Assembly: GCF_014647195.1 (NCBI RefSeq)
Contig: NZ_BMOS01000001.1
Coordinates: 118,699 to 182,698 of the forward strand
DNA length: 64,000 nucleotides
Origin: Oceanobacillus indicireducens
GTDB taxonomy: Bacteria > Bacillota > Bacilli > Bacillales > Amphibacillaceae
Direction: 5' to 3'
Each line of letters begins with the position of its first letter. The first letter of the stretch is position 1. A program made the position numbers and the translations under genes. Of this stretch, positions 1 to 64,000 are shown one piece after another. Under the pieces are notes generated by a model. It made no database searches and was not told where the DNA came from. It saw nothing but the letters and a program-made list of their open reading frames with translations.

Positions 1-273
1 GATAATTTCTTTTTAAAATAATCCTTTAGATCAGTTCAGTTGCCCGGCGGACGGTGACTCCTACGGGAAAAGCACGAGTCCAGACCTGAGCAGGAAGCGG
101 TTTTCTTCCGAGGCAGACTAAGTTCGCCACGTCCTGTGGCAACGTCTGCATTAGCACGTCCTGTGCGTCGAGGCTTCGGCCGTGCCCGTGGAAAGCATCC
201 GTCCGCCGGGCAACTGAACGGTAATTAGAACGCCAATAAAATAAATGCACAAAATACTTACGCTGAGTGAAAG
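1..273 (-). repeat. Composite palindromic element R1, copy cut by the window edge
   Basis: Perfect 21-bp inverted arms at 34-54 and 199-219 (core CAGTTGCCCGGCGGAC) form palindromic module A. The terminal sequence ACTTACGCTGAGTGAAAG at 256-273 matches the element ends at 16023-16041, 21780-21798 and 47938-47956. The distance from the last arm to the end (54 bp) equals that of the copy at 47465-47956. Module B would lie upstream of the window. The reading frame at 26-250 is contained in the palindrome and is not considered a gene. Confidence 0.85.
114..166 (-). repeat. AGGAC-loop hairpin cassette inside R1 module A
   Basis: Read on the minus strand, two hairpins carry AGGAC loops: GCAC/GTGC stems at 154-157 and 163-166, and GCCAC/GTGGC stems at 126-130 and 136-140. 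An outer CAGAC/GTCTG stem (114-118 with 144-148) surrounds the second. Related cassettes lie at 21412-21464 and 47592-47647. Confidence 0.7.
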
Positions 274-374
274 TATAAACGATTCTGGATAAGTTCTATA
301 AGGATTGGCTAGAAGGTTAAGGCTGTGAAAGCCGGTTCTATATCATAAAGTTAGCATGAAAGGTTGTGAAGAAT

Positions 375-764
375 ATGCGAAATTTTTTAATTGGCTTTCT
401 TTTATTCAGCTTGCTCGAAATCGGTTTACTCGTTTGGATAGGCAGCCATATTGGAGTCTGGTGGGTGCTGTTCCTAATTGTAGGCACAGCTGCACTTGGA
501 CTTATTTTTGGTAGAATACAAGGATTTGAAACATGGAATCGGGCGCTTCGTTCCATGGAGAGACAAGAAGTACCGACCGCCGAAGTTACAGATGGTCTCT
601 GCATTATTATTGGAGCTATTTTGCTAATTTTACCAGGCTTTATCTCAGATGTAATCGGATTGATTCTACTTATGCCATTCACAAGAAATTTTCTTAAACG
701 CAAAATTGCGAACATCCTCAATAAAATGGTGCAAAAAGGGGTCATTATTTATAGGAGATTTTAA
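375..764 (+). CDS. fxsA: FxsA family membrane protein
   Basis: Small polytopic membrane protein of about 129 residues. Hydrophobic segments lie near residues 2-22, 24-42 and 73-98, the last containing the family-typical ILPGFISDVIGL stretch; the C-terminal tail is basic. FxsA overproduction in E. coli relieves F-plasmid exclusion of phage T7, but its normal role is unknown. ATG 375 is preferred over GTG 366 because the only ribosome-site candidate (GAAAGG, 358-363) is 2 bases from the GTG and 11 from the ATG. It converges with ytvI, and the two stop codons share TTAA at 761-764. In B. subtilis the homologue also lies beside ytvI and citZ. Confidence 0.87.
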   Translation: MRNFLIGFLLFSLLEIGLLVWIGSHIGVWWVLFLIVGTAALGLIFGRIQGFETWNRALRSMERQEVPTAEVTDGLCIIIGAILLILPGFISDVIGLILLMPFTRNFLKRKIANILNKMVQKGVIIYRRF

Positions 765-1873
765 GTTTTCCCATTGACATAATGGATCAGCCAGCGGAAA
801 AATCCGGAATCATACATTCCCTTAAACAACACGATAAAAATCGGTGCAAGGATTAATCCGGCAATCCCAAACATTTTAAGTCCGATAAAAGCAGCAATTA
901 GCCAGGCGAGTGGATGGATTGCCAAATTCACCGAATAGACTTTCGGTTCGATTAATTGTCTTACAACGATTACGATGCAGTAAACAACTGCAAGGCCAAT
1001 CGTCAGACTATAGTTTTCCGATAAAAAAGAATAGCCGATCCATGGAATGAATAAAAGGCCTGTCCCAACGAAAGGAATTAGCTCGACTAATATCATAAAT
1101 AAGGCAATCGTTAGAGCATGCTCGACTCCGATTAATAATAATCCGCAGAAAATGATATGAAAAGAAATCGTAATTAGAATGATCTGTGCCTTCACATAAC
1201 CTAATATTGATCGTTTCATATAATAAACAAGGTGCTGCAGCCATTCACTCCATTTTTTCGGAACATGCCCCGCAAAGAATTCTTTCACGCGGGGGAAATC
1301 TGCTGATAATAGGAAACTTGCAAATAAGATGAAGAAAGCGATGGCTAGTGATTCTGGGATTATCGCAAGATTCCGCGGCACGGACAATAATAATTGTTGG
1401 AAGAAAACGCCAACGAGACTACCGAAGTGTTGGAATAAATTGCTGAAATAATCTTGAATGAAGAGCTGATCGCTTGGTGAAAGTTCATTAAAAAATCGAA
1501 AGATCTGTTCATAAAGTGGTAAGATGGTCGTTTGGAAGTAATATTCCACAATCGCACCAAACTGATGAAACCGTTCTGGCAAAATTTCTGCTAGATAAGC
1601 AATCCCTTCATAAATCTCCGTTACGACAAGAAACAGTATTCCCATCAACAGAAACAATAAAATAAATAGAATAACGATACTAGCAAGCGGGCGAGGGAAT
1701 TTAGCCTTTTGTTGTAGAAATTTTACAGCTGGTTCCATGGAAGATGTTAGCAAAAGAACGAGCGTGATCGGGAGAATGATTGAAAATGAGTAGCGGATAA
1801 GAAAAAAACCACCGATACAAACTAGTAAAATGATGCAGACTTTAAATATTTTTGTTAATATTGACTTGTCCAT
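761..1873 (-). CDS. ytvI: Sporulation integral membrane protein YtvI (AI-2E transporter family)
   Basis: Predicted 370-residue permease-like protein of the PerM/AI-2E exporter superfamily with about eight hydrophobic segments, including a paired N-terminal set and a C-terminal block rich in Gly, Ile and Leu. The family architecture (two N-terminal helices, a long central soluble stretch, then five or more helices) is visible. ATG 1873 is chosen because GGGGG lies six bases upstream; the longer frame to 1891 has no such site. It is named by similarity and by its place next to fxsA and citZ as in B. subtilis, where YtvI is a sporulation membrane protein. The transported substrate is unknown. 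Confidence 0.88.
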   Translation of the reverse strand: MDKSILTKIFKVCIILLVCIGGFFLIRYSFSIILPITLVLLLTSSMEPAVKFLQQKAKFPRPLASIVILFILLFLLMGILFLVVTEIYEGIAYLAEILPERFHQFGAIVEYYFQTTILPLYEQIFRFFNELSPSDQLFIQDYFSNLFQHFGSLVGVFFQQLLLSVPRNLAIIPESLAIAFFILFASFLLSADFPRVKEFFAGHVPKKWSEWLQHLVYYMKRSILGYVKAQIILITISFHIIFCGLLLIGVEHALTIALFMILVELIPFVGTGLLFIPWIGYSFLSENYSLTIGLAVVYCIVIVVRQLIEPKVYSVNLAIHPLAWLIAAFIGLKMFGIAGLILAPIFIVLFKGMYDSGFFRWLIHYVNGKT

Positions 1874-1982
1874 AGAAATCCCCCAAATCATTCTTTCTTT
1901 AAGATACTATGCCAGCAGGTGAAAAATTAAAACTGCAAAACGAGGAATTTAATGGCGTTTTTAAGTATTTAAGCACTTTCAA

Positions 1983-2011
1983 TTCACTTTAACCGGCAAT
2001 TACTATATAAT
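1983..2011 (+). promoter_or_regulatory. Candidate sigma-A promoter of citZ
   Basis: TTCACT (1983-1988), a 17-base spacer and TATAAT (2006-2011). This would give a citZ leader of about 125 bases. A second TATAAT at 2094-2099 lacks a recognisable -35. I did not find a convincing CcpC dyad. Confidence 0.45.
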
Positions 2012-2144
2012 TAATCTGGGGAAGACAATATTATATCGAATCAGTAATAGATAGGATTTGGAAGGACTAGCTAAGCAAAAGAAAGCCATTACATATAATA
2101 TTGTCATGGAGTGTATGAATATATAGAAAAGGAGAGGTTTAAGT

Positions 2145-3263
2145 ATGACAACTACAAAGGGGTTAGAAGGTGTAGTAGCGGCCGAATCATCAATTAGTTC
2201 TATTATTGATGACCAACTTACATATGTTGGTATTCCAATTGATGACCTAGCAGAAAATGTGATCTTTGAAGAAGTGGTTTATCTACTTTGGCATTTAAAA
2301 CTACCAAATAAGTCAGAATTAGAAGAATTACGTAAAGAACTAGTCGAGCATATGAAAGTTCCGGAAGGCTTAATTAATCATTTTAAATCTTATGACTTGA
2401 AAGCCGTTCATCCAATGGCAGCGCTCCGAACGGCAATTTCTTACATGGCGCTCGGCGATCCGGATGCCGATCAAGTTGACGCGGAAGCAAATAAGAAGAA
2501 AGCAATTCGTATCCAAGGGAACATGGGCGCAATTGTGACAGCGTTCGCAAGACTCCGTAAAGGGGAAGAACCTGTTCAGCCAAAACCGGAGTATACATTT
2601 GCTGAGAACTTTATTTACATGCTGAATGGCAGAGAGCCGAAAGATATTGAAATAGAAGCAATTGACAAAGCGCTCGTTCTTCATGCTGACCATGAACTTA
2701 ATGCATCGACATTTACAGCTCGTGTATGTGTGGCTACGCTATCTGACATGTATTCCGGTATCACTGCAGCAATTGGGGCACTAAAAGGACCACTTCACGG
2801 CGGAGCCAACGAAGCGGTAATGAAAATGTTAAGTGAAATCGGAGAAGTCGATAATGCGCTGCCGTATATTAAAGAAAAACTTGCCAACAAAGAAAAGATT
2901 ATGGGAATGGGCCACCGTGTCTACCGTAACGGGGACCCTCGTGCAAAGTATTTGAAAGAAATGTCCAAACAGCTCACCGGATTAATCGGCGAAGAGAAAT
3001 GGTATGAGATGAGTGTTAAAATAGAAGATTATATTAAAGAAGAAAAAGGATTGCCTGCGAACGTTGACTTCTACAGTGCATCCGTTTACCACAGCTTAGG
3101 GATAGACCATGATTTATTCACTCCGATTTTTGCAGTAAGCCGTACATCTGGATGGCTTGCACATATTCTAGAACAATATGAAAATAACCGCCTGATTCGC
3201 CCACGTGCAGATTATGTTGGTCCGAAGCATGCGAAGTTTACCCCACTTGAAAATCGCGAGTAA
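2145..3263 (+). CDS. citZ: Citrate synthase
   Basis: 372-residue type I citrate synthase of the short Gram-positive class; it condenses oxaloacetate and acetyl-CoA to citrate at TCA cycle entry in the cytoplasm. Visible signatures are LHADHELNAST, GPLHGGANEAV with the catalytic His, the MGMGHRVYRNGDPRA block that binds CoA and oxaloacetate, and VDFYSASVYHSLGI with the catalytic Asp. A strong site (GGAGAGG) precedes ATG 2145. icd follows 79 bases later, as in the B. subtilis citZ-icd-mdh operon, but mdh is not present here. Confidence 0.98.
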   Translation: MTTTKGLEGVVAAESSISSIIDDQLTYVGIPIDDLAENVIFEEVVYLLWHLKLPNKSELEELRKELVEHMKVPEGLINHFKSYDLKAVHPMAALRTAISYMALGDPDADQVDAEANKKKAIRIQGNMGAIVTAFARLRKGEEPVQPKPEYTFAENFIYMLNGREPKDIEIEAIDKALVLHADHELNASTFTARVCVATLSDMYSGITAAIGALKGPLHGGANEAVMKMLSEIGEVDNALPYIKEKLANKEKIMGMGHRVYRNGDPRAKYLKEMSKQLTGLIGEEKWYEMSVKIEDYIKEEKGLPANVDFYSASVYHSLGIDHDLFTPIFAVSRTSGWLAHILEQYENNRLIRPRADYVGPKHAKFTPLENRE

Positions 3264-3342
3264 TTAAGTTATAGATAGTTAATAGGAATAGCTGGATATC
3301 TTTCCAGCTATTCTTGATGAATACATATAGGAGGTTGTTGTA

Positions 3343-4611
3343 ATGACACAGGGAGAAAAGATTGTAGTAGAGAACGGTGAATTAAAAGTACCAAATCAGC
3401 CGATTGTTCCATTTATCGAAGGAGATGGAACTGGTCCAGATATATGGGCAGCAGCGAGCCGTGTAATTGATGCATCTGTAGAGAAAGCATATAACGGTGA
3501 AAAGAAAATCGAATGGATGGAAGTATACGCTGGGGAAAAAGCATACAATAAGTTTGGCGAGTGGCTTCCTCAAGACACACTCGATAAAATCGACGAATAT
3601 AAAATTGCAATTAAAGGGCCATTAACAACACCAATTGGTGGAGGATTCCGTTCCTTAAACGTTGCTTTACGTCAAGAATTGGATTTATATACATGCTTAC
3701 GTCCAGTTCGTCACTTTAGCGGTGTTCCTTCGCCTGTAAAACGACCTGAAGATGTAGATATGGTTGTGTTCCGTGAAAACACAGAAGATATTTATGCAGG
3801 TATCGAGTGGGAAAAAGGCACGGACGAAGTAAAGAAAATCATTGATTTCTTACAAAACGAAATGAGTGTTAAAAATATCCGTTTCCCGGAATCTTCTGGT
3901 ATTGGAATCAAACCGGTTTCTGAAGAAGGGACAAAGCGTCTCGTTCGTTCTGCAATTGAGTATGCAATAAATGAAGGACGTAAGAGTGTTACGCTAGTCC
4001 ACAAAGGTAACATTATGAAGTTTACAGAAGGTGCCTTCAAGCAGTGGGGTTATGAAGTAGCTGAAGAAGAGTTCGGCGATAAAGTATTCACTTGGGATGA
4101 ATATGACCGCATTGTTGAGAAAGAAGGTAAGGATGCTGCAAACAAAGCGCAAGATGAAGCATTAGCTAGTGGCAAAATCTTGATTAAAGATGCAATTGCA
4201 GATATCTTCTTGCAACAAATTCTAACACGCCCACGTGAATTTGATGTTGTAGCGACAATGAACCTGAACGGAGACTATGTTTCTGATGCGCTTGCTGCAC
4301 AAGTAGGTGGAATCGGAATTGCTCCAGGAGCTAACATCAACTATGACACTGGGCACGCAATCTTTGAAGCAACACATGGTACAGCACCTAAGTATGCAGG
4401 CTTAGACAAGGTTAACCCTTCGTCTGTAATTCTATCCGCGGTTCTTATGTTAGAACACTTAGGATGGAGAGAAGCAGCAGACTTGATCACAGCTTCCATG
4501 GATAAAACAATCGAGTCCAAGGTTGTCACATATGACTTCGCACGTCTCATGGATGGCGCAACCGAAGTTAAATGTTCCGAGTTCGCTGATGAACTAATCA
4601 AAAACCTATAA
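3343..4611 (+). CDS. icd: NADP-dependent isocitrate dehydrogenase
   Basis: 422-residue isocitrate dehydrogenase of the bacterial homodimeric type; oxidatively decarboxylates isocitrate to 2-oxoglutarate. The substrate-binding signature [20 protein letters not shown] and the C-terminal [19 protein letters not shown] metal and NADP region are intact, and length equals the family norm. TAGGAGG precedes ATG 3343. It is the second gene of the citrate operon and is followed by a strong terminator (4626-4662), so the operon ends here and not at mdh as in B. subtilis. Also known as citC. Confidence 0.98.
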
Positions 4612-4625
4612 AATTACTAATCCAA

Positions 4626-4662
4626 ACCACCATTCTATATTTTCATAGAATGGTGGTTTTTT
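4626..4662 (+). terminator. Intrinsic terminator of citZ-icd
   Basis: Twelve-base perfect stem, ACCACCATTCTA (4626-4637) with TAGAATGGTGGT (4646-4657), followed by a T run. Confidence 0.93.
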
Positions 4663-4666
4663 GCTT

Positions 4667-4748
4667 GAAGTCCCGATACCCTTCGCTGTTCGTGGGCGGC
4701 TGATGAGCCTCTCACAGGAGTCTCAAGGTATCGGGACTGCGGACCTTG
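4667..4748. repeat. Remnant of R1 module B
   Basis: Inverted 12-bp arms AGTCCCGATACC (4669-4680) and GGTATCGGGACT (4727-4738), then TGCGGACC as in module B of the full R1 copies. No end sequences are present. It fills the place where mdh stands in B. subtilis. The rest of 4749-4921 holds only the phoP promoter region. Confidence 0.6.
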
Positions 4749-4863
4749 GATAGAGGCTGCTTTTCGTTATATTTCTATTCATATCCGTCCATACTAATTA
4801 AAGGTAAATTATGTTAAGATTTCTTAATAATATGTTATTTGATGTACGGTATGCTGCTTGAGA

Positions 4864-4872
4864 TGGTATGAT
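4864..4872 (+). promoter_or_regulatory. Candidate extended -10 of phoP
   Basis: TGG then TATGAT (4867-4872), an extended -10 without a clear -35. It overlaps the ATG at 4868 of the longest phoP frame, an added reason to reject that start. No convincing PhoP box series was found. Confidence 0.35.
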
Positions 4873-4921
4873 AGAAACGTACAGACAGATAACTAGTTGG
4901 TGGAGGAGACGAGAAATCAAA

Positions 4922-5617
4922 ATGAGTCAAAAAATTCTTATCGTGGATGATGAAAAACCTATCGTAACATTATTAAAGTATAATCTGGAAAAGTCAGGGT
5001 TCACTACCGATGAAGCCTATGACGGCCCGGAAGCAGTTCGTAAAGCTGAAACGCAAGAATTTGATTTAATTGTACTTGATTTAATGCTCCCAGAAATGGA
5101 CGGAATTGAAGTTTGTAAATATTTGCGGAATAATAAAATTGATACACCAATCCTTATGCTTACGGCAAAGGATGAAGAATTTGATAAAGTTCTCGGACTT
5201 GAGCTTGGGGCGGATGACTATTTAACAAAACCATTCAGTCCAAAAGAGGTCATCGCGAGAATCAAAGCAATTTTAAGACGCACTATGAAAACGAACCACA
5301 ATCATTTCAGCTCTATTACAATTGGCAATTTGGTTATTTATCCGGAACGATATGAAGCGGAACTTCATGGAGAGATGATCTCGTTCACTAGAAAAGAATT
5401 TGAACTACTTTATTATCTTGCCAAAAATAAAGATAAAGTGATTTCACGTGATCAGTTGTTGAGTGGTGTATGGGACTATGATTTTGTAGGGGATACTCGG
5501 ATTGTCGATGTACACATCAGTCATTTACGGGATAAAATTGAACCAGATACAAAAAAACCGATTTATATTAAGACGATTCGGGGGCTAGGCTATAAAATGG
5601 AGGAGCCTGCTGAATGA
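4922..5617 (+). CDS. phoP: Phosphate response regulator PhoP
   Basis: 231-residue OmpR-type response regulator. The receiver domain opens with KILIVDDEKP and contains the phospho-acceptor Asp in IVLDLMLPEMDG and the conserved Lys in YLTKPFSP. A winged-helix DNA-binding domain follows from about residue 130 and ends with VHISHLRDKIE and IRGLGYKM. ATG 4922 is chosen because homologues begin two to three residues before KILIVDDE; GGAGGAG (4902-4908) lies somewhat far upstream. Its stop overlaps phoR by four bases. Known role in Bacillus: switches on alkaline phosphatases, Pst transport and teichuronic acid synthesis in phosphate limitation. Confidence 0.93.
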   Translation: MSQKILIVDDEKPIVTLLKYNLEKSGFTTDEAYDGPEAVRKAETQEFDLIVLDLMLPEMDGIEVCKYLRNNKIDTPILMLTAKDEEFDKVLGLELGADDYLTKPFSPKEVIARIKAILRRTMKTNHNHFSSITIGNLVIYPERYEAELHGEMISFTRKEFELLYYLAKNKDKVISRDQLLSGVWDYDFVGDTRIVDVHISHLRDKIEPDTKKPIYIKTIRGLGYKMEEPAE

Positions 5618-6975
5618 AAGGACCTTTTTCCAAAGTATTACTCTCCTACATTGTCGGTTTATTCATCATCGTTCTTATAGCCGGACTGATTATTTCCACC
5701 TTTGTCGAGAATATTATTTTCTTGATCGCAGTGCTTTTCATTGTGTTTTTTTCTGTTTGCCTTCTGTTTATCCGGATTTATAATAATTATATTTTACCAA
5801 TTGAAAAGGCATCGAACACCATTAAAGAAATCGGTAAAGGGAATTACCACGCAAGATTCCATTATACGAGAAATCCATTGCACAATGAGTTAAGCACCAA
5901 TATTAATAAACTGGCTAGAGAATTGACAGAGTTTTCTCTTCAGGAACAAATCCAATCCGAACAGCTTTCGACCCTAATCGATAATATGGCAAGTGGTCTA
6001 GTGTTGCTGGATGAGAGAGGGTATATCCATCTTGTGAACCGTAAATTTATTGATTTGTTCGGTAAAACGGAGAAGGATTATGTCGGCTCATTGTATTATA
6101 ATGTGTTGGAAGATGAGACGATCCAGGAGACAATCCAAAAGGTATTCCTTTATGAGGGAAGAGTAAAAGATACGTTCAAGCATTATGTCGGGATTGAGAA
6201 TATGTATTTTGAAATATCCGGTGCGCCGATCATTAATGAACGTAACATCCCTAAAGGAGTTGTACTCGTTCTTCATGATATAACAGAACTGAAGAAGCTT
6301 GAGAGTATGCGAAAAGACTTTGTCGCGAATGTCTCCCATGAACTCCGCACACCTATTACATCGATTAAGGGATTTTCAGAGACATTATTGGACGGTAATC
6401 TTGATGATAAGGAGGCGGTCAGTCAATTTTTGGAGATTATTTATCATGAGAGTAATCGAATTCAGATTTTAATCGAAGACCTGCTATCTTTATCGAGATT
6501 GGAAAGTGATAATTTCAAGCTCGTCCTGCATAAAATTAATGCTTTGGAATTAGTGGAATCGCTTATGCCAGCGCTCACTTATAAGGCAGAGCGGAAAGAT
6601 ATCTCATTTACGACGGAAGTGGAAGATATTCAGTTTAAAGCAGATAAGGATCGCATTACCCAGGTGATCATTAACCTTGTGAACAACGCTCTGAACTATA
6701 CACCGGCAAGAGGGGACGTTTCCCTGCGAATCTACAAAGAAGATGAGTTGGTGAAAATCGAAGTCTGTGATACAGGCATTGGGATCCCAGAGAAAGACTT
6801 ACCACGTGTATTCGAACGGTTTTACCGTGTGGATAAAGCGCGGGCAAGGGATTCTGGTGGAACTGGTCTTGGGCTTGCCATTGTAAAACATATCGTGGAA
6901 GTGCATGAAGGGGAGATATTAATCGACAGTGAAGCGGATCAAGGTACAACGATTACAGTCTGTTTACCAGCATAA
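5614..6975 (+). CDS. phoR: Sensor histidine kinase PhoR, form without an external sensor domain
   Basis: 453 residues. Two hydrophobic helices (about 8-30 and 34-54) are separated by only a few residues, then a HAMP-like stretch, a PAS domain (about 115-225), the H-box VSHELRTP with His242, an N-box (INLVNNALNYTP) and G-boxes (VCDTGIGIPEKD, GGTGLGLAIVKHI). B. subtilis PhoR is about 579 residues with an extracytoplasmic PAS-like domain between the helices; that domain is missing here. ATGA overlap with phoP shows translational coupling. It phosphorylates PhoP; sensing must be through the membrane or the cytoplasmic PAS. Confidence 0.9.
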   Translation: MKGPFSKVLLSYIVGLFIIVLIAGLIISTFVENIIFLIAVLFIVFFSVCLLFIRIYNNYILPIEKASNTIKEIGKGNYHARFHYTRNPLHNELSTNINKLARELTEFSLQEQIQSEQLSTLIDNMASGLVLLDERGYIHLVNRKFIDLFGKTEKDYVGSLYYNVLEDETIQETIQKVFLYEGRVKDTFKHYVGIENMYFEISGAPIINERNIPKGVVLVLHDITELKKLESMRKDFVANVSHELRTPITSIKGFSETLLDGNLDDKEAVSQFLEIIYHESNRIQILIEDLLSLSRLESDNFKLVLHKINALELVESLMPALTYKAERKDISFTTEVEDIQFKADKDRITQVIINLVNNALNYTPARGDVSLRIYKEDELVKIEVCDTGIGIPEKDLPRVFERFYRVDKARARDSGGTGLGLAIVKHIVEVHEGEILIDSEADQGTTITVCLPA

Positions 6976-6997
6976 GCAACTAGCTTATGCTTTTTTT
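6970..6997 (+). terminator. Terminator after phoPR
   Basis: GCATAAGC (6970-6977), loop AACTA, GCTTATGC (6983-6990) and seven T. The stem begins inside the phoR stop region. It separates phoPR from polA. Confidence 0.88.
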
Positions 6998-7056
6998 AAG
7001 TCAACCAGCGCCAGGTCGGGAATTTCGTTATTTTTTCCTTTATTAGCGTAGAGTGA

Positions 7057-7062
7057 TAAAAT
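7057..7062 (+). promoter_or_regulatory. Candidate -10 of polA
   Basis: TGA then TAAAAT (7057-7062), an extended -10 about 35 bases before the polA start and just after the phoR terminator. No good -35 is visible. Confidence 0.3.
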
Positions 7063-7096
7063 GAATATAACGAGAATGTAAATTGGAGGAATCCGG

Positions 7097-9733
7097 ATGG
7101 GAAATAAATTAGTACTTATCGATGGAAACAGTATTATTTACCGCGCATTTTTTGCTCTGCCTTTATTAAATAATGATAAAGGTGTTTACACAAATGCCGT
7201 GTATGGTTTTACGACGATGTTATTAAGAATTTTGGAAGAAGAAAAGCCAACACATATGCTAGTTGCTTTTGATGCGGGTAAGACAACCTTCCGTCATGAC
7301 ACGTATAAAGAATATAAAGGAGGCAGACAGAAGACCCCACCTGAATTGTCCGAGCAATTCCCAGTTCTTAAAGAGTTGCTTGAAGCTTTTCAAATTCCGC
7401 ATTATGAACTGGAGCAGTATGAAGCAGATGATATTATTGGAACCTTTTCCAAATTAGGGGATAACGATGACTGGGAAGTTACCGTCATTTCGGGAGATAA
7501 AGACCTGCTGCAGCTTGTGTCTGATCACGTGACTGTTCATGTGACTAAAAAAGGAATAAGTGAGATTGATAAATACACTCCTGCCTTTCTTAAGGAGAAA
7601 ATCGGTATCTCACCTGAACAAGTAATTGATTTCAAAGCTTTGATGGGTGATAGCTCCGATAATATTCCTGGGGTGCCGGGTGTTGGTGAAAAAACAGCAT
7701 TAAAATTGTTGAAACAATACCCGACATTAGAAGAAGTATATGAGAACATTGATGCAATCGGTGGGAAGAAATTAAAAGAAAACCTCACAACCCATAAAGA
7801 TGAAGCGTTTATGAGTAGAGAGCTCGTTACGATTCACCGGGAATCTCCTGTAAGTATTTCCATTGATGATATTCAGTTTAATGGGTTTGACAAGAACCAA
7901 GTAATTAATATCTTTAAAGAACTCGGATTCAATTCACTTCTAAACAGATTTTCCGGAGAAGGTGAAGAGGCGGAAGAATCAGTGGAAATGGCAAAGCTTG
8001 ATTACGAGATTGTTTCGGAAGTGGATGAAACAATTTTTAATGGGGCCAGTGCATTAGTCGTTGAAATCATTGAAGAAAATTATCATCAGGCTCCGATTAT
8101 CGGATTTGGTCTAGTCAATGAATCAGGTAATTATTTTATCCCAACAGATCTAGCCCTTGAATCAGCTGCATTCAAAACATGGGCAGAAGATCCGGCACAG
8201 AAAAAAGCGGTATTTGATGCGAAAGAAACGGTAGTTGCTCTTCTAAGAAATGATATTGAAATAAAGGGAATTACCTTTGATATGCTATTAGCATCTTATC
8301 TCTTGAACCCGGCGGAGAACAATCATGATATCCCGTCGATTGGAAGTAGGTATGGCTATACAGATGTCCTCTTTGATGAAGAAGTATACGGGAAAGGTGC
8401 CAAGATGAAGGTGCCTGAAGAGGAGATTACTGCAGAACATATTACAAGAAAAACTCTTTCCTTATTTAAATTACAGGCTCGTATGACGGAGCAATTGAAA
8501 GAAAATGAACAATATGAATTGCTTGCTGAACTGGAGATGCCGCTTGCTTTAATTCTTGGTGAGATGGAACATCAAGGCGTATTAGTTGATACAGACCGCC
8601 TTAAAGAAATGGAAGCGGATTTGAAAGCAAGATTGGATACGTTAATTCGTGAAATCCATGAGCTTGCAGGTGAAGAGTTCAATATTAATTCACCGAAACA
8701 GCTTGGCCCAATTCTGTTCGATAAATTAGGGCTCCCTGTTATTAAGAAGACGAAAACGGGATACTCGACTGCCGCAGACGTACTTGAACAGCTTCAAATG
8801 GAACATGAGATCATTCCGAAAATCTTGTTATATCGTCAACTCGGAAAGTTACAATCGACTTATATTGAAGGTTTATTAAAAGTCGTGGACAAAGATACAA
8901 GCAAGATTCATACCCGCTTCAACCAGGCGCTTACTCAAACAGGAAGACTTAGTTCGGTGGATCCTAATTTACAAAATATCCCAATACGACTGGAGGAAGG
9001 AAGAAAGATCCGGCGTGCATTCGTACCTTCAGAGAAGGACTGGATTATCTTTGCTGCGGATTACTCACAAATTGAATTAAGAGTGCTCGCTCACTTTGCA
9101 AAAGATGAGAAGCTGGTTGATGCTTTCCAGCATGACATGGATATTCATACAAGAACCGCAATGGATGTATTCCATGTCGAGGAAGATGCGGTCACAGCTA
9201 ATATGCGTAGACAAGCTAAAGCGGTAAACTTTGGAATCGTCTATGGAATTAGTGATTACGGTCTTTCACAAAACCTAGGCATAACTCGGAAAGAAGCGAA
9301 ACAATTTATTGAACGTTATTTCGAAAGTTTCCCAGGTGTAAAGGATTATATGGACAGTATTGTTCAATCAGCGAAACAACAAGGGTATGTAACGACAATC
9401 ATGAACCGGAGAAGATATTTACCAGAGATTACGAGCCGTAATTTCAACAGAAGAAGCTTTGCGGAGCGGACCGCAATGAATACGCCGATTCAAGGAAGTG
9501 CAGCAGATATCATCAAGCAGGCGATGATCGACCTTCATCATAAATTAAAAGAAGAGAAACTTGAAGCCCGCATGCTGCTTCAAGTCCATGACGAACTGAT
9601 TTTAGAAGCACCGAAGTCGGAATTGGACCGATTAATTGAAATTGTGCCAGCAACAATGGAAGAGACGATTGATATACTCGTACCACTCAAAGTGGATTAT
9701 GAGTATGGGGAAAGCTGGTTTGACGCTAAATAA
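7097..9733 (+). CDS. polA: DNA polymerase I
   Basis: 878-residue family A polymerase for Okazaki fragment maturation and repair gap filling. The N-terminal 5'-3' exonuclease (about 1-290) shows VFDAG-like metal motifs, VISGDKDLLQLV and GDSSDNIPGVPGVGEKTA. The middle 3'-5' exonuclease fold (about 300-470) lacks the DxE metal motif, so proofreading is probably absent, as in Bacillus stearothermophilus Pol I. Polymerase motifs A (DYSQIELRVLAH, Asp655), B (RRQAKAVNFGIVYG) and C (QVHDELI, Asp832) are intact. GGAGG precedes ATG 7097. mutM follows after 13 bases, so the two probably form one transcript. Confidence 0.98.
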   Translation: MGNKLVLIDGNSIIYRAFFALPLLNNDKGVYTNAVYGFTTMLLRILEEEKPTHMLVAFDAGKTTFRHDTYKEYKGGRQKTPPELSEQFPVLKELLEAFQIPHYELEQYEADDIIGTFSKLGDNDDWEVTVISGDKDLLQLVSDHVTVHVTKKGISEIDKYTPAFLKEKIGISPEQVIDFKALMGDSSDNIPGVPGVGEKTALKLLKQYPTLEEVYENIDAIGGKKLKENLTTHKDEAFMSRELVTIHRESPVSISIDDIQFNGFDKNQVINIFKELGFNSLLNRFSGEGEEAEESVEMAKLDYEIVSEVDETIFNGASALVVEIIEENYHQAPIIGFGLVNESGNYFIPTDLALESAAFKTWAEDPAQKKAVFDAKETVVALLRNDIEIKGITFDMLLASYLLNPAENNHDIPSIGSRYGYTDVLFDEEVYGKGAKMKVPEEEITAEHITRKTLSLFKLQARMTEQLKENEQYELLAELEMPLALILGEMEHQGVLVDTDRLKEMEADLKARLDTLIREIHELAGEEFNINSPKQLGPILFDKLGLPVIKKTKTGYSTAADVLEQLQMEHEIIPKILLYRQLGKLQSTYIEGLLKVVDKDTSKIHTRFNQALTQTGRLSSVDPNLQNIPIRLEEGRKIRRAFVPSEKDWIIFAADYSQIELRVLAHFAKDEKLVDAFQHDMDIHTRTAMDVFHVEEDAVTANMRRQAKAVNFGIVYGISDYGLSQNLGITRKEAKQFIERYFESFPGVKDYMDSIVQSAKQQGYVTTIMNRRRYLPEITSRNFNRRSFAERTAMNTPIQGSAADIIKQAMIDLHHKLKEEKLEARMLLQVHDELILEAPKSELDRLIEIVPATMEETIDILVPLKVDYEYGESWFDAK

Positions 9734-9746
9734 GGAGATAGAAGAA

Positions 9747-10574
9747 ATGCCAGAGTTACCAGAAGTAGAAACAATAAAGCGAACTCTTGAACATTTAACC
9801 ATTGGGAAGACAATTGAAGCAGTAGAAGTTCATTGGGGAAAGATTATCAAGCATCCCGATGATGTGGAGCAATTTAAACATTTGCTAGTCGGCCAAACGG
9901 TTCAACGTTTGGGTCGGAGAGGGAAGTTCCTCTTATTTTATTTGGATGACTACTGCCTCGTTTCCCATTTGCGTATGGAAGGAAAATATAGAGTCCTACC
10001 GGAAGAAGCAGAGAAGGATAAACATACGCATGTTATTTTCACATTTACAAACGGGGAAGCACTGCATTATCATGACGTGCGCAAATTTGGTACGATGCAT
10101 CTCTATCCGATTGGGGATGAGATGACACACGATCCACTTCGTAAATTAGGACCGGAGCCCTTCGATTCGTCCTTTAGTTTTCCCTATTTTAAAGAGAAGC
10201 TGAACAAGACGGAACGATTGATTAAAGCAGTATTGCTTGATCAATCAGTCGTAACAGGGCTGGGTAATATTTATGTGGACGAGACATTGTTTAAAGCAGG
10301 CGTACACCCGATGAGAAGGGCGAACACATTAAAAGACAGTGAGATTGAAAAAATTAAAGATGCTGCAATCATGACCTTGACAGAAGCTGTGGAAGCGGGA
10401 GGTACAACGATCCGTTCCTACGTGAATTCTGAAGGGGAAATGGGCATGTTCCAGCAGAAGCTGTTTGTCTACGGCCAGGAAAATGAACAATGCACAGACT
10501 GCGGACAAGAAATAGTAAAAATAAAAGTGGCTGGTAGAGGAACACATTTATGTACCAAGTGCCAGCCTCTCTAA
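9747..10574 (+). CDS. mutM: Formamidopyrimidine-DNA glycosylase
   Basis: 275-residue Fpg/MutM that removes 8-oxoguanine and formamidopyrimidines and nicks the abasic site. After the start Met come PELPEVE, with catalytic Pro2 and Glu3, then GRRGKFLLF carrying the conserved Lys, GLGNIYVDE (helix-two-turn-helix) and a C-terminal zinc finger with two CxxC pairs (CTDCGQ and CTKCQ). The start is fixed at ATG 9747 because Pro2 must be the mature N terminus; AAGGAG lies just upstream. Placed directly after polA, an arrangement conserved in Bacillus. The ytaF gene that follows in B. subtilis is absent; coaE starts 13 bases later. Confidence 0.97.
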   Translation: MPELPEVETIKRTLEHLTIGKTIEAVEVHWGKIIKHPDDVEQFKHLLVGQTVQRLGRRGKFLLFYLDDYCLVSHLRMEGKYRVLPEEAEKDKHTHVIFTFTNGEALHYHDVRKFGTMHLYPIGDEMTHDPLRKLGPEPFDSSFSFPYFKEKLNKTERLIKAVLLDQSVVTGLGNIYVDETLFKAGVHPMRRANTLKDSEIEKIKDAAIMTLTEAVEAGGTTIRSYVNSEGEMGMFQQKLFVYGQENEQCTDCGQEIVKIKVAGRGTHLCTKCQPL

Positions 10575-10587
10575 GGGGTGAAATTTT

Positions 10588-11196
10588 TTGAGTTTAGTCA
10601 TCGGTTTAACCGGAAGTATAGCGACAGGAAAAAGTACCGTTGCCAAGATGTTTCGACAACTTGGCATCCCAGTTATCGATGCTGATATATTAGCAAGAGA
10701 AGTAGTGGAGCCAGGGGAAGACGCTTATAAAAAAGTGATTGAAACCTTTGGAGAGGATATCCTGCTCGACGATAAGACGCTTAACCGGAAACGGCTCGGT
10801 GAAATTGTGTTTACCGACGAGACGAAACGGAAACAATTAAACGGCATCGTCCACCCTGCCATTCGGAAAAGAATGCTTGAGAAAAGGGATCACTTCATCC
10901 GTGAGGGTTATCAATGTGTTGTTCTGGATATTCCATTACTGTTCGAGAGTAAGCTTCAAGAATTTGTAGATAAGATTCTCGTCGTGTATGCTGATCAAGA
11001 GATTCAATTACAGCGTTTAATGGCGAGAAATGAGTTTTCAGAAGAAGAAGCAATGCAACGCATCCAGTCGCAAATGCCAGTAAAGAAAAAAGCGAGTCTT
11101 GCTGACGCGGTAATTAATAATAATAGCACGAAGGAAGAAACATACGAACAGCTGCGGCAATTGCTAGAAAAGTGGCAAATACTTGAAACTAATTGA
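10588..11196 (+). CDS. coaE: Dephospho-CoA kinase
   Basis: 202-residue P-loop kinase for the last step of CoA synthesis, phosphorylation of the 3'-OH of dephospho-CoA. The Walker A motif GLTGSIATGKST is at the N terminus; DADILAREV and the VLDIPLLFES region are typical of CoaE. It starts with TTG 10588 preceded by GGGGTGA. It is the third gene of a probable polA-mutM-coaE transcript. Confidence 0.96.
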   Translation: MSLVIGLTGSIATGKSTVAKMFRQLGIPVIDADILAREVVEPGEDAYKKVIETFGEDILLDDKTLNRKRLGEIVFTDETKRKQLNGIVHPAIRKRMLEKRDHFIREGYQCVVLDIPLLFESKLQEFVDKILVVYADQEIQLQRLMARNEFSEEEAMQRIQSQMPVKKKASLADAVINNNSTKEETYEQLRQLLEKWQILETN

Positions 11197-11307
11197 CTTA
11201 GCAGTGCCGTAATAAAATGGAGTGCATAAGATACGAATAAGGTAACCAACTTTCTTAATATTAAAACATCTGGATTATGATGAAAATAGCACACATTCCA
11301 AGTTTAA

Positions 11308-11318
11308 TGTGTTATACT
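11308..11318 (+). promoter_or_regulatory. CcpN-like operator upstream of gapB
   Basis: TGTGTTATACT fits the CcpN box consensus TRTGHYATAYW (recalled from B. subtilis gapB and pckA work) at all 11 positions. It lies 53 bases before the gapB start, just upstream of a possible promoter (TTGCAG 11321-11326 and TATAAC 11342-11347, 15-base spacer). Whether this genome encodes CcpN cannot be seen here. Confidence 0.5.
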
Positions 11319-11370
11319 AATTGCAGTAATACATAATAAAGTATAACTTATTGGGAGGAATGGGGTAAAG

Positions 11371-12405
11371 ATGGGTAAAATTCGTATTGCAATTAATGGG
11401 TTTGGACGTATCGGGAGAATGGTGTTTCGCCAGGCTATGGTGGATGAACAATTTGAAGTTGTAGCAGTTAATGCAAGCTACCCGCCCGAAACGTTAGCGC
11501 ATTTAATTAAATATGATAGTGTTCATGGTATTTTTGAAGGGGAAGTGAAAGCGCTTGACAAAGCGCTGCAAATTAACGGTAAAGAAGTTAAGCTTGTCAG
11601 TTCCAGGGAGCCGGATAAGTTGCCTTGGAATGAACTTGATATAGATGTTGTTATTGAAGCAACAGGGAAGTTTAAGACAAATGAAACAGCAGGATTGCAT
11701 CTTCAGGCAGGTGCGAAAAAAGTTGTCATTACGGCACCTGGTAAAGAAATCGATAAAACTATCGTTATCGGTGTAAACGATGATGAATATAACGGAGATA
11801 TCCACCATATTGTATCAAACGCATCATGTACAACTAACTGTTTAGCACCAGTCGTAAAAGTCCTTGATGACCGTTTCAAAATTGTTAACGGATTAATGAC
11901 TACAGTCCATGCATTCACAAACGATCAGAAGAACTTGGATAATCCACATAAAGACCTTCGCCGTGCCCGTGGCTGTACACAATCCATTATTCCAACTTCT
12001 ACAGGAGCAGCAAAAGCACTTGGCGAAGTATTACCACATTTGAATGGTAAATTGCATGGAATGGCTTTACGTGTTCCAACTCCAGACGTATCGCTCGTTG
12101 ACCTAGTTGTTGATGTAGAAGAAAGCGTTACGGTGGAAGAAGTGAATGGTGCCTTTAAAGAAGCGGCTGCAAGGGACTATAACGGTATTATTAGCTATAC
12201 GGAGGATCCACTTGTGTCAATCGACTTTACAACAACCGATTCATCAGCTATCGTTGACGGATTATCAACGATTGTAATGGAGGATAAAAAGATTAAAGTC
12301 CTTGCTTGGTATGATAATGAATGGGGCTACTCCGCACGCGTCCTTGATTTGGCGAAACTAGTTGGTGAGTCACTATTGTACAAACAAACTGCTAAAATTT
12401 CATAA
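11371..12405 (+). CDS. gapB: Glyceraldehyde-3-phosphate dehydrogenase, gluconeogenic GapB type
   Basis: 344-residue GAPDH. The Rossmann N terminus IAINGFGRIGR, catalytic Cys in SNASCTTNCLAP and the WYDNEWGYSARV C-terminal block are intact. The cofactor loop reads VVAVNASYPPETLAHLIKYDS, whereas glycolytic GapA has an Asp-containing loop there. With the locus between coaE and nrdR this points to the NADP-using GapB that works in gluconeogenesis. GGGAGG precedes ATG 11371. In B. subtilis gapB is co-transcribed with speD; speD is missing here and a terminator follows directly. The upstream CcpN-like box suggests repression on glucose. Confidence 0.94.
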   Translation: MGKIRIAINGFGRIGRMVFRQAMVDEQFEVVAVNASYPPETLAHLIKYDSVHGIFEGEVKALDKALQINGKEVKLVSSREPDKLPWNELDIDVVIEATGKFKTNETAGLHLQAGAKKVVITAPGKEIDKTIVIGVNDDEYNGDIHHIVSNASCTTNCLAPVVKVLDDRFKIVNGLMTTVHAFTNDQKNLDNPHKDLRRARGCTQSIIPTSTGAAKALGEVLPHLNGKLHGMALRVPTPDVSLVDLVVDVEESVTVEEVNGAFKEAAARDYNGIISYTEDPLVSIDFTTTDSSAIVDGLSTIVMEDKKIKVLAWYDNEWGYSARVLDLAKLVGESLLYKQTAKIS

Positions 12406-12421
12406 TCAATCAAATCGCTAT

Positions 12422-12472
12422 AAAGATGCATTTTCCGTTCCGGGGGCAGCCGAACGAAGATGCATCTTTTTA
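12422..12472 (+). terminator. Terminator after gapB
   Basis: Outer stem AAAGATGCA (12422-12430) with TGCATCTTT (12461-12469), inner CGTTC/GAACG stem, then a T-rich tail. Confidence 0.85.
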
Positions 12473-12507
12473 TTGTATAAAAAACTATATTACAGACCGT
12501 TGCGTGG

Positions 12508-12558
12508 AAAAATAAAAATGCTGTGATAACTTAGGTATTCAGGACTAGCCATGTCCGG
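12508..12558 (-). repeat. Fragment of repeat family C
   Basis: AAATGCTGTGATAACTTAG followed by a stretch ending TGTCCGG is the reverse complement, with few changes, of the end of the family C copy near 39000-39050. It lies where speD is expected. The rest of 12406-12685 contains only the gapB terminator and the nrdR leader. Confidence 0.65.
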
Positions 12559-12685
12559 ATTCTAATCGAATAGAAGATTTTGCGGAAACATGTTAAAATA
12601 AAGGATATATTATTTTTTACATTTAGAAGTGTAGGCTTCTATCCTAATAAATGAAACTTGTTTGAAGGTAGAGAGGTGAGCGAAG

Positions 12686-13168
12686 TTGCGTTGTTCAAAC
12701 TGTAATTATAAAAATACAAAAGTAACCGATTCCCGTCCGATAGAAGACGGAAGAGCGATTCGGCGCCGAAGAGAATGTGAACGATGTGGTCAGCGTTTCA
12801 CAACATTTGAACGGATGGAGGAAGTTCCATTAATCGTCGTTAAAAAAGACGGTATGCGTCAAGAATTTTCTCGGGATAAGCTGACCCGCGGATTAATCCG
12901 TGCCTGTGAGAAACGACCAGTTCCGGTTGAAACGATGGAAGAGATTGCTCTTGAGGTTGAAAAAGGACTGAGGAATCTTGGTTCATCAGAAGTGGACTCG
13001 GAATTAATCGGGGAAATGGTGATGGAAAGACTCTCTAAGGTTGATGAAGTGGCCTATGTTCGCTTTGCCTCTGTCTATCGTCAATTCAAAGATGTTACTG
13101 TTTTTCTAGATGAATTGAAAGAATTGATTAATGCGGAAGAACAAGATGAAGCGGAAAAGGAAGAATAA
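12686..13168 (+). CDS. nrdR: Transcriptional repressor NrdR
   Basis: 160-residue NrdR, which represses ribonucleotide reductase genes according to dATP/ATP level. The N-terminal zinc ribbon has CSNC and CERCGQ pairs, followed by the basic RAIRRRRE stretch and an ATP-cone domain (about residues 48-140) beginning VVKKDG. It starts with TTG 12686 behind GAGAGGTGAG. The gene is directly ahead of dnaB and dnaI, as in Bacillus, where the three are linked. Confidence 0.96.
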
Positions 13169-13184
13169 AAAGGGTGAATATCCA

Positions 13185-14540
13185 GTGAAAAGCATAGGAC
13201 AGCTATTACCTGTTGATGGGTATTTTGTTCGAATGGATAAAGCATTACCAGTTGATTATCTGCAATCTTTAACACATTTGTACCAACCGCTTATTGGTAC
13301 AGAGGCACTTATGCTTTATTTAACCCTTACGAATGAAGTATCCTTGCAGGAAGAAGGAATACCGCAAACACATCATACGTTAATGAATTACATGATGCTG
13401 CCACTAGATAGAATTTATGATGCCCGTTTAAAGCTGGAAGCTATCGGCTTATTACGTACGTTTAAACAAGAAATGGACGAGTTTACAATTTACACGTATA
13501 ACTTGCAATGTCCGTTTGATTCAAAAAGTTTCTTTGAAGAAGCAATGTGTTCATCCCTGCTTTATCATCACCTTGGTGAGCAGAAATTCAACCAGCTAAA
13601 AGATCTTTTCGCAAAAGACAGTGTACCGGAAGCTGGCGAGAATATTACTGCAGATTTCCAGGAAGTATTCCAGACTACCCCTAAAGAAGGAATGGTTCAA
13701 GTGACTGTTCATGAAGATGAAGCAGTAGCCGTTGAGGAAGACGGGACAGTAGACTTCCAGTGGCTGGAACAGATGCTGAAGCAACGGATGATCCCTGTTT
13801 ATCGTGTTCTGACGAAAGAAAACCGTAAGTTGATTGCTCATATGCTCATTCTCTATGAATTGGAAAGCTTTGAGATCGATAAAGCCGTTAATTGGTCATT
13901 AAATGAGGAGAATTATCTCGACAGGGAAGAATTTAAACAGGCTTGCCATGACATTTATCGAGCAAAAAGCAATAGTCAGCCAATCCGTCTTGTGGAAAAG
14001 AAAGAACTTAATAAGCAAGTAATCAAAGCGGAAGAACCGGAAAAGCCACTTACAAGAGAAGATTTATTAATTCGTGAGTTAGAAACAATTACGCCGAAAC
14101 AATTACTGGAAGATTTATCAAGTGGAAGTTCCGCTTCGGCTCAAGATCTGAAGCTGATCAGCGATGTGATGACGAATCAAGGGCTTCCGCCAGCTGTTAT
14201 GAATGTTCTCATCCATTATGTGCTATTGCAGACAAACATGAAATTGTCCAGAGCTTATCTCGAGAAGATTGCAAGTCACTGGTCTCGGGCGAAATTACAG
14301 ACAGCAAGAGAAGCTATGGAATTTGCGAAGAAGGAAAAGGCCAGTTATGAAGAAGCGAAGGCAAAGCGGGCGCGGAATCATCAAGGTAATTACGGGCGTG
14401 CGTCAAATAATGATATTGTTCCAGATTGGTATAAGTCAGGGAAACATAAAGAGAAAAAAGAAGAGAAAGAATCCCCTGCAATGAACAAGGAGCAATGGAA
14501 GGTCGCAAAGTTGCTGCAACAATATTCAGAAGGAAATTAA
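13185..14540 (+). CDS. dnaB: Replication initiation and membrane attachment protein DnaB
   Basis: 451-residue Firmicute DnaB (not the helicase), which with DnaD and DnaI loads the replicative helicase at oriC and at stalled forks. The N terminus LLPVDGYFVRMDKALPVDYLQSLTHLYQPLIG resembles the winged-helix domain of DnaB/DnaD proteins; a DnaB_2-type helical domain follows, and the C-terminal tail is Lys/Glu rich. GTG 13185 is chosen since AGGGTGA (13171-13177) stands eight bases ahead and the longer frame would overlap nrdR by 38 bases with a purely basic extension. dnaI follows after 25 bases. Confidence 0.92.
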   Translation: MKSIGQLLPVDGYFVRMDKALPVDYLQSLTHLYQPLIGTEALMLYLTLTNEVSLQEEGIPQTHHTLMNYMMLPLDRIYDARLKLEAIGLLRTFKQEMDEFTIYTYNLQCPFDSKSFFEEAMCSSLLYHHLGEQKFNQLKDLFAKDSVPEAGENITADFQEVFQTTPKEGMVQVTVHEDEAVAVEEDGTVDFQWLEQMLKQRMIPVYRVLTKENRKLIAHMLILYELESFEIDKAVNWSLNEENYLDREEFKQACHDIYRAKSNSQPIRLVEKKELNKQVIKAEEPEKPLTREDLLIRELETITPKQLLEDLSSGSSASAQDLKLISDVMTNQGLPPAVMNVLIHYVLLQTNMKLSRAYLEKIASHWSRAKLQTAREAMEFAKKEKASYEEAKAKRARNHQGNYGRASNNDIVPDWYKSGKHKEKKEEKESPAMNKEQWKVAKLLQQYSEGN

Positions 14541-14565
14541 ACCAGTCTTTAAAAGGGTGATTTTA

Positions 14566-15492
14566 GTGAAACCAATACAATCGAACTTAAAAGCGTGGAT
14601 GAACAAAAGCGAAAGTTTTAAAGAAAATTATCAAAAAATGAAACAAGAGTTGCTTCAAGATTCAGAAATCAAAGAATTCCTCGCTATTCACCCGGAGTTG
14701 GGTCAAGAAGAGATTGATAAAAACCTGATTAAACTATATGAGTTCAAATCCCAATCAAAGCAATGCGATCAATGTGCTTCCTTTGGTGAATGTAAAAACA
14801 TGATTCAAGGGTACTCGCCGATTCTGCAAGTGACAGGGGATGAAATTCATATCCGTTATGAGAAATGCCATAGCAGATTACTCGCTGAAAAGGAACAGGA
14901 GCAGAATAAATTAATTCAAAGTCTATACATGCCAAAAGAGATTTTGCAAGCGAGATTTTCCGATATTGATAATGATTCTTCCAGGACGCAAGTGCTCCTA
15001 AAGATATTCGACTTCCTTGAACAAGCAAAACATGAGATTCCGAAGAAGGGAATATACTTACATGGAATTTTCGGTGTAGGGAAAACCTTTCTGCTAGGAG
15101 CTCTTGCGAATGAATTGAAAAAATACAATATATCATCAACGATTATTTATATGCCGGAATTCGTAAGAGAAATGAAAGCATCATTGAAAGATGATTCCGT
15201 CAACGAGAAGATGGATCTATTTAAAAAGACGGATATCCTCATGCTGGATGATATAGGTGCTGAAATGCATTCCGCATGGTTTCGGGATGAAATTTTAAGT
15301 TCCATTCTGCAATACCGGATGATGGAAGGACTTCCTGTCTTTTTCACATCCAATTACAATTTGGAACAGCTGCAAACACATCTTGCAACAACGCGAACAG
15401 GTGTTGAAACACTAAAGGCCGCAAGAATCATTGAACGTATCCAACAAGTAAGTGACATCATGCATGTTCAGGGCTATAACCGCAGAAAATAA
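14566..15492 (+). CDS. dnaI: Primosomal protein DnaI, helicase loader
   Basis: 308-residue AAA+ ATPase that loads the replicative helicase. The N-terminal domain has the Cys cluster CDQCASFGEC typical of zinc-binding DnaI; the AAA+ core has Walker A GIFGVGKTF, Walker B ILMLDDIGAE and sensor region FFTSNYNLEQL. GTG 14566 is preferred to GTG 14557, because the latter lies within the ribosome binding site AAAAGGGTGA. It ends the nrdR-dnaB-dnaI group and is followed by a strong terminator. Confidence 0.94.
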   Translation: MKPIQSNLKAWMNKSESFKENYQKMKQELLQDSEIKEFLAIHPELGQEEIDKNLIKLYEFKSQSKQCDQCASFGECKNMIQGYSPILQVTGDEIHIRYEKCHSRLLAEKEQEQNKLIQSLYMPKEILQARFSDIDNDSSRTQVLLKIFDFLEQAKHEIPKKGIYLHGIFGVGKTFLLGALANELKKYNISSTIIYMPEFVREMKASLKDDSVNEKMDLFKKTDILMLDDIGAEMHSAWFRDEILSSILQYRMMEGLPVFFTSNYNLEQLQTHLATTRTGVETLKAARIIERIQQVSDIMHVQGYNRRK

Positions 15493-15496
15493 AAAC

Positions 15497-15542
15497 CTCC
15501 CTTCTAGTAGAAACCGGACTCAATACTAGAAGGGAGTTTTTT
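15497..15542 (+). terminator. Terminator after dnaI
   Basis: Thirteen-base perfect stem CTCCCTTCTAGTA (15497-15509) with TACTAGAAGGGAG (15524-15536) and six T. Confidence 0.95.
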
Positions 15543-15604
15543 GCATTTAATTATCAATTTTCCTACTTATACACCCCCTAAAATCAAACTAGCCGAGCCA
15601 ATTG

Positions 15605-16041
15605 CTTTCATACAGCGTAAGTGTCTTTGCACGTTCCTTTAATTTAGAACTCTAATCGCCGTTCAGTTGCCCGGTGGACGGATGCTTTCCGCGGGCACAG
15701 CCGAAGCCTCCTCGGGCTACCGCCCTGCGGGGTCTCCGGACTCGTGCTATTCCCGCAGGAGTCACCGTCCACCGGGCAACTGAACTGGTAAAGAGGGTTA
15801 TTATTAATGGAAACCCTCCCACTGCGATAAGTATTCCATTCCTAAAATGAAAAATAGAGTTCCAAATTAGGTTTACCCTCGGAGCAGTCCAGACACCTCG
15901 AGACTCCTGCAGGAGGATAGGCTTGGTGAGACCCCACAGGGCACCAGCCCGAGGAGGCTCACCAGCCGCCTGCGGAAAGCGAGAGGTGTCTGGACTGCGG
16001 ACCTTCAGAAGAGAGTTACAGACACTTACGCTGTATGTAAG
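15605..16041 (+). repeat. Composite palindromic element R1, complete copy without cassette
   Basis: 437 bp bounded by inverted ends CTTTCATACAGCGTAAGTG (15605-15623) and CACTTACGCTGTATGTAAG (16023-16041), one mismatch. Module A has perfect 21-bp arms at 15661-15681 and 15765-15785. Module B has perfect 16-bp arms at 15884-15899 and 15983-15998 (GCAGTCCAGACACCTC). Between the modules lies an AT-rich linker containing GTTCCAAATTAGG, shared with other copies. It carries no transposase. Of the gene-free stretch 15493-16191, only the dnaI terminator and the short leader of ytxC lie outside the element. Confidence 0.9.
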
Positions 16042-16191
16042 GGATTGGAGCTTTTTAAATTACATTAAGATATGTCGAATTGATTGGGCCTGTAAAAGTC
16101 GAGTAATTAGTTTCAATAGTTTTATCATTTTTTTCACAACCAGTCCATATAATATAGCAGTTTGGTTGTAAATGAGGGTGATGTGAAAAAA

Positions 16192-17043
16192 ATGGATATT
16201 TTCTTTGAGTCGGACAAGGAGGTCATATGTTTTTGCGAACGATTATTTCAGCAAAACAAACAGATCGCCGTATATTGGCAAGTCAATGCAAAGCGGGGAA
16301 ATCAGCTTACGATCAACGAGGAACCATTAAATGAAATCATCTACCAGTCGATCGCAGTATCTTTAGTTGATGTCTATGTCAAGCATCGTTTAAGAAGTAT
16401 TATCAATGAAATCATTCAAGATACTTATTATTTTTCTGATGGACATGAAATCGAACAAATTTATGAGCTTGCGGAATGGATTGTAACTGGAGAGGATAAG
16501 GATTGTAAAATGCTTCGTAAAAATAAGCATCCCATCCAATTATTACGTGCAATTTTCCTTATGCATATCCGCAATGCGCAAGATGTACATTTCGATTGGA
16601 TTGTTCAGACGGGGATGAAGGCGTTTAAGCAAGATCTCATCCATTATGTTGGACTGGCCATTGATGAATTCAAGCGCGAAGAAGAGCATCAATCATTTAT
16701 TAATACGTTAAGGGAATACATCATTAAGAAAGAACCTGCTGTTCCACTTATCCACGTTGTTGGAGGAAATACATTTAGTTATTATCACTTTACCGGTAAA
16801 CCTTATTCTAAAGTAGAGCTGCGTTCTATTATGAAAAAAGTTCCCCTTTATTTGTTCGGATTACCTGAGGATGAATGGAATCTTACACCATTGATTGCGC
16901 TTGCCCCGCAGAAAATTAAATTGTATGTGGACGACTCTTCCAGTCCGCGGACACAAACGGTACTGAATATATTTCAAGAAAGGGTTGATATTCAATCATT
17001 TAAGGATTTTCCGTATACCTATTTCACCTTTGGAAATAAATAG
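16192..17043 (+). CDS. ytxC: Sporulation protein YtxC
   Basis: 283-residue protein of the YtxC family (B. subtilis YtxC has 281). No catalytic motif is apparent; it is mostly charged and soluble, beginning MDIFFESDKEVICFCERLF. Its biochemical role is unknown; the family is limited to endospore formers. ATG 16192 fits AGGGTGA at 16174-16180; the longer TTG start at 16162 lacks a site. Position between dnaI and thrS is the same as in B. subtilis, although here a 437-bp repeat is inserted before it. Confidence 0.88.
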   Translation: MDIFFESDKEVICFCERLFQQNKQIAVYWQVNAKRGNQLTINEEPLNEIIYQSIAVSLVDVYVKHRLRSIINEIIQDTYYFSDGHEIEQIYELAEWIVTGEDKDCKMLRKNKHPIQLLRAIFLMHIRNAQDVHFDWIVQTGMKAFKQDLIHYVGLAIDEFKREEEHQSFINTLREYIIKKEPAVPLIHVVGGNTFSYYHFTGKPYSKVELRSIMKKVPLYLFGLPEDEWNLTPLIALAPQKIKLYVDDSSSPRTQTVLNIFQERVDIQSFKDFPYTYFTFGNK

Positions 17044-17109
17044 CGTATATAAAAAATTATTCAGAGGCTTGATTTTCCAATAAACGGGCGTTATAATACA
17101 ATTAATCAT

Positions 17110-17362
17110 ATAAATTCAGCAATGAAGAGGACATGATTATTTGTATCCCTGTATAGATAAGAGAAGAAAGCCTTGGCTGAAAGCTTTCCGTATGCAGTCA
17201 AATAATTACCACCTCCGAGCACTGCCGTGGAACAACAGTAAATGGCAGCGTCTAATCTGCGTTAAAGATCTGAAGCGATTTTTATGAATCGGAAACTGGG
17301 TGGAACCACGTTATAGAGATATACCGTCCCTTTGCATGAATGCAGAGAGACGGTTTTTTTAT
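17110..17362 (+). ncRNA. T-box leader of thrS, threonine-specific
   Basis: The T-box sequence TGGGTGGAACCACG is at 17297-17310 and overlaps the antiterminator bulge for the uncharged tRNA end. A Stem I can be drawn with GAGG (17127-17130) pairing CCTC and ATTATTTG pairing CAAATAAT (17199-17206); the specifier loop then shows ACC at 17208-17210, a threonine codon. The intrinsic terminator stem ACCGTC/GACGGT spans about 17323-17354, followed by a T run to 17359. Uncharged tRNA-Thr would allow read-through into thrS. Exact leader start is uncertain. Confidence 0.93.
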
Positions 17363-17399
17363 TGTATTTTAATAAATTGGATATAGGAGATGACTTGTG

Positions 17400-19346
17400 A
17401 TGGCAGAAGAAATTACTTTAGTCTTCCCAGATGGGAATAAAAAGGACTTCCCTAAAGGTACGACAGGGGAAGAAGTTGCGGCATCGATTTCACCAGGATT
17501 AAGAAAGCAGGCATTAGCGATTAAGCTTAATGGTGAACCATGGGATTTACGGCGCCCGATTGAAAATGGGGGAGAGATTCAAATCTTAACATACCGGGAT
17601 GATGAGGGTATCGATATCTTGCGTCATTCAACAGCACACTTACTTGCTCAAGCTATCAAGCGTCTCTATGGTGACGTGAAATTCGGAGTTGGTCCAGTCA
17701 TCGAAGAAGGATTTTATTATGACATCGATATGGAACATGCCTTAACTCCAGAGGACTTGCCGAAAATCGAAAAAGAAATGCAACGTATTGTGGATGAGAA
17801 CTTGGAAGTTAAGCGTATCGAGGTTTCAAGAGAAGAAGCGAAAAAACGTTTTGCGGAAATAGGCGATAATCTAAAACTTGAATTGATCGATGATATCCCT
17901 GAAGGGGAGCAGGTGACGATATATGAGCAAGGTGAATTTTTCGACCTATGCCGCGGTGTTCATGTACCAAGCACGAGTAAGATTAAAGTGTTTAAGCTGC
18001 TCAGTATTTCCGGTGCGTACTGGAGAGGTGACAGTCAGAATCAACAGCTTCAACGAATTTATGGAACTGCTTTTGAAAAGAAATCTCAGCTTGAAGAGTA
18101 TCTGAAAATCTTAGAAGAAAGAAAAGAAAGAGATCACCGTAAGCTCGGTAAAGAACTTGATTTATTCACTGTTTCTCAAAAAGTCGGTCAAGGACTGCCT
18201 TTATGGTTGCCAAAAGGTGCGACAATCCGGAGAATTATCGAGCGTTATATCGTTGACCTCGAGGAAAAACTAGGCTATGACCACGTATATACACCTGTTC
18301 TTGGCAGTAAGGAACTTTATGAAACAAGTGGCCATTGGGATCACTATCAAGAAGACATGTTTCCATCGATGGATATGGATAACGAAACATTAGTGCTCCG
18401 GCCGATGAACTGTCCGCATCATATGATGGTCTTTAAAAATCAATTATGGAGTTACCGTCAGTTGCCAGTGCGGATTGCTGAACTTGGCTTAATGCACCGT
18501 TATGAGATGAGCGGGGCGTTAGCAGGTTTACAACGGGTTCGGGGTATGACGCTAAATGATGCTCATATATTTGCTCGCCCTGATCAACTGAAAGAAGAGT
18601 TCAAACGGGTTGTTGAATTAATCCAACATGTTTATAAAGATTTTGGTATTGAAGATTACAGCTTTAGATTGTCTTACCGTGATCCGGAAGATAAGGAAAA
18701 ATATATTGATGATGACGCAATGTGGGAAATGACACAACGTCAATTAAAAGAAACGATGGAAGAGCTGGAGCTTGATTATGTGGAAGCAGAAGGGGAAGCG
18801 GCTTTCTACGGACCGAAGCTTGATATTCAAGTAAAAACGGCACTCGGTAAAGAAGAGACACTTTCGACCGTACAGCTTGACGTATTGCTGCCAGAGCGCT
18901 TTGATTTAACTTATATCGGGGAAGACGGAAAAGAACACCGACCGGTTGTTATTCACCGCGGTGTCGTTTCTACAATGGAACGCTTTGTTGCATTCTTAAT
19001 TGAAGAATACAAAGGTGCATTCCCAACATGGCTAGCTCCTGTACAAGTGAAAGTAATCCCGGTATCTCCACAAGTACATTTTGATTACGCAAAACAAGTT
19101 GCTGAATCATTAACGCGAGAAGGGATCCGGGTCGAGTTGGATGAGCGTGATGAGAAAATTGGCTACAAAATCCGTCAAGCCCAAACCGAAAAAGTCCCAT
19201 TCTCTCTCGTACTTGGAGACAAGGAAGTTGAAGAAAACACTGTTACCTACCGCCGCTACGGAGAAAAAGCAACAACAACTCTCTCGGGGGCTGCATTTAA
19301 AGATCTGCTAAGAGAAGAAATTGCTAATAAATCGGATCACGAATAA
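17400..19346 (+). CDS. thrS: Threonine--tRNA ligase
   Basis: 648-residue class II synthetase. Domains in order: TGS (about 1-62), the SAD editing domain with the [16 protein letters not shown] motif, class II catalytic core with RPMNCPHHM (zinc-binding Cys) and motif 2 [19 protein letters not shown], and the C-terminal anticodon-binding domain from about 540. AGGAG at 17385-17389 serves either ATG 17400 or the GTG three bases earlier. Regulated by the T-box upstream. It is the last gene of the first syntenic block. Confidence 0.98.
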
Positions 19347-19371
19347 GATATAATTTGTTGTAATAAACCTA

Positions 19372-19425
19372 GGTATAACCTCAATGTATGGATTTTTCAT
19401 CATAGTTTGGGGTTATACCTTCGTT
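19372..19425 (+). terminator. Probable terminator after thrS
   Basis: GGTATAACCTCAA (19372-19384) pairs with TTTGGGGTTATACC (19406-19419) with a wobble; the tail is TTCGTTTTATT, a weak T run. Confidence 0.65.
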
Positions 19426-19549
19426 TTATTTTCGGTTAAATGGTAACCCTGTCCTTAGATTGTAATAAATTATTCTCCCTTTTACCTAGCATGAATTTAA
19501 AAGATTTAGTATGATGGAATGAGCGAATGTTATTGGGGGATTAATTGGT

Positions 19550-19858
19550 ATGACAGGATCGTTTAGTTTCGTATTAGATTATATCTTAGACAATTATGGC
19601 ACGGACAATATTTTTTGGACGATGTATTTCATTAACCTTATACTTTCAGCAATCGCCTATAAGCTTGGTTTTGCAAGAAAGTTATCGGTGGGAAAAAATA
19701 TATTCGTCTACTTCATGCTCGTTCTCGGTAATTATATTACGACTATATTCAGCATCATGAAGCTGCCGATGACAGAAAGCCTTGTTGTCATCTGTATTGT
19801 ACTTATAATTTATCGTACAAGACTTCATATGCAAAGAAAAGCAAAAAACGCCTCATAA
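19550..19858 (+). CDS. ylaH: YlaH-like membrane protein
   Basis: 102-residue protein with three hydrophobic segments (about 19-38, 47-67 and 74-89) and a basic C-terminal tail. It resembles the YlaH family of unknown function; the adjacent ylaI, ylaJ and ylaN homologues support the name. GGGGGA lies ten bases before ATG 19550. It is the first gene after the junction with the thrS block. In B. subtilis it follows typA, which is not in this window. Confidence 0.8.
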   Translation: MTGSFSFVLDYILDNYGTDNIFWTMYFINLILSAIAYKLGFARKLSVGKNIFVYFMLVLGNYITTIFSIMKLPMTESLVVICIVLIIYRTRLHMQRKAKNAS

Positions 19859-19870
19859 GGGCGTTTTTTT
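19843..19870. terminator. Bidirectional terminator between ylaH and ylaI
   Basis: AAAAAACGCC, loop TCATAAG, GGCGTTTTTTT. It serves the two convergent genes and overlaps the ylaH end. Confidence 0.88.
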
Positions 19871-20072
19871 AAATATATTCATCTTCTTCCTTATTCTCTT
19901 CATAAAGCCGGAATTTACCTGTTGCATGTCTTGCTTTTGTTTTTATTTCAATCCGCTCATAACATTCGTCACATAGGTACATATACGTCCGGCGGTTTCT
20001 TAAACGTTTCGCTTTAAATGAGTCGTCAGGAAGTTCATTAATTTCATCGCATATTGTACATTTAACTTGCAT
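19869..20072 (-). CDS. ylaI: YlaI family zinc-ribbon-like protein
   Basis: 67-residue soluble protein with two Cys pairs, CTIC near residue 5 and CDEC near residue 34, which suggest a small zinc-binding fold; the family (DUF2197, YlaI) has no known function. It is basic in the centre (KAKRLRNRR) and acidic at the end. Transcribed toward ylaH, with GGTGAAAGGATG-like sequence providing the ribosome site on the minus strand. Confidence 0.82.
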   Translation of the reverse strand: MQVKCTICDEINELPDDSFKAKRLRNRRTYMYLCDECYERIEIKTKARHATGKFRLYEENKEEDEYI

Positions 20073-20169
20073 CCTTTCACCTCATATATCCTGATGATGA
20101 AACAAGTATACCATAATAGGTAAATGCTAGGAAAATCTTTTTTACCAAAATCTTTTTTATCGAATAAAG

Positions 20170-20194
20170 GTTTTATTCTTTTTTATGGGGGAAT
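20170..20194 (+). promoter_or_regulatory. Candidate sigma-B promoter
   Basis: GTTTTA (20170-20175), a 13-base spacer and GGGAAT (20189-20194) agree with the general stress consensus GTTTWW N13-15 GGGWAT. It is placed 40 bases before the small membrane-anchored gene at 20234. Confidence 0.4.
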
Positions 20195-20233
20195 ATAAAG
20201 ATAACTTCACGTTTGGAAAGGAAGGTAAAGTTG

Positions 20234-20533
20234 ATGAAGAAGCGTAATATTATTACAGCTGTGGGTGCAGGTGTTATCGGAGCAGGCGCAGCAAGCTACT
20301 TTCTGCTGAATGACTCACAAAAATCAAAGATAAAAGAATCGGTAAATAATCTTCTTAATAACCAGATGAATCCAAGTGAATCGACGTTTGAAAAAGCTGG
20401 TCATCCAGACCAGATGGATATGAGGGATAACGCTGATTTGGAAAATGCTAAAATGGTATCGGAAGGGTCGCAATTTGGAGTTCAGTACTACAACGAAAAA
20501 AACGAAAAACAAGAAAATACACAACTTCAATAA
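20234..20533 (+). CDS. Small membrane-anchored protein of unknown function
   Basis: 99 residues: a short basic start, one glycine- and alanine-rich hydrophobic segment (about 6-26), then a polar, Asn- and Gln-rich tail. Not recognised as a named family; the architecture recalls YtxH-like stress proteins but the sequence match is not clear. GGAAGG (20219-20224) stands eight bases before ATG 20234. A sigma-B-like promoter precedes it. It is monocistronic and converges on ylaJ. B. subtilis has no gene here between ylaI and ylaJ. Confidence 0.7.
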   Translation: MKKRNIITAVGAGVIGAGAASYFLLNDSQKSKIKESVNNLLNNQMNPSESTFEKAGHPDQMDMRDNADLENAKMVSEGSQFGVQYYNEKNEKQENTQLQ

Positions 20534-20543
20534 ACAAGTATAC

Positions 20544-20579
20544 GGAGGCGTCCTTGAAAACAAGAACGCCTCCACTTTT
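20544..20579. terminator. Terminator hairpin between the small gene and ylaJ
   Basis: GGAGGCGT (20544-20551) and ACGCCTCC (20566-20573) form an eight-base stem, then ACTTTTC. T run is short in both directions. Confidence 0.65.
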
Positions 20580-20581
20580 CG

Positions 20582-21175
20582 TTATTCTTTTCTATTATGT
20601 GACTGTTCGTTTTCTATTTCTTCCAATTCATTTTTATCTTCTTCATCAAGCATTTCTTTATTATCACCTTGCTCTTGTGGCAGGTCATCCATTACAGGGA
20701 ATTCAGGTATTGCCCTCCCGACAATTGCAGAAAGTTCATCGACAATACCTTGGATAGGATAGCCGGCTTGGATTTGCTCGCCCATCCCGCGCACTCTAGC
20801 CATCAAGTCGGCATCCGCGACTACTACTGCCGTTTTCCCCCAAGGGTCGTGATACAAGGCTTCAGAAACGGAGTATTTGATCGTCCCGACTCGTGAACGA
20901 TCCATGTCTTCCTCGACATCAATAGCAACGACTGTGTAAGGACCGGCAACTAAGGCAGATGCTTCGTTAACTCCTGGTACATTGTTTGCAACGTTTGACA
21001 GATGCTCAGCTATTTCCGTATTCGTCAGCTGCACATCATCCGTATCATTCCTATTCTCCACTTGCATGAACCGGTTATTTGGCTGCGTTTCCTCTTGTGC
21101 TGCATTGTCTTTACCTTGACAACCGTAAAGGGCAGCAAGACATAAAATAAGAAAGCCCCATTTACGAATATTCAT
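20582..21175 (-). CDS. ylaJ: YhcN/YlaJ family sporulation lipoprotein
   Basis: 197 residues with a lipoprotein signal; the lipobox LYGC places the acylated Cys at residue 19. The body has the YhcN/YlaJ pattern: VQLTNTEIAEHLSNVANNVPGVNEASALVAGPYTVVAIDV, then VGTIKYSVSEALYHDPWGKTAVVVADADLMARV. The C-terminal tail is strongly acidic. Family members are sporulation lipoproteins of the forespore or spore membrane; YlaJ acts in germination efficiency. GGAGG lies a few bases upstream on the minus strand. Confidence 0.9.
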   Translation of the reverse strand: MNIRKWGFLILCLAALYGCQGKDNAAQEETQPNNRFMQVENRNDTDDVQLTNTEIAEHLSNVANNVPGVNEASALVAGPYTVVAIDVEEDMDRSRVGTIKYSVSEALYHDPWGKTAVVVADADLMARVRGMGEQIQAGYPIQGIVDELSAIVGRAIPEFPVMDDLPQEQGDNKEMLDEEDKNELEEIENEQSHNRKE

Positions 21176-21304
21176 TATTCATACCTCCTCATAAAGCTTT
21201 GTTTATTTTTAGCAGAATAAATTAAAATATTCGTAGGACTTCCTGTCATATGAAAATAATTATCCAAAAGATTGCTATTTAAAATGAACCGCTGACACCG
21301 TTCG

Positions 21305-21798
21305 CTTTCATTCAGCGTAAGTTTTTGCACATTCACTAATTTTGGCGTTCTCATCGCCGTTCAGTTGCCCGGCGGACGGATGCTTTCCACGGGCACAGCC
21401 GAAGCCTCGACGCACAGGACGTGCTAATGCAGACGTTGCCACAGGACGTGGCGTTCTTAGTCTGTCTCGGAAGAAAACCGCTTCCTGCGGGGTCTTCGGA
21501 CTCGTGCTTTTACCGTAGGAGTCACCGTCCGCCGGGCAACTGAACTAGTAAGAATGATTATTTTGAATGGAAATTATTCCGTCACGATGAAGATTATATT
21601 TCTGAAATATTTATATAGTGTTCCAAATTAGGCCCTCCCTCGGAGCAGTCCAGACACCTCGAGACTCCTGCGGGAGGATAGGCCTGGCGAGACCCCACAG
21701 CGCGTTAGCGCGAGGAGGCTTGCCGGCCGCCCGCGGAAAGCGAGAGATGTCTGGACTGCGGACCCCGAGACGATAGCTGCACTTACGCTGATTGAAAG
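21305..21798 (+). repeat. Composite palindromic element R1, complete copy with cassette in module A
   Basis: 494 bp between inverted ends CTTTCATTCAGCGTAAGT (21305-21322) and ACTTACGCTGATTGAAAG (21781-21798). Module A arms at 21359-21379 and 21525-21545; module B arms at 21645-21660 and 21744-21759 (one mismatch). The length excess over the 437-bp copy equals one cassette (next entry). It occupies almost all of the gap 21176-21820, where phoH (ylaK), ylaL and ylaM stand in B. subtilis. Confidence 0.9.
21412..21464 (+). repeat. AGGAC-loop hairpin cassette inside R1 module A
   Basis: Hairpin 1: GCAC (21412-21415), loop AGGAC, GTGC (21421-21424). Then CTAATG. An outer stem CAGAC (21430-21434) with GTCTG (21460-21464) encloses hairpin 2: GCCAC (21438-21442), loop AGGAC, GTGGC (21448-21452). 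Confidence 0.75.
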
Positions 21799-21820
21799 TA
21801 GTTAGGCTGCGGGATTTTGG

Positions 21821-22303
21821 TTAGTTGATGATGATTTCGGTAACTCCTTTAATCGGGTCGTCTTTATTCGTGCCATCACTGAAATAAATATGTACAGGAC
21901 CGTCTTCTTTTAGTGGTTTGCCCTCAAAAGAAAACAAAAAGTAACTATTTGCAAGTTCTTCCAAGTCGAGTGTTATCTCATTGCCGTCTGCTTGTACGAT
22001 TGTAGCACTGGTTGCTTCCTCGTTCGCTCCTGCATTTTCAAAAAATGGTTTAAAAGGTATAACGTAAGTCGACTTTAAAATTTCATCCGCATCTTTACGG
22101 GGAATGGGTTTATTATCATTTGTTGCTTGAACTACTTCCCGGTTAAACCGCTCCTCTGAACTGAAAGTATGCTCCTGTTCTTCGCGCGGATCAAGCCTAT
22201 CAGAAAATGCTTCATCAAATTTAATTCTTCTGTCATCAAAAATCCAGACACTTGGATCAAGTGTAATTGGAAACTTTACATTCCCCTTTATTGGAATAAT
22301 CAT
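21821..22303 (-). CDS. Conserved hypothetical protein
   Basis: 160-residue soluble acidic protein starting MIIPIKGNVKFPITLDPSVWIFDDRRI. It has no signal peptide and no motif that I can tie to an enzyme. Relatives are common in Bacillaceae; some databases label them peptidyl-prolyl isomerase, which I cannot support from this sequence. ATG 22303 is preferred over ATG 22318 because GGGGG is nine bases upstream of it. It stands between R1 and ylaN on the minus strand, opposite to ylaN. Confidence 0.78.
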   Translation of the reverse strand: MIIPIKGNVKFPITLDPSVWIFDDRRIKFDEAFSDRLDPREEQEHTFSSEERFNREVVQATNDNKPIPRKDADEILKSTYVIPFKPFFENAGANEEATSATIVQADGNEITLDLEELANSYFLFSFEGKPLKEDGPVHIYFSDGTNKDDPIKGVTEIIIN

Positions 22304-22462
22304 TTCTTGTGCCCCCATCTTTTATTAATTCCCTATGAATCTCTTTATTCATATCAGGCAATCGATACGTTATAATTCTATCAAATTGATTCAATATTTT
22401 CACCTAATCGAGATATTTACAAGAGAAGAGCAATTCTTTTCCGGGATATCCTTCGATTTTGT

Positions 22463-22491
22463 TTGCATTTTTTTTTAGCAACCGCTAATAT
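22463..22491 (+). promoter_or_regulatory. Candidate sigma-A promoter of ylaN
   Basis: TTGCAT (22463-22468), 17 bases, TAATAT (22486-22491). The start codon follows 36 bases later. Confidence 0.5.
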
Positions 22492-22526
22492 ATAAGAAAG
22501 AGTCTTTATTACTGGAGGGGATTATA

Positions 22527-22811
22527 ATGGTTCCTGAGGTGACAGTTAATCATCGTGAAAAAGCCTACGCCCTTCTGAAGGCTGACGCTGACAAAATTTT
22601 ACGATTAATAGAAGTTCAAATAGAAAATTTAACGATGCCACAGTGCCCGGTCTACGAAGAGGTGTTGGATACACAAATGTTCGGTCTCTCTAAAGAGATT
22701 GATTTTGCTGTTCGTTTGAACTTAATCAGCGAGAATGAAGGTAAAGCACTTCTGGAAAATTTGGAGAAGAAGCTTAATATTTTGCATGAAGCCTCACAAA
22801 ATACGTTGTGA
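22527..22811 (+). CDS. ylaN: YlaN family protein, modulator of Fur-dependent iron regulation
   Basis: 94-residue all-helical soluble protein. Matches the YlaN family over its full length, including [22 protein letters not shown] and [11 protein letters not shown]. In B. subtilis and Staphylococcus, YlaN is needed in low iron and counteracts the repressor Fur, binding iron(II) (published in recent years; from memory). GGAGG is eight bases before ATG 22527. It has its own promoter and terminator and lies upstream of ftsW as in B. subtilis. Confidence 0.92.
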
Positions 22812-22840
22812 ACGTTTTGTGTATGTTGATTTTGCAGCAA

Positions 22841-22874
22841 AACTTTGCCTGAAAGAACTCGGCAAGGTTTTTTT
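22841..22874 (+). terminator. Terminator after ylaN
   Basis: AACTTTGCC (22841-22849) pairs with GGCAAGGTT (22861-22869) with one wobble, then a T run to 22874. Confidence 0.88.
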
Positions 22875-22875
22875 G

Positions 22876-23112
22876 TTTAGGTAAGTTAAAATAAAATTGT
22901 TGTGGATAAAAACTAGAATTGCTAGTGACAGCCACGTCCGGCTCCAGCGCCCAGCGACTAGCAAACTTCACACTCCTTCAATCGATAAGTCAACATCAAC
23001 TCACTGCGTTCGTTGTGTTTCCTTTATCTCATTCCGGAGTGCTCCAGTTTGTACGTCGCTAAACGGGCGCTTGCGCCTTTGTTCATTTAGGATAAGTTAA
23101 AATAAAACTGTG
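22876..23112 (-). repeat. Repeat family C copy flanked by a direct repeat
   Basis: The core (about 22902-23085) is the reverse complement, with changes, of the copy at 38858-39050; shared parts include GACAGCCACGTCCGGCTCCA, GATAAGTCAACATCAACTCA and AAACGGGCGCTTGCGCC. It is flanked by a nearly identical 25-bp direct repeat, TTTAG-TAAGTTAAAATAAAA, at 22876-22901 and 23086-23112. The short frame at 22897-23100 lies wholly within it and is rejected. Confidence 0.75.
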
Positions 23113-23123
23113 GGTGAAAGAAA

Positions 23124-23181
23124 AACTTTTTATAAATAGTATGTACTATTTATTTAATTGTGTTATACTTTATAAAAAGTT
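23124..23181 (+). promoter_or_regulatory. Large inverted repeat around the candidate ftsW promoter
   Basis: AACTTTTTATAAA (23124-23136) and TTTATAAAAAGTT (23169-23181) are perfect 13-base inverted arms with a 32-base centre. The centre holds the smaller palindrome TAGTATGTACTA and a possible -10, TATACT (23164-23169), which touches the right arm. Confidence 0.5.
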
Positions 23182-23227
23182 TCTCGATATCCTTCCGCTA
23201 AAATCTATCAATCTGAGGAGAAGAAGG

Positions 23228-24421
23228 ATGTTAAAAAAATTAAAATACTATGATTACACCTTAATCATTACACCATTGTTCTTAACAGCATTCGGCCTAG
23301 TGATGATCTATAGCGCCAGTATGGTGACCGCGGTAGTGGATGGGCTGGAGAGTACATATTATTTAAAACGGCAAGCAGTCTGGTTCGGTTTCGGCTTCTT
23401 TGGATTTCTGGTTACTTGTATATTTCCTTATAAGTATTATCAGAAATTGATGAAGTTTATTGTTATAGGTGTTCTCATCATGCTAGTTAGTGTTATTTTA
23501 TTTGGAACGAATGTAAATAACGCTCAATCGTGGATTAAGATTGGACCAATGAGTTTACAACCTGCCGAGTTTGCCAAGATTGCACTGATTATGTACCTTG
23601 CTTCCGTATACTCCAAGAAGCAAGCTTATATTGATAAATTTACGACCGGTGTACTCCCTCCGTTAATTTTAACCGGTGTATTCATCGGTTTAATTATTAT
23701 CCAACCGGATATCGGTACATCTTCCATTATCTTTTTGATCGCCTGTTCTATAATCATTAGTTCAGGTATCCGCTGGAAGCATTTAAGTATTTTAATAGCT
23801 TTCGGAATGGGACTTTTACTCCTTGTTGCACCGTCTATGGTGACAGACGAGAGGATTTCCCGCTTTACCGGGGCATACAAGCCATTTGAAACACCAGATT
23901 CAGATGGATACCAATTAATCCAATCTTATGTAGCGATTGGAGTTGGTGGGCTTACTGGAGAGGGACTTGGACAAAGTGTACAGAAATTGGGTTATTTAAC
24001 ACAGGCGCATACTGATTTTATCATGGCTATCGTCGCTGAAGAACTTGGATTCGTTGGTGTAGTTATCGTAATAGGCTTACTTGCTGTCATTGTACTTAGG
24101 GGCTTCTTTATTTCAAGGAAATGTACAGACAGCTTTGGTGCACTGCTTGCCATTGGTATTTCTTCGATGGTCGGAATCCAGGCTTTCGTTAACCTAGGTG
24201 CTATTAGCGGGCTGATGCCGATTACTGGAGTTACCTTACCATTTATTAGTTATGGCGGTACTTCATTGTTAGTATTGCTTATCTCCATGGGTGTTCTAAA
24301 CAACATTGCAATGAATGTGAGAAGAAAGGAACATGAGACAGAGAATCAACAAGATAATGCAGATAGAAAAATAAAACAACTAAACAGAGGTGGGAAACAT
24401 GGTAAATTTAAAGCATATTAA
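23228..24421 (+). CDS. ftsW: Cell division protein FtsW, lipid-II polymerase
   Basis: 397-residue SEDS glycosyltransferase with about ten hydrophobic segments. SEDS features are MIYSAS near the start, AQSWIKIGPMSLQPAEFAKI, the QAHTDFIMAIVAEELG loop and GVTLPFISYGGTSLL near the end. ATG 23228 is chosen because GAGGAG is seven bases upstream and family members begin at the KYYDYTLI helix; the longer frame would translate the upstream inverted repeat. Polymerises septal peptidoglycan with a class B PBP such as PbpB. A second SEDS gene, spoVE, is at 61856. Its end overlaps pycA by 23 bases. Confidence 0.94.
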   Translation: MLKKLKYYDYTLIITPLFLTAFGLVMIYSASMVTAVVDGLESTYYLKRQAVWFGFGFFGFLVTCIFPYKYYQKLMKFIVIGVLIMLVSVILFGTNVNNAQSWIKIGPMSLQPAEFAKIALIMYLASVYSKKQAYIDKFTTGVLPPLILTGVFIGLIIIQPDIGTSSIIFLIACSIIISSGIRWKHLSILIAFGMGLLLLVAPSMVTDERISRFTGAYKPFETPDSDGYQLIQSYVAIGVGGLTGEGLGQSVQKLGYLTQAHTDFIMAIVAEELGFVGVVIVIGLLAVIVLRGFFISRKCTDSFGALLAIGISSMVGIQAFVNLGAISGLMPITGVTLPFISYGGTSLLVLLISMGVLNNIAMNVRRKEHETENQQDNADRKIKQLNRGGKHGKFKAY

Positions 24422-27400
24422 GAAAGTCTTAGTAGCAAACCGAGGGGAAATAGCAATCAGAGTATTCCGGGCGTGTAATGAGCTCGGAATCCGAACGGTA
24501 GCTGTTTATTCAAAAGAAGACCTAGGTTCGCTTCACCGTTTTAAAGCAGATGAAGCATACTTAATCGGGGAAGATATGAAGCCAATCGATGCATATCTTG
24601 ATATTGAAGGCATTATCGAACTTGCCAAAGAAAAAAATATCGATGCGATTCATCCGGGTTACGGTTTTTTATCCGAAAACATTGAATTCGCTAAACGTTG
24701 TGAAGAGGAAGGTATTATCTTCATTGGTCCGAAAAGCAAGCATTTAGATATGTTTGGGGATAAGGTGAAAGCTCGCGAACAGGCAGTGAACGCAGATATC
24801 CCTGTCATACCTGGAAGCGGAGCTGTACATAGTATAGAAGAAGTTCTTACCTTTGGTGAAAAATATGGTTACCCAATCATCATTAAAGCAACTCTTGGTG
24901 GTGGCGGTCGGGGAATGCGGGTCGTAAATAGCCCAGAAGAAGTTTCCGAGGCGTATGATCGCACGAAATCTGAAGCGAAGACGGCATTTGGTGATGATGA
25001 GATTTATGTAGAAAAATTGTTAACGAATCCAAAACATATTGAAGTTCAGATTCTAGGAGATAGCCATGGTGATATCGTCCATCTTTATGAACGGGATTGT
25101 TCGATTCAGCGTAGACACCAAAAATTGATAGAAGTTGCTCCAAGTCTTACTTTATCAGATGAACTGCGCGAGGAAATTTGCGAGGCGGCAGTGAACCTAA
25201 TGCGTAATGTAGATTACCTCAATGCCGGAACAGTCGAGTTCCTTGTTTCAGAAGGCGAGTTCTATTTCATTGAAGTAAATCCGCGTGTCCAAGTGGAACA
25301 TACAATTACAGAGATGATTACTGGGATTGATATTGTGCAGACGCAAATCTTAATCGCGGATGGTTACGGCTTACATGGAGGAGAAATTCAAGTTCCAAAA
25401 CAAGAAGATATTATTACGGATGGATATGCGATCCAGTCAAGAGTCACAACAGAAGATCCGTTAAATAACTTTATGCCTGATACTGGAAAGATTCTTGCTT
25501 ACCGGACAGGGGGCGGGTTTGGCGTAAGACTTGATGCAGGAAATGGTTTCTCAGGGGCAATCATCAGCCCGCATTATGATTCTCTGCTAGTTAAGGTGTC
25601 GACATGGGCGAAATCATATGAACAAGCCATTATGAAGATGGTACGTAACCTTAAAGAATTCCGAATTCGCGGAATAAAAACGAATGTGCAGTTTTTGGAA
25701 AAAGTAATGCACCACAAACAATTTATCACGGGGGACTATGATACAACCTTTGTTGATAAAACACCGGGACTATTTGAATTCAGAAAATCAAGAGACCGTG
25801 CAACAAGAATGCTTAATTATATTGGGGATATCACAATCAATGGAGTGGACGGTGCAGCAAAAGTAGAAAAGCCGGAATTTTCTAAGCTGCTGATCCCTCA
25901 AGTCGATCATCACGCCCCATTCCCTGACGGCACAAAGCAAATATTAGATGAAAAAGGCCCTGAAGCGTTAGCGGACTGGGTGAAAGATCAGAAAGAAGTT
26001 CTCTTAACAGACACGACTTTCCGTGATGCCCACCAGTCATTACTAGCAACTCGGATTCGCACGAAGGATCTCGTACAAGTTGCTGAACCAACAGCGAAAA
26101 TTCAACCGAACTTATTTTCTGTTGAAATGTGGGGAGGAGCAACTTTTGACGTTGCCTATCGCTTCTTAAAAGAAGATCCTTGGGTACGCCTTGAGCAATT
26201 ACGGGAACAAATGCCGAATGTTCTATTCCAGATGTTGCTGCGTGCAAGTAATGCAGTTGGTTATAAGAACTACCCGGATAATTTAATCCATGCATTTGTT
26301 GAGAAGAGTGCAGAAAAAGGTATTGATGTATTCCGTATTTTTGACAGTTTAAACTGGTTTGAAGGGATGAAGCTCGCTATCGAATCAGTTCGAAACAATA
26401 ATAAGATTGCAGAGGCTGCAATGTGCTACACCGGTAATATGCTAGATAAAGGTCGATCAAAGTACGATTTGGATTACTATGTGAGCTTGGCAAAACAGTT
26501 GGAAGATGCCGGTGCTCATATTTTAGCAATTAAAGATATGGCCGGACTATTGAAGCCTGAAGCAGCATATCAGTTAATTTCAACATTGAAAGAAAAGACA
26601 GATTTACCAATCCACTTACATACACACGATACAAGTGGAAATGGAATATATATGTATGCACGAGCAGTAGATGCCGGTGTAGATATTGTTGACGTTGCGA
26701 ATGGTCCGCTCGCAGGGATGACTTCGCAACCAAGTGGACAGACGCTTTATCATGCACTAGAAGGACATGTTCGTCAGCCTGAAATGAATATCGATGCAGT
26801 GGAAGAACTCTCGCATTATTGGGAAGGGATTCGGGAATATTACAGTGATTTTGAAAGCGGGATGAAGTCACCTCACACTGAAATCTATAACCATGAGATG
26901 CCTGGCGGGCAATATAGTAATTTACAGCAGCAGGCTAAAGCGGTTGGTCTTGGGGACCGCTGGAATGAAGTTAAGAAAACATTCCGTCTCGTTAACGATA
27001 TGTTTGGTGATATCGTGAAAGTAACACCATCTTCTAAAATAGTTGGTGATATGGCACTATTCATGGTACAGAATGATCTCTCGGAACAAGATGTGTATGA
27101 AAAAGGGCACCAGATTGACTTCCCGGAATCTGTCATTGAGTTTGCAGCCGGATATATCGGCCAGCCTTATCAAGGTTTCCCAGAAAAATTACAGAAAGTC
27201 ATTTTAAAGGATAAGGAACCGATTTCTGTCCGTCCTGGTGAATTGCTTGAGCCAGTTGACTTTGAAGCTTTAAAAGAAGAATTGGAGAAAAAGCTAGAGC
27301 AATCCGTTACTGATCAAGACGTGATTGCATATGCACTTTATCCGAAAGTATTTCTTGACTATAAAGATTTCACGGATACTTATGGCGATATGTCTGTTCT

Positions 27401-27839
27401 CGATACACCGACATTTTTCTATGGTATGAAGCTTGGTGAAGTGATTGATGTGACAATTGAAGAAGGGAAAACATTGATTATTAATCTTGTTTCCATTTCT
27501 GAACCGAAACCCGACGGTACCCGTGTGATCTATTTTGAACTAAATGGTCAGACCCGTGAAATTCAAATTAAAGATAAAAGTATTCGTTCATCCGTTGCCT
27601 TTAGACCAAAAGTGGAGAAAGGGAATGAGAAGCATATTGGTGCAACGATGCCTGGTACAGTTTTAAGTGTAAACTGTAAGAAGGGCGATCAGGTGAAGAA
27701 AGGCGACCATCTCCTTACAACAGAAGCAATGAAGATGGAAACAAGTATTCAAGCGCCGTTTGGTGGAACCATTAAAGATGTCTATGTAAAAGACGGCTCT
27801 GTCATTGAAGTTGACGATATTTTAATCGAATTTGAATAA
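24399..27839 (+). CDS. pycA: Pyruvate carboxylase
   Basis: 1146-residue biotin enzyme carboxylating pyruvate to oxaloacetate, refilling the TCA cycle and feeding gluconeogenesis. Order: biotin carboxylase (about 1-450; KATLGGGGRGMR, EVNPRVQVEH), carboxyltransferase TIM barrel (about 525-800; DTTFRDAHQSLLATR, metal-binding HLHTHDTSG), conserved PYC domain, and biotinyl domain with EAMKMET, where Lys1112 is the biotin site. AGAGGTG precedes ATG 24399. The ftsW-pycA neighbour pair is the B. subtilis arrangement; the 23-base overlap suggests coupled translation. Confidence 0.98.
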   Translation: MVNLKHIKKVLVANRGEIAIRVFRACNELGIRTVAVYSKEDLGSLHRFKADEAYLIGEDMKPIDAYLDIEGIIELAKEKNIDAIHPGYGFLSENIEFAKRCEEEGIIFIGPKSKHLDMFGDKVKAREQAVNADIPVIPGSGAVHSIEEVLTFGEKYGYPIIIKATLGGGGRGMRVVNSPEEVSEAYDRTKSEAKTAFGDDEIYVEKLLTNPKHIEVQILGDSHGDIVHLYERDCSIQRRHQKLIEVAPSLTLSDELREEICEAAVNLMRNVDYLNAGTVEFLVSEGEFYFIEVNPRVQVEHTITEMITGIDIVQTQILIADGYGLHGGEIQVPKQEDIITDGYAIQSRVTTEDPLNNFMPDTGKILAYRTGGGFGVRLDAGNGFSGAIISPHYDSLLVKVSTWAKSYEQAIMKMVRNLKEFRIRGIKTNVQFLEKVMHHKQFITGDYDTTFVDKTPGLFEFRKSRDRATRMLNYIGDITINGVDGAAKVEKPEFSKLLIPQVDHHAPFPDGTKQILDEKGPEALADWVKDQKEVLLTDTTFRDAHQSLLATRIRTKDLVQVAEPTAKIQPNLFSVEMWGGATFDVAYRFLKEDPWVRLEQLREQMPNVLFQMLLRASNAVGYKNYPDNLIHAFVEKSAEKGIDVFRIFDSLNWFEGMKLAIESVRNNNKIAEAAMCYTGNMLDKGRSKYDLDYYVSLAKQLEDAGAHILAIKDMAGLLKPEAAYQLISTLKEKTDLPIHLHTHDTSGNGIYMYARAVDAGVDIVDVANGPLAGMTSQPSGQTLYHALEGHVRQPEMNIDAVEELSHYWEGIREYYSDFESGMKSPHTEIYNHEMPGGQYSNLQQQAKAVGLGDRWNEVKKTFRLVNDMFGDIVKVTPSSKIVGDMALFMVQNDLSEQDVYEKGHQIDFPESVIEFAAGYIGQPYQGFPEKLQKVILKDKEPISVRPGELLEPVDFEALKEELEKKLEQSVTDQDVIAYALYPKVFLDYKDFTDTYGDMSVLDTPTFFYGMKLGEVIDVTIEEGKTLIINLVSISEPKPDGTRVIYFELNGQTREIQIKDKSIRSSVAFRPKVEKGNEKHIGATMPGTVLSVNCKKGDQVKKGDHLLTTEAMKMETSIQAPFGGTIKDVYVKDGSVIEVDDILIEFE

Positions 27840-27841
27840 AA

Positions 27842-27882
27842 CAAAAAAACATCGCTCCAATTCAGGAGCGATGTTTTTGTTT
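27842..27882. terminator. Bidirectional terminator between pycA and ctaA
   Basis: AACATCGCTCC (27848-27858) with GGAGCGATGTT (27865-27875), A run on the left and T run on the right. Confidence 0.93.
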
Positions 27883-28829
27883 TAAGAAATAACTGTATTT
27901 GTGTGGTTAGGCTGTTCGTGCATTTCTCTTGCTGCACTCCGGTTTGATAACAGAAGATAGTAACTTAGCATTCCGAAATAACAAGAAATGAATAGAGCGT
28001 GTGCAAGTGTTGCGTATAGGCTAAGCATCGTAAAGACACTTAACGCACCAGACAGAGCTTGTAATACAATAAGCGAAAGTGCTATCGCCCAACCGCCTAC
28101 CATGACTTTAGAGTGTTTATATTCTTTAATAATTTTAACGAACAACACAATCATCCAAAGGAACAAAATGATTGCGCTCAAACGATGTCCCATTTGTACC
28201 CATTGCTGGAAGTTATAACTCGCAAAACCGCCAGGATTATTATTGTAGCAGAAGGGGACATCTGGACAAACGAGACTGGACTCGGTATGGCGGACAAGCG
28301 CCCCTGTATAGACGACAGCGAGTGTATAAATCGTAAGCGCAATAAATTCGATTCGATGCTTTTTCTTAATGATGAGCGATTCTGTATCCCACTTCTTGTC
28401 GGTTTCAAAAATAAGTAGCATAAGCAGGAATACAGTAGCAAACGAAATGAGTGAAATTCCGAAGTGTAATGCAAGCACAAAGTCTGATTGTCCCCATACA
28501 ACAGCAGCTGCACCGATTAGTGCTTGTAAAAATAGAAAGACAACTGAACTGATGGAAAGGAATTTAACTTCACGGATATGACCGATTTTTCTCCATGCTA
28601 GAATTGCTAATAATACAACGATAATTCCCATCGAACCGGATACTAAGCGGTGACTGAGTTCGATAATCATCTCGAAGTTGAATTCAGATGGTATTAATTG
28701 TCCTTCACAAAGTGGCCAGCTATCTCCACAGCCATCTGCTGAACCGGTCTTTGTAACTAGTGCACCACCTAAAAGTACAAAGATCATCCCGATTGTCGCA
28801 ACAACGGATAACCATTTTAAAAGTTTCAT
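27882..28829 (-). CDS. ctaA: Heme A synthase
   Basis: 315-residue membrane enzyme oxidising the C8 methyl of heme O to the formyl of heme A for the cytochrome oxidases. Eight hydrophobic helices; conserved Cys in GCGDSWPLCEG after helix 1 and VCPDVPFCYN later form the two disulphide pairs of the Bacillus type; heme-ligand His occur in IELSHRLVSG, LALHFGIS, MGHRLSA and LAHALFISC. Divergent from ctaB across a 440-bp regulatory gap, as in B. subtilis. Confidence 0.96.
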   Translation of the reverse strand: MKLLKWLSVVATIGMIFVLLGGALVTKTGSADGCGDSWPLCEGQLIPSEFNFEMIIELSHRLVSGSMGIIVVLLAILAWRKIGHIREVKFLSISSVVFLFLQALIGAAAVVWGQSDFVLALHFGISLISFATVFLLMLLIFETDKKWDTESLIIKKKHRIEFIALTIYTLAVVYTGALVRHTESSLVCPDVPFCYNNNPGGFASYNFQQWVQMGHRLSAIILFLWMIVLFVKIIKEYKHSKVMVGGWAIALSLIVLQALSGALSVFTMLSLYATLAHALFISCYFGMLSYYLLLSNRSAAREMHEQPNHTNTVIS

Positions 28830-29269
28830 GATATTTTAAGCCTCACTTCTTCTTAGTATATGTATACACTTTATAACGTTTATAATAATATTTTACGGGA
28901 ACAATATCAAAGAAATATACCCTTAGTTGAAATTCGTCATTAATTTGTAACAGTATTCAACATAAAAGTAGTATTTACCATTCAAATAGTAAAAAATACT
29001 TGCAATGTGGGGCGTAGTTTGCTAGAAATAGTATGAGGGCCGAGTGGGTTATACTTCCGGATGAGAGAAATTCTAAAATAATGATTTGATTTAATTATCC
29101 AAAGTCATCCAGTCAATAATTATTTTATTTAAATAGTAATTATTGGTTAGATAGAATTTTATTTGATTCCATGATACAATAAAAGTAATTATCGGCTATA
29201 TTTGTCATGTGTAAAACTAGCTATGGTAATGAAAATCTTGGCTTTTTCGAAAAAAGGGGGGAAATGAGA
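28830..29269. promoter_or_regulatory. Divergent ctaA/ctaB control region
   Basis: No gene is seen. Signals: an extended -10 for ctaB, TGA then TACAAT (29175-29180); a nine-base inverted repeat CAATAATTA (29114-29122) and TAATTATTG (29137-29145) just upstream of it; and AT-rich promoter-like sequence on the minus strand near 28855-28890 for ctaA. In B. subtilis this region is bound by ResD; I could not identify a definite ResD site. Confidence 0.4.
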
Positions 29270-30214
29270 ATGAACAAGGTGGAAACGCCGTATACAGATG
29301 TAGTAAGTGACACCGCAATTCCTGCCAAAAGAAATATGAGAAGTACGGTGCAAGCTGTTAAAGCTCTTATCAAAATCGGAATTGTCAATTCAAATTTAAT
29401 AACTGTTATTGCTGGTTTTTGGTTGGCTATATACATACATGGTCTGACGTTCAGTGAACATATCGGTACGCTGATTATGACCTTAATCGGTAGTGGTTTA
29501 GTAATCGCCGGTGGGGCTATCCTAAATAACTGGTATGATGTTGATATAGATCCGAAAATGACCCGGACAAAGACAAGGCCAACTGTAACAGGGCTATTTT
29601 CGCTTAGAGCAGTCCTGATATCTGGAATCGTCACAACGATTATTGGGTTAGGGATTCTTTTTCTGTTTACAAATGCTTATGCCGCATTATTTGCCTTTAT
29701 CGGTTGGTTTGTTTACATTGTGTTATATACGATGTGGACGAAACGGAAGTATACATTAAATACGATAGTGGGCTGTATTTCAGGAGCAATGCCGCCACTG
29801 ATTGGGTGGTTTGCAATTACTCCAGAGCTACATATTTTTCCGGTTGGACTATTTTTAATCATGTTTATATGGCAGACACCGCATTTCCTTGCTCTTGCTA
29901 TGAAGAAGATGGACGAATATAAAGAGGCTGGTGTTCCAATGCTTCCAGTCGTCTATGGATTTAGCATAACGAAGCGGCAAATTATTGTATACATTGCGTG
30001 TCTATTACCGTTGCCATTATTGCTTACATCACTCGGTACGACATTTGTCGTTATCGCTACCGCACTAAATATTGGATGGTTAATTCTAGCTCTTACAGGA
30101 TTATTTGTTAAAGACGATTTGAAATGGGCAAACAGAATATTTGTTTTTTCTTTGAATTATCTCGTCATCCTGTTCCCGCTCATGGTTATTGTAACGCTCC
30201 CAATATTTAATTAA
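29270..30214 (+). CDS. ctaB: Protoheme IX farnesyltransferase (heme O synthase)
   Basis: 314-residue UbiA-superfamily prenyltransferase attaching farnesyl to heme B. The Asp-rich signature NNWYDVDIDPKMTRTKTRP is present, with about nine hydrophobic helices; the second conserved loop reads YTMWTKRKYTLNTIVGCISGAMPPLIGW. ATG 29270 is chosen since GGGGGG (29256-29261) is eight bases before it; the frame could extend 21 codons upstream. First gene of the ctaB-C-D-E-F group. Confidence 0.95.
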   Translation: MNKVETPYTDVVSDTAIPAKRNMRSTVQAVKALIKIGIVNSNLITVIAGFWLAIYIHGLTFSEHIGTLIMTLIGSGLVIAGGAILNNWYDVDIDPKMTRTKTRPTVTGLFSLRAVLISGIVTTIIGLGILFLFTNAYAALFAFIGWFVYIVLYTMWTKRKYTLNTIVGCISGAMPPLIGWFAITPELHIFPVGLFLIMFIWQTPHFLALAMKKMDEYKEAGVPMLPVVYGFSITKRQIIVYIACLLPLPLLLTSLGTTFVVIATALNIGWLILALTGLFVKDDLKWANRIFVFSLNYLVILFPLMVIVTLPIFN

Positions 30215-30282
30215 CTATTGTCCTTAAATATAAAATTAATATATAAGGAAACAACAACAAGAAGAAAGAGAGGTATGAACAC

Positions 30283-31338
30283 ATGAAAAGATGGATGGGA
30301 AAATTTAAAGCACTCATGCTTTTTACTTTCTTAGCAATCCTATTAGCAGGGTGTGGAAAAGAGAATTTAACTTCCCTTAATCCTAAGGGCTATGGGGCAG
30401 ATATAACATTAGATCTAATTCTTTATATTACATTCATCATGATTGGTGTTTTTGTAGTTGTAATGGTGATCTATACGATTGTATTGATCCGTTACCGTGA
30501 AAAGAAGGGTCAAGAGAATGAAATTCCAGTACAGGTGGAAGGGAATACGAAGTTAGAGATTGTGTGGACTGTAATTCCAATCATTCTTGTTATTATTATT
30601 TTGGTCCCTACAATTTACTTCACCTTTGATCTCGCGGATACGTCAGAGGCAAGTTCATCGATTAATATTGATGTAACAGGTAACCAGTATTGGTGGCATT
30701 TTGAGTATCAAGATGAAGAAGTCGCGACAAGTCAGGACTTGTATATTCCAACTGGAGAAAAAGTATACTTGAATATGATTTCATCAGACGTAATTCACTC
30801 ATTCTGGGTGCCTTCAATATCTGGGAAAATGGACGTTAACCCGGAAAACGTGAATACAATGTTCATTGAAGCTTATGAAGAAGGAGTTTACTGGGGTAAA
30901 TGTGCCGAGCTTTGTGGACCATCCCACTCGCTGATGGACTTCAAAGTAATTGCAGTAAGTCCAGAAGAGTATGAACAGTGGATCACAGACATGCAAAACG
31001 TTGATCCTGAAGAGGTACCGGACGATGCAGTTGCACAGGAAGGTCAAGACCTATTCCAAAATAACTGTATGGGATGTCACGCGCTTGGATCTGCACCATC
31101 TGGTGTTGGACCAAACTTGACTAACTTTGGTGACCGTACACACTTTGTAGGATATCTTGAACCGACAAAAGAGAATCTTGTTAAGTGGATTACAGATCCA
31201 GAGTCAATTAAGCCTGGTAACCTAATGACGGGTACGTATGATGTGACAGAAGAAGAAGCTGATAAGATAGCAGAGTATTTAATGCAGCTTCAGCCTTCTG
31301 AAATAACCCCTGAGAGTGCTGGGGGCCTTATCGACTAA
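30283..31338 (+). CDS. ctaC: Cytochrome caa3 oxidase subunit II, with fused cytochrome c
   Basis: 351 residues. A lipoprotein signal ends at LAGC (Cys24), followed by two membrane helices (about 42-64 and 86-108), the cupredoxin CuA domain (HSFWVP, then CAELCGPSHSLMDFKV) and a C-terminal class I cytochrome c domain with heme site CMGCH and a distal Met in PGNLMTG. This fusion identifies the caa3 class, which accepts electrons directly from menaquinol-fed cytochromes. GAGAGG precedes the start at some distance. Followed by ctaD. Confidence 0.97.
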   Translation: MKRWMGKFKALMLFTFLAILLAGCGKENLTSLNPKGYGADITLDLILYITFIMIGVFVVVMVIYTIVLIRYREKKGQENEIPVQVEGNTKLEIVWTVIPIILVIIILVPTIYFTFDLADTSEASSSINIDVTGNQYWWHFEYQDEEVATSQDLYIPTGEKVYLNMISSDVIHSFWVPSISGKMDVNPENVNTMFIEAYEEGVYWGKCAELCGPSHSLMDFKVIAVSPEEYEQWITDMQNVDPEEVPDDAVAQEGQDLFQNNCMGCHALGSAPSGVGPNLTNFGDRTHFVGYLEPTKENLVKWITDPESIKPGNLMTGTYDVTEEEADKIAEYLMQLQPSEITPESAGGLID

Positions 31339-31383
31339 TAATATTAATTAAGGGATGGAAGACACAAGAGGGAGGTTAAAGCT

Positions 31384-33231
31384 TTGAGTACTACTACTCA
31401 AAAAAGAAGCTTGGGAACCGTGATTTGGGATTACATGACCACCGTTGACCATAAAAAGGTCGGAGTATTATATTTGCTTTTCGGTGGGATATTCTTCCTA
31501 ATGGCCGGATTACAAGCATTAATTATTCGAACTCAGTTAATGACACCAGAAAACGACTTTGTTTCTGCTGGCTTATATAATGAATTGATTACGATGCATG
31601 GAACGAACATGTTATTCCTTGCAGCAATGCCGTTGTTCTTCGGCTTAATGAACTATGTTATGCCACTTCAAATTGGAGCTCGTGATTTGGCATTTCCTTT
31701 CTTGAACGGTTTAGGTGTTTGGCTATTTATCTTTGGTGGACTCTTAATGAACTCGAGTTGGTTTTTTGGAGGAGCACCAGATGCAGGGTGGACAAACTAC
31801 GCCCCACTTTCCGTACAATCACCTGGACATGGTATAAACTTCTATGTATTGGGACTGCAGCTAGCAGGTGCAGGAACAATTATGACAGGGATTAACTTTA
31901 TAGCAACGATTGTATTAATGCGTGGACCAGGGATGACATATATGAGAATGCCGTTATTTACATGGACAACATTAGTAACAAGTATTCTTATTTTATTTGC
32001 TTTCCCAGCATTTACAATTGCGCTATTCTTAATGCAGTTTGACCGTATGTTTGATTCTGCTTTCTTTGATATTGCTTTAGGTGGTAACTCGGTTATCTGG
32101 CAACACTTATTCTGGATAATGGGTCACCCTGAAGTTTATATTTTGGTTCTTCCCGCATTCGGGATATTTAGTGAAGTCATCCCGACATTCTCGAAGAAAC
32201 GACTATTTGGTTATACCGCGATGGTTTTCGCTACATTCCTAATCGCATTTTTAGGATTCATGGTTTGGGCGCACCATATGTTTACTGTAGGCCTAGGACC
32301 AGTAGCTAACGCTCTTTTCGCAATTGGTACGATGGCGATTGCCGTGCCAACGGGAATCAAGATATTCAACTGGCTCCTCACAATGTGGGGCGGTAGTATT
32401 AAGATAACTACTCCGATGCTTTATGCACTTGGATTTATTCCATCTTTCACAATTGGTGGGATGACAGGTGTTATGCTTGGTTCAACAGTTGCGGACTATC
32501 AGTTCCATGACACGTATTTCGTAGTTGCGCACTTCCACTACGTTATAATTGGTGGATCAGTATTTGGTATACTAGCGGCAGTACACTATTGGTGGCCGTT
32601 GATGTTCAACCGGATGTTAAGTGAGAAGTTAGGTAAACTTGAATTTTGGCTGTTCTTTTCTGGTTTCCATTTAACATTCTTCATTCAGCATTTCTTAGGA
32701 CTAATGGGTATGCCACGTCGCTACTGGGTATTCCTAGAGAATCAAGAACTGGATTTAGGAAACTTAATCAGTACGTTAGGTTCTTACTTGATGGGTCTAG
32801 CAGTAATTGTGTTATTAATTAATGTTGTGACCTCATACTTCAAAGGTCCAGCACCAAGAGACCCGTGGGATGGAAGATCATTAGAGTGGTCAGTACCGAA
32901 TCCAACGCCTTACTATAACTTTAAATACACACCATTAACTCGTGGATTAGACCCACTGTGGATTGAAAAAATGGAAGGTGATGGTAAGATAAAACCAGCT
33001 GAACCATTACATGACATTCATATGCCACATGGTTCAATACTTCCATTTCTAATCAGTCTTGGATTTACAATTGCATCGTTTGGTTTTATTTACCAGTTAG
33101 ATGGTCCACATGGCAGGATATTAATTTACATCGGTATGGCATTTGCTATCGGTTGTATGATTGTTCGATCATTGAAAGATGACTATGGTTATAACATCCC
33201 CAAAGAAGAACTTGAAAAGGAGGATGATTAA
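31384..33231 (+). CDS. ctaD: Cytochrome caa3 oxidase subunit I
   Basis: 615-residue heme-copper oxidase catalytic subunit with at least 12 helices. Visible are the low-spin heme ligand in ITMHGTNM, the active-site HPEVYILVLPAFG (His-Tyr cross-link), the CuB pair in VWAHHMFTVG and the heme ligands in HDTYFVVAHFHYV. The C-terminal extension with two further helices is typical of Bacillus CtaD. TTG 31384 is preceded by GGGAGG. It reduces O2 to water and pumps protons. Confidence 0.98.
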   Translation: MSTTTQKRSLGTVIWDYMTTVDHKKVGVLYLLFGGIFFLMAGLQALIIRTQLMTPENDFVSAGLYNELITMHGTNMLFLAAMPLFFGLMNYVMPLQIGARDLAFPFLNGLGVWLFIFGGLLMNSSWFFGGAPDAGWTNYAPLSVQSPGHGINFYVLGLQLAGAGTIMTGINFIATIVLMRGPGMTYMRMPLFTWTTLVTSILILFAFPAFTIALFLMQFDRMFDSAFFDIALGGNSVIWQHLFWIMGHPEVYILVLPAFGIFSEVIPTFSKKRLFGYTAMVFATFLIAFLGFMVWAHHMFTVGLGPVANALFAIGTMAIAVPTGIKIFNWLLTMWGGSIKITTPMLYALGFIPSFTIGGMTGVMLGSTVADYQFHDTYFVVAHFHYVIIGGSVFGILAAVHYWWPLMFNRMLSEKLGKLEFWLFFSGFHLTFFIQHFLGLMGMPRRYWVFLENQELDLGNLISTLGSYLMGLAVIVLLINVVTSYFKGPAPRDPWDGRSLEWSVPNPTPYYNFKYTPLTRGLDPLWIEKMEGDGKIKPAEPLHDIHMPHGSILPFLISLGFTIASFGFIYQLDGPHGRILIYIGMAFAIGCMIVRSLKDDYGYNIPKEELEKEDD

Positions 33232-33232
33232 G

Positions 33233-33877
33233 ATGAGTCACCAGGAAGCAATTGGCAGGAATGCACATAAAATAGATCCAAATAATATTCCTGCAGAGCC
33301 TGCGAGGGCTACAGCAGAGGGTAAACATAAACACCTCGGTATATGGATTTTCCTTGGGAGTGAAACGGTTCTTTTTGCAAGTTTGTTCGGGACATATATC
33401 GCGCTTAAAAACTCTACTGCTGGCGGACCGACGACACAAGAATTATATGGTCTTGAACTTGTATTCTTAATGACACTTCTTTTACTTACAAGTTCTTTAA
33501 CGAGTGTTTATGCAATTTACCATATGAAGAATAACAACTTTAAGAAAATGCAATTATGGATGGGTATCACTGGGTTACTAGGACTCGCATTCTTAGGTTG
33601 TGAAATTTATGAGTTCGCTCATTATATTACAGATTACGGCTTTACTTTCCGCTCTTCTGCGTTTGGTTCAGCTTTCTATGCGTTAGTCGGTTTCCACGGA
33701 GGACACGTTATTTTCGGTTTGAGCTGGTTAATCGTATTGATGGCACGTAATGCAAAACGCGGATTGGACACATATAACGCTCCGAAGTACAATACATTTG
33801 CATTGTACTGGCACTTTATTGACGTTGTATGGGTGTTCATCTTTACAGTCGTATATCTAATGGGGATGGTGGGTTAA
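33233..33877 (+). CDS. ctaE: Cytochrome caa3 oxidase subunit III
   Basis: 214 residues with five hydrophobic helices; HLGIWIFLGSETVLFASLF and ALVGFHGGHVIFGLSWLIVL followed by YWHFIDVVWVFIFTVVY are subunit III signatures. ATG 33233 has an ideal site (AAAGGAGG) nine bases ahead, itself inside the end of ctaD. Overlap with the ctaD stop area suggests coupling. Confidence 0.96.
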   Translation: MSHQEAIGRNAHKIDPNNIPAEPARATAEGKHKHLGIWIFLGSETVLFASLFGTYIALKNSTAGGPTTQELYGLELVFLMTLLLLTSSLTSVYAIYHMKNNNFKKMQLWMGITGLLGLAFLGCEIYEFAHYITDYGFTFRSSAFGSAFYALVGFHGGHVIFGLSWLIVLMARNAKRGLDTYNAPKYNTFALYWHFIDVVWVFIFTVVYLMGMVG

Positions 33878-33878
33878 A

Positions 33879-34202
33879 ATGACAGAAAATACTACGCCTA
33901 ACAAACTCGATTCTTACCGTAAACAAGAAAGTAAAGATGAGATGAAAATCCAAGTAATTAGCTTTGTTTCAATGATTGTATTTACCGTCATTGCATTCGC
34001 TCTTGTTGGAACGCAGTTAATGACTGGTTCGTATTTAAGTATCTTGCTAGTTGTCCTGGCAATCGTGCAGGCGATGTTCCAATTCTTATATTTTATGCAT
34101 TTGAAAGATAAGGGCCATGGACCAGCTTCTGCATCAATCTACGGAGGAATGTTAATTGCATTTCTAACTATCCTTGGATTAGGAGTTATTACTTGGTGGT
34201 AA
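33879..34202 (+). CDS. ctaF: Cytochrome caa3 oxidase subunit IV
   Basis: 107-residue small subunit with three hydrophobic helices (about 22-46, 50-70, 83-105); FLYFMHLKDKGHG between the last two is characteristic of the CtaF family. It starts one base after the ctaE stop and ends the oxidase operon before a strong terminator. Confidence 0.92.
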   Translation: MTENTTPNKLDSYRKQESKDEMKIQVISFVSMIVFTVIAFALVGTQLMTGSYLSILLVVLAIVQAMFQFLYFMHLKDKGHGPASASIYGGMLIAFLTILGLGVITWW

Positions 34203-34205
34203 AAT

Positions 34206-34243
34206 TAAAAAAAGATCGGGAGAGTATTCCCGATCTTTTTTTG
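34206..34243 (+). terminator. Terminator after ctaF
   Basis: AAAGATCGGGA (34211-34221) with TTCCCGATCTTT (34227-34238), flanked by A and T runs. Confidence 0.95.
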
Positions 34244-34326
34244 CGAATTTCGTCACATTTTTATTAAATTCTCATGAAAATATGGTATATAATAAGTGAA
34301 TAAACCTTTTTATGGAGTGACTATAT

Positions 34327-35223
34327 ATGTGGTTAGAATTACAAATCTTCGGCTTTAGAGCTTTGTGGAGTCCATATTTCTTTACATTCTGTGTACTGCT
34401 AGGAGTTATTTATTATTTAGCAACAGGCCCTTACCGCCATAAATTCGGTGGAACAGAAAAGCCTACGATAAAGCAACATATTTTGATGTATACAGCTTTA
34501 TTTCTTTTATATGTAGCTAAAGGTTCGCCAATTGATTTATTATCTCATATAATGTTTAGTGCGCATATGATACAGATGGTAATATATCTGCTTATCTTTC
34601 CAATCCTTGCCATTAAAGGACTTCCATTATGGGTTTGGGAAAAGGTTCTAAGAAACAATATCTTAGGTCCAATTATTCGACTACTCACAAAGCCGATTAT
34701 TTCTCTGCTTTTATTTAATGGATTGTTTTCTATCTACCATATACCAGTTGTCTTTGATTTTTCAAAGTCGGCTCCAGTATGGCATTTCGTTATTCATGGT
34801 ATTTTATTGATTGCTGCTTTTATCGTGTTTATTCCACTGTTATTACCATTTAAGGAAATAAATACGATGACTCCTTTATTGAAAGTCGGCTATATCTTTG
34901 CTAATGGTGTATTGATAACTCCGGCTTGTGTCTTGATTATCTTTACGAAAACACCTGCTTATGAAGCTTATTTGGCAGGAGGTGCATGGTTACAATCATT
35001 AGCAATCTGTGTACCTGGTGATGTGCTTGACGGAATCGAATTAGCTCTTTCCGGGCCTGAAATGTTTTCACCATTAAGTACGATAAACGACCAGCAATTC
35101 GGTGGTGTTATTATGAAAACACTGCAAGAAGTCGTTTATTTATCATTAATGATACGAGTATTCTTTGGTTGGTTCCGGGAGAAATCAAGAGACGTCGACC
35201 CAGTTAGTGTAGAAGTAAATTAA
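34327..35223 (+). CDS. ctaG: Cytochrome c oxidase assembly factor CtaG
   Basis: 298-residue membrane protein of the Bacillus caa3_CtaG family with about seven hydrophobic helices and conserved His residues (LSHIMFSAHMIQM, YHIPVVFD, HFVIHGILL). In Bacillus it is needed for CuA/CuB maturation of caa3 oxidase. It has its own 5' region after the ctaF terminator. ATG 34327 is preceded by TGGAGTGA. Confidence 0.93.
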   Translation: MWLELQIFGFRALWSPYFFTFCVLLGVIYYLATGPYRHKFGGTEKPTIKQHILMYTALFLLYVAKGSPIDLLSHIMFSAHMIQMVIYLLIFPILAIKGLPLWVWEKVLRNNILGPIIRLLTKPIISLLLFNGLFSIYHIPVVFDFSKSAPVWHFVIHGILLIAAFIVFIPLLLPFKEINTMTPLLKVGYIFANGVLITPACVLIIFTKTPAYEAYLAGGAWLQSLAICVPGDVLDGIELALSGPEMFSPLSTINDQQFGGVIMKTLQEVVYLSLMIRVFFGWFREKSRDVDPVSVEVN

Positions 35224-35254
35224 ATTATATAAAATAATACAGTAGTGCGATTTT

Positions 35255-35297
35255 AAAAAAATCAGGTCAACTATTTTGATAGCTGACCTGATTTTTT
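35255..35297. terminator. Bidirectional terminator between ctaG and ylbA
   Basis: AAATCAGGTCA (35259-35269) with TGACCTGATTT (35284-35294), A run before and T run after. Confidence 0.92.
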
Positions 35298-35673
35298 AAT
35301 TACCTTTTTCTTGAGCGAGTGGTTTTAATTCATTGGCTAAATTTGTAAGCAATGTTTGCGCACGTTCCACGAGTGATTCTGGGAAGTTCTCTTCTTCCCC
35401 ATACTCGATTCCATGTGGATAATAATGCTTACCGAGTAAAGGAGTTAATAGTTTGATCACCGCATCTCTGCGATCTACATCGCCACTTGTCGCATAACCT
35501 TGAACACGGATATAATATGTAATATTTTTTTCATTGGAACCAATTTTGTAATCATATGTTACCCGTTCATAGTCCCACTGTCCAGCGCGGATAAAGGCAT
35601 GTTGCCCCGTAATTTTATCAAGCGGTTTCAAGTCCATTACTAAACCATCAATTCCAGTGTTTTCAATTCTCAT
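35296..35673 (-). CDS. ylbA: YugN-like family protein (YlbA)
   Basis: 125-residue soluble protein of the YugN family, beginning MRIENTGIDGLVMDLKPLDK and containing WDYERVTYDYKI and YYIRVQGYATSGDVD. Function unknown. ATG 35673 is chosen because AGGGGTGA is directly upstream; the longer GTG start lies within that site. The place after ctaG corresponds to ylbA of B. subtilis. ylbB (a CBS-domain gene in B. subtilis) is not present. Confidence 0.78.
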   Translation of the reverse strand: MRIENTGIDGLVMDLKPLDKITGQHAFIRAGQWDYERVTYDYKIGSNEKNITYYIRVQGYATSGDVDRRDAVIKLLTPLLGKHYYPHGIEYGEEENFPESLVERAQTLLTNLANELKPLAQEKGN

Positions 35674-35850
35674 TTTTTTCACCCCTAATAATTGTCCACT
35701 TTATTTAATCATAGTATGAATAGAAATAATTTGCAATGAAAAACCTGTCCACTTAAAAAGGATTATAATTAGAATTAATAGGGAAAACATTGAATGTATC
35801 ATACTATATCTTCATAGACTGTAATATATCATAATAGAGGGGCTGTACCG

Positions 35851-36912
35851 ATGCGTATATTACGAAGTTTAGTACTACTTACTATCGTTGTTATTCTTGC
35901 TTTTTATTGGATAGAACAAGACGAACTGAATAGTCAAGAAAAAGTGGAGTCACAAGCAGTTGAAAAAGCCCTTATGCTGCAAGCAAAGTCAGCACCTGTC
36001 CTCACAGCGAGTAAACAAGTGTTACAGGGGGATTTATACCATTGGATTGGAAAACCCATAGAAGAGCTCGAACAGGAGATGGGCGAGCCTGTACGGAAGG
36101 ATTTGAGCGCTTACGGGTACATATGGTGGGTTTACACGAACGAAAGTGATTACTATATCCAATTCGGAATAGAAGATGACCATGTGCAAACCATTTATGC
36201 TATTGGGAATGGTTTATCATTAGAGCCGATTCAACTTGGAGCATCTTATGAATCAATTAGAGAAGAGTTTCCGTTCAAGGAAGAAGTCGGTTATACAGAC
36301 GGTTACGCAACTTATACATTCCGTATGACAGCAGAAGATATGATCCAGCGACCTTTAGTAAAGATTTCCGACGATTTATTCATGCAATTTTACTTTGATA
36401 CGTTTACAAATGAATTGTCATCTGTTCGTCTTATGGAAGCGGACGTCTTATTACGCCATCAACCATATGAAGTTGTCTACCGCGGTCCGCTTCCAGCTAA
36501 ACCAGATCTTACAGATAATGAATGGAGTCAAGTGGAAAAGGGGATGGAACAACAAATTTTCAATATAAGTAACGTGCTAAGGAACCGTTTTGATAAATCA
36601 TCATTGGAATGGGAAGAAGATGTAAGCGGTGTGGCATACAACCATAGTAAAGATATGAATGATAATAATTATTTTTCCCATTATAGTTTGAATGGAGATG
36701 GATTGAAAGAAAGACTAGAAATTACAGGGTTACTTTATATATCTGCTGGGGAAAATATTGCAGCACAATACCCGGATGCCCCAGCTGCAGTAGAAGGTTG
36801 GTTAAATAGTGATGGCCACCGGGAAGCACTGCTTCAGGAAGAATATACTCACCTAGGAGTAGGAGTTTATCGCTTCTACTATACACAGAACTTTTTAGCA
36901 AAGCCGATGTAA
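35851..36912 (+). CDS. ylbC: CAP-domain protein YlbC
   Basis: 353 residues: an N-terminal membrane anchor or signal (about 5-22), a CAP-associated N-terminal domain (about 65-200; GDLYHWIGKPIEELEQEMGEP, YIWWVYTNESDYYIQFGIED), then a CAP/SCP domain (about 235-350) with YNHSKDMNDNNYFSH, ISAGENIAAQYPDAPAAVEGW and NSDGHREALL. The two His and Glu of the CAP cavity are present. Probably extracellular and membrane-tethered; role unknown, as for the B. subtilis homologue. Confidence 0.88.
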   Translation: MRILRSLVLLTIVVILAFYWIEQDELNSQEKVESQAVEKALMLQAKSAPVLTASKQVLQGDLYHWIGKPIEELEQEMGEPVRKDLSAYGYIWWVYTNESDYYIQFGIEDDHVQTIYAIGNGLSLEPIQLGASYESIREEFPFKEEVGYTDGYATYTFRMTAEDMIQRPLVKISDDLFMQFYFDTFTNELSSVRLMEADVLLRHQPYEVVYRGPLPAKPDLTDNEWSQVEKGMEQQIFNISNVLRNRFDKSSLEWEEDVSGVAYNHSKDMNDNNYFSHYSLNGDGLKERLEITGLLYISAGENIAAQYPDAPAAVEGWLNSDGHREALLQEEYTHLGVGVYRFYYTQNFLAKPM

Positions 36913-36929
36913 CTCGGCTTTTTCTTTTT
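36902..36929 (+). terminator. Terminator after ylbC
   Basis: AGCCGA (36902-36907) and TCGGCT (36914-36919) with a T-rich tail; the stem starts inside the last codons. Confidence 0.75.
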
Positions 36930-36953
36930 GCTTTCGTTAAACCGTATACTTTT

Positions 36954-37115
36954 TCAGCGTAAGTGATTTGCTCGTCTTCAGACTGGCGCTCTAATCGCCG
37001 TTTAGTTGCCCGGTGGAGTGGATTTTTATTAATGGAAATATTCCACCATTATCTTACCATAATGAGCGTTTGCTTCTGAAATAATAAATAGTGTTCCAAA
37101 TTAGACATACACTCT
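36954..37115 (+). repeat. Internally deleted R1 derivative
   Basis: It begins TCAGCGTAAGTG like the R1 left end and continues through CTCTAATCGCCG into the first 13 bases of module A (GTTGCCCGGTGGA). It then jumps to the post-module linker (TTATTAATGGAAA and TAGTGTTCCAAATTAG). The palindrome body, module B and the right end are missing. It fills the 304-bp gap between ylbC and ylbD, with the ylbC terminator. Confidence 0.75.
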
Positions 37116-37216
37116 GATTGCAAAAGTTGAGTTGGTTATAAGCTTTTGAACAGTTCATGCCTATTTGCATATTTTAATAATATACGAATATCTAATTGCA
37201 AATGAGGTGAGTGATA

Positions 37217-37627
37217 ATGGCAGAAGAATCTAATGTGGAGCTTAACCGGTTCAAATCATTTCTAAACAGCCACCCAAAATTAGTCCGTAAAATCCGTAAA
37301 GATGGAAAGAGCTGGCAAGAAATCTATGAGCAATGGGTTCTTCTCGGTGAAGATGACATCCACTGGGAACAATATAAGGAAGAAACTGATGAAAAAAATA
37401 AAAGCGGTGAAGAGAAGAACCAGACATTTTCTAAACTTGACTTAAAACCTGACTTTATAAAGCAAATTTTAAAATATACAGAAACGGTAGATGTGAATAA
37501 GCTTCAAGAACAGGTACAGCAACTAAGTAATACAATTGCAACGGTACAAGAAATAGTCGATATATACAAAAAACCACCGGCACAAGAGAATAGAACTAGA
37601 CAGCCTTTTGATTGGTTTAGAGACTAG
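37217..37627 (+). CDS. ylbD: YlbD family putative spore coat protein
   Basis: 136-residue hydrophilic, Lys/Glu-rich protein, starting MAEESNVELNRFKSFLNSHP, with a predicted coiled coil around residues 95-120. YlbD homologues are annotated as spore coat proteins. ATG 37217 follows GAGGTGA by six bases; the GTG at 37211 touches that site. ylbE begins 11 bases after its stop, so both are likely one transcript. Confidence 0.83.
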   Translation: MAEESNVELNRFKSFLNSHPKLVRKIRKDGKSWQEIYEQWVLLGEDDIHWEQYKEETDEKNKSGEEKNQTFSKLDLKPDFIKQILKYTETVDVNKLQEQVQQLSNTIATVQEIVDIYKKPPAQENRTRQPFDWFRD

Positions 37628-37638
37628 GGGGGAAGTAC

Positions 37639-37875
37639 ATGGAACAGGCAGTTTACCTCTATTTACGTGAGCAGCCGAAATTGCTTGAGTTTATCAGACG
37701 ACAACCAATATGGTATCGATATTTACTTAGGGAGGGAGCAAAGGTACTTCCAGAACTTGAGAAGGAAGCTAAAGTGTTCTATGGTCAAACTTTCTCCGGC
37801 AGGTTAAATCGTGTGAGTGATCAAGTCCAAATGGCTTCTATGTTGATTAATGTTGCTAACATTTTAAAAGATTAG
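37639..37875 (+). CDS. ylbE: YlbE-like protein
   Basis: 78-residue basic protein; LYLREQPKLLEFIRRQPIWYRYLLREG is typical of YlbE. No function known. GGGGGGAAG precedes the ATG. Second gene of ylbDE. Confidence 0.85.
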   Translation: MEQAVYLYLREQPKLLEFIRRQPIWYRYLLREGAKVLPELEKEAKVFYGQTFSGRLNRVSDQVQMASMLINVANILKD

Positions 37876-37932
37876 TGCCGTTTTATTTTCATAAATCCAA
37901 TTAAATGTTAAAATCAGGGTGGAGGTGTTAAA

Positions 37933-38373
37933 ATGATTGCGACAATGGAGTATGTAACCATTTTAGATGATGCGGAAGAGCTTGGAAGAGTAGTTTTCGA
38001 TTCTGATGTAATGCGAGACTATCTTGAGAAAAAAGCATCGTTAGAACAAGATAAAGAAGCGCAAAAGCTAGTAAAAGCTTTTAACGATATAAAAGAACAT
38101 TATGATGATATACAACGGTTCGGACGTTATCATCCTGATTATCAAGAAATAATGAAGAAAGTCCGCTCAACAAAACGGGCGATGGATATGCATGAAAGTG
38201 TTGCCGCTTTTAAAGTGGCTGAACGGAATATGCAAAGTTTATTAGATGAAATTAGCGAAGTGATCGCCTTTAGCGTCAGCAATCAAATAAAAGTACCGAA
38301 AGATGGAGCACTTCTAACCGATAGTGGCTGTAGTTCTTGTGGAAGTGGCGGCAGTTGTGGCTGCGCGTCTTAA
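37933..38373 (+). CDS. ylbF: YlbF, RNase Y regulatory subunit
   Basis: 146-residue helical protein of the YlbF/YmcA family with a Cys-rich C terminus, GCSSCGSGGSCGCAS. In B. subtilis YlbF, YmcA and YaaT form the Y-complex, which carries iron-sulphur clusters and directs RNase Y to transcripts, affecting competence, biofilm and sporulation. The C-terminal Cys set is consistent with cluster binding. GGAGGTG precedes ATG 37933. A repeat D copy follows directly. Confidence 0.92.
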   Translation: MIATMEYVTILDDAEELGRVVFDSDVMRDYLEKKASLEQDKEAQKLVKAFNDIKEHYDDIQRFGRYHPDYQEIMKKVRSTKRAMDMHESVAAFKVAERNMQSLLDEISEVIAFSVSNQIKVPKDGALLTDSGCSSCGSGGSCGCAS

Positions 38374-38405
38374 TGATAAATTTACTTTTCATTATTTCCT
38401 TTTAA

Positions 38406-38559
38406 CACGTATTAACGTTCTGTAATACCCCCTCCTCTAAACATGAGGGAAACACAATATGTGAAGGTGGGGGTAAACAGTCCGTAAATTCCTGATTCTG
38501 TTCAACTAACATTCATTGGGGAGGTAAGGAATTCCCCAATGAATGAAGTTTCACTTTAT
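38406..38559 (+). repeat. Structured repeat D, copy 1
   Basis: 154 bp about 80% identical to 42986-43137. It contains a long imperfect hairpin (about 38414-38487), the constant stretch CTGATTCTGTTCAACTAACA, and a second hairpin TTCATTGGGGA (38512-38522) with TCCCCAATGAA (38533-38543). It ends GAAGTTTCACTTTAT nine bases before the ylbG ribosome binding site. Confidence 0.8.
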
Positions 38560-38581
38560 AAATATGAAGTAGGTGAAAATC

Positions 38582-38857
38582 TTGATCCCAAAGCGACAAG
38601 GGTTGATTGTATGGTTCCAACATATGAAAAACCTGAAGCATATTAAACGATATGGTAATCTCATCCATGCCTCTAAAAAACATAAATATGCCGTAGTCTA
38701 TGTTAATCAAGAGGATATTGAAACGATTGAGAAAAAGCTTCTCCGGCATTCCTTCGTATCCAAAGTAGACCGGTCGTACAAACCTTTTGTCCGCACAGAC
38801 TACGAGAATACGAAGCCTGACGAAGCGAAAAAATTTGATTATAAAATGGGTATTTAA
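38582..38857 (+). CDS. ylbG: YlbG family protein
   Basis: 91-residue protein of DUF2129; IPKRQGLIVWFQHMKNLKHIKRYGNL and YAVVYVNQEDIE match YlbG, whose homologues begin three residues before the Arg-Gln. TTG 38582 is therefore chosen, with AGTAGGTGA five bases ahead; GTG 38573 would lie in that site. Function unknown. The gene's leader is formed by the end of repeat D, so its own promoter is not evident. Confidence 0.86.
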   Translation: MIPKRQGLIVWFQHMKNLKHIKRYGNLIHASKKHKYAVVYVNQEDIETIEKKLLRHSFVSKVDRSYKPFVRTDYENTKPDEAKKFDYKMGI

Positions 38858-39050
38858 GAACAAAGGCGGAAGCGCCCGTTTAGCAACGTACAAACTAGAG
38901 CACTCTGGAATGAGATAAAGGAAACACAACGAACGATAGTGAGTTGATGTTGACTTATCGATTGGAGGAGTGTGAAGTTTGATAGTTGTTGGGCGCTGGA
39001 GCCGGACGTGGCTAACCCTGAATAACTAAGTTATCACAGCATTTTTATTT
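38858..39050 (+). repeat. Repeat family C, complete copy
   Basis: Starts one base after the ylbG stop with AACAAAGGCGGAAGCGCCCG, contains TGAGTTGATGTTGACTTATC and GGGCGCTGGAGCCGGACGTG, and ends TTATCACAGCATTTTTATTT. The opposite-strand copy is at 22902-23085 and a fragment at 12508-12558. No coding capacity. Confidence 0.8.
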
Positions 39051-39072
39051 TATAGTACTACAACACGAAAAA

Positions 39073-39215
39073 AAACCTGCAGAACAAACATCTGCAGGTT
39101 CTTTTTGTTTTCATGATGAAAACAAAAAGACAAAGGGAGAGGAGAAACCAGAGTAAAACCTACGGGGAAGAATAAGTATACTCTGTTTGAATCAACCAAC
39201 TAACGTTTAGTTGAA
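39073..39215. other. Gene-free stretch with terminator hairpin, 15-bp palindrome and operator-like dyad
   Basis: AACCTGCAG (39074-39082) with CTGCAGGTT (39091-39099) looks like a terminator. A perfect palindrome follows, 15-base arms TCTTTTTGTTTTCAT (39100-39114) and its complement (39116-39130) around one base. Then CAGAGTA (about 39148) can pair with TACTCTG (about 39184), and CAACTAACGTTTAGTTG (about 39199) is an operator-like dyad. No reading frame was found between 39050 and 39404. Confidence 0.5.
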
Positions 39216-39404
39216 TCATTATGCTAGTATGTACAAACAAATAAAAATTATACAATATGAAAAAAATAACATATCTATCTACCCCTAGAATATGAAACAG
39301 CCAACTACTGATTTCACTAATTGTTAATAATAAGTAAAGATAAGTTTAATTATTTTTGGTTTTGTGGTAGGATAATGTCGAATCGTCGAATTGGAGTGAC
39401 CGCC

Positions 39405-39959
39405 ATGAGAGTAATAGCCGGAAAACGAAAAGGACAGGCATTAAAAGCTGTTCCCGGTAATGAAACAAGACCAACAACAGATAAAATCAAAGAAGCGATC
39501 TTCCAATCCATCGGCCCGTTTTTTGATGGGGGACATGTATTGGATTTATTTGCCGGCAGTGGCTCCCTCGGAATCGAAGCGCTCAGCCGTGGAATGGACC
39601 AAGCAATATTTGTTGATAAGCAAGGAAAAGCAATACATACAATCAAAGAAAACTTAAAAACGGTGAAAATGGCTAATCAAGCAGAAGTATATCGGGCTGA
39701 TGCAAAACGCGCCTTGAAGGCAGCAGCAAAGCGCGGACTTGTCTTTGACTTAATCCTGCTTGACCCGCCGTACGGAAAGGTAAATCTAATCTCTCTTATT
39801 CAAGAGATTATCGAATATGAGCTTATCAGAAAAAATGGTTTACTATACTGTGAACACGATCCACGTGATAAACTGCCGGAAGAAACAGCGAATTTGACGA
39901 TACAAAAACAAGAAGTTTACAGCAGTACAATTGCAGTAACTATTTACCGTTTTAAATAG
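39405..39959 (+). CDS. rsmD: 16S rRNA (guanine966-N2)-methyltransferase
   Basis: 184-residue Rossmann methyltransferase: MRVIAGKRKG start, SAM motif LDLFAGSGSLGIEALSRG and catalytic DPPY at residues 120-123 (LDPPYGK). It methylates G966 (E. coli numbering) of 16S rRNA in assembled 30S particles. GGAGTGA precedes ATG 39405, which matches the usual family start; the 28-residue extension to 39321 is rejected. Also called ylbH. coaD follows after 14 bases. Confidence 0.95.
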   Translation: MRVIAGKRKGQALKAVPGNETRPTTDKIKEAIFQSIGPFFDGGHVLDLFAGSGSLGIEALSRGMDQAIFVDKQGKAIHTIKENLKTVKMANQAEVYRADAKRALKAAAKRGLVFDLILLDPPYGKVNLISLIQEIIEYELIRKNGLLYCEHDPRDKLPEETANLTIQKQEVYSSTIAVTIYRFK

Positions 39960-39970
39960 GAAGGGGTTAG

Positions 39971-40459
<489 letters not shown>

Positions 40460-40464
40460 TGCTT

Positions 40465-40513
40465 GAGAGCTAACATTCGGGTAAAGTGAACAGAATGTTA
40501 GCTCTCATTTTTT
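40465..40513. terminator. Terminator between coaD and ylbJ
   Basis: Fourteen-base perfect stem GAGAGCTAACATTC (40465-40478) with its complement (40493-40506), then ATTTTTTC. The right arm overlaps the last codons of ylbJ. Confidence 0.92.
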
Positions 40514-41715
40514 CTATACTTGATAAACAAGAGGAAACCTACCCATAGGAAAAGAATTGTAATAAATGGTCCAATATTTGTAAGCTGCTGAAGTATATAG
40601 GAAAAGAAGGTATCTGTAGGCTGAGTTGCTACCGGAATTTCGCTCTCCGTTGTTTGGTAATTCAAATAAAGTGGCTTGTAGAATATAATGGTCAAGATAC
40701 TTGCAATGATTCCGTGTAAAACGCGGGCAAATACATAAGGTGAAAAGCGTATGTCTGTTTTAGCAAGGATACTGGCGACTTGCGCTTGAATAGAAAAGCC
40801 ATTAAAACCGAGTATGAAGCTCACGAGAATTACTTTCGGGAGTAAGGATTCAGTTGTAATTTCGGATATCAACGTTGCGCCAAGGGTAATTTCAAAAAGT
40901 CCTGAGAAAAGCGGAACTGCAAGTGTACCGGGAATGCCGAGCAAGAAGAATATACCTTCAAATAGTTTACTGAATAATATAGTGAAATTTACAAGGTGAA
41001 GCAGTTGAACGATAACGGAAAATAAAATAATAAATCCACCGACCATGACAAGAGTTTTAATTGATTGTAAAACTGCATCTCCAAGTACTTCTCCAAGCGG
41101 CCTGGGATCTCTACTGCGTGTCCGGTGCATTTGTTTTACTGCTTGAATAAGAATCGGGCTATTATTTTTTTTCTTCGCCTTATTAATTATCGGCTTCTCT
41201 TCGCGTATTTTATAAAACCGCATGAGTATCCCGACAACCATGTTGCTTCCATAGTGGGCTGCCGCAAGTAACGCGCCAAGCGCAGCATTATGGAATAAAC
41301 CGACGGAAATAGCTCCAAAAATAAATAATGGGCTCGAATTATTTGTGAAGGATACGAGCCTTTCTGCTTCAATTTGGGTTAATTGTTTCTCTTCTCTAAG
41401 TCTTGCCGCTATTTTCGCTCCTGTTGGGTACCCACTCGCCATTCCCATCATCCATCCGAAACTACCGGCACCTGGCACATTAAATAGCGGTCGCATGATC
41501 GGCTCAAATAAGACACCGAGAAATTTAACAACACCGAAAGCAAGTAATAATTCTGCAGTAATAAAAAATGGCAGAAGAGAAGGGAAGACTACTTCTGCCC
41601 ACATGTTCAACCCACGTAAGCTAGCGGCTAATGCTTCGTCGGGAAAATAAATAAGTAATATCGTTAAACAAATCGTAATTGCTGCTAACAAAATAGTTTT
41701 CACAAATGGATTCAA
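40498..41715 (-). CDS. ylbJ: Sporulation integral membrane protein YlbJ
   Basis: 405 residues, about nine hydrophobic helices, with nucleoside-transporter gate-like parts (GWMMGMASGYPTGAKIAARL). It resembles SpoIIM/YlbJ family proteins of the mother cell; in B. subtilis ylbJ is sigma-E dependent and its loss makes spores less heat resistant. The transported substrate is unknown. It lies convergent to coaD. The patatin-like ylbK expected next to it in B. subtilis is absent. Confidence 0.9.
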   Translation of the reverse strand: MNPFVKTILLAAITICLTILLIYFPDEALAASLRGLNMWAEVVFPSLLPFFITAELLLAFGVVKFLGVLFEPIMRPLFNVPGAGSFGWMMGMASGYPTGAKIAARLREEKQLTQIEAERLVSFTNNSSPLFIFGAISVGLFHNAALGALLAAAHYGSNMVVGILMRFYKIREEKPIINKAKKKNNSPILIQAVKQMHRTRSRDPRPLGEVLGDAVLQSIKTLVMVGGFIILFSVIVQLLHLVNFTILFSKLFEGIFFLLGIPGTLAVPLFSGLFEITLGATLISEITTESLLPKVILVSFILGFNGFSIQAQVASILAKTDIRFSPYVFARVLHGIIASILTIIFYKPLYLNYQTTESEIPVATQPTDTFFSYILQQLTNIGPFITILFLWVGFLLFIKYRKNES

Positions 41716-41903
41716 GTTAAAGCCCCCTAATACACGAGCATGTTCTGTACAACCAATTTTAGAAGGTGTAAAATAAACACGAGAATAATTGCGCGAATTA
41801 AGTACAAGCTATATATTCTCTATCAATATACGCAGCTTAGGGCTTTGAATATGACTACTATTTACAGAATATAGTTATTCGAAAGGAAGGTGTTGACTGG
41901 AAG

Positions 41904-42926
41904 ATGAAATTCTCAAAGAAAAAAATACTGTTTTATTTAATTTTCTTCATCGCTTTATACTTTTTTGCTACATATCAATTACCATATTATATTCAAAAAC
42001 CTGGGAATACCGAGCCATTAAATCCAATTGTGGAAGTGGCTGATGGATACGAAAGTGAAGGAGAAATGTACTTAGTGACGGTTAGCGGACTACAGGCCAC
42101 ACCACTCCATTATATCCTTGCAAAAATTCTTCCACATAACGAGATTAAACCTCTCCATGAAGTAATTCCAGAAGGAATAAGCACAGAAGATTATATGCAT
42201 GCACAACTTCAAGTGATGGAAAGCTCCCAGGAAGCCTCTCTTGTAGTCGCTTACGAGGCAGCTGATCGTGATATTACAATCGATTATGAAGGTGTGTATG
42301 TCGTAAGTGTTGTCGAGGATATGCCGTCTTATGGGAAGCTTGAGATGGGAGATTTAATAACTCGAATTGATGGGGTCGAAATCACTGAATCCACTGATTT
42401 AATCAATTATGTTGAGGAAAAAGCTGCCGGTGAAACAATTACGGTTGAATTATTGAGAGAAGATGAGCAGTTAACGGAAGAAATAACGTTGGATTACTTT
42501 CCAGACGATGAGACTCGAGTAGGAATGGGCATCAGTTTGGTAACCGATCGGGAAGTGACGGTAAATCCTGAAGTCGAGTTTTCCAGTGGTCAAATTGGTG
42601 GTCCAAGTGCCGGGTTAATGTTCGCTTTAGAAATTTACGATCAATTGACCGAGGAAGATATTACAAAAGGCTACAAAATTGCCGGTACAGGAGAAATCGA
42701 TTATGAAGGAAATGTATACCGAATCGGTGGAATAGACAAAAAGGTTGTCTCTGCTGACAGGGAGGGAATCGATATTTTCTTCGCCCCATATGAGGAAGGA
42801 AGAGCGGATTCCAATTATGTCGTTGCTAAAGAAAAAGCAGAAGAAATCGGTACAGCGATGGAAATTGTACCAGTTGATACGTTTAATGATGCATTAGAGT
42901 ATTTAGAAGCACTACCTGAAAAATAA
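41904..42926 (+). CDS. ylbL: Membrane-anchored PDZ-Lon-type serine protease YlbL
   Basis: 340 residues: one N-terminal membrane helix (about 8-27), a PDZ domain (about 110-195; YGKLEMGDLITRIDGVEI) and a C-terminal Lon S16 protease domain with GPSAGLMFALE, catalytic Ser235, and GGIDKKVVSA, catalytic Lys280. Relatives are B. subtilis YlbL, which cuts the SOS division inhibitor YneA, and streptococcal SepM. GAAAGGAAGG precedes ATG 41904. It is monocistronic with a strong terminator. Confidence 0.94.
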   Translation: MKFSKKKILFYLIFFIALYFFATYQLPYYIQKPGNTEPLNPIVEVADGYESEGEMYLVTVSGLQATPLHYILAKILPHNEIKPLHEVIPEGISTEDYMHAQLQVMESSQEASLVVAYEAADRDITIDYEGVYVVSVVEDMPSYGKLEMGDLITRIDGVEITESTDLINYVEEKAAGETITVELLREDEQLTEEITLDYFPDDETRVGMGISLVTDREVTVNPEVEFSSGQIGGPSAGLMFALEIYDQLTEEDITKGYKIAGTGEIDYEGNVYRIGGIDKKVVSADREGIDIFFAPYEEGRADSNYVVAKEKAEEIGTAMEIVPVDTFNDALEYLEALPEK

Positions 42927-42927
42927 T

Positions 42928-42983
42928 AAAGCTTGCGGGCAGGGTAATTAATCGTAACGTTACCCTGCCTGCAAGCTTTTTTT
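42928..42983 (+). terminator. Terminator after ylbL
   Basis: Twenty-base stem with one mismatch: arms 42928-42947 (AAAGCTTGC start) and 42960-42979, then a T run to 42983. Confidence 0.95.
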
Positions 42984-42985
42984 AT

Positions 42986-43137
42986 CACGCATAAACGGTC
43001 TGTAATACCCTCACTTCTAAACATGAAGGAAGCCCAACATGTGAAGGTGGGGTATACAGTCCGTAAATCCCTGATTCTGTTCAACTAACATTCAGTGGGG
43101 AAGTAAAGAAACCCCACTGAATGAAGTTTCACTTTAT
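42986..43137 (+). repeat. Structured repeat D, copy 2
   Basis: 152 bp. Long hairpin arms about 42995-43017 and 43041-43064 (ACGGTCTGTAATACCC with GGGTATACAGTCCGT), then CTGATTCTGTTCAACTAACA, then TTCAGTGGGG (43091-43100) pairing with CCCCACTGAA (43112-43121). The end GAAGTTTCACTTTAT contains the ylbM stop codon at 43134-43136. Confidence 0.8.
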
Positions 43138-44354
43138 CTAACGATTCGGATTGGCCCTTTTAATTCTTGTTTAAATAGCATTTTTCTGGTGGAAGGCTTA
43201 AGGATACTGTAATAGGAAAGGCTTGCTTTTTCTTCTAGTTGCATTAAGGGATGCATGTTTTTACGATAGCTGGATAGAACAGGAATTTTGATTGCTTTTT
43301 TTACATGGTTTAAATATTTTTGCCCTTGCTCGGTGATGCCGAGAACCCGGACATATGGAAGTTCAGAATTCTCGGCCAAAAATGGGACTAGTTCATCTTT
43401 AGTCGTATTCGTTAAGAGATGTGTAAAGATCCGCTGAATTCTCGTCCACGTATATCGTTTGGTTTTAATTTTACGGAACCAATCTTCCATATTTTCCACT
43501 TGGTTAGCAGTATTTTTTAAGCGATATTCGATTCCCTCTGTTACTCCGTGGATTTGCCGGAGTTCCTGGGGAGTCATTGTTTGCACCCGGTAATTCACAA
43601 GTTGAAAATAATGTTCCCAGTGATGCCAAAGAGAAGTTGTTTGTTTATATTGCTGGAGCATTTCAGCAGTGATCGCTGGAAGTGCTGCGCGAGCCTGTGA
43701 TGTTACGCTCTGATGCGCGATGATTTCTTTTCGAATACTTGTCGCACTGGCAATTTTCCCCGTAATGTCCGGATCATGAAACTCATTGTTTAATCGTTTG
43801 ATTGTATGGATATCCATCGGCAAATCCTGTTCAAGGATTGTATTTACATAACCCATGCCGAGAATATTATTCGGCTGGGACAGATCGAATTGTTTATTTA
43901 CAAGCCCAATTGCTTCGTACGCTTTCATGCTCGCTTCTGGAAAAGACAGACCTTGATGTAAGCGTGCTTTTAACTCGATTTCATACTCTTTTTTCCGTTC
44001 TTTCTGTACCAGGTTAGCTGATATAAACGGCTCTGCATTACCAGCTTCACTCCCGAAACAAATACTTGAAGCGCCGAGCGCATAAAGCAATTGTACAGCC
44101 CCTCTTGCAAAATAATCACTATTTTGCACCGCGTAAGCATATGGTAACTCTAATACGATGTCAACACCGGAGGAAAGGGCGGCTCTTGTCCGGTCAAATT
44201 TATCGATGATTGCAGGCTCCCCACGTTGTAGGAAATTGCCACTCATAACTGCAATTACGGATTCAGCCTGTGATACTTCTTTAGCTTTTTGGACATGATA
44301 TGCATGACCATTGTGAAAGGGATTATATTCGACAACGACGCCACAAGCTTTCAT
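43134..44354 (-). CDS. tmcAL: tRNA(Met) cytidine acetate ligase
   Basis: 406-residue nucleotidyltransferase-fold enzyme, formerly YlbM. The N-terminal VVEYNPFHNGHAYHVQKAK carries the HxGH motif (His14, His17); GNFLQRGEPAIIDKF and ELPYAYAVQNSDYFA are conserved family blocks. It forms N4-acetylcytidine at the wobble position 34 of elongator tRNA-Met using acetate and ATP. The stop codon lies within a repeat D copy. Divergent from ylbN. Confidence 0.95.
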   Translation of the reverse strand: MKACGVVVEYNPFHNGHAYHVQKAKEVSQAESVIAVMSGNFLQRGEPAIIDKFDRTRAALSSGVDIVLELPYAYAVQNSDYFARGAVQLLYALGASSICFGSEAGNAEPFISANLVQKERKKEYEIELKARLHQGLSFPEASMKAYEAIGLVNKQFDLSQPNNILGMGYVNTILEQDLPMDIHTIKRLNNEFHDPDITGKIASATSIRKEIIAHQSVTSQARAALPAITAEMLQQYKQTTSLWHHWEHYFQLVNYRVQTMTPQELRQIHGVTEGIEYRLKNTANQVENMEDWFRKIKTKRYTWTRIQRIFTHLLTNTTKDELVPFLAENSELPYVRVLGITEQGQKYLNHVKKAIKIPVLSSYRKNMHPLMQLEEKASLSYYSILKPSTRKMLFKQELKGPIRIVR

Positions 44355-44475
44355 TTATTTCAACTCCCAGCATTAATGTGCTATTATTGTAACAAATAAA
44401 GGAAGAGAATTTCAGCTAAAAACAGAAAAAAGATTTAGGAAAAAGATTTTATTAATTAGCTGTAAAGAAAAGATA

Positions 44476-44504
44476 TTGACAAAAGATCAATTTTCTTTTA
44501 AAAT
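44476..44504 (+). promoter_or_regulatory. Sigma-A promoter of ylbN-rpmF
   Basis: TTGACA (44476-44481), 17-base spacer, TAAAAT (44499-44504); the ylbN start is 28 bases downstream. Confidence 0.75.
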
Positions 44505-44531
44505 AACTCTTGTTGCCTAGAGGTGATGAAC

Positions 44532-45071
44532 ATGAAAATTTCTGTCTCACAGATTCAGAGAGGGAGCTTTAGTGAGCCCCTTGAAGTGGAAGAAACAGTT
44601 GATGTTTCGGAATTGGAAACGATGAATAATGATATTCGCCGAATTGGACCTGCACAGGTTAAAGCTTTATTGACAATGGACCAGAATGAAGAAATAATTG
44701 CTTCTTTAACCATTAAAGGTGAAATGACTTTACCATGTGCAAGAACACTTGTGGATGTTCCTTATTCGTACGACATTTCGGTTGATGAAGTATTCTCTAC
44801 TTCCCCATTTATTACCGAAGATGAATTGGAAGAAGAAATTCATCCGGTTGAAGGAGAAGTGCTTGACTTAAAGCCGTATATCATGGAAAATATTCTATTG
44901 GACATCCCATTTCGAGTGTTCTCAAAGGAATCCAATCCGGAAGGCGCAGCACCTAGAGATGGTGACGGCTGGAGTTTTGTTCAAGAGGAAGAACCAAAGG
45001 AACAAACTATTGATCCGCGTTTAAAAAAATTGGCGTCTTTACTTGAAAATAATAAGAAGGAAAATGAATAG
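44532..45071 (+). CDS. ylbN: YceD/YlbN (DUF177) family protein
   Basis: 179-residue acidic protein, MKISVSQIQRGSF start, with PCARTLVDVPYSYDISVDEVF at residues ~60-80, the DUF177 core. Its partner rpmF lies 37 bases downstream, as in nearly all bacteria; the family is linked to 23S rRNA or large-subunit biogenesis. ATG 44532 is favoured by AGAGGTGAT six bases ahead; two earlier in-frame starts lie within that site. Confidence 0.9.
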   Translation: MKISVSQIQRGSFSEPLEVEETVDVSELETMNNDIRRIGPAQVKALLTMDQNEEIIASLTIKGEMTLPCARTLVDVPYSYDISVDEVFSTSPFITEDELEEEIHPVEGEVLDLKPYIMENILLDIPFRVFSKESNPEGAAPRDGDGWSFVQEEEPKEQTIDPRLKKLASLLENNKKENE

Positions 45072-45108
45072 TGAATAACGTTCTTTTCATTTGAAGGAGG
45101 TGTAGGTC

Positions 45109-45282
45109 ATGGCAGTACCTAAGCGTAAAACATCGAAAAAAGTAAAAAACCAACGTCGTACTCATAAAAAACTACATGTACCTGGCATGGTAGAATGTTC
45201 TAATTGTGGTGAATTGACGAAGCCGCACCATGTATGTAAAGCATGTGGACATTATGATGGAAGAGAAGTTGTTAGCAACTAA
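45109..45282 (+). CDS. rpmF: 50S ribosomal protein L32
   Basis: 57 residues, [20 protein letters not shown] start, then a zinc ribbon with CSNC and CKAC pairs (zinc-binding, Cys-plus form). GAAGGAGG stands before ATG 45109. Full family length. It is co-transcribed with ylbN and followed by a terminator. Confidence 0.98.
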
Positions 45283-45303
45283 TCGATAGACAACAGCGAG
45301 GAG

Positions 45304-45338
45304 CAGATCACAATCACGTGGTCTGTTTTTTATTTTTT
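45304..45338 (+). terminator. Terminator after rpmF
   Basis: CAGATCAC (45304-45311) with GTGGTCTG (45318-45325, one wobble), then T-rich sequence. Confidence 0.85.
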
Positions 45339-45391
45339 TCTTGTATAATAACTAGGAGACTAAAAGAACGAATGAAAAGGGGCGAATTTTC

Positions 45392-46150
45392 TTGGGAGAA
45401 GTAATCAGCTATGAAATGAATGACGAAGGTTACGGAACAATCCGTTTGAACCGACCAGAGAAGCAAAATGCAATTTCGTTACATATGGCAGAACAGTTAC
45501 AAGAAAAGCTAGTTGAAGCAAGAGGGGATAATTTGAAATTTTTAATTCTTACAGGGGTAGAGAATCGAATGTTCTCCGCTGGTGGAGATTTAAATGATTT
45601 ACACGGAGAACTATCAACTGGTGAAGCATTCGCCAGATTAAAGCCAATGATGGATGTATTGCAGATGGTCCTTCATTTCCCTGTACCGGTAATTGCCCTG
45701 TTGAACGGGAATGCGTTAGGTGGGGGCTGTGAACTTGCGACAGCTTGCGACATCCGGATTGCTAAAGCGAATACAAAATTTGGATTTATCCAGTCGACAA
45801 TTGGTATCCTACCTGGCTGGGGCGGTGGTGCGATTCTTTATAAAAAAGTGCAACCGGATTTTGCACTTGACTGGATTGCAAGGGGAGCTATATTAGACGC
45901 CTGTGAGCTCGAAGAAAAAGGGTGGATTCACCATGTAATTGATGACAGAGATTGGGACGATGCCATTTATCTAGAAAACTATATAGCAAAGTCGGAAGAA
46001 CAGATGCGTCTATTAAAAAAACAATTCACAATCAATATCGCAGCAGATGAACTTTCTAGGCTGATGGTGGAAGAGGTGAAAAGCGCTGCTAGTCTATGGG
46101 AATCTGAAGCTCATAAGCAAGCAATTGAAAAATTTTCTAAAAAGAAATAG
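45392..46150 (+). CDS. Enoyl-CoA hydratase/isomerase family protein
   Basis: 252-residue crotonase-fold protein. The oxyanion-hole segments FSAGGDLNDLHGE and NGNALGGGCELATACDIRIA are present, including the Glu equivalent to Glu144 of rat enoyl-CoA hydratase. The second catalytic Glu (Glu164, in FGxPE) is replaced: here the segment reads FGFIQSTIGILPGWGG, with Gln at that place. So hydratase activity is doubtful; decarboxylase- or thioesterase-like members of the fold are alternatives. TTG 45392 behind AAAAGGGG. It is a single gene between rpmF and the gerR-like gene. Confidence 0.87.
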   Translation: MGEVISYEMNDEGYGTIRLNRPEKQNAISLHMAEQLQEKLVEARGDNLKFLILTGVENRMFSAGGDLNDLHGELSTGEAFARLKPMMDVLQMVLHFPVPVIALLNGNALGGGCELATACDIRIAKANTKFGFIQSTIGILPGWGGGAILYKKVQPDFALDWIARGAILDACELEEKGWIHHVIDDRDWDDAIYLENYIAKSEEQMRLLKKQFTINIAADELSRLMVEEVKSAASLWESEAHKQAIEKFSKKK

Positions 46151-46161
46151 CTAAACATGAT

Positions 46162-46189
46162 TCTATCAACCCTCACTTCTGCATACATT
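46162..46189 (+). promoter_or_regulatory. Candidate sigma-E promoter of the gerR-like gene
   Basis: CATACATT (46182-46189) fits the sigma-E -10 (CATACANT); TCTATCA (46162-46168) is a weak -35 at 13 bases. B. subtilis gerR (ylbO) is sigma-E transcribed. Confidence 0.35.
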
Positions 46190-46217
46190 GATAGCAAAGT
46201 AATGAAGGAGGATTGCG

Positions 46218-46706
46218 ATGAAAGAAACTAGACAGGATGCATGGACGAAAGAAGAAGATGTTTTATTAGCAGAAACCGTCCTGCAATATATTAAGAATGG
46301 TAATACCCAGCTGGAAGCGTTTAAAGAAGTGGCTGCTAAACTTGCAAGAACACCGGCTGCTTGTGGTTTCCGCTGGAATGCGACAATTCGGAAGCAGTAT
46401 GATTCAGCGATCCGCAAAGCGAAAGAAGAGCGAAAAAAGGTGAGTAGCCAAGCATTGCGTGCGCTCCAGGCGAATGAAGGGGCTCTTGAAATGAATGCAA
46501 TTGAGTCTGCTATACAACTTCTGGAACAATTGAAAAGTAAAGGCCCTGAAGCCGAGAATAATGAACAAGTGCAATTGATTGAGAGGCTTAAACAGGAGAA
46601 TGAGCAACTGAAACAACAAATCGAACGGTATAAAAATGCTTGGAGCGAGATGGAAAAGTTATGGAATTGGGTGGATGGAAACAGTGAACGTAATCTCGGT
46701 GTTTAA
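46218..46706 (+). CDS. gerR: RsfA/GerR family sporulation transcription factor
   Basis: 162 residues: a Myb/SANT-like N-terminal domain (about 5-60; [39 protein letters not shown]) and a C-terminal coiled coil (about 110-150; [19 protein letters not shown]). Paralogues in Bacillus are RsfA (prespore) and GerR/YlbO (mother cell). Position between the ylbN-rpmF pair and ylbP corresponds to ylbO, hence gerR. GAAGGAGG precedes ATG 46218. Confidence 0.85.
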
Positions 46707-46752
46707 AAAAACCACGTGAAGTTCGTTCACTAACTTCACGTGGAAATTTTTC
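46705..46752. terminator. Bidirectional terminator between gerR and ylbP
   Basis: CCACGTGAAGTT (46712-46723) with AACTTCACGTGG (46732-46743), A run before and T-rich tail after. Confidence 0.93.
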
Positions 46753-47248
46753 ATTCATCGTCATGATTAGGGAGTGCGGCCTTTTCCTGGACACCTTGAG
46801 GTAGCCAAATCAATGGATTCTCCCCAAGGTCCCGTTCGAGATCATATTGGGCTTTTTGGAAACCCATCTTTTCCCAGAAGCCTTGTGAATTGATCCGTGG
46901 ACTTGTTTTAATTGGTAAATTAAAGCTCTTCGCATAGTCCACCATCAATTTTCCATACCCTTTCCCTTGGTAGTCTGGTAATACTTCCAGCTTCCAGAGT
47001 GCTAAATAATCCTGTGGTGGGTCAAAATAGTTATCATATTTTTCTTTTATTCTGTATAAACTCATTCTCGCTATTAGGTTCTCCCCGATATAAACCCCGT
47101 AAAAAGGTGATTCACTATTGTTTTCAATCAAGTTGTTCTGTAAGTCTTCGAGCATTGAGAGCTCTTGGTTGCCATATTCTCGAAAGCGTTTAAATTTCTC
47201 AAGTGTTTTGAAGTTGATTAATAAGTTTTCCACCTTCACTTTATTCAT
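46751..47248 (-). CDS. ylbP: GNAT family N-acetyltransferase YlbP
   Basis: 165 residues of the GNAT fold. The acetyl-CoA-binding motif A reads KLEVLPDYQGKGYGKLMVDYAKS (Q/RxxGxG/A present), followed by GFWEKMGFQKAQYDL. The acceptor is unknown. Start ATG 47248 follows GGGGGATG on the minus strand. Synteny with gerR and bshC supports ylbP. Confidence 0.87.
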   Translation of the reverse strand: MNKVKVENLLINFKTLEKFKRFREYGNQELSMLEDLQNNLIENNSESPFYGVYIGENLIARMSLYRIKEKYDNYFDPPQDYLALWKLEVLPDYQGKGYGKLMVDYAKSFNLPIKTSPRINSQGFWEKMGFQKAQYDLERDLGENPLIWLPQGVQEKAALPNHDDE

Positions 47249-47464
47249 ACTTACATCCCCCTTAGTTTATCATGGATATTCATTCATGAAACATTAAATG
47301 ATCAAAGCATGTTAGATGTATTCTTTCTCTTTATAATTATACATTAATTAATAGTTTTTTTAAATCTTGAGGTTGTGTAACATTGTTATTTCGAATATAG
47401 TAGAATCAAAATAGTGCAATCTTGAATGCCAATTTTTATACACTCAACTTACTTGAGCAGATCA

Positions 47465-47956
47465 CTTCCATTCAGCGTAAGTGCAACTATCTTCTGGAGG
47501 TTCGCAGTCCAGACACCTCTCGCACCTGCTGAGCGGCTGGTGAGCCTCCTCGCAGGCAAGCCTGCTGCGGGGTCTCACCAAGCCTATCGACGAACAGGAT
47601 GTTCTAATGCCGGCATTGGTCACAGGACGTGACCGTACTTAGCCGGCCTCCCGCAGGAGTCTCGAGGTGTCCGGACTGCTCCGAGGAAAGATTCAATTTG
47701 TAACACTAATTGTTATTCGGGAAGTACAACTTTCATTTTGATGGAATAAACTCCATTCAAAATAATCTTCCCAACCAGTTCAGTTGCCCGGTGGACGGTG
47801 GCTCCTGCGGGAATAGCACAAGTCCGGAGACCCCGCAGGGCGATAGCCCGAGGAGGCTTCGGCTGTGCCCGCGGAAAGCATCCGTCCACCGGGCAACTGA
47901 ACGGCGATTAGAGATCCAGCCGAGAGAACGTGCTAAACACTTATGCTGAATGAAAG
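47465..47956 (-). repeat. Composite palindromic element R1, complete copy with cassette in module B
   Basis: 492 bp in reverse orientation to the copies at 15605 and 21305. Ends: CTTCCATTCAGCGTAAGTG (47465-47483) and CACTTATGCTGAATGAAAG (47938-47956). Module B arms 47504-47519 and 47664-47679 (one mismatch); module A arms 47778-47798 and 47882-47902. The cassette is here inside module B. The gap 47249-48030, where ylbQ stands in B. subtilis, otherwise holds the ylbP 5' region and a possible promoter (TTGTTT 47964-47969, TATACT 47988-47993). Frames at 47426-47632 and 47710-47949 lie in the repeat and are rejected. Confidence 0.9.
47592..47647 (+). repeat. AGGA(C/T)-loop hairpin cassette inside R1 module B
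   Basis: Hairpin 1: GAAC (47592-47595), loop AGGAT, GTTC (47601-47604). Then CTAATG. Outer stem GCCGGC (47609-47614) with GCCGGC (47642-47647) encloses hairpin 2: GGTCAC, loop AGGAC (47624-47628), GTGACC. Every stem differs in sequence from the 21412 cassette yet remains paired. Confidence 0.75.
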
Positions 47957-48030
47957 TAATTTATTGTTTGGTTTGTGAAAGTTAAGTTATACTGGGAAAA
48001 TTGGTAAATCACATAAGGAGAAACTACGGA

Positions 48031-48411
48031 ATGCTAGATTTTATTGTTTATATTCTATCGTTTTTTATTACGATTCCGCTGCTTGCCAGTTTTCTTGTTT
48101 ATATTATTCGTATGATTCGTGAGCGGAATAAGTTAAAAGCGTTTCATGCTGCAGTGAATTGGACGACACTTTTATATATTATCGCTGTGACGATTATGCT
48201 TGGGATTGTATTTGACCGCAGCTTTGTTGGGATTGTTTTAATCTTCCTGCTTTTATCCCTGTCATTAATTGTATTTATCCAGTGGAGGATGGGGCAAGAT
48301 GTACAAATTAAGAAAGCGGCCAAATTATTATGGAGAATATCTTTTCTTCTATTCTTTCTCCTTTACGGGTGCTTAATGATTGTCGGGATTATTAAATATT
48401 TGGCAGCATAA
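48031..48411 (+). CDS. DUF3397-like membrane protein
   Basis: 126 residues with four hydrophobic helices (about 2-26, 42-62, 66-84, 96-122) and small basic loops. It resembles the DUF3397 family found before bshC in many Bacilli; no function known. ATG 48031 is chosen because AAGGAG lies at 48014-48019; the longer frame to 48001 would begin before that site. Its putative promoter is directly next to the R1 end. Confidence 0.78.
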   Translation: MLDFIVYILSFFITIPLLASFLVYIIRMIRERNKLKAFHAAVNWTTLLYIIAVTIMLGIVFDRSFVGIVLIFLLLSLSLIVFIQWRMGQDVQIKKAAKLLWRISFLLFFLLYGCLMIVGIIKYLAA

Positions 48412-48484
48412 ACAGAAAGAGTGAAATTTCTGTTGGGATTAGATACAATACAACTTGGACTTATTCATAAAGGAGTAGAATCAG

Positions 48485-50101
48485 ATGCGAATCGACGCGG
48501 TAAACATACGGAATCAAGGTCAGTTGATCGCTGATTATAAAAGCAATAGATCGGTTATGAAATTTTTTGATTATCATCCTTTCGAATCGGTGGATGAAAG
48601 GGTGGAGGAGTTAAGCAATAGATCATTCAAACGTGAGGAATTGGCGGCGATTCTTGCGGAGCGCAATACAGCCTGGGGTGCAGGGGAAGCGACATTAAAA
48701 AATATAAAAAAGTTTCAGAACCCAGAAAGTGTTGTCGTCGTAGGTGGGCAGCAAGCGGGACTCCTCACAGGACCGCTCTATACGATCAACAAAATAATTT
48801 CGATCCTTCAATATGCAAAGGAGCAGGAAAAAAGATTAAATATACCCGTTTTACCCGTCTTCTGGATAGCAGGAGAGGACCATGATTTTGAGGAAGTCAA
48901 TCATGTATTCTTCCCGCATGGAAAAGGGCTGAACAAGTATCCGCTCAAGCAATCCCATTATAAAAAACTTCCCGTAACGGATATTACATTGGACCAAGAG
49001 GTTGCAGCCAAATGGGTGGACGAACTTTTCTCCAAGCTTCCGGAAACTATACATACGAGAGATATTTACCAGTTGGTAACGGGTGCGTTACGCCAATCTG
49101 TAAGTTTCACCGATTTTTTTGCTGTTGTCATTCATAAACTCTTCCAAGAAGAAGGGATTATCTTGATGGATGCAGCTGATGAGAAGATTCGTAATATCGA
49201 ACAAGATTATTTTATCCGCTTGATTGAGAATCAGCCAAAGATCAGCCGAGGTGTATTTGATATTGCAAAAGAACTGGAAGACTGTGGATACACGGCTGCT
49301 CTCGAACTAGACCCCGCTGATGGTCATTTATTCTATCACTTGGATGGAGAACGTATTTTATTAAGCCGGACGGAGCAAGGGACTTGGAAGGGCAAGCAAG
49401 ATGAAATCGAGCTAACGACAGAGGATTTATTAAAGCTTGCGGAAACAAATCCAGAGAAGCTAAGTAATAATGTCGTCACCCGTCCAGTTATGCAGGAACT
49501 TCTCCTGCCTACATTAGCTTTCATAGGGGGACCAGGAGAAATTAGTTATTGGGCACTGCTGAAGCCTGCGTTTCACGCATTAGATTTGAAGATGCCTCCA
49601 GTTATCCCAAGGCTTTCATTTACTTATCTCCCTGAGACAATTAATAAAGCGCTCGCTGCAACAGGTTTAACTGTTGAGGAGGCAATTAACGAAGGAAGTT
49701 CTGCCAAAAGAGAGCAATGGCTCTTAACGAAACAAGAGCCACCGATTGATGAACTTGCTAAGAACTTGAAAGAAACAATTAAAGAAGCCCATAAACCACT
49801 CCGAGAAACGGCAGAAGCAATCCGGGATGATGTGGGAGCACTTGCAGAGAAAAACCTTCATTACTTGCAAAGGGAAATCGAATTTTTGCAACACCGAATG
49901 AAGCTAGCTTTAGAGGAGAAGTATGCAAAAGATATCAAACAATTTGATGAGATTCAATTACTGCTTCGCCCAGGAGAAGGATTACAAGAGCGGATGTGGA
50001 ATGTTTTACCGTTTTTGAATGAATACGGAAGAGAGTTCATTTCAAAAGTAGCTCGTTGTACCTGTTCTTTCCAAAACTCGCATTACGTTGTTTATTTATA
50101 A
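48485..50101 (+). CDS. bshC: Bacillithiol biosynthesis cysteine-adding enzyme
   Basis: 538-residue BshC (formerly YllA), which adds cysteine to glucosaminyl-malate in the last step of bacillithiol synthesis. Typical blocks: VVVGGQQAGLLTGPLYTINKIISI near residue 80 (nucleotide-binding-like), PVFWIAGEDHDFEEVNHVF, and a C-terminal coiled coil (about 430-490). AAAGGAG precedes ATG 48485. It marks the organism as a bacillithiol producer. Location just before mraZ is as in B. subtilis; ylbQ upstream is missing. Confidence 0.96.
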   Translation: MRIDAVNIRNQGQLIADYKSNRSVMKFFDYHPFESVDERVEELSNRSFKREELAAILAERNTAWGAGEATLKNIKKFQNPESVVVVGGQQAGLLTGPLYTINKIISILQYAKEQEKRLNIPVLPVFWIAGEDHDFEEVNHVFFPHGKGLNKYPLKQSHYKKLPVTDITLDQEVAAKWVDELFSKLPETIHTRDIYQLVTGALRQSVSFTDFFAVVIHKLFQEEGIILMDAADEKIRNIEQDYFIRLIENQPKISRGVFDIAKELEDCGYTAALELDPADGHLFYHLDGERILLSRTEQGTWKGKQDEIELTTEDLLKLAETNPEKLSNNVVTRPVMQELLLPTLAFIGGPGEISYWALLKPAFHALDLKMPPVIPRLSFTYLPETINKALAATGLTVEEAINEGSSAKREQWLLTKQEPPIDELAKNLKETIKEAHKPLRETAEAIRDDVGALAEKNLHYLQREIEFLQHRMKLALEEKYAKDIKQFDEIQLLLRPGEGLQERMWNVLPFLNEYGREFISKVARCTCSFQNSHYVVYL

Positions 50102-50150
50102 TCCACTTTGGGAACATTTACCACCACCATCCACCACTTTTAAAAAGAAT

Positions 50151-50197
50151 AGAGAAAAGCAGTTAATCATTGATATGACAGCTTTTCTCTTTTTTTG
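50151..50197 (+). terminator. Terminator after bshC
   Basis: AGAGAAAAGC (50151-50160) with GCTTTTCTCT (50181-50190), 20-base loop, then T run. Confidence 0.85.
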
Positions 50198-50251
50198 TTT
50201 CTATTACTTTTCTCCAAGCAAGTGAAAATCTGAAAAAATATCGAAAAAGAA

Positions 50252-50284
50252 GTGGAGGATAGTGGAGGGTTGTGGTAATATAAT
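50252..50284 (+). promoter_or_regulatory. MraZ operator repeats and mraZ promoter
   Basis: Three GTGG repeats at 50252, 50262 and 50272, exactly 10 bp apart (GTGGAG, GTGGAG, GTGGTA), followed by a -10 TATAAT at 50279-50284. No -35 is visible, so the repeats cover the -35 region. MraZ proteins bind tandem G-rich repeats in their own promoter, so autoregulation is likely. A further GTGG is at 50294. Confidence 0.65.
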
Positions 50285-50307
50285 ATTACGAAAGTGGGGA
50301 GAAGAAT

Positions 50308-50739
50308 ATGTTCATGGGGGAATACAAGCATAATGTTGATACGAAGGGCAGAATGATTGTACCCGCCAAGTTTCGTGAAGAACTTGGGGATACATTTGTT
50401 GTGACCCGCGGTCTTGATAAATGCTTGTTCGCTTACCCAATGAACGAATGGAAGATTATTGAAGATAAATTAAAACAACTCCCACTAACAAAGAAAGATG
50501 CCAGAGCCTTCACCCGTTTCTTCTTTTCAGGTGCCGTTGAATGTGAAGTGGATAAACAGGGAAGAATAAATATTCCTTCCACACTAAGGACATATGCCGC
50601 ACTGGAAAAGGAATGTGTTGTCATCGGGGTCTCTGATCGAGTAGAGATCTGGGCAGGAGAGAAATGGGAAGAATACGTGGAAGAATCGGAGGAATCTTTC
50701 TCCGAGATCGCAGAAAATCTATTGGATTTTGATATTTAA
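50308..50739 (+). CDS. mraZ: Transcriptional regulator MraZ
   Basis: 143 residues with two AbrB-like half domains, each with a DxxGR motif: [14 protein letters not shown] near residue 12 and [13 protein letters not shown] near residue 83. MraZ is a DNA-binding octamer-type ring controlling the division and wall cluster. GGGGAGAAG precedes ATG 50308. First gene of the cluster. Confidence 0.97.
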
Positions 50740-50741
50740 AA

Positions 50742-50848
50742 CAAAAGCAGAAGCGACTGTTTAGCGCGACGTGTGGCTGTGTCCCTTATAGAGACAATTG
50801 GCATGTCTCTTTACCACACGGATGCTCAAAAAGTCCGCTAGTCGCTGA
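50742..50848 (+). repeat. Diverged repeat C-like element between mraZ and rsmH
   Basis: Begins ACAAAAGCAGAAGCGACTGTTTAGCGCGACG, close to the family C start, and ends near GCTAGTCGCTG. The interior differs: GTGTGG (50772) pairs with CCACAC (50813), and GAGACA pairs with TGTCTC inside it. No gene is seen; it separates mraZ from rsmH. Confidence 0.5.
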
Positions 50849-50874
50849 TGGAAGTAATTGAAGCAGGTGATCAC

Positions 50875-51852
50875 TTGTTTGAACATTATAGTGTATTGAA
50901 ACAGGAAACAATAAAAGGCTTGAATATAGTGCCAAATGGTACATACGTAGACTGTACAGTTGGCGGCGGAGGTCACTCAGAAGAAATAGCATCGAGATTG
51001 AATAAGGATGGACTCCTAATCGCTTTTGATCAGGACATTGATGCGCTAGAAGCAGCCAAAAAAAGATTAGCGCCTTATGAGGACCGGATCCAATTTATCC
51101 ATGCGAATTTTCGAGAAATCAGTGAGGAACTCGAGAAGCTCGATAGGGATCGAATCGATGGTATCTTATTTGATCTCGGAGTTTCCTCTCCGCAGCTAGA
51201 TCGTGGGGAAAGAGGATTTAGTTATCACCAGGATGCCGAACTCGATATGCGTATGAATCAGGAAAGTGATTTGACAGCAAAGGAAATAGTGAATGATTGG
51301 CCTTATGAAAAGTTAGTAGGCATCTTTTTCCAATATGGTGAAGAGAAATTTTCAAAGCAAATCGCAAGGAAAATTGAAGACTATCGCAGGACCGCTACGA
51401 TAGAGACAACCTCCGAACTTGTAGAGATCATCAAAGAAGCAATTCCCGCTCCTGCAAGAAGAAAGGGGGGGCACCCTGCAAAACGGATATTTCAAGCATT
51501 ACGGATTGCAGTAAATGATGAACTGGCCGCTTTCAATGATGCACTGCATCAAGCAGCAGAACTTGTAAGTATTGATGGAAGAGTTGTCGTAATCACATTC
51601 CATTCTTTAGAAGACCGTTTATGCAAGCAGGCCTTTAAAAAATGGAGTACAGCGAAAGAAACACCACGAAATTTACCAATCATACCGAAAGAGCACGAAG
51701 CACCGTTTCGGTTAATTACGAGAAAACCAATTATAGCAAAGGAGAGTGAACTCGAGGAAAATCGCAGGTCACGCTCTGCTAAATTAAGAATTGTAGAGAA
51801 AAGAAAAAAATGGGATAAAGCATTTATATACGAGGAAGGGTGGAGAAAATAA
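50875..51852 (+). CDS. rsmH: 16S rRNA (cytosine1402-N4)-methyltransferase
   Basis: 325 residues; SAM-binding [49 protein letters not shown] and the C-terminal [11 protein letters not shown] are all RsmH signatures. TTG 50875 is preferred because AGGTGATC (a long anti-Shine-Dalgarno match, 50865-50872) precedes it and homologues begin at FEHYSVL; the ATG at 50848 adds nine residues. Also called mraW. Its stop overlaps the ftsL start (TAATG). Confidence 0.94.
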
Positions 51853-52229
51853 TGAGCGCAAATCAAGCGAGGAGCTGGAACGCGAATCCATCTCCTAGTC
51901 CAAATCACGAACCAAAAAAGGTATCTGTAAAGGTTAAGAAACAGGGTTGGATTACCAAAGGTGAAAAAGTCATTTATTCAATGATTGCTGCTGGTTTAAT
52001 TATTGCTGGTGTATTTATGGTTTCTTTATCTTCCGAGACAGATGCCTTAAACCGGGAATTACAACAACTTGAACGCACTGTCCAACAACAACAAATCGCA
52101 AATGAAGGCCTCGCTTTCGAAGTGAAAGAATTATCCCGTCCAGAACGTATTATCTCCATTGCCGAATCACATGGATTAACAATTCAAAATGCTGAGGTAA
52201 AACAAGCGCAAGCAGTAGAACAGGATTAA
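51852..52229 (+). CDS. ftsL: Cell division protein FtsL
   Basis: 125-residue bitopic protein: basic cytoplasmic N terminus, one membrane helix (about 38-60) and a short external leucine-zipper-like coiled coil (TDALNRELQQLERTVQQQQIANEGL). It joins DivIC/FtsB and DivIB in the divisome. ATG 51852 overlaps the rsmH stop codon. pbpB follows after 11 bases. Confidence 0.92.
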   Translation: MSANQARSWNANPSPSPNHEPKKVSVKVKKQGWITKGEKVIYSMIAAGLIIAGVFMVSLSSETDALNRELQQLERTVQQQQIANEGLAFEVKELSRPERIISIAESHGLTIQNAEVKQAQAVEQD

Positions 52230-52240
52230 GAGGTTATCGT

Positions 52241-54508
52241 ATGAGGAAAAACAAGACGACACATATGATGGCGGGTATACTAATCATCTTTTTTGTAGCG
52301 ATTTTTATCGTGCTAACGGGCAGATTTATTTACATCCAGGCAACTGGAGAAGTAAATAATATTTCATTGGAAGAATGGGCGAAACAAAAACGTACCTCTT
52401 CCTATACGCTCCCGGCAGAACGTGGCAAAATTCTCGATAAGAACGGTATGATCCTCGCCTATGACCGGCCGACATACCGTGTATTTGCCATTCTCGATGA
52501 TGCATACTCGGAAGACCCTGAGAAACCGCGGCACGTTGTGGATGTTGACAAGACTGCTGAAGCCCTTGCTCCAATATTAGATGTGGAAGCAAGTGACATC
52601 CGTAATTCTTTACAAGCGGGTCTGGATGCCGATCCGCCGCGATTCCAAGTGGAATTCGGTAATGCTGGCCGGCAACTTAGTCAGAAGCAGAAAGAAGAAA
52701 TTGAAGAACTTAAATTACCAGGAATTTACTTTGATGAAGAGGCGATGCGCTTTTATCCAAATGGCGTGTTCGCATCGCACATCATCGGGTTTGCAAGGGA
52801 AACGGAATTTGAAGACGAGAATGGAGAAATCAAGTCTGAAATTTCGGGTGTAACTGGTATGGAAAAGCAGATGGATGATTTGCTTCGAGGGAAAAATGGC
52901 TATATTTCTTACCAGCGGGATTTGTATAATTCAAAACTGTTGAACCCGAATGAAGTTATTAAAGAACCAGAAGATGGAAATGATGTCTACTTAACCCTAG
53001 ATCAAAAAATCCAAACATTGTTGGACGAGGCAATGTCTACGGTAGAGTCTTCCTATAGCCCGGAACGGATGACGGCCGTAGTGATGCATGCGAAGACCGG
53101 GGAAGTCCTAGCAATGAGTAGTCGACCAAGCTATAATCCGAACAATCCGGAAGACGTACAGAATTGGTATAATGACGTTATCTCCACTCCAATTGAGCCG
53201 GGCTCTACTGTGAAGATGTTTACTTGGGCCGCTGCGATTGAGGAAGGCGTATATAACGGCGATGAGACATACTTATCTGGAACATATAACGTAAATGAGA
53301 AAATCATCCCGATCCGAGATGTAAACGAAGGAAAAGGTTGGGGAACAATCACCTTTGATGAAGGATTTGAACGTTCTTCAAACGTGGCAGCTTCGAAGCT
53401 CGTTTGGGAGAAGTTAGGAACAGAGAAGTTTTTAGATTATCTGCATGCATTTGATATGGATAAAACGACAGAAATCGATTTGCCAGGGGAAATTACCGGT
53501 GAGATTTTATATAATTGGCCTCGTGAAAAACTCACTACTTCCTTTGGTCAAGGAAGTACGGTTACGCCAATTCAGATGATGAAAGCAGCAACTGCAATTG
53601 CAAATGATGGAAAAATGGTGAAACCATATGTCATCAATAAAATTGTCGACCCATCGACTTCTGAGGTAATTGATCAAAATGAACCGGAAGTTGTTTCCGA
53701 ACCAATATCCCCAGAAACCGCAGAACAAGTACGCGGTCTATTACAGCGGGTTGTTGAAGGGAAAAATGGTACGGGAAGACAATTCCGCCTTGAAGATTAC
53801 TCGATTGGTGGGAAGACTGGTACAGCTCAAATCCCTAGCGCGGATGGAGGCGGGTATTTAAGAGGCAGGGAAAATATGATCTTTTCATTTTTAGGAATGG
53901 CCCCGATTGAAGATCCGGAATTGGTCATGTTCGTCTCTGTGCAGCAGCCTAAGCTTGAAGCTGATGAACATGGATCTCAACCTGTTTCTTTTATAGTGAA
54001 AAGCGTAATGGAAAACAGTTTACATTATTTAAATATCGATCCAGACGGTGAAGATATCGAAGAAATTGAACGAGTTGAAATTCCTGAACTTACGGGAAAA
54101 AATCCAGAGAAAATAGCTGCTCAACTTGAAGAAAAAGGATTTAACGTGACTACAGTTGGTAGTGGAAAACAAGTAGTGCAAGCTAATGTGACAGCAGGAG
54201 AAAAAATCCTACCGACAAAACATATTATTCTCGTCACGGATGAACCAGCAATGCCAGACATAATGGGGTGGTCTCAACGCCAAGTTGTCGAGCTCGCAGA
54301 TATGCTCGATTTACAGCTTGAAAGCTTCGGAAACGGCTATGTTGTAATGCAAAGCGTTGAGCCGGGCACTTCGTTAAGAGAAGGTTCTTATCTAGGTATC
54401 GAACTGCTCCCTCCGGGGGAAGAAAGAGAAGAAGTTCAAGAAGACGAATCAGCAGATGATGAACAAGCGGAAGAAACAGATGTAGAACAAGAGGAAACAA
54501 ACGAATAA
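52241..54508 (+). CDS. pbpB: Penicillin-binding protein 2B, septal transpeptidase
   Basis: 755 residues: N-terminal membrane anchor (about 8-30), dimerisation domain, transpeptidase domain with STVK (Ser322, Lys325), SSN (379-381) and KTG (525-527), then two PASTA domains (about 605-665 and 665-720) and a very acidic tail. Class B PBP that cross-links septal peptidoglycan with FtsW. Overall arrangement matches B. subtilis PBP2B. Confidence 0.97.
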   Translation: MRKNKTTHMMAGILIIFFVAIFIVLTGRFIYIQATGEVNNISLEEWAKQKRTSSYTLPAERGKILDKNGMILAYDRPTYRVFAILDDAYSEDPEKPRHVVDVDKTAEALAPILDVEASDIRNSLQAGLDADPPRFQVEFGNAGRQLSQKQKEEIEELKLPGIYFDEEAMRFYPNGVFASHIIGFARETEFEDENGEIKSEISGVTGMEKQMDDLLRGKNGYISYQRDLYNSKLLNPNEVIKEPEDGNDVYLTLDQKIQTLLDEAMSTVESSYSPERMTAVVMHAKTGEVLAMSSRPSYNPNNPEDVQNWYNDVISTPIEPGSTVKMFTWAAAIEEGVYNGDETYLSGTYNVNEKIIPIRDVNEGKGWGTITFDEGFERSSNVAASKLVWEKLGTEKFLDYLHAFDMDKTTEIDLPGEITGEILYNWPREKLTTSFGQGSTVTPIQMMKAATAIANDGKMVKPYVINKIVDPSTSEVIDQNEPEVVSEPISPETAEQVRGLLQRVVEGKNGTGRQFRLEDYSIGGKTGTAQIPSADGGGYLRGRENMIFSFLGMAPIEDPELVMFVSVQQPKLEADEHGSQPVSFIVKSVMENSLHYLNIDPDGEDIEEIERVEIPELTGKNPEKIAAQLEEKGFNVTTVGSGKQVVQANVTAGEKILPTKHIILVTDEPAMPDIMGWSQRQVVELADMLDLQLESFGNGYVVMQSVEPGTSLREGSYLGIELLPPGEEREEVQEDESADDEQAEETDVEQEETNE

Positions 54509-54588
54509 AGACAAGGAAAACAGTGTTCTATTCGTTTTTTGAAGCTCATATAGTGGATACAAGCCTATCTATGAAGAGGAGTGCAGGT

Positions 54589-56511
54589 ATGAAACGCGTA
54601 TCCACGATTACAGTCAAAAAACGAATTGTCACTGTTTTTCTTTTTTCCTTATTTATTTTACTTATCATCATCTTCAGGTTGGCCTATGTCCAATTTGTAA
54701 TGGGGGACAAATTGTTTGAAGAAGCGAATGAACTTTGGACAAGGGATATCCAATTTGCTCCAGAGCGAGGGAAAATATTGGATATGACCGGGACGCCGCT
54801 TGCTGAAAATGTCACCGCTCCAAGCGTGACTATCGTACCGAGACAGGTAACGGATGCCGAAACGACTGCGAAAGAGCTAGCAGCAGTGTTAGAAGCCCCG
54901 GTGGATAAAGTATATGAAACGATCACAAAACCAGCATCAAGTGTGACCATCCGGCCAGAAGGAATTAAGATTTCAGATGAAAAGGAGCGGGCTATTCGTA
55001 CATTAAACCTTCCCGGGGTCTATTTGGCCAAAGATTCGAAGCGCCATTATCCTTATGAAACATCCCTTTCCCATGTACTTGGATTTACCGGTATCGATAA
55101 CCAGGGATTAATGGGCCTCGAGCAATACTATGATGAAAAGTTAAAAGGGTCGGTAGGTAGCTTATCTTTCTTTTCGGACGCGCGTGGCAACCGGTTAGAT
55201 ACGCTTGCTGACGTATATACCCCACCAATGGATGGAATGCATTTAAAAACGACAATTCACTCTCAAGTACAAGCAATATTAGAACGCGAAATGGACTTAG
55301 CAGCTTTAAAATATAATCCTGACGGTGCAATGGCTATCGCAGTCAATCCGAAAACTGGTGGCATCCTCGGAATGACGACGAGACCAAATTTTCACCCGGA
55401 ATATTATCAGGAAGCAGATGCGGAAGTGTTTGACCGGAATCTGCCGATTTGGAGCACATATGAACCAGGGTCTACTTTTAAAATAATCACGCTTGCTGCC
55501 GCCTTGGAAGAAAAGGTAATTGATCTTCATGACGGTCATTTCCATGATGATGGAGATATTAATGTCTCTGGAACCCATATCCGCTGCTGGAAAAGGGGAG
55601 GGCATGGTCACCAAAGTTATCTTGAAGTTGTACAGAATTCCTGTAACCCCGGATTTGTAAACTTGGGGCAACTGCTCGGAACGGAGAAACTGTTTTCTTA
55701 CATTGATTCGTTTGGTTTTGGTAAGAAAACAGGGATCGATTTGGAAGGAGAGGGAAATGGAATCCTTTTTAATCCCGAGAATGTAGGACCAATCGAACTT
55801 GCTACGACAGCTTTCGGGCAAGGTGTATCTGTTACACCTATTCAACAGGTCATGGCTGTAGCAGCTGCTGTAAATGGCGGATTTTTATATGAGCCTTATA
55901 TAGCTTCTGAGTGGCTTGATCCCGTTACGGAAGAAGTTGTCGAACGGATTGAACCGACAATTAAGCACCAGGTGATTGCCGAGGAAACGTCAGAGGAATT
56001 ACGTTATGCCCTTGAATCTGTAGTTGCACAGGGGACGGGCCGACCTGCATATGTTGAAGGGTACCGAGTGGGAGGAAAGACAGGAACCGCACAAAAAGTA
56101 GGTCCGGATGGTCGCTATATGCAAAATAACTATATTGTTTCCTTTATCGGTTTCGCACCGGCGGATGACCCGGAAATCGTCGTCTATGTAGCTGTCGATA
56201 ACCCGAAGAATACAGTTCAATTTGGAGGAGTTGTTGCAGCGCCGATTGTCGGAAAAATTATCGGGGATAGTTTACCGGTCATGGGAGTGGAAAAGCGTTC
56301 AGATGGATTAGAGAAAGAATATCAATGGCCGGAAGAGCCGCTTGTAGAAGTACCTGATTTAATTGGACTGAAGCCAGAAGAACTTTCGGAGTACATGCTG
56401 AATTTATCTGTGGATGTGAGCGGAAGTGGTGGAGAGATTATTGATCAAGCACCACGCCCAGGTGAAAAAGTAGAACAAGGAGCAAAAATCCGGATATTCT
56501 TAAGTGAATAA
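54589..56511 (+). CDS. spoVD: Stage V sporulation protein D
   Basis: 640 residues: membrane helix (about 14-36), dimerisation domain, transpeptidase with STFK (Ser295, Lys298), SCN (351-353) and KTG (497-499), and a single C-terminal PASTA domain. It is the sporulation class B PBP making the spore cortex with SpoVE. ATG 54589 follows GAGGAG by seven bases; the frame open from 54523 is ignored. CATATAGT (54547-54554) may be a sigma-E -10. In B. subtilis SpoVD has 646 residues and the same place after pbpB. Confidence 0.96.
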   Translation: MKRVSTITVKKRIVTVFLFSLFILLIIIFRLAYVQFVMGDKLFEEANELWTRDIQFAPERGKILDMTGTPLAENVTAPSVTIVPRQVTDAETTAKELAAVLEAPVDKVYETITKPASSVTIRPEGIKISDEKERAIRTLNLPGVYLAKDSKRHYPYETSLSHVLGFTGIDNQGLMGLEQYYDEKLKGSVGSLSFFSDARGNRLDTLADVYTPPMDGMHLKTTIHSQVQAILEREMDLAALKYNPDGAMAIAVNPKTGGILGMTTRPNFHPEYYQEADAEVFDRNLPIWSTYEPGSTFKIITLAAALEEKVIDLHDGHFHDDGDINVSGTHIRCWKRGGHGHQSYLEVVQNSCNPGFVNLGQLLGTEKLFSYIDSFGFGKKTGIDLEGEGNGILFNPENVGPIELATTAFGQGVSVTPIQQVMAVAAAVNGGFLYEPYIASEWLDPVTEEVVERIEPTIKHQVIAEETSEELRYALESVVAQGTGRPAYVEGYRVGGKTGTAQKVGPDGRYMQNNYIVSFIGFAPADDPEIVVYVAVDNPKNTVQFGGVVAAPIVGKIIGDSLPVMGVEKRSDGLEKEYQWPEEPLVEVPDLIGLKPEELSEYMLNLSVDVSGSGGEIIDQAPRPGEKVEQGAKIRIFLSE

Positions 56512-56575
56512 TAGATTGATAGATTGATTGTCATCCTTTTCCCATCGGTATAGTTCTTTGGAGAAGGGTGAACCG

Positions 56576-58048
56576 ATGAAATTAAGCGAATTGATTCAGA
56601 CGCTGCCTTTTATAAGCTTGACTGAAGAAGCTGGGGAAATAGAGATAACTGCTATCTATACAGATTCCCGCCAAGTGACGCCAGGAAGTTTATTCATCTG
56701 TATTGAAGGCTTTCAGACAGATGGGCATCTCTACGTTCAAGATGCGATTGAAAAGGGCGCGCGCGTCATTATTGCAGAGAAAGAAGTCGAGAGCAAGGTT
56801 CCGGTTATTTATGTGAATGATTCGGTACGGGCTCTTGCAATAATAGCGAGTGCATTTTACGACAGTCCAACAACAGCGCTCCCTTTAATCGGAATCACAG
56901 GAACAAATGGGAAAACAACGGTCAGCTATCTTCTCGATGCAATATACAACCATTTTGGAAAGAAAACTGGTGTGATCGGGACAATTCATAATAAAGTTGG
57001 GGAACGCCTTAAGGAAACGAATAATACGACGCCAGACGCGCTCATCCTTCAACAGCTTTTTCACGACATGAGGAATTCAGGGGTTGAACAGGTGATTATG
57101 GAAGTATCATCACACGGTCTTGATTTAGGAAGAGTATATGGCTGTGATTTTGATACGGTAATATTTACCAATTTAAGTCAGGACCATTTGGATTATCATA
57201 AGAATGAGTTCAATTATTTCTTTGCTAAAAGTCAATTATTCTCACGACTCGGGAACACTTATGACGGGAGAAGAAAGTATTCCATTATCAATGCAGACGA
57301 TAAATATGTAGGAATGCTGAAAAAAACGAGTGCATTTCCAACTATAACCTATGGAATAGATAGTGAAGCAGACGTAATGGCTGATGATATTGAGCTTTCA
57401 CAAGACTGTACGATATTTCAATTGAAAACACCAGTCGGAACGGTTAAAATTACGAGTAGGCTTACCGGCAAGTTTAATATTTATAATATGCTTGCAGCGG
57501 CCTCTGCTGCGCTGATAAACGATATTCCGCTGCATATCATTAAAGATACACTTCAGGTTGTTCCACCAATTCCTGGACGATTCGAGACGGTCGATTTCGG
57601 GCAACCGTTCGGAGTAATTGTGGATTATGCTCATACGCCTCATGCGGTGAAAAATATTCTTGAAACATGCAAGGAACTTAAAACGGGGAAGCTTTATTGT
57701 GTACTTGGTTGTGGCGGAGACCGTGACCCGGCGAAACGCCCGCTTATGGCGCGGGAAGCCGTTTGGCATGCAGATTATGCAATTTTCACTTCAGATAATC
57801 CCCGAACCGAAGATCCGCGAGCGATTATCGATGATATGGTGCAGGCATTGGATGGATATGAGCAAACTTATGAGATAATCATCGACCGGAAAGCCGCAAT
57901 CGAGAAAGCCATGTCTATAGCCGAAGCTGGCGACCTTGTCGTAATAGCAGGGAAAGGGCATGAAACCTATCAGGAAATTGCCGGTGAGAAATATCCATTT
58001 GACGACCGGATTGTAGCTAAAAACGCGTTTTTAAATAAGGAGTTTTAA
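56576..58048 (+). CDS. murE: UDP-MurNAc-tripeptide synthetase, meso-diaminopimelate-adding
   Basis: 490 residues; Mur ligase with ATP-binding GITGTNGKTTVSYLLDAI (about 108-125), central IFTNLSQDHLDYH and C-terminal DNPR (407-410), the motif that selects meso-diaminopimelate over lysine. This predicts an A1-gamma-type peptidoglycan. GAAGGGTGA precedes ATG 56576. murF starts two bases after its stop. Confidence 0.97.
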   Translation: MKLSELIQTLPFISLTEEAGEIEITAIYTDSRQVTPGSLFICIEGFQTDGHLYVQDAIEKGARVIIAEKEVESKVPVIYVNDSVRALAIIASAFYDSPTTALPLIGITGTNGKTTVSYLLDAIYNHFGKKTGVIGTIHNKVGERLKETNNTTPDALILQQLFHDMRNSGVEQVIMEVSSHGLDLGRVYGCDFDTVIFTNLSQDHLDYHKNEFNYFFAKSQLFSRLGNTYDGRRKYSIINADDKYVGMLKKTSAFPTITYGIDSEADVMADDIELSQDCTIFQLKTPVGTVKITSRLTGKFNIYNMLAAASAALINDIPLHIIKDTLQVVPPIPGRFETVDFGQPFGVIVDYAHTPHAVKNILETCKELKTGKLYCVLGCGGDRDPAKRPLMAREAVWHADYAIFTSDNPRTEDPRAIIDDMVQALDGYEQTYEIIIDRKAAIEKAMSIAEAGDLVVIAGKGHETYQEIAGEKYPFDDRIVAKNAFLNKEF

Positions 58049-58050
58049 CG

Positions 58051-59436
58051 ATGTTATTTACAGTGAAAGAATTAAAATACGTATTTACGAACCATCATGA
58101 ATCACTTGATGATTCTCTTGCAATCAATCGAATTACAACAGATAGTCGGTTGAAAACAGATCATGCATTATTTATTCCGATTATCGGGGATCAGCTTAAT
58201 GGCCATGATTATGTGGAACAAGCGATAGAAAATGGCGCGGTTGCAATTGTATGGGATGAGAAGGAGGAGCTGCCTCCTTCTATCCCGCGTGATTTTCCAG
58301 TTTTTTTCACAGAAGATACAACAGCAGGCTTACAAAAGCTGGCCGCATACTATCGAGATGAGATTAATCCAATTGTCATCGGGATTACCGGATCAAATGG
58401 GAAGACGACGACGAAGGACCTTGTGGCCGCAATTATGAAGACAACTTACAATACACATGCCACATTAGGAAATTTGAACAATCATATCGGTTTACCATTA
58501 ACAATTCTTAGTATGCCCCGTGATACGGAAGTGCTTGTACTCGAGCTTGGAATGAGCGGTTTCGGTGAAATTGATGTACTAACAAAGATTGCAAAGCCTG
58601 ATTATGCAGTTATTACGAATATTGGGGAATCACATATTGAATACCTTGGTTCAAGGGAAGGAATTGCAAAAGCCAAGCTTGAAATAATCAATGGGCTAAA
58701 AGAAGGCGGCACATTAATTGTTGATGGTGATGAACCGCTTCTGCAAGACATACATACGGACGATCCAGTGGATATTATCCGCTGTGGTTTTAATGCGGAT
58801 AATGAATTCCGACTTCGTGACGTAGATATTACAGTAGGTGGGACAGCTTTCACGGATGCTCACGGCCGCCACCTTCAGGTTCCTCTACTTGGTAAGCATC
58901 ACGCAAAAAACGCAGGGTTCGCTCTTCAAATTGCCGAATTACTTCATATCTCTAAGGAGAAACGAGAAGCAGGCTTACAAGCTCTGGCACATTCGGCGAT
59001 GCGTTTTGAATTATTGAAGTCAAAACAACATCAGGCAACCGTTGTGAATGATTCGTACAACGCCTCACCAACATCGATGAAAGCAGCAATTGAAGTAATT
59101 AAACAGATGGAAGGCTTCGATACGAAAATACTTGTCCTCGGTGATGTTCTTGAACTCGGGGAATACGCAGACCAGTTGCACCGCTCGATAGCGGACGTGA
59201 TTTCTTCTCCAATCACCCACTTGTATACATATGGGGAAAAAGCAAAATTGATTACTGAAAATGTCCAGGACAGTGAAATTCAGTGTAAACACTTCGGGAC
59301 AAAGGAAGCATTAATGAGCGAATTAAATCAGCACCTTACAGAGATGAGTCTTGTTTTGTTTAAAGCATCACGCGGCCTTCAGTTTGAAACAATGGTTGAA
59401 GATATCGTGATGGAGCAAGAAGATAAGGAGCAGTAA
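58051..59436 (+). CDS. murF: UDP-MurNAc-tripeptide--D-alanyl-D-alanine ligase
   Basis: 461-residue Mur ligase with [36 protein letters not shown] and [15 protein letters not shown], typical of MurF. It adds D-Ala-D-Ala to the tripeptide. In B. subtilis murF lies elsewhere with ddl; here it is within the division cluster between murE and mraY, the order seen in many other bacteria. Confidence 0.97.
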
Positions 59437-59453
59437 TTGAGGGGGAACTTGAC

Positions 59454-60437
59454 ATGAATATAACTACTTTAATAATGACGATAGGGATATCATTTTTAAT
59501 TACTGTTCTTTTTTCGCCGCTTTTCATTCCATTTTTAAGAAGATTAAAGTTTGGACAAAGTATTCGCGAAGAAGGACCAGAATCACATCAGAAAAAGAGC
59601 GGTACGCCAACGATGGGCGGTATTATGATCGTACTAAGCATAATAATCACTTCGCTGATCATGGTGTGGAAAGTGAGCGGAACAATCGGATACGAAGTTT
59701 GGTTATTACTACTCGTCATATTCGGTTACGGACTTGTAGGCTTTCTTGACGATTTCATCAAAGTAGTCATGAAGCGGAACCTTGGTCTAACTTCACTGCA
59801 GAAGTTAATCGGCCAAATCGTAATTGCACTTCTATTCTTTTTTGTTTTACAGGCGAATGATTTTTCAACCTATATCCAAATTCCGGGGACGAATATCCAA
59901 TGGGAACTTGGTTGGTTTTATGCAATCTTAGTAATTTTTATGCTCGTAGGTTCTTCCAATGCGGTCAACTTGACGGATGGATTGGATGGACTGCTTGCAG
60001 GTACAGCAGCCATTGCGTTTGGGGCATTTGCAATATTAGCAGTATATGGAATGCCGCAGAACGATATTGCGGTCTTCTCACTGGCATCAGCAGGAGCACT
60101 GCTGGGCTTTCTCGTGTTCAACGCCCACCCTGCTAAAGTGTTCATGGGTGACACTGGATCCCTTGCACTGGGCGGAGCAATAGCAGCTGTAGCAATTCTT
60201 ACAAAAATGGAAATCCTCCTAGTTATAATCGGTGGTGTTTTTGTTATTGAGACATTATCCGTGATCATCCAGGTGATTTCCTTTAAAACAACTGGTAAAC
60301 GTGTCTTTAAAATGAGCCCATTACATCACCACTATGAACTGATGGGTTGGTCGGAATGGCGTGTCGTTACCACATTCTGGCTAGTAGGATTCGTGTTTGC
60401 CGCATTAGGGATTTTTATTGAGGTGGGCTTAAATTGA
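59454..60437 (+). CDS. mraY: Phospho-MurNAc-pentapeptide transferase MraY
   Basis: 327-residue membrane enzyme with ten hydrophobic helices, making lipid I on undecaprenyl phosphate. Catalytic loops [20 protein letters not shown] and [11 protein letters not shown] and the C-terminal [12 protein letters not shown] are conserved. GAGGGGGAAC precedes ATG 59454. Its stop overlaps the murD start. Confidence 0.97.
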
Positions 60438-61783
60438 GAAAACTAGAGGCTTTTCCATATCATCATGTGCTCGTTCTCGGCTTGGCTAGAAGTGGAACAG
60501 CAGCTGCAAAAACATTACTTAAAAATGGTAAACAAGTAAGGGTGAATGACCAGCAATTGACGACCAAGTCAACGGTCGTTCAAGACCTTGTGGCGCTCGG
60601 TGCCGAAATCGTACTGGGTTCCCATCCATTATCTGTTTTAGAAGGAATTGAAATCATCGTTAAAAATCCGGGTATTTCTTATGATAATCCCGTACTGATC
60701 GAAGCGGTGAAGCGGAATATCCCAATTGTGACGGAGATAGAAATTGCCTATCAGCTCGTTCCTGGTACATTAATTGGAATTACCGGTTCAAACGGAAAGA
60801 CAACAACGACGACGCTTACAACTAAAATGTTAGAGGAAAGCAAGCAACAGGTTAAAGTAGCTGGTAATATCGGTATCGTAGCTACAGAGGTTGCAGAAAG
60901 TTTAACAGATGATGAAACATTAGTTTTAGAACTGTCTTCTTTCCAGCTTCAAGGAACGATAGATTTCCGGCCAAATATCGCGGTCATCTTAAATATCTAT
61001 CAAGCACATCTTGATTATCACAAATCACTCGAAAATTATAAACAAGCGAAATATAATATATTCCGTAACCAGACGGAAGATGACTATTTAATCTATAATG
61101 CGGACGATTCGGATATCACGACAGCTATAGCTGATACGAGAGCAAGACGAATCCCATTTTCTACTACGAGGGAAGTTCAAAATGGTGCCTGGTCCGATGG
61201 AGAAGCGATTTATTTCCAAAATGAGAAGATTATGGACGTAGAAAAAATTGTTCTTGTTGGTGATCACCATTTAGAGAATATCCTAGCAGCAATTTGTGCA
61301 GCAAAATTGGCAGGTGCAACGAATGAAGGGATTGAAAGAGTATTAACAACCTTCGCAGGTGTAGAGCACCGTCTTCAATATGTAACAAATTTGCAGGGCC
61401 GATACTTTTACAACGATTCAAAAGCGACGAATATGCTCGCAACCGAAAAAGCATTAGCTTCCTTTAAACAACCAACCATTCTACTTGCAGGTGGCCTGGA
61501 TCGAGGCGATGACCTTACAGGGCTCATCCCTCATTTGAAAAATGTGAAAGGCCTCGTAAGCTTTGGAGAGACGAAGGAAAAGTTTAATGAAGTAGCAAAA
61601 CAAGCAGGTATTCCTCATGTTTTAACAGCGGAAAATGTAGAAGATGCTGTTCAAAAGGGTTACGGAATCTCAGAAGAGAATGATGTGATCCTCTTGTCGC
61701 CAGCATGTGCAAGCTGGGATCAGTATCGTACATTTGAAGAAAGAGGAGACATGTTTATCCAAGCCGTGCATAAACTGTTATAG
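60434..61783 (+). CDS. murD: UDP-MurNAc-L-alanine--D-glutamate ligase
   Basis: 449-residue Mur ligase; N-terminal Rossmann-like [21 protein letters not shown]-binding [25 protein letters not shown] and C-terminal [20 protein letters not shown] are MurD signatures. TTG 60434 overlaps the mraY stop, with GAGGTGGG upstream, so translation is coupled. Its stop codon is part of the alternative hairpin described for the spoVE leader. Confidence 0.96.
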
Positions 61784-61855
61784 GGGCTTGGACAACATAG
61801 AACGGATTGCAATATAGTTGAATTGCCCCTATTCTTGGAAGAAAGGGGTTTTTTC
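61780..61855 (+). promoter_or_regulatory. Putative attenuator between murD and spoVE
   Basis: Hairpin T: CCCCT (61826-61830), bulge A, TTCT, loop TGGA, AGAA, AGGGG (61844-61848), followed by six T (61849-61854) that end one base before the spoVE ATG. It contains the ribosome site GAAAGGGG. Hairpin A: ATAGGGGC (61780-61787, beginning at the last murD codon) is the exact complement of GCCCCTAT (61825-61832), which would break hairpin T. The region between holds a possible sigma-E -10 (CAATATAGT, about 61810). Confidence 0.5.
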
Positions 61856-62968
61856 ATGCTTAGGAATCTCACAAAGGCTGAGAACCGACCAGACATTTTG
61901 CTGCTCACCGTTATTGTCGCACTCTTAATTGTTGGGATCATTATGGTATATAGTGCTTCACATGTATGGTCGCTTTATAAATTTGGAGATGAGTTCTATT
62001 ATTTAAAAAGGCAACTGCTGTTTGCTGGTGCCGGTTTTATCGCGATGCTCTTTTTTATGCTGATCCCATATACGACTTGGAAGAAATATTCTAATTTTAT
62101 TCTGCTTGGCTGTTTCATTTTGCTTATCCTCGTTCTAATCCCGGGAATTGGAATGATTCGGGGAGGGGCGCGCAGCTGGATTGGTGTCGGAGCATTTAGT
62201 ATTCAGCCGTCTGAATTTATGAAACTTGGCCTGATTGTTTTCCTTGCCGCTCTTTTATCGGAAAAACAGAAATATATCACTTCTTTTACGAAAGGATTTT
62301 TGCCTTCCCTGCTTCTCATTTTTACGGCCTTCGGTTTAATTATGTTACAACCGGATTTAGGCACAGGTCTCGTTTTAGTACTTACTTGCGTCATCATGCT
62401 TTTTATTGCGGGTGCCAGAATCTCCCATTTTATAGGGTTAGGCTTAGTTGGTTTGATTGGATTTGCTTTTTTAATCATATCGGCTCCATATCGGATAAAT
62501 CGAATTGTTGCCTTTCTAAACCCTTGGGAAGACCCTCTCGGTGACGGTTTCCAGATTATCCAGTCTTTGTATGCGATAGGGCCAGGGGGGCTGATGGGGC
62601 TTGGAATGGGTAATAGCTTACAAAAATACTTTTACTTACCGGAACCGCAGACTGATTTTATCTTTGCAATTCTTGCAGAAGAGTTAGGTTTCATTGGCGG
62701 AGTAGGGTTGATTCTATTGTTTTTCGTCATGCTTTGGCGTGGGATTAAAATAGCTTTAGAATCCATTGATCCTTTTGCAAGGTATTTGGCTTTAGGAATC
62801 GTTGCGATGTTGATTATACAGGTGATGATAAACATCAGTGTCGTCATCGGTCTTATACCAGTCACAGGAATCACACTTCCATTCCTAAGTTACGGAGGCT
62901 CATCCCTAACTCTCACCCTCTGCTCCGTGGGCATCCTCCTAAACATCAGCATCCACTCGAAAATATAG
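61856..62968 (+). CDS. spoVE: Stage V sporulation protein E, SEDS glycosyltransferase
   Basis: 370-residue SEDS protein with ten hydrophobic helices: MVYSASHVWS, ARSWIGVGAFSIQPSEFMKLG, PQTDFIFAILAEELG and GITLPFLSYGGSSLTL. It polymerises spore cortex glycan together with SpoVD. ATG 61856 with GAAAGGGG seven bases upstream; the site is inside a terminator-like hairpin. In B. subtilis murG and murB follow; here neither does. Confidence 0.93.
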   Translation: MLRNLTKAENRPDILLLTVIVALLIVGIIMVYSASHVWSLYKFGDEFYYLKRQLLFAGAGFIAMLFFMLIPYTTWKKYSNFILLGCFILLILVLIPGIGMIRGGARSWIGVGAFSIQPSEFMKLGLIVFLAALLSEKQKYITSFTKGFLPSLLLIFTAFGLIMLQPDLGTGLVLVLTCVIMLFIAGARISHFIGLGLVGLIGFAFLIISAPYRINRIVAFLNPWEDPLGDGFQIIQSLYAIGPGGLMGLGMGNSLQKYFYLPEPQTDFIFAILAEELGFIGGVGLILLFFVMLWRGIKIALESIDPFARYLALGIVAMLIIQVMINISVVIGLIPVTGITLPFLSYGGSSLTLTLCSVGILLNISIHSKI

Positions 62969-63337
62969 CATTTAATACAATTAGATAAAAACTGTTTCTT
63001 TCCAAGTTCATCCGCATCCTTCATACACCTCTCGCTTTCCACGGGCTAACCAGCCACCTGCGGAAAGTGAGAAGTATCGGGACTGCGGACTTTGGTAGTG
63101 GAACTGTATTTTTAAAAAACAAGTTTGATCCGGCATGAATTTTCATAAAACTGATGGTTTACTTGTTTTACCAGTAAAAACTTTCAAATCTATGACAAGT
63201 AAACTATCGATTACATACTAATCTATGATATAATTCTAATAACCTGATAACAAAGTCGAATTTCTATACAATTATGTTATCAGCGATAAAAAGTGAAAAT
63301 AAAAAGATTTACTATGCTGACAAAGGAAGAAATGGAG
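62969..63337. other. spoVE-divIB gap with R1 module B remnant and divIB promoter
   Basis: No gene. 63001-63105 carries degenerate module B sequence (ACACCTCTCGCTTTCC, ACCTGCGGAAAGTGAGAAG, TATCGGGACTGCGGAC) with only one recognisable arm. An extended -10 TGA TATAAT lies at 63226-63234. Nine-base arms CTGATAACA (63244-63252) and TGTTATCAG (63275-63283) can form a leader hairpin. murG and murB stand here in B. subtilis. Confidence 0.6.
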
Positions 63338-64000
63338 ATGAATAAAAACAATAAGAATATTGTTTCCATTGAGGACCGTATTCCAAAATTAAAAGAAGCC
63401 CGTAAGAAAAAAGCGAATCGGCGTTTAGTTTTTTATATGACAATCTTTTTCTTCCTAATCTCGATTATTGTTTATCTCCAATCACCACTAAGTGAGGTAA
63501 AACAAGTAACAGTTCATAATAACTCGTTTATACCAGATGAAGAGATTGTGGAAATCAGCGGTCTATCAGAGAAGCAAAACATTTGGGCAATTGATTTTGC
63601 AGCAATTGAAGAATCCTTGGAGAATAGTCCGATGATAGACAAGGTGACGGTGGATAGGAAACTGCCAAATACGGTTGCGATCACCGTACAGGAAAAAGAA
63701 ATTATCGGTATCCTCGAAGATGAAGAAGGGATCTATTTTCCGGTGCTTGAAAGCGGGGAACTTCTGGAAACCATTGAGCATCAATCATTTACAGGCGACG
63801 CTCCGTTATTAATCGGATTTACAGATAAAGAATATTTGGCTAAAGCTGCTAATGAATTGAATAAATTACCAAAAGATATTCTAGACTTAATTTCTGAGAT
63901 GTACTGGCAACCAACAGAAGAAAATAAGAACAATGTATTATTTTATATGAGCGATGGTTTTATCGTGCAAAGTTCGATCCGAGACTTTGCAGAAGGTATG
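63338..64000 (+). CDS. divIB: Cell division protein DivIB (FtsQ), 3' end outside the window
   Basis: The frame is open to the window end (221 codons). The start is MNKNNKNIVSIEDRIPKLKE, then a basic stretch, a membrane helix (about 30-50, LVFYMTIFFFLISIIVYL), a POTRA domain beginning VKQVTVHNNSFIPDEEIVEISGL and the following FtsQ/DivIB beta domain. AAAGGA lies ten bases before ATG 63338; the in-frame ATG 63332 is an alternative. A bitopic divisome scaffold with FtsL and DivIC. Confidence 0.93.
   Translation, partial: MNKNNKNIVSIEDRIPKLKEARKKKANRRLVFYMTIFFFLISIIVYLQSPLSEVKQVTVHNNSFIPDEEIVEISGLSEKQNIWAIDFAAIEESLENSPMIDKVTVDRKLPNTVAITVQEKEIIGILEDEEGIYFPVLESGELLETIEHQSFTGDAPLLIGFTDKEYLAKAANELNKLPKDILDLISEMYWQPTEENKNNVLFYMSDGFIVQSSIRDFAEGM

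Follow-up and report, generated by a model that had tools for sequence, protein, structure and literature searches.

A candidate small mobile DNA unit behind the Bacillaceae-1 motif in Oceanobacillus indicireducens and other Bacillales

Covariation between paired stem positions is standard evidence for a functional RNA, and sponge RNAs such as CsrB and RsmZ carry GGA loops. The Bacillaceae-1 motif (Rfam RF01690) was listed as an RNA that is not cis-regulatory by Weinberg et al. (2010, PMC2864571), and nothing in the consulted part of that original description presents it as mobile or interspersed. The motif itself is already known; our literature search found no published report of its mobility. 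In 2014, RMfam motif matching predicted that the AGGA strand of Bacillaceae-1 acts as a CsrA sponge, with the strand called uncertain (PMC4333381, consulted part), and in B. subtilis eight Bacillaceae-1 matches were described as absent from all earlier annotation resources (PMC8208703, consulted part). Among short palindromic repeats, CGTC REPs have been reported from five phyla, with Firmicutes not among them in the consulted part of the source (PMC3733652).

Cassettes and composite repeats in the window

The window is the whole 64,000-nucleotide stretch of O. indicireducens DNA that we analysed. It contains three cassettes within larger repeats (window coordinates; strands are given for the cassettes).

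113..169, plus strand: cassette copy 1, a type A Bacillaceae-1 cassette; GCAGAC...GTGCGTC, 57 bp, lying in palindrome A with CCGAG and GAGGC as flanks
21409..21465, minus strand: cassette copy 2 (type A), 57 bp, flanks as in copy 1; empty site AGCCTC/CTCGGG
47589..47647, minus strand: cassette copy 3 (type B), 59 bp, flanks GGGAG and GATAGG of palindrome B; empty site CAGGAG/GATAGG at about 15916
35..273: composite truncated at the start of the window, holding cassette 1 in palindrome A; right outer repeat at 256-273
15600..16040: cassette-free composite, with empty sites at about 15710 (A) and about 15916 (B)
21305..21798: composite repeat of 494 bp, bounded by 18-bp inverted repeats; cassette 2 lies in palindrome A, and palindrome B is empty
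21360..21544: palindrome A, filled, read from the sequence
47465..47956: composite repeat of 492 bp; cassette 3 lies in palindrome B, and palindrome A is empty
47504..47679: palindrome B, filled, read from the sequence

The three cassettes are copies of Bacillaceae-1. The covariance model matches copy 1 at 103-167 (plus strand, 58.5 bits), copy 2 at 21475-21411 (minus strand, 54.2 bits) and copy 3 at 47658-47591 (minus strand, 53.7 bits), all above the gathering cut-off of 35 bits and with E values of 4e-8 to 5e-7; an earlier note on this DNA had thus described real cassettes. The AGGAY loops it reported are present on the strand that was first read, but the Rfam strand is the reverse complement, where the loops are RUCCU. 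Alignments, and the folds of two of the three copies, give the Bacillaceae-1 architecture of two hairpins with RUCCU terminal loops: an outer stem surrounds hairpin 1, hairpin 2 follows, and the linkers (TAAG..C, AAC) are fixed, with loops of the RTCCT type. In two of the three window cassettes, both strands fold into two hairpins as RNA (z -1.9 to -2.8) and as DNA (z -2.8 to -3.8). The note had assigned five-base loops to both hairpins of a unit of about 55 bp. Both hairpins do fold and the cassette is discrete, but the predicted hairpin-2 loop of the type B cassette has three bases, not five, and the inserted unit measures 57-59 bp in the window. The stem differences it named are compensatory on re-comparison.

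Measured between their outer 18-bp inverted repeats (21305/21798 and 47465/47956), the filled composites again come to 494 and 492 bp; the cassette-free composite (about 15600-16040), given as 437 bp in the note, matches over 441 bp. Two of the three cassettes are nested in module A and one in module B, as first described. These are two modules with cassettes at non-equivalent points, but not two wholly different palindromes, as an inverted stretch of 54 nt is common to A and B (80% identity). In the source genome, where 40 of 102 composite candidates were scored, the eight split composite matches that contain a cassette recognised by Rfam all break at a single point in the module concerned (five in A, three in B; query 111 or 317). 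Some split matches show other gaps (C5:70829, C5:74583, C4:6340, C2:145425). Because there is a single break point per module, amplification of the composite, rather than many separate insertions, probably accounts for these copies.

Spread of the cassette and pairing in its stems

At least 59 RF01690 matches occur in the source genome, a lower bound because 150 of 416 first-look candidates were scored, and the same cassette sits inside four of its repeat types; larger repeats that hold it are themselves multi-copy. Across the order, 120 of 249 genomes bear cassettes and 129 have no match; G033, G171 and G172 have 148, 102 and 97 matches, so that copy number reaches at least 148. Comparison of filled with empty sites, within modules A and B here and between paralogous rRNA spacers in other genomes, delimits a discrete unit of 57-63 bp, which bears out the earlier suggestion that the cassette moves as a unit of its own. 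The filled-to-empty comparison gives 58 bp versus 1 in the 23S-5S spacer of G117, for example, and 67 versus 4 in the 16S-23S spacer of G244, and the 16S leaders of G145, G043 and G140 offer further comparisons. In the gap orthologous to that of cassette 2, three relatives (G150, G175, G094) lack the composite. No shared target sequence was established at the cassette sites compared. The ends vary by class, some copies taking in an upstream AAGGA and others beginning at the stem; the window copies end in CGTC, as do only 17 of 126 matches elsewhere under a strict pattern.

Our contig scan covered 118 stretches among the matches listed, from fewer than 118 genomes. With two loci (L093, L099) left out as doubtful or chance matches, 937 of 968 stem cells are paired, versus 591 ± 10 after shuffling, where the highest of 500 shuffles reached 620. 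The covarying stems with constant loops of the earlier note are supported. The hairpin-1 loop is GTCCT in 113 of 118, in a set enriched for GTCCT by the search. Hairpin 2 is looser: among the 104 copies (121 examined) that have a hairpin with a five-base loop, RTCGT occurs 23 times versus 51 for RTCCT, and with RTCGT the GGA is gone from the opposite-strand loop.

What the note had drawn from the covariation, namely a functional RNA, is not supported. The pairs are almost strictly Watson-Crick, and the cassette stems lack the RNA-like excess of G.U over A.C seen in tRNAs of the same loci (53 G.U versus 3 A.C, with 6 of 64 tRNAs unparsed). Read on the Rfam strand, other genomes have 9 G.T versus 24 A.C and the source genome 10 versus 6, while the last outer-stem pair in other genomes leans 17 to 0 towards G.U on the AGGA strand. 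For this count a candidate was kept if hairpin 1 had at most one non-wobble mismatch and the outer stem at most two, a rule that treats G.T and A.C alike. Mismatches of every kind are fewer in the larger sample because the search pattern requires intact linkers and so favours young copies.

Orientation and the RNA readings

In the zone anchored on 5S rRNA (103 of 109 5S rows used, six partial or low-scoring ones omitted), all 41 copies, from 14 genomes, lie in the rRNA sense, with RUCCU on the transcribed strand. More sense copies are found in tRNA clusters and rRNA spacers, and several adjoin a boxA-like sequence, the 16S 5' end or 5S on the upstream side. It is tempting to read these positions as an RNA function on the RUCCU strand, for example in the processing or assembly of rRNA and tRNA precursors, with the remaining copies as debris. 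However, two copies in 16S leaders (G140, G120) are antisense, paralogous operons in the same genomes have no intact cassette, and 129 of the 249 genomes have no match at all. Copies embedded in stable-RNA operons also have no G.U excess, with 4 G.T to 5 A.C in the hairpins and 2 to 5 in the outer stem (23 rows, including one spurious row, the minus strand of L197). We therefore consider such a function unlikely, though the orientation bias in these operons suggests some influence at the RNA level.

Between ordinary genes orientation is even (++27, --26, -+22, +-18 of 93), in a count that excluded copies at locus ends and the 22 that lie in predicted ORFs of at least 100 aa. Of those 22, 16 are antisense and 6 sense, and some of these ORFs overlie tRNA genes. 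No REP-like liking for convergent genes was seen, with 18 of 93 so placed. We also dropped a replication-strand bias of insertion as a general rule, because 112 versus 91 events in ten genomes give p 0.16 and the genomes are heterogeneous (18 to 4 in G036, but 17 to 7 in the opposite direction in G167). That count omitted rRNA-zone copies for the genomes of the rRNA-zone analysis but kept them for G167 and G120, and for four genomes it covers 150 of 224 among the matches listed. Separately, CGUCCUG (loop plus closing pair) is complementary to CAGGACG near the 16S 5' end, which could be chance.

A CsrA sponge would require the AGGAY strand to be transcribed, its two GGA loops titrating CsrA as those of CsrB and RsmZ do. 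Both hairpins carry CAGGAYG loops, the prediction has been published (PMC4333381, consulted part), and csrA, to which the earlier note had pointed, is present in 117 of the 120 genomes with cassettes, the source genome among them. The mismatches of other genomes likewise lean to G.U on the AGGA strand, 24 to 9, in addition to the last outer-stem pair. In the source genome, however, this lean is reversed, 10 to 6. Moreover, csrA is common regardless (235 of 249 genomes), cassettes occurring in 117 of 235 genomes with it versus 3 of 14 others (Fisher p 0.05), and three carriers have no csrA match. GGA is not conserved in the hairpin loops of a transcribed strand as in CsrB-type RNAs: it is missing wherever hairpin 2 has RTCGT, stable-RNA operons mostly transcribe RUCCU, and ordinary intergenic copies have no preferred orientation. 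The eight B. subtilis matches, found in no earlier annotation resource (PMC8208703, consulted part), also speak against a sponge. Of the suspected link, then, the co-occurrence with csrA stands, and a sponge role appears quite improbable.

A probable mobile unit and comparable systems

Judging from sequence comparisons, the cassette is likely a mobile DNA unit of very small size, non-autonomous and spreading by means of its folded form, rather than a regulatory sponge RNA. Its DNA would fold while single-stranded or extruded, and some enzyme acting in trans may recognise the fold, reading loops and linkers and needing the stems only to pair. Such recognition, possibly aided by hairpin-templated mismatch correction, could give rise to the near-strict Watson-Crick covariation. 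The RUCCU-sense bias in rRNA and tRNA operons might arise if GGA loops in such plentiful transcripts were to titrate CsrA or interfere with the assembly of ribosomes.

Hairpin-templated correction of mismatches is itself a mechanism that gives near-strict Watson-Crick pairing, and the pairing would suit a passive palindrome, maintained by template switching alone and multiplied solely when larger repeats carry it along. The eight of eight split composites with one break point per module fit that account as well. Yet it leaves unexplained why linkers and loops are constant across genera (GTCCT in 113 of 118, search-enriched) and why clean differences occur in rRNA spacers that have no larger repeat, and we think it very unlikely.

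As to what might move the cassette, an IS200-type (Y1) transposase was rejected, being present in 94 of 120 cassette-bearing versus 95 of 129 other genomes (p 0.46); a PF01797 (Y1) match is absent from 8 of 42 high-copy genomes. An autonomous element bounded by two cassettes was also rejected, as no transposase was seen in five inter-cassette segments whose ORFs were read by eye.

More speculatively, this family catalogued as a small RNA could represent a mobile-element class of its own, ultra-small and consisting of a double hairpin of DNA. A non-Y1 enzyme would recognise the folded form, and the unit would insert into MITE-like repeats as well as tRNA clusters and rRNA operons throughout Bacillales, its near-strict Watson-Crick covariation mimicking a functional RNA. 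We find this broader proposal plausible but lean slightly against it. If a well-supported Rfam family were a mobile DNA hairpin, wobble-pair strand asymmetry and filled/empty-site tests would belong in RNA-motif discovery, and other orphan motifs would merit the same check. Genomes with both empty and filled rRNA operons provide a tractable system for the movement of a unit of about 60 bp without an obvious transposase, and the same system could address why mainly one orientation occurs in stable-RNA operons.

Compared with described systems, all three window copies carry the Rfam RF01690 motif, two hairpins with RUCCU loops. The RMfam prediction concerns the same AGGA-strand loops that were first noted here; it is a motif match, and the present tests weigh against it (PMC4333381, consulted part). 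CsrB and RsmZ share GGA loops with one strand of the cassette (PMC4333381, consulted part) but, unlike them, the cassette has two loops per unit, one often without GGA. Like REPs and CGTC REPs, it is short, palindromic and present in many copies, with frequent inverted pairs often of unlike units (PMC3733652, consulted part). CGTC REPs have no dedicated transposase, and none was found for the cassette in the comparisons above; the window cassettes end in CGTC. However, REPs are single hairpins of 20-40 bp (PMC3733652, consulted part), tagged GTAG or CGTC, whereas the cassette, compared by description, spans 57-63 bp and combines two hairpins with constant loops and a stem that encloses the first, and the Y1 association of REP-associated tyrosine transposases is not seen (p 0.46). 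Unlike MITEs, the cassette itself has no terminal inverted repeats or target-site duplication evident at the filled and empty sites compared. It nevertheless resembles Bacillales MITEs such as bcr1 in being non-autonomous, interspersed, non-coding and present or absent at like sites, and the A+B composite with its 18-bp outer repeats is MITE-like.

Identity and genomic settings of the cassette

The three hairpin cassettes that the earlier note had described were confirmed in the window sequence:

113-169, + strand: cassette 1, type A
21409-21465, - strand: cassette 2, type A
47589-47647, - strand: cassette 3, type B

All three score above the cut-off of the Rfam family RF01690 (Bacillaceae-1) in covariance-model matching. 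RF01690 models the opposite strand to that first read, with RUCCU loops, of which AGGAC and AGGAT are the complements; we refer to the Rfam strand and the AGGA strand. Cassette limits were defined by comparison with cassette-free copies of modules A and B, two palindromes within a composite repeat. The unit is 57 bp in module A, flanked by CCGAG and GAGGC, and 59 bp in module B, flanked by GGGAG and GATAGG. Both units start at outer-stem base 1 and terminate in CGTC. The filled composites, delimited by 18-bp outer inverted repeats, are 494 and 492 bp long. The palindromes are partly related (a 54-nt inverted match, 80% identity), with the A cassette inside this stretch and the B cassette just outside it.

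Bacillaceae-1 matches are present in 120 of 249 genomes of the order. With 150 candidates scored per genome, G033, G171 and G172 hold at least 148, 102 and 97 (G-numbers denote genomes of the order, L-numbers individual loci). This genome holds at least 59, 58 of them above the cut-off, a lower bound given that 150 of 416 candidates were scored. Judged by their stems, its cassettes are of several types.

Cassette settings in this genome
Palindromes A and B
P/D element: converging cassettes of unlike stems
E/F, a MITE-like element with GAGGTTGTTCAAAAAGTCC ends: also converging unlike cassettes
Between tRNA-Glu and tRNA-Val: one copy

At P/D and E/F loci (L001, L003, L005, L010) the converging cassettes combine unlike stems with complementary loops, an arrangement in which the two loops could contact each other and no long perfect palindrome would arise. 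Within the window, the inverted-repeat pairs at 12509-12558, 22930-23084 and 38858-39051 (I4, I5, I13) gave no Rfam cassette match; similarity to the end of a P/D-type element, another interspersed repeat here, is seen at 12509 and 39002. A direct-repeat pair (D6/D7, 38400-38536 and 42980-43115) is 85-90% alike, and one further Rfam feature was listed:

39065-39188, + strand: ylbH leader (RF00516), 65.2 bits

Stem covariation and the folding strand

To avoid selection by stem, our pattern search of public genomes constrained loop 1 and its closing pair, the linkers and a single outer-stem base, and nothing else. Among the matches listed, 121 distinct copies at 116 loci were Watson-Crick in 937 of 968 stem cells. 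Shuffling 500 times gave 591 ± 10 such cells and never more than 620. At every one of the eight stem pairs tested, two to four Watson-Crick types were present. Covariation is thus strong, with copies treated as independent despite their relatedness, and the claim that the stems differ yet stay paired is borne out.

The further claim was that such compensatory change implies selection on the fold, as RNA or single-stranded DNA; for RNA, no matching signature was found on the Rfam strand. RNA tolerates G.U far more than A.C, and a strand folding as RNA should reveal this. Across 198 distinct cassette copies, the Rfam strand showed no RNA-like G.U excess: other genomes gave 9 G.T and 24 A.C in 1832 cells (0 and 17 among 161 at a further outer pair), and this genome 10 and 6 in 438, whereas tRNAs of the same loci gave 53 G.U and 3 A.C in 696. 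Operon-embedded copies likewise lacked it (hairpins: 4 G.T and 5 A.C; outer stem: 2 and 5). Mismatches in other genomes lean to G.U on the AGGA strand, but this lean is weak, comes from related copies that are not independent, and is reversed in this genome. Given no RNA-like wobble excess, the simplest reading is that constraint or correction acts at the DNA level.

In 61 of the 121 public-genome copies an AGGA precedes the TAAG linker by no more than 16 nt. Since this AGGA could pair with the complementary TCCT loops, a pseudoknot is conceivable.

Orientation and the CsrA question

The Bacillaceae-1 motif sometimes adjoins rRNA operons. In a sample of 14 genomes (142 matches, 103 of 109 5S rows), all 41 copies located between -5600 and +700 bp relative to 5S, from seven of these genomes, have their Rfam strand in the rRNA sense. 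By distance and the stretches read (distance only for G093), they lie in 16S leaders, 16S-23S spacers, 23S-5S spacers and a putative degenerate 5S gene. Eight further genomes were examined by eye, among the matches listed. In G167 at least five copies are sense: two occupy 23S-5S spacers and the other three follow 5S. Of these three, the two that were read sit in larger repeats. The one antisense copy found in G120 is in a 16S leader. Both orientations occur in G140, sense in a 16S-23S spacer and antisense immediately before a 16S gene. Alkalihalobacillus and Aquibacillus carry sense copies in their rRNA spacers as well, and the tRNA clusters of Tumebacillus, Bacillus paralicheniformis and this genome contain them too; the copy at L171 is opposite to a tRNA, but 369 bp off and outside the cluster. 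Grouped by us by lineage and spacer, with L187 and G145 (one assembly) counted once, the cases in stable-RNA operons number about 16 sense versus 2 antisense, both exceptions in 16S leaders. Ordinary intergenic copies showed no orientation preference (27, 26, 22 and 18 across four arrangements, n = 93), copies inside predicted ORFs were antisense in 16 of 22 cases, and no overall replication-strand bias was seen among the matches listed. Read together with the pair that closes it, loop 1 is CGTCCTG, whose reverse complement CAGGACG occurs, possibly by chance, within GGCTCAGGACGAACG of the 16S rRNA 5' region (e.g., L208).

The earlier note had likened the loops to those of CsrB-type sponge RNAs that bind CsrA. 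A csrA gene was indeed found in this genome, and csrA matches occur in 117 of 120 cassette-bearing genomes versus 118 of 129 others (Fisher p 0.05), with three cassette-bearing genomes having none. Loop 1 hardly varies, being GTCCT in 113 of 118 copies found via linkers and stem, a set that the original search had biased towards GTCCT. Hairpin-2 loops, which the search left unspecified, are RTCCT in 51 and RTCGT in 23 of 104 copies, the rest being others; opposite RTCGT the strand reads CGA and GGA is absent. Because of this loss and the orientation data, a CsrA sponge is unlikely to be the reason for cassette conservation. Nor is the link new: PMC4333381 already proposes it for the strand complementary to Bacillaceae-1, and reports that the discoverers of the motif were unsure of its strand.

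Filled and empty sites

G150, G175 and G094 have a recognisable region of synteny with the cassette 2 locus, but neither cassette nor composite in its intergenic gap (best chance matches 15-20 nt). More telling for mobility are rRNA operons that differ by cassette presence within one genome. The 23S-5S spacers of G117 have a single A in one operon versus a 58-bp cassette in others, and the 16S-23S spacers of G244 have AATA in one and 67 bp in another (net 63). The 16S leaders of G145, G043 and G140 occur both with and without the cassette, and in G043 it occupies a site where other operons carry a different hairpin. No target duplication was evident at the filled and empty sites compared. In G004 (L222, 575-642) the cassette, judged by eye, interrupts an apparent degenerate second 5S gene, which follows an intact 5S gene at a distance of about 380 bp; the interruption is close to the tip of a small GC hairpin. 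Rfam did not recognise this putative gene. One G117 spacer (L242) was rejected as an empty site because a hairpin 2 remnant persists, which marks a deletion. Two G244 spacers (L233, L235) contain decayed copies, and in its 16S-23S spacer L234 a further hairpin-bearing insert splits cassette hairpin 1, a deeper level of nesting.

Among eight split matches of the composite with an Rfam-recognised cassette in this genome, each module has a single break point (five matches in A, three in B). The pattern is most simply explained if the cassette entered each module once and the composite was then amplified; the comparison scored 40 of 102 candidate copies and took in a minority of the A and B cassettes.

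Across the order, Y1 transposases showed no association with cassettes, 8 of 42 high-copy genomes having no Y1 match, and inspection of five stretches separating neighbouring cassettes revealed no recognisable transposase. We found no description of the Bacillaceae-1 family as mobile in a literature search whose coverage mostly excluded subscription journals. CGTC-tagged REPs are likewise without a dedicated transposase (PMC3733652); the resemblance of the cassette to these REPs is a lead rather than a test.
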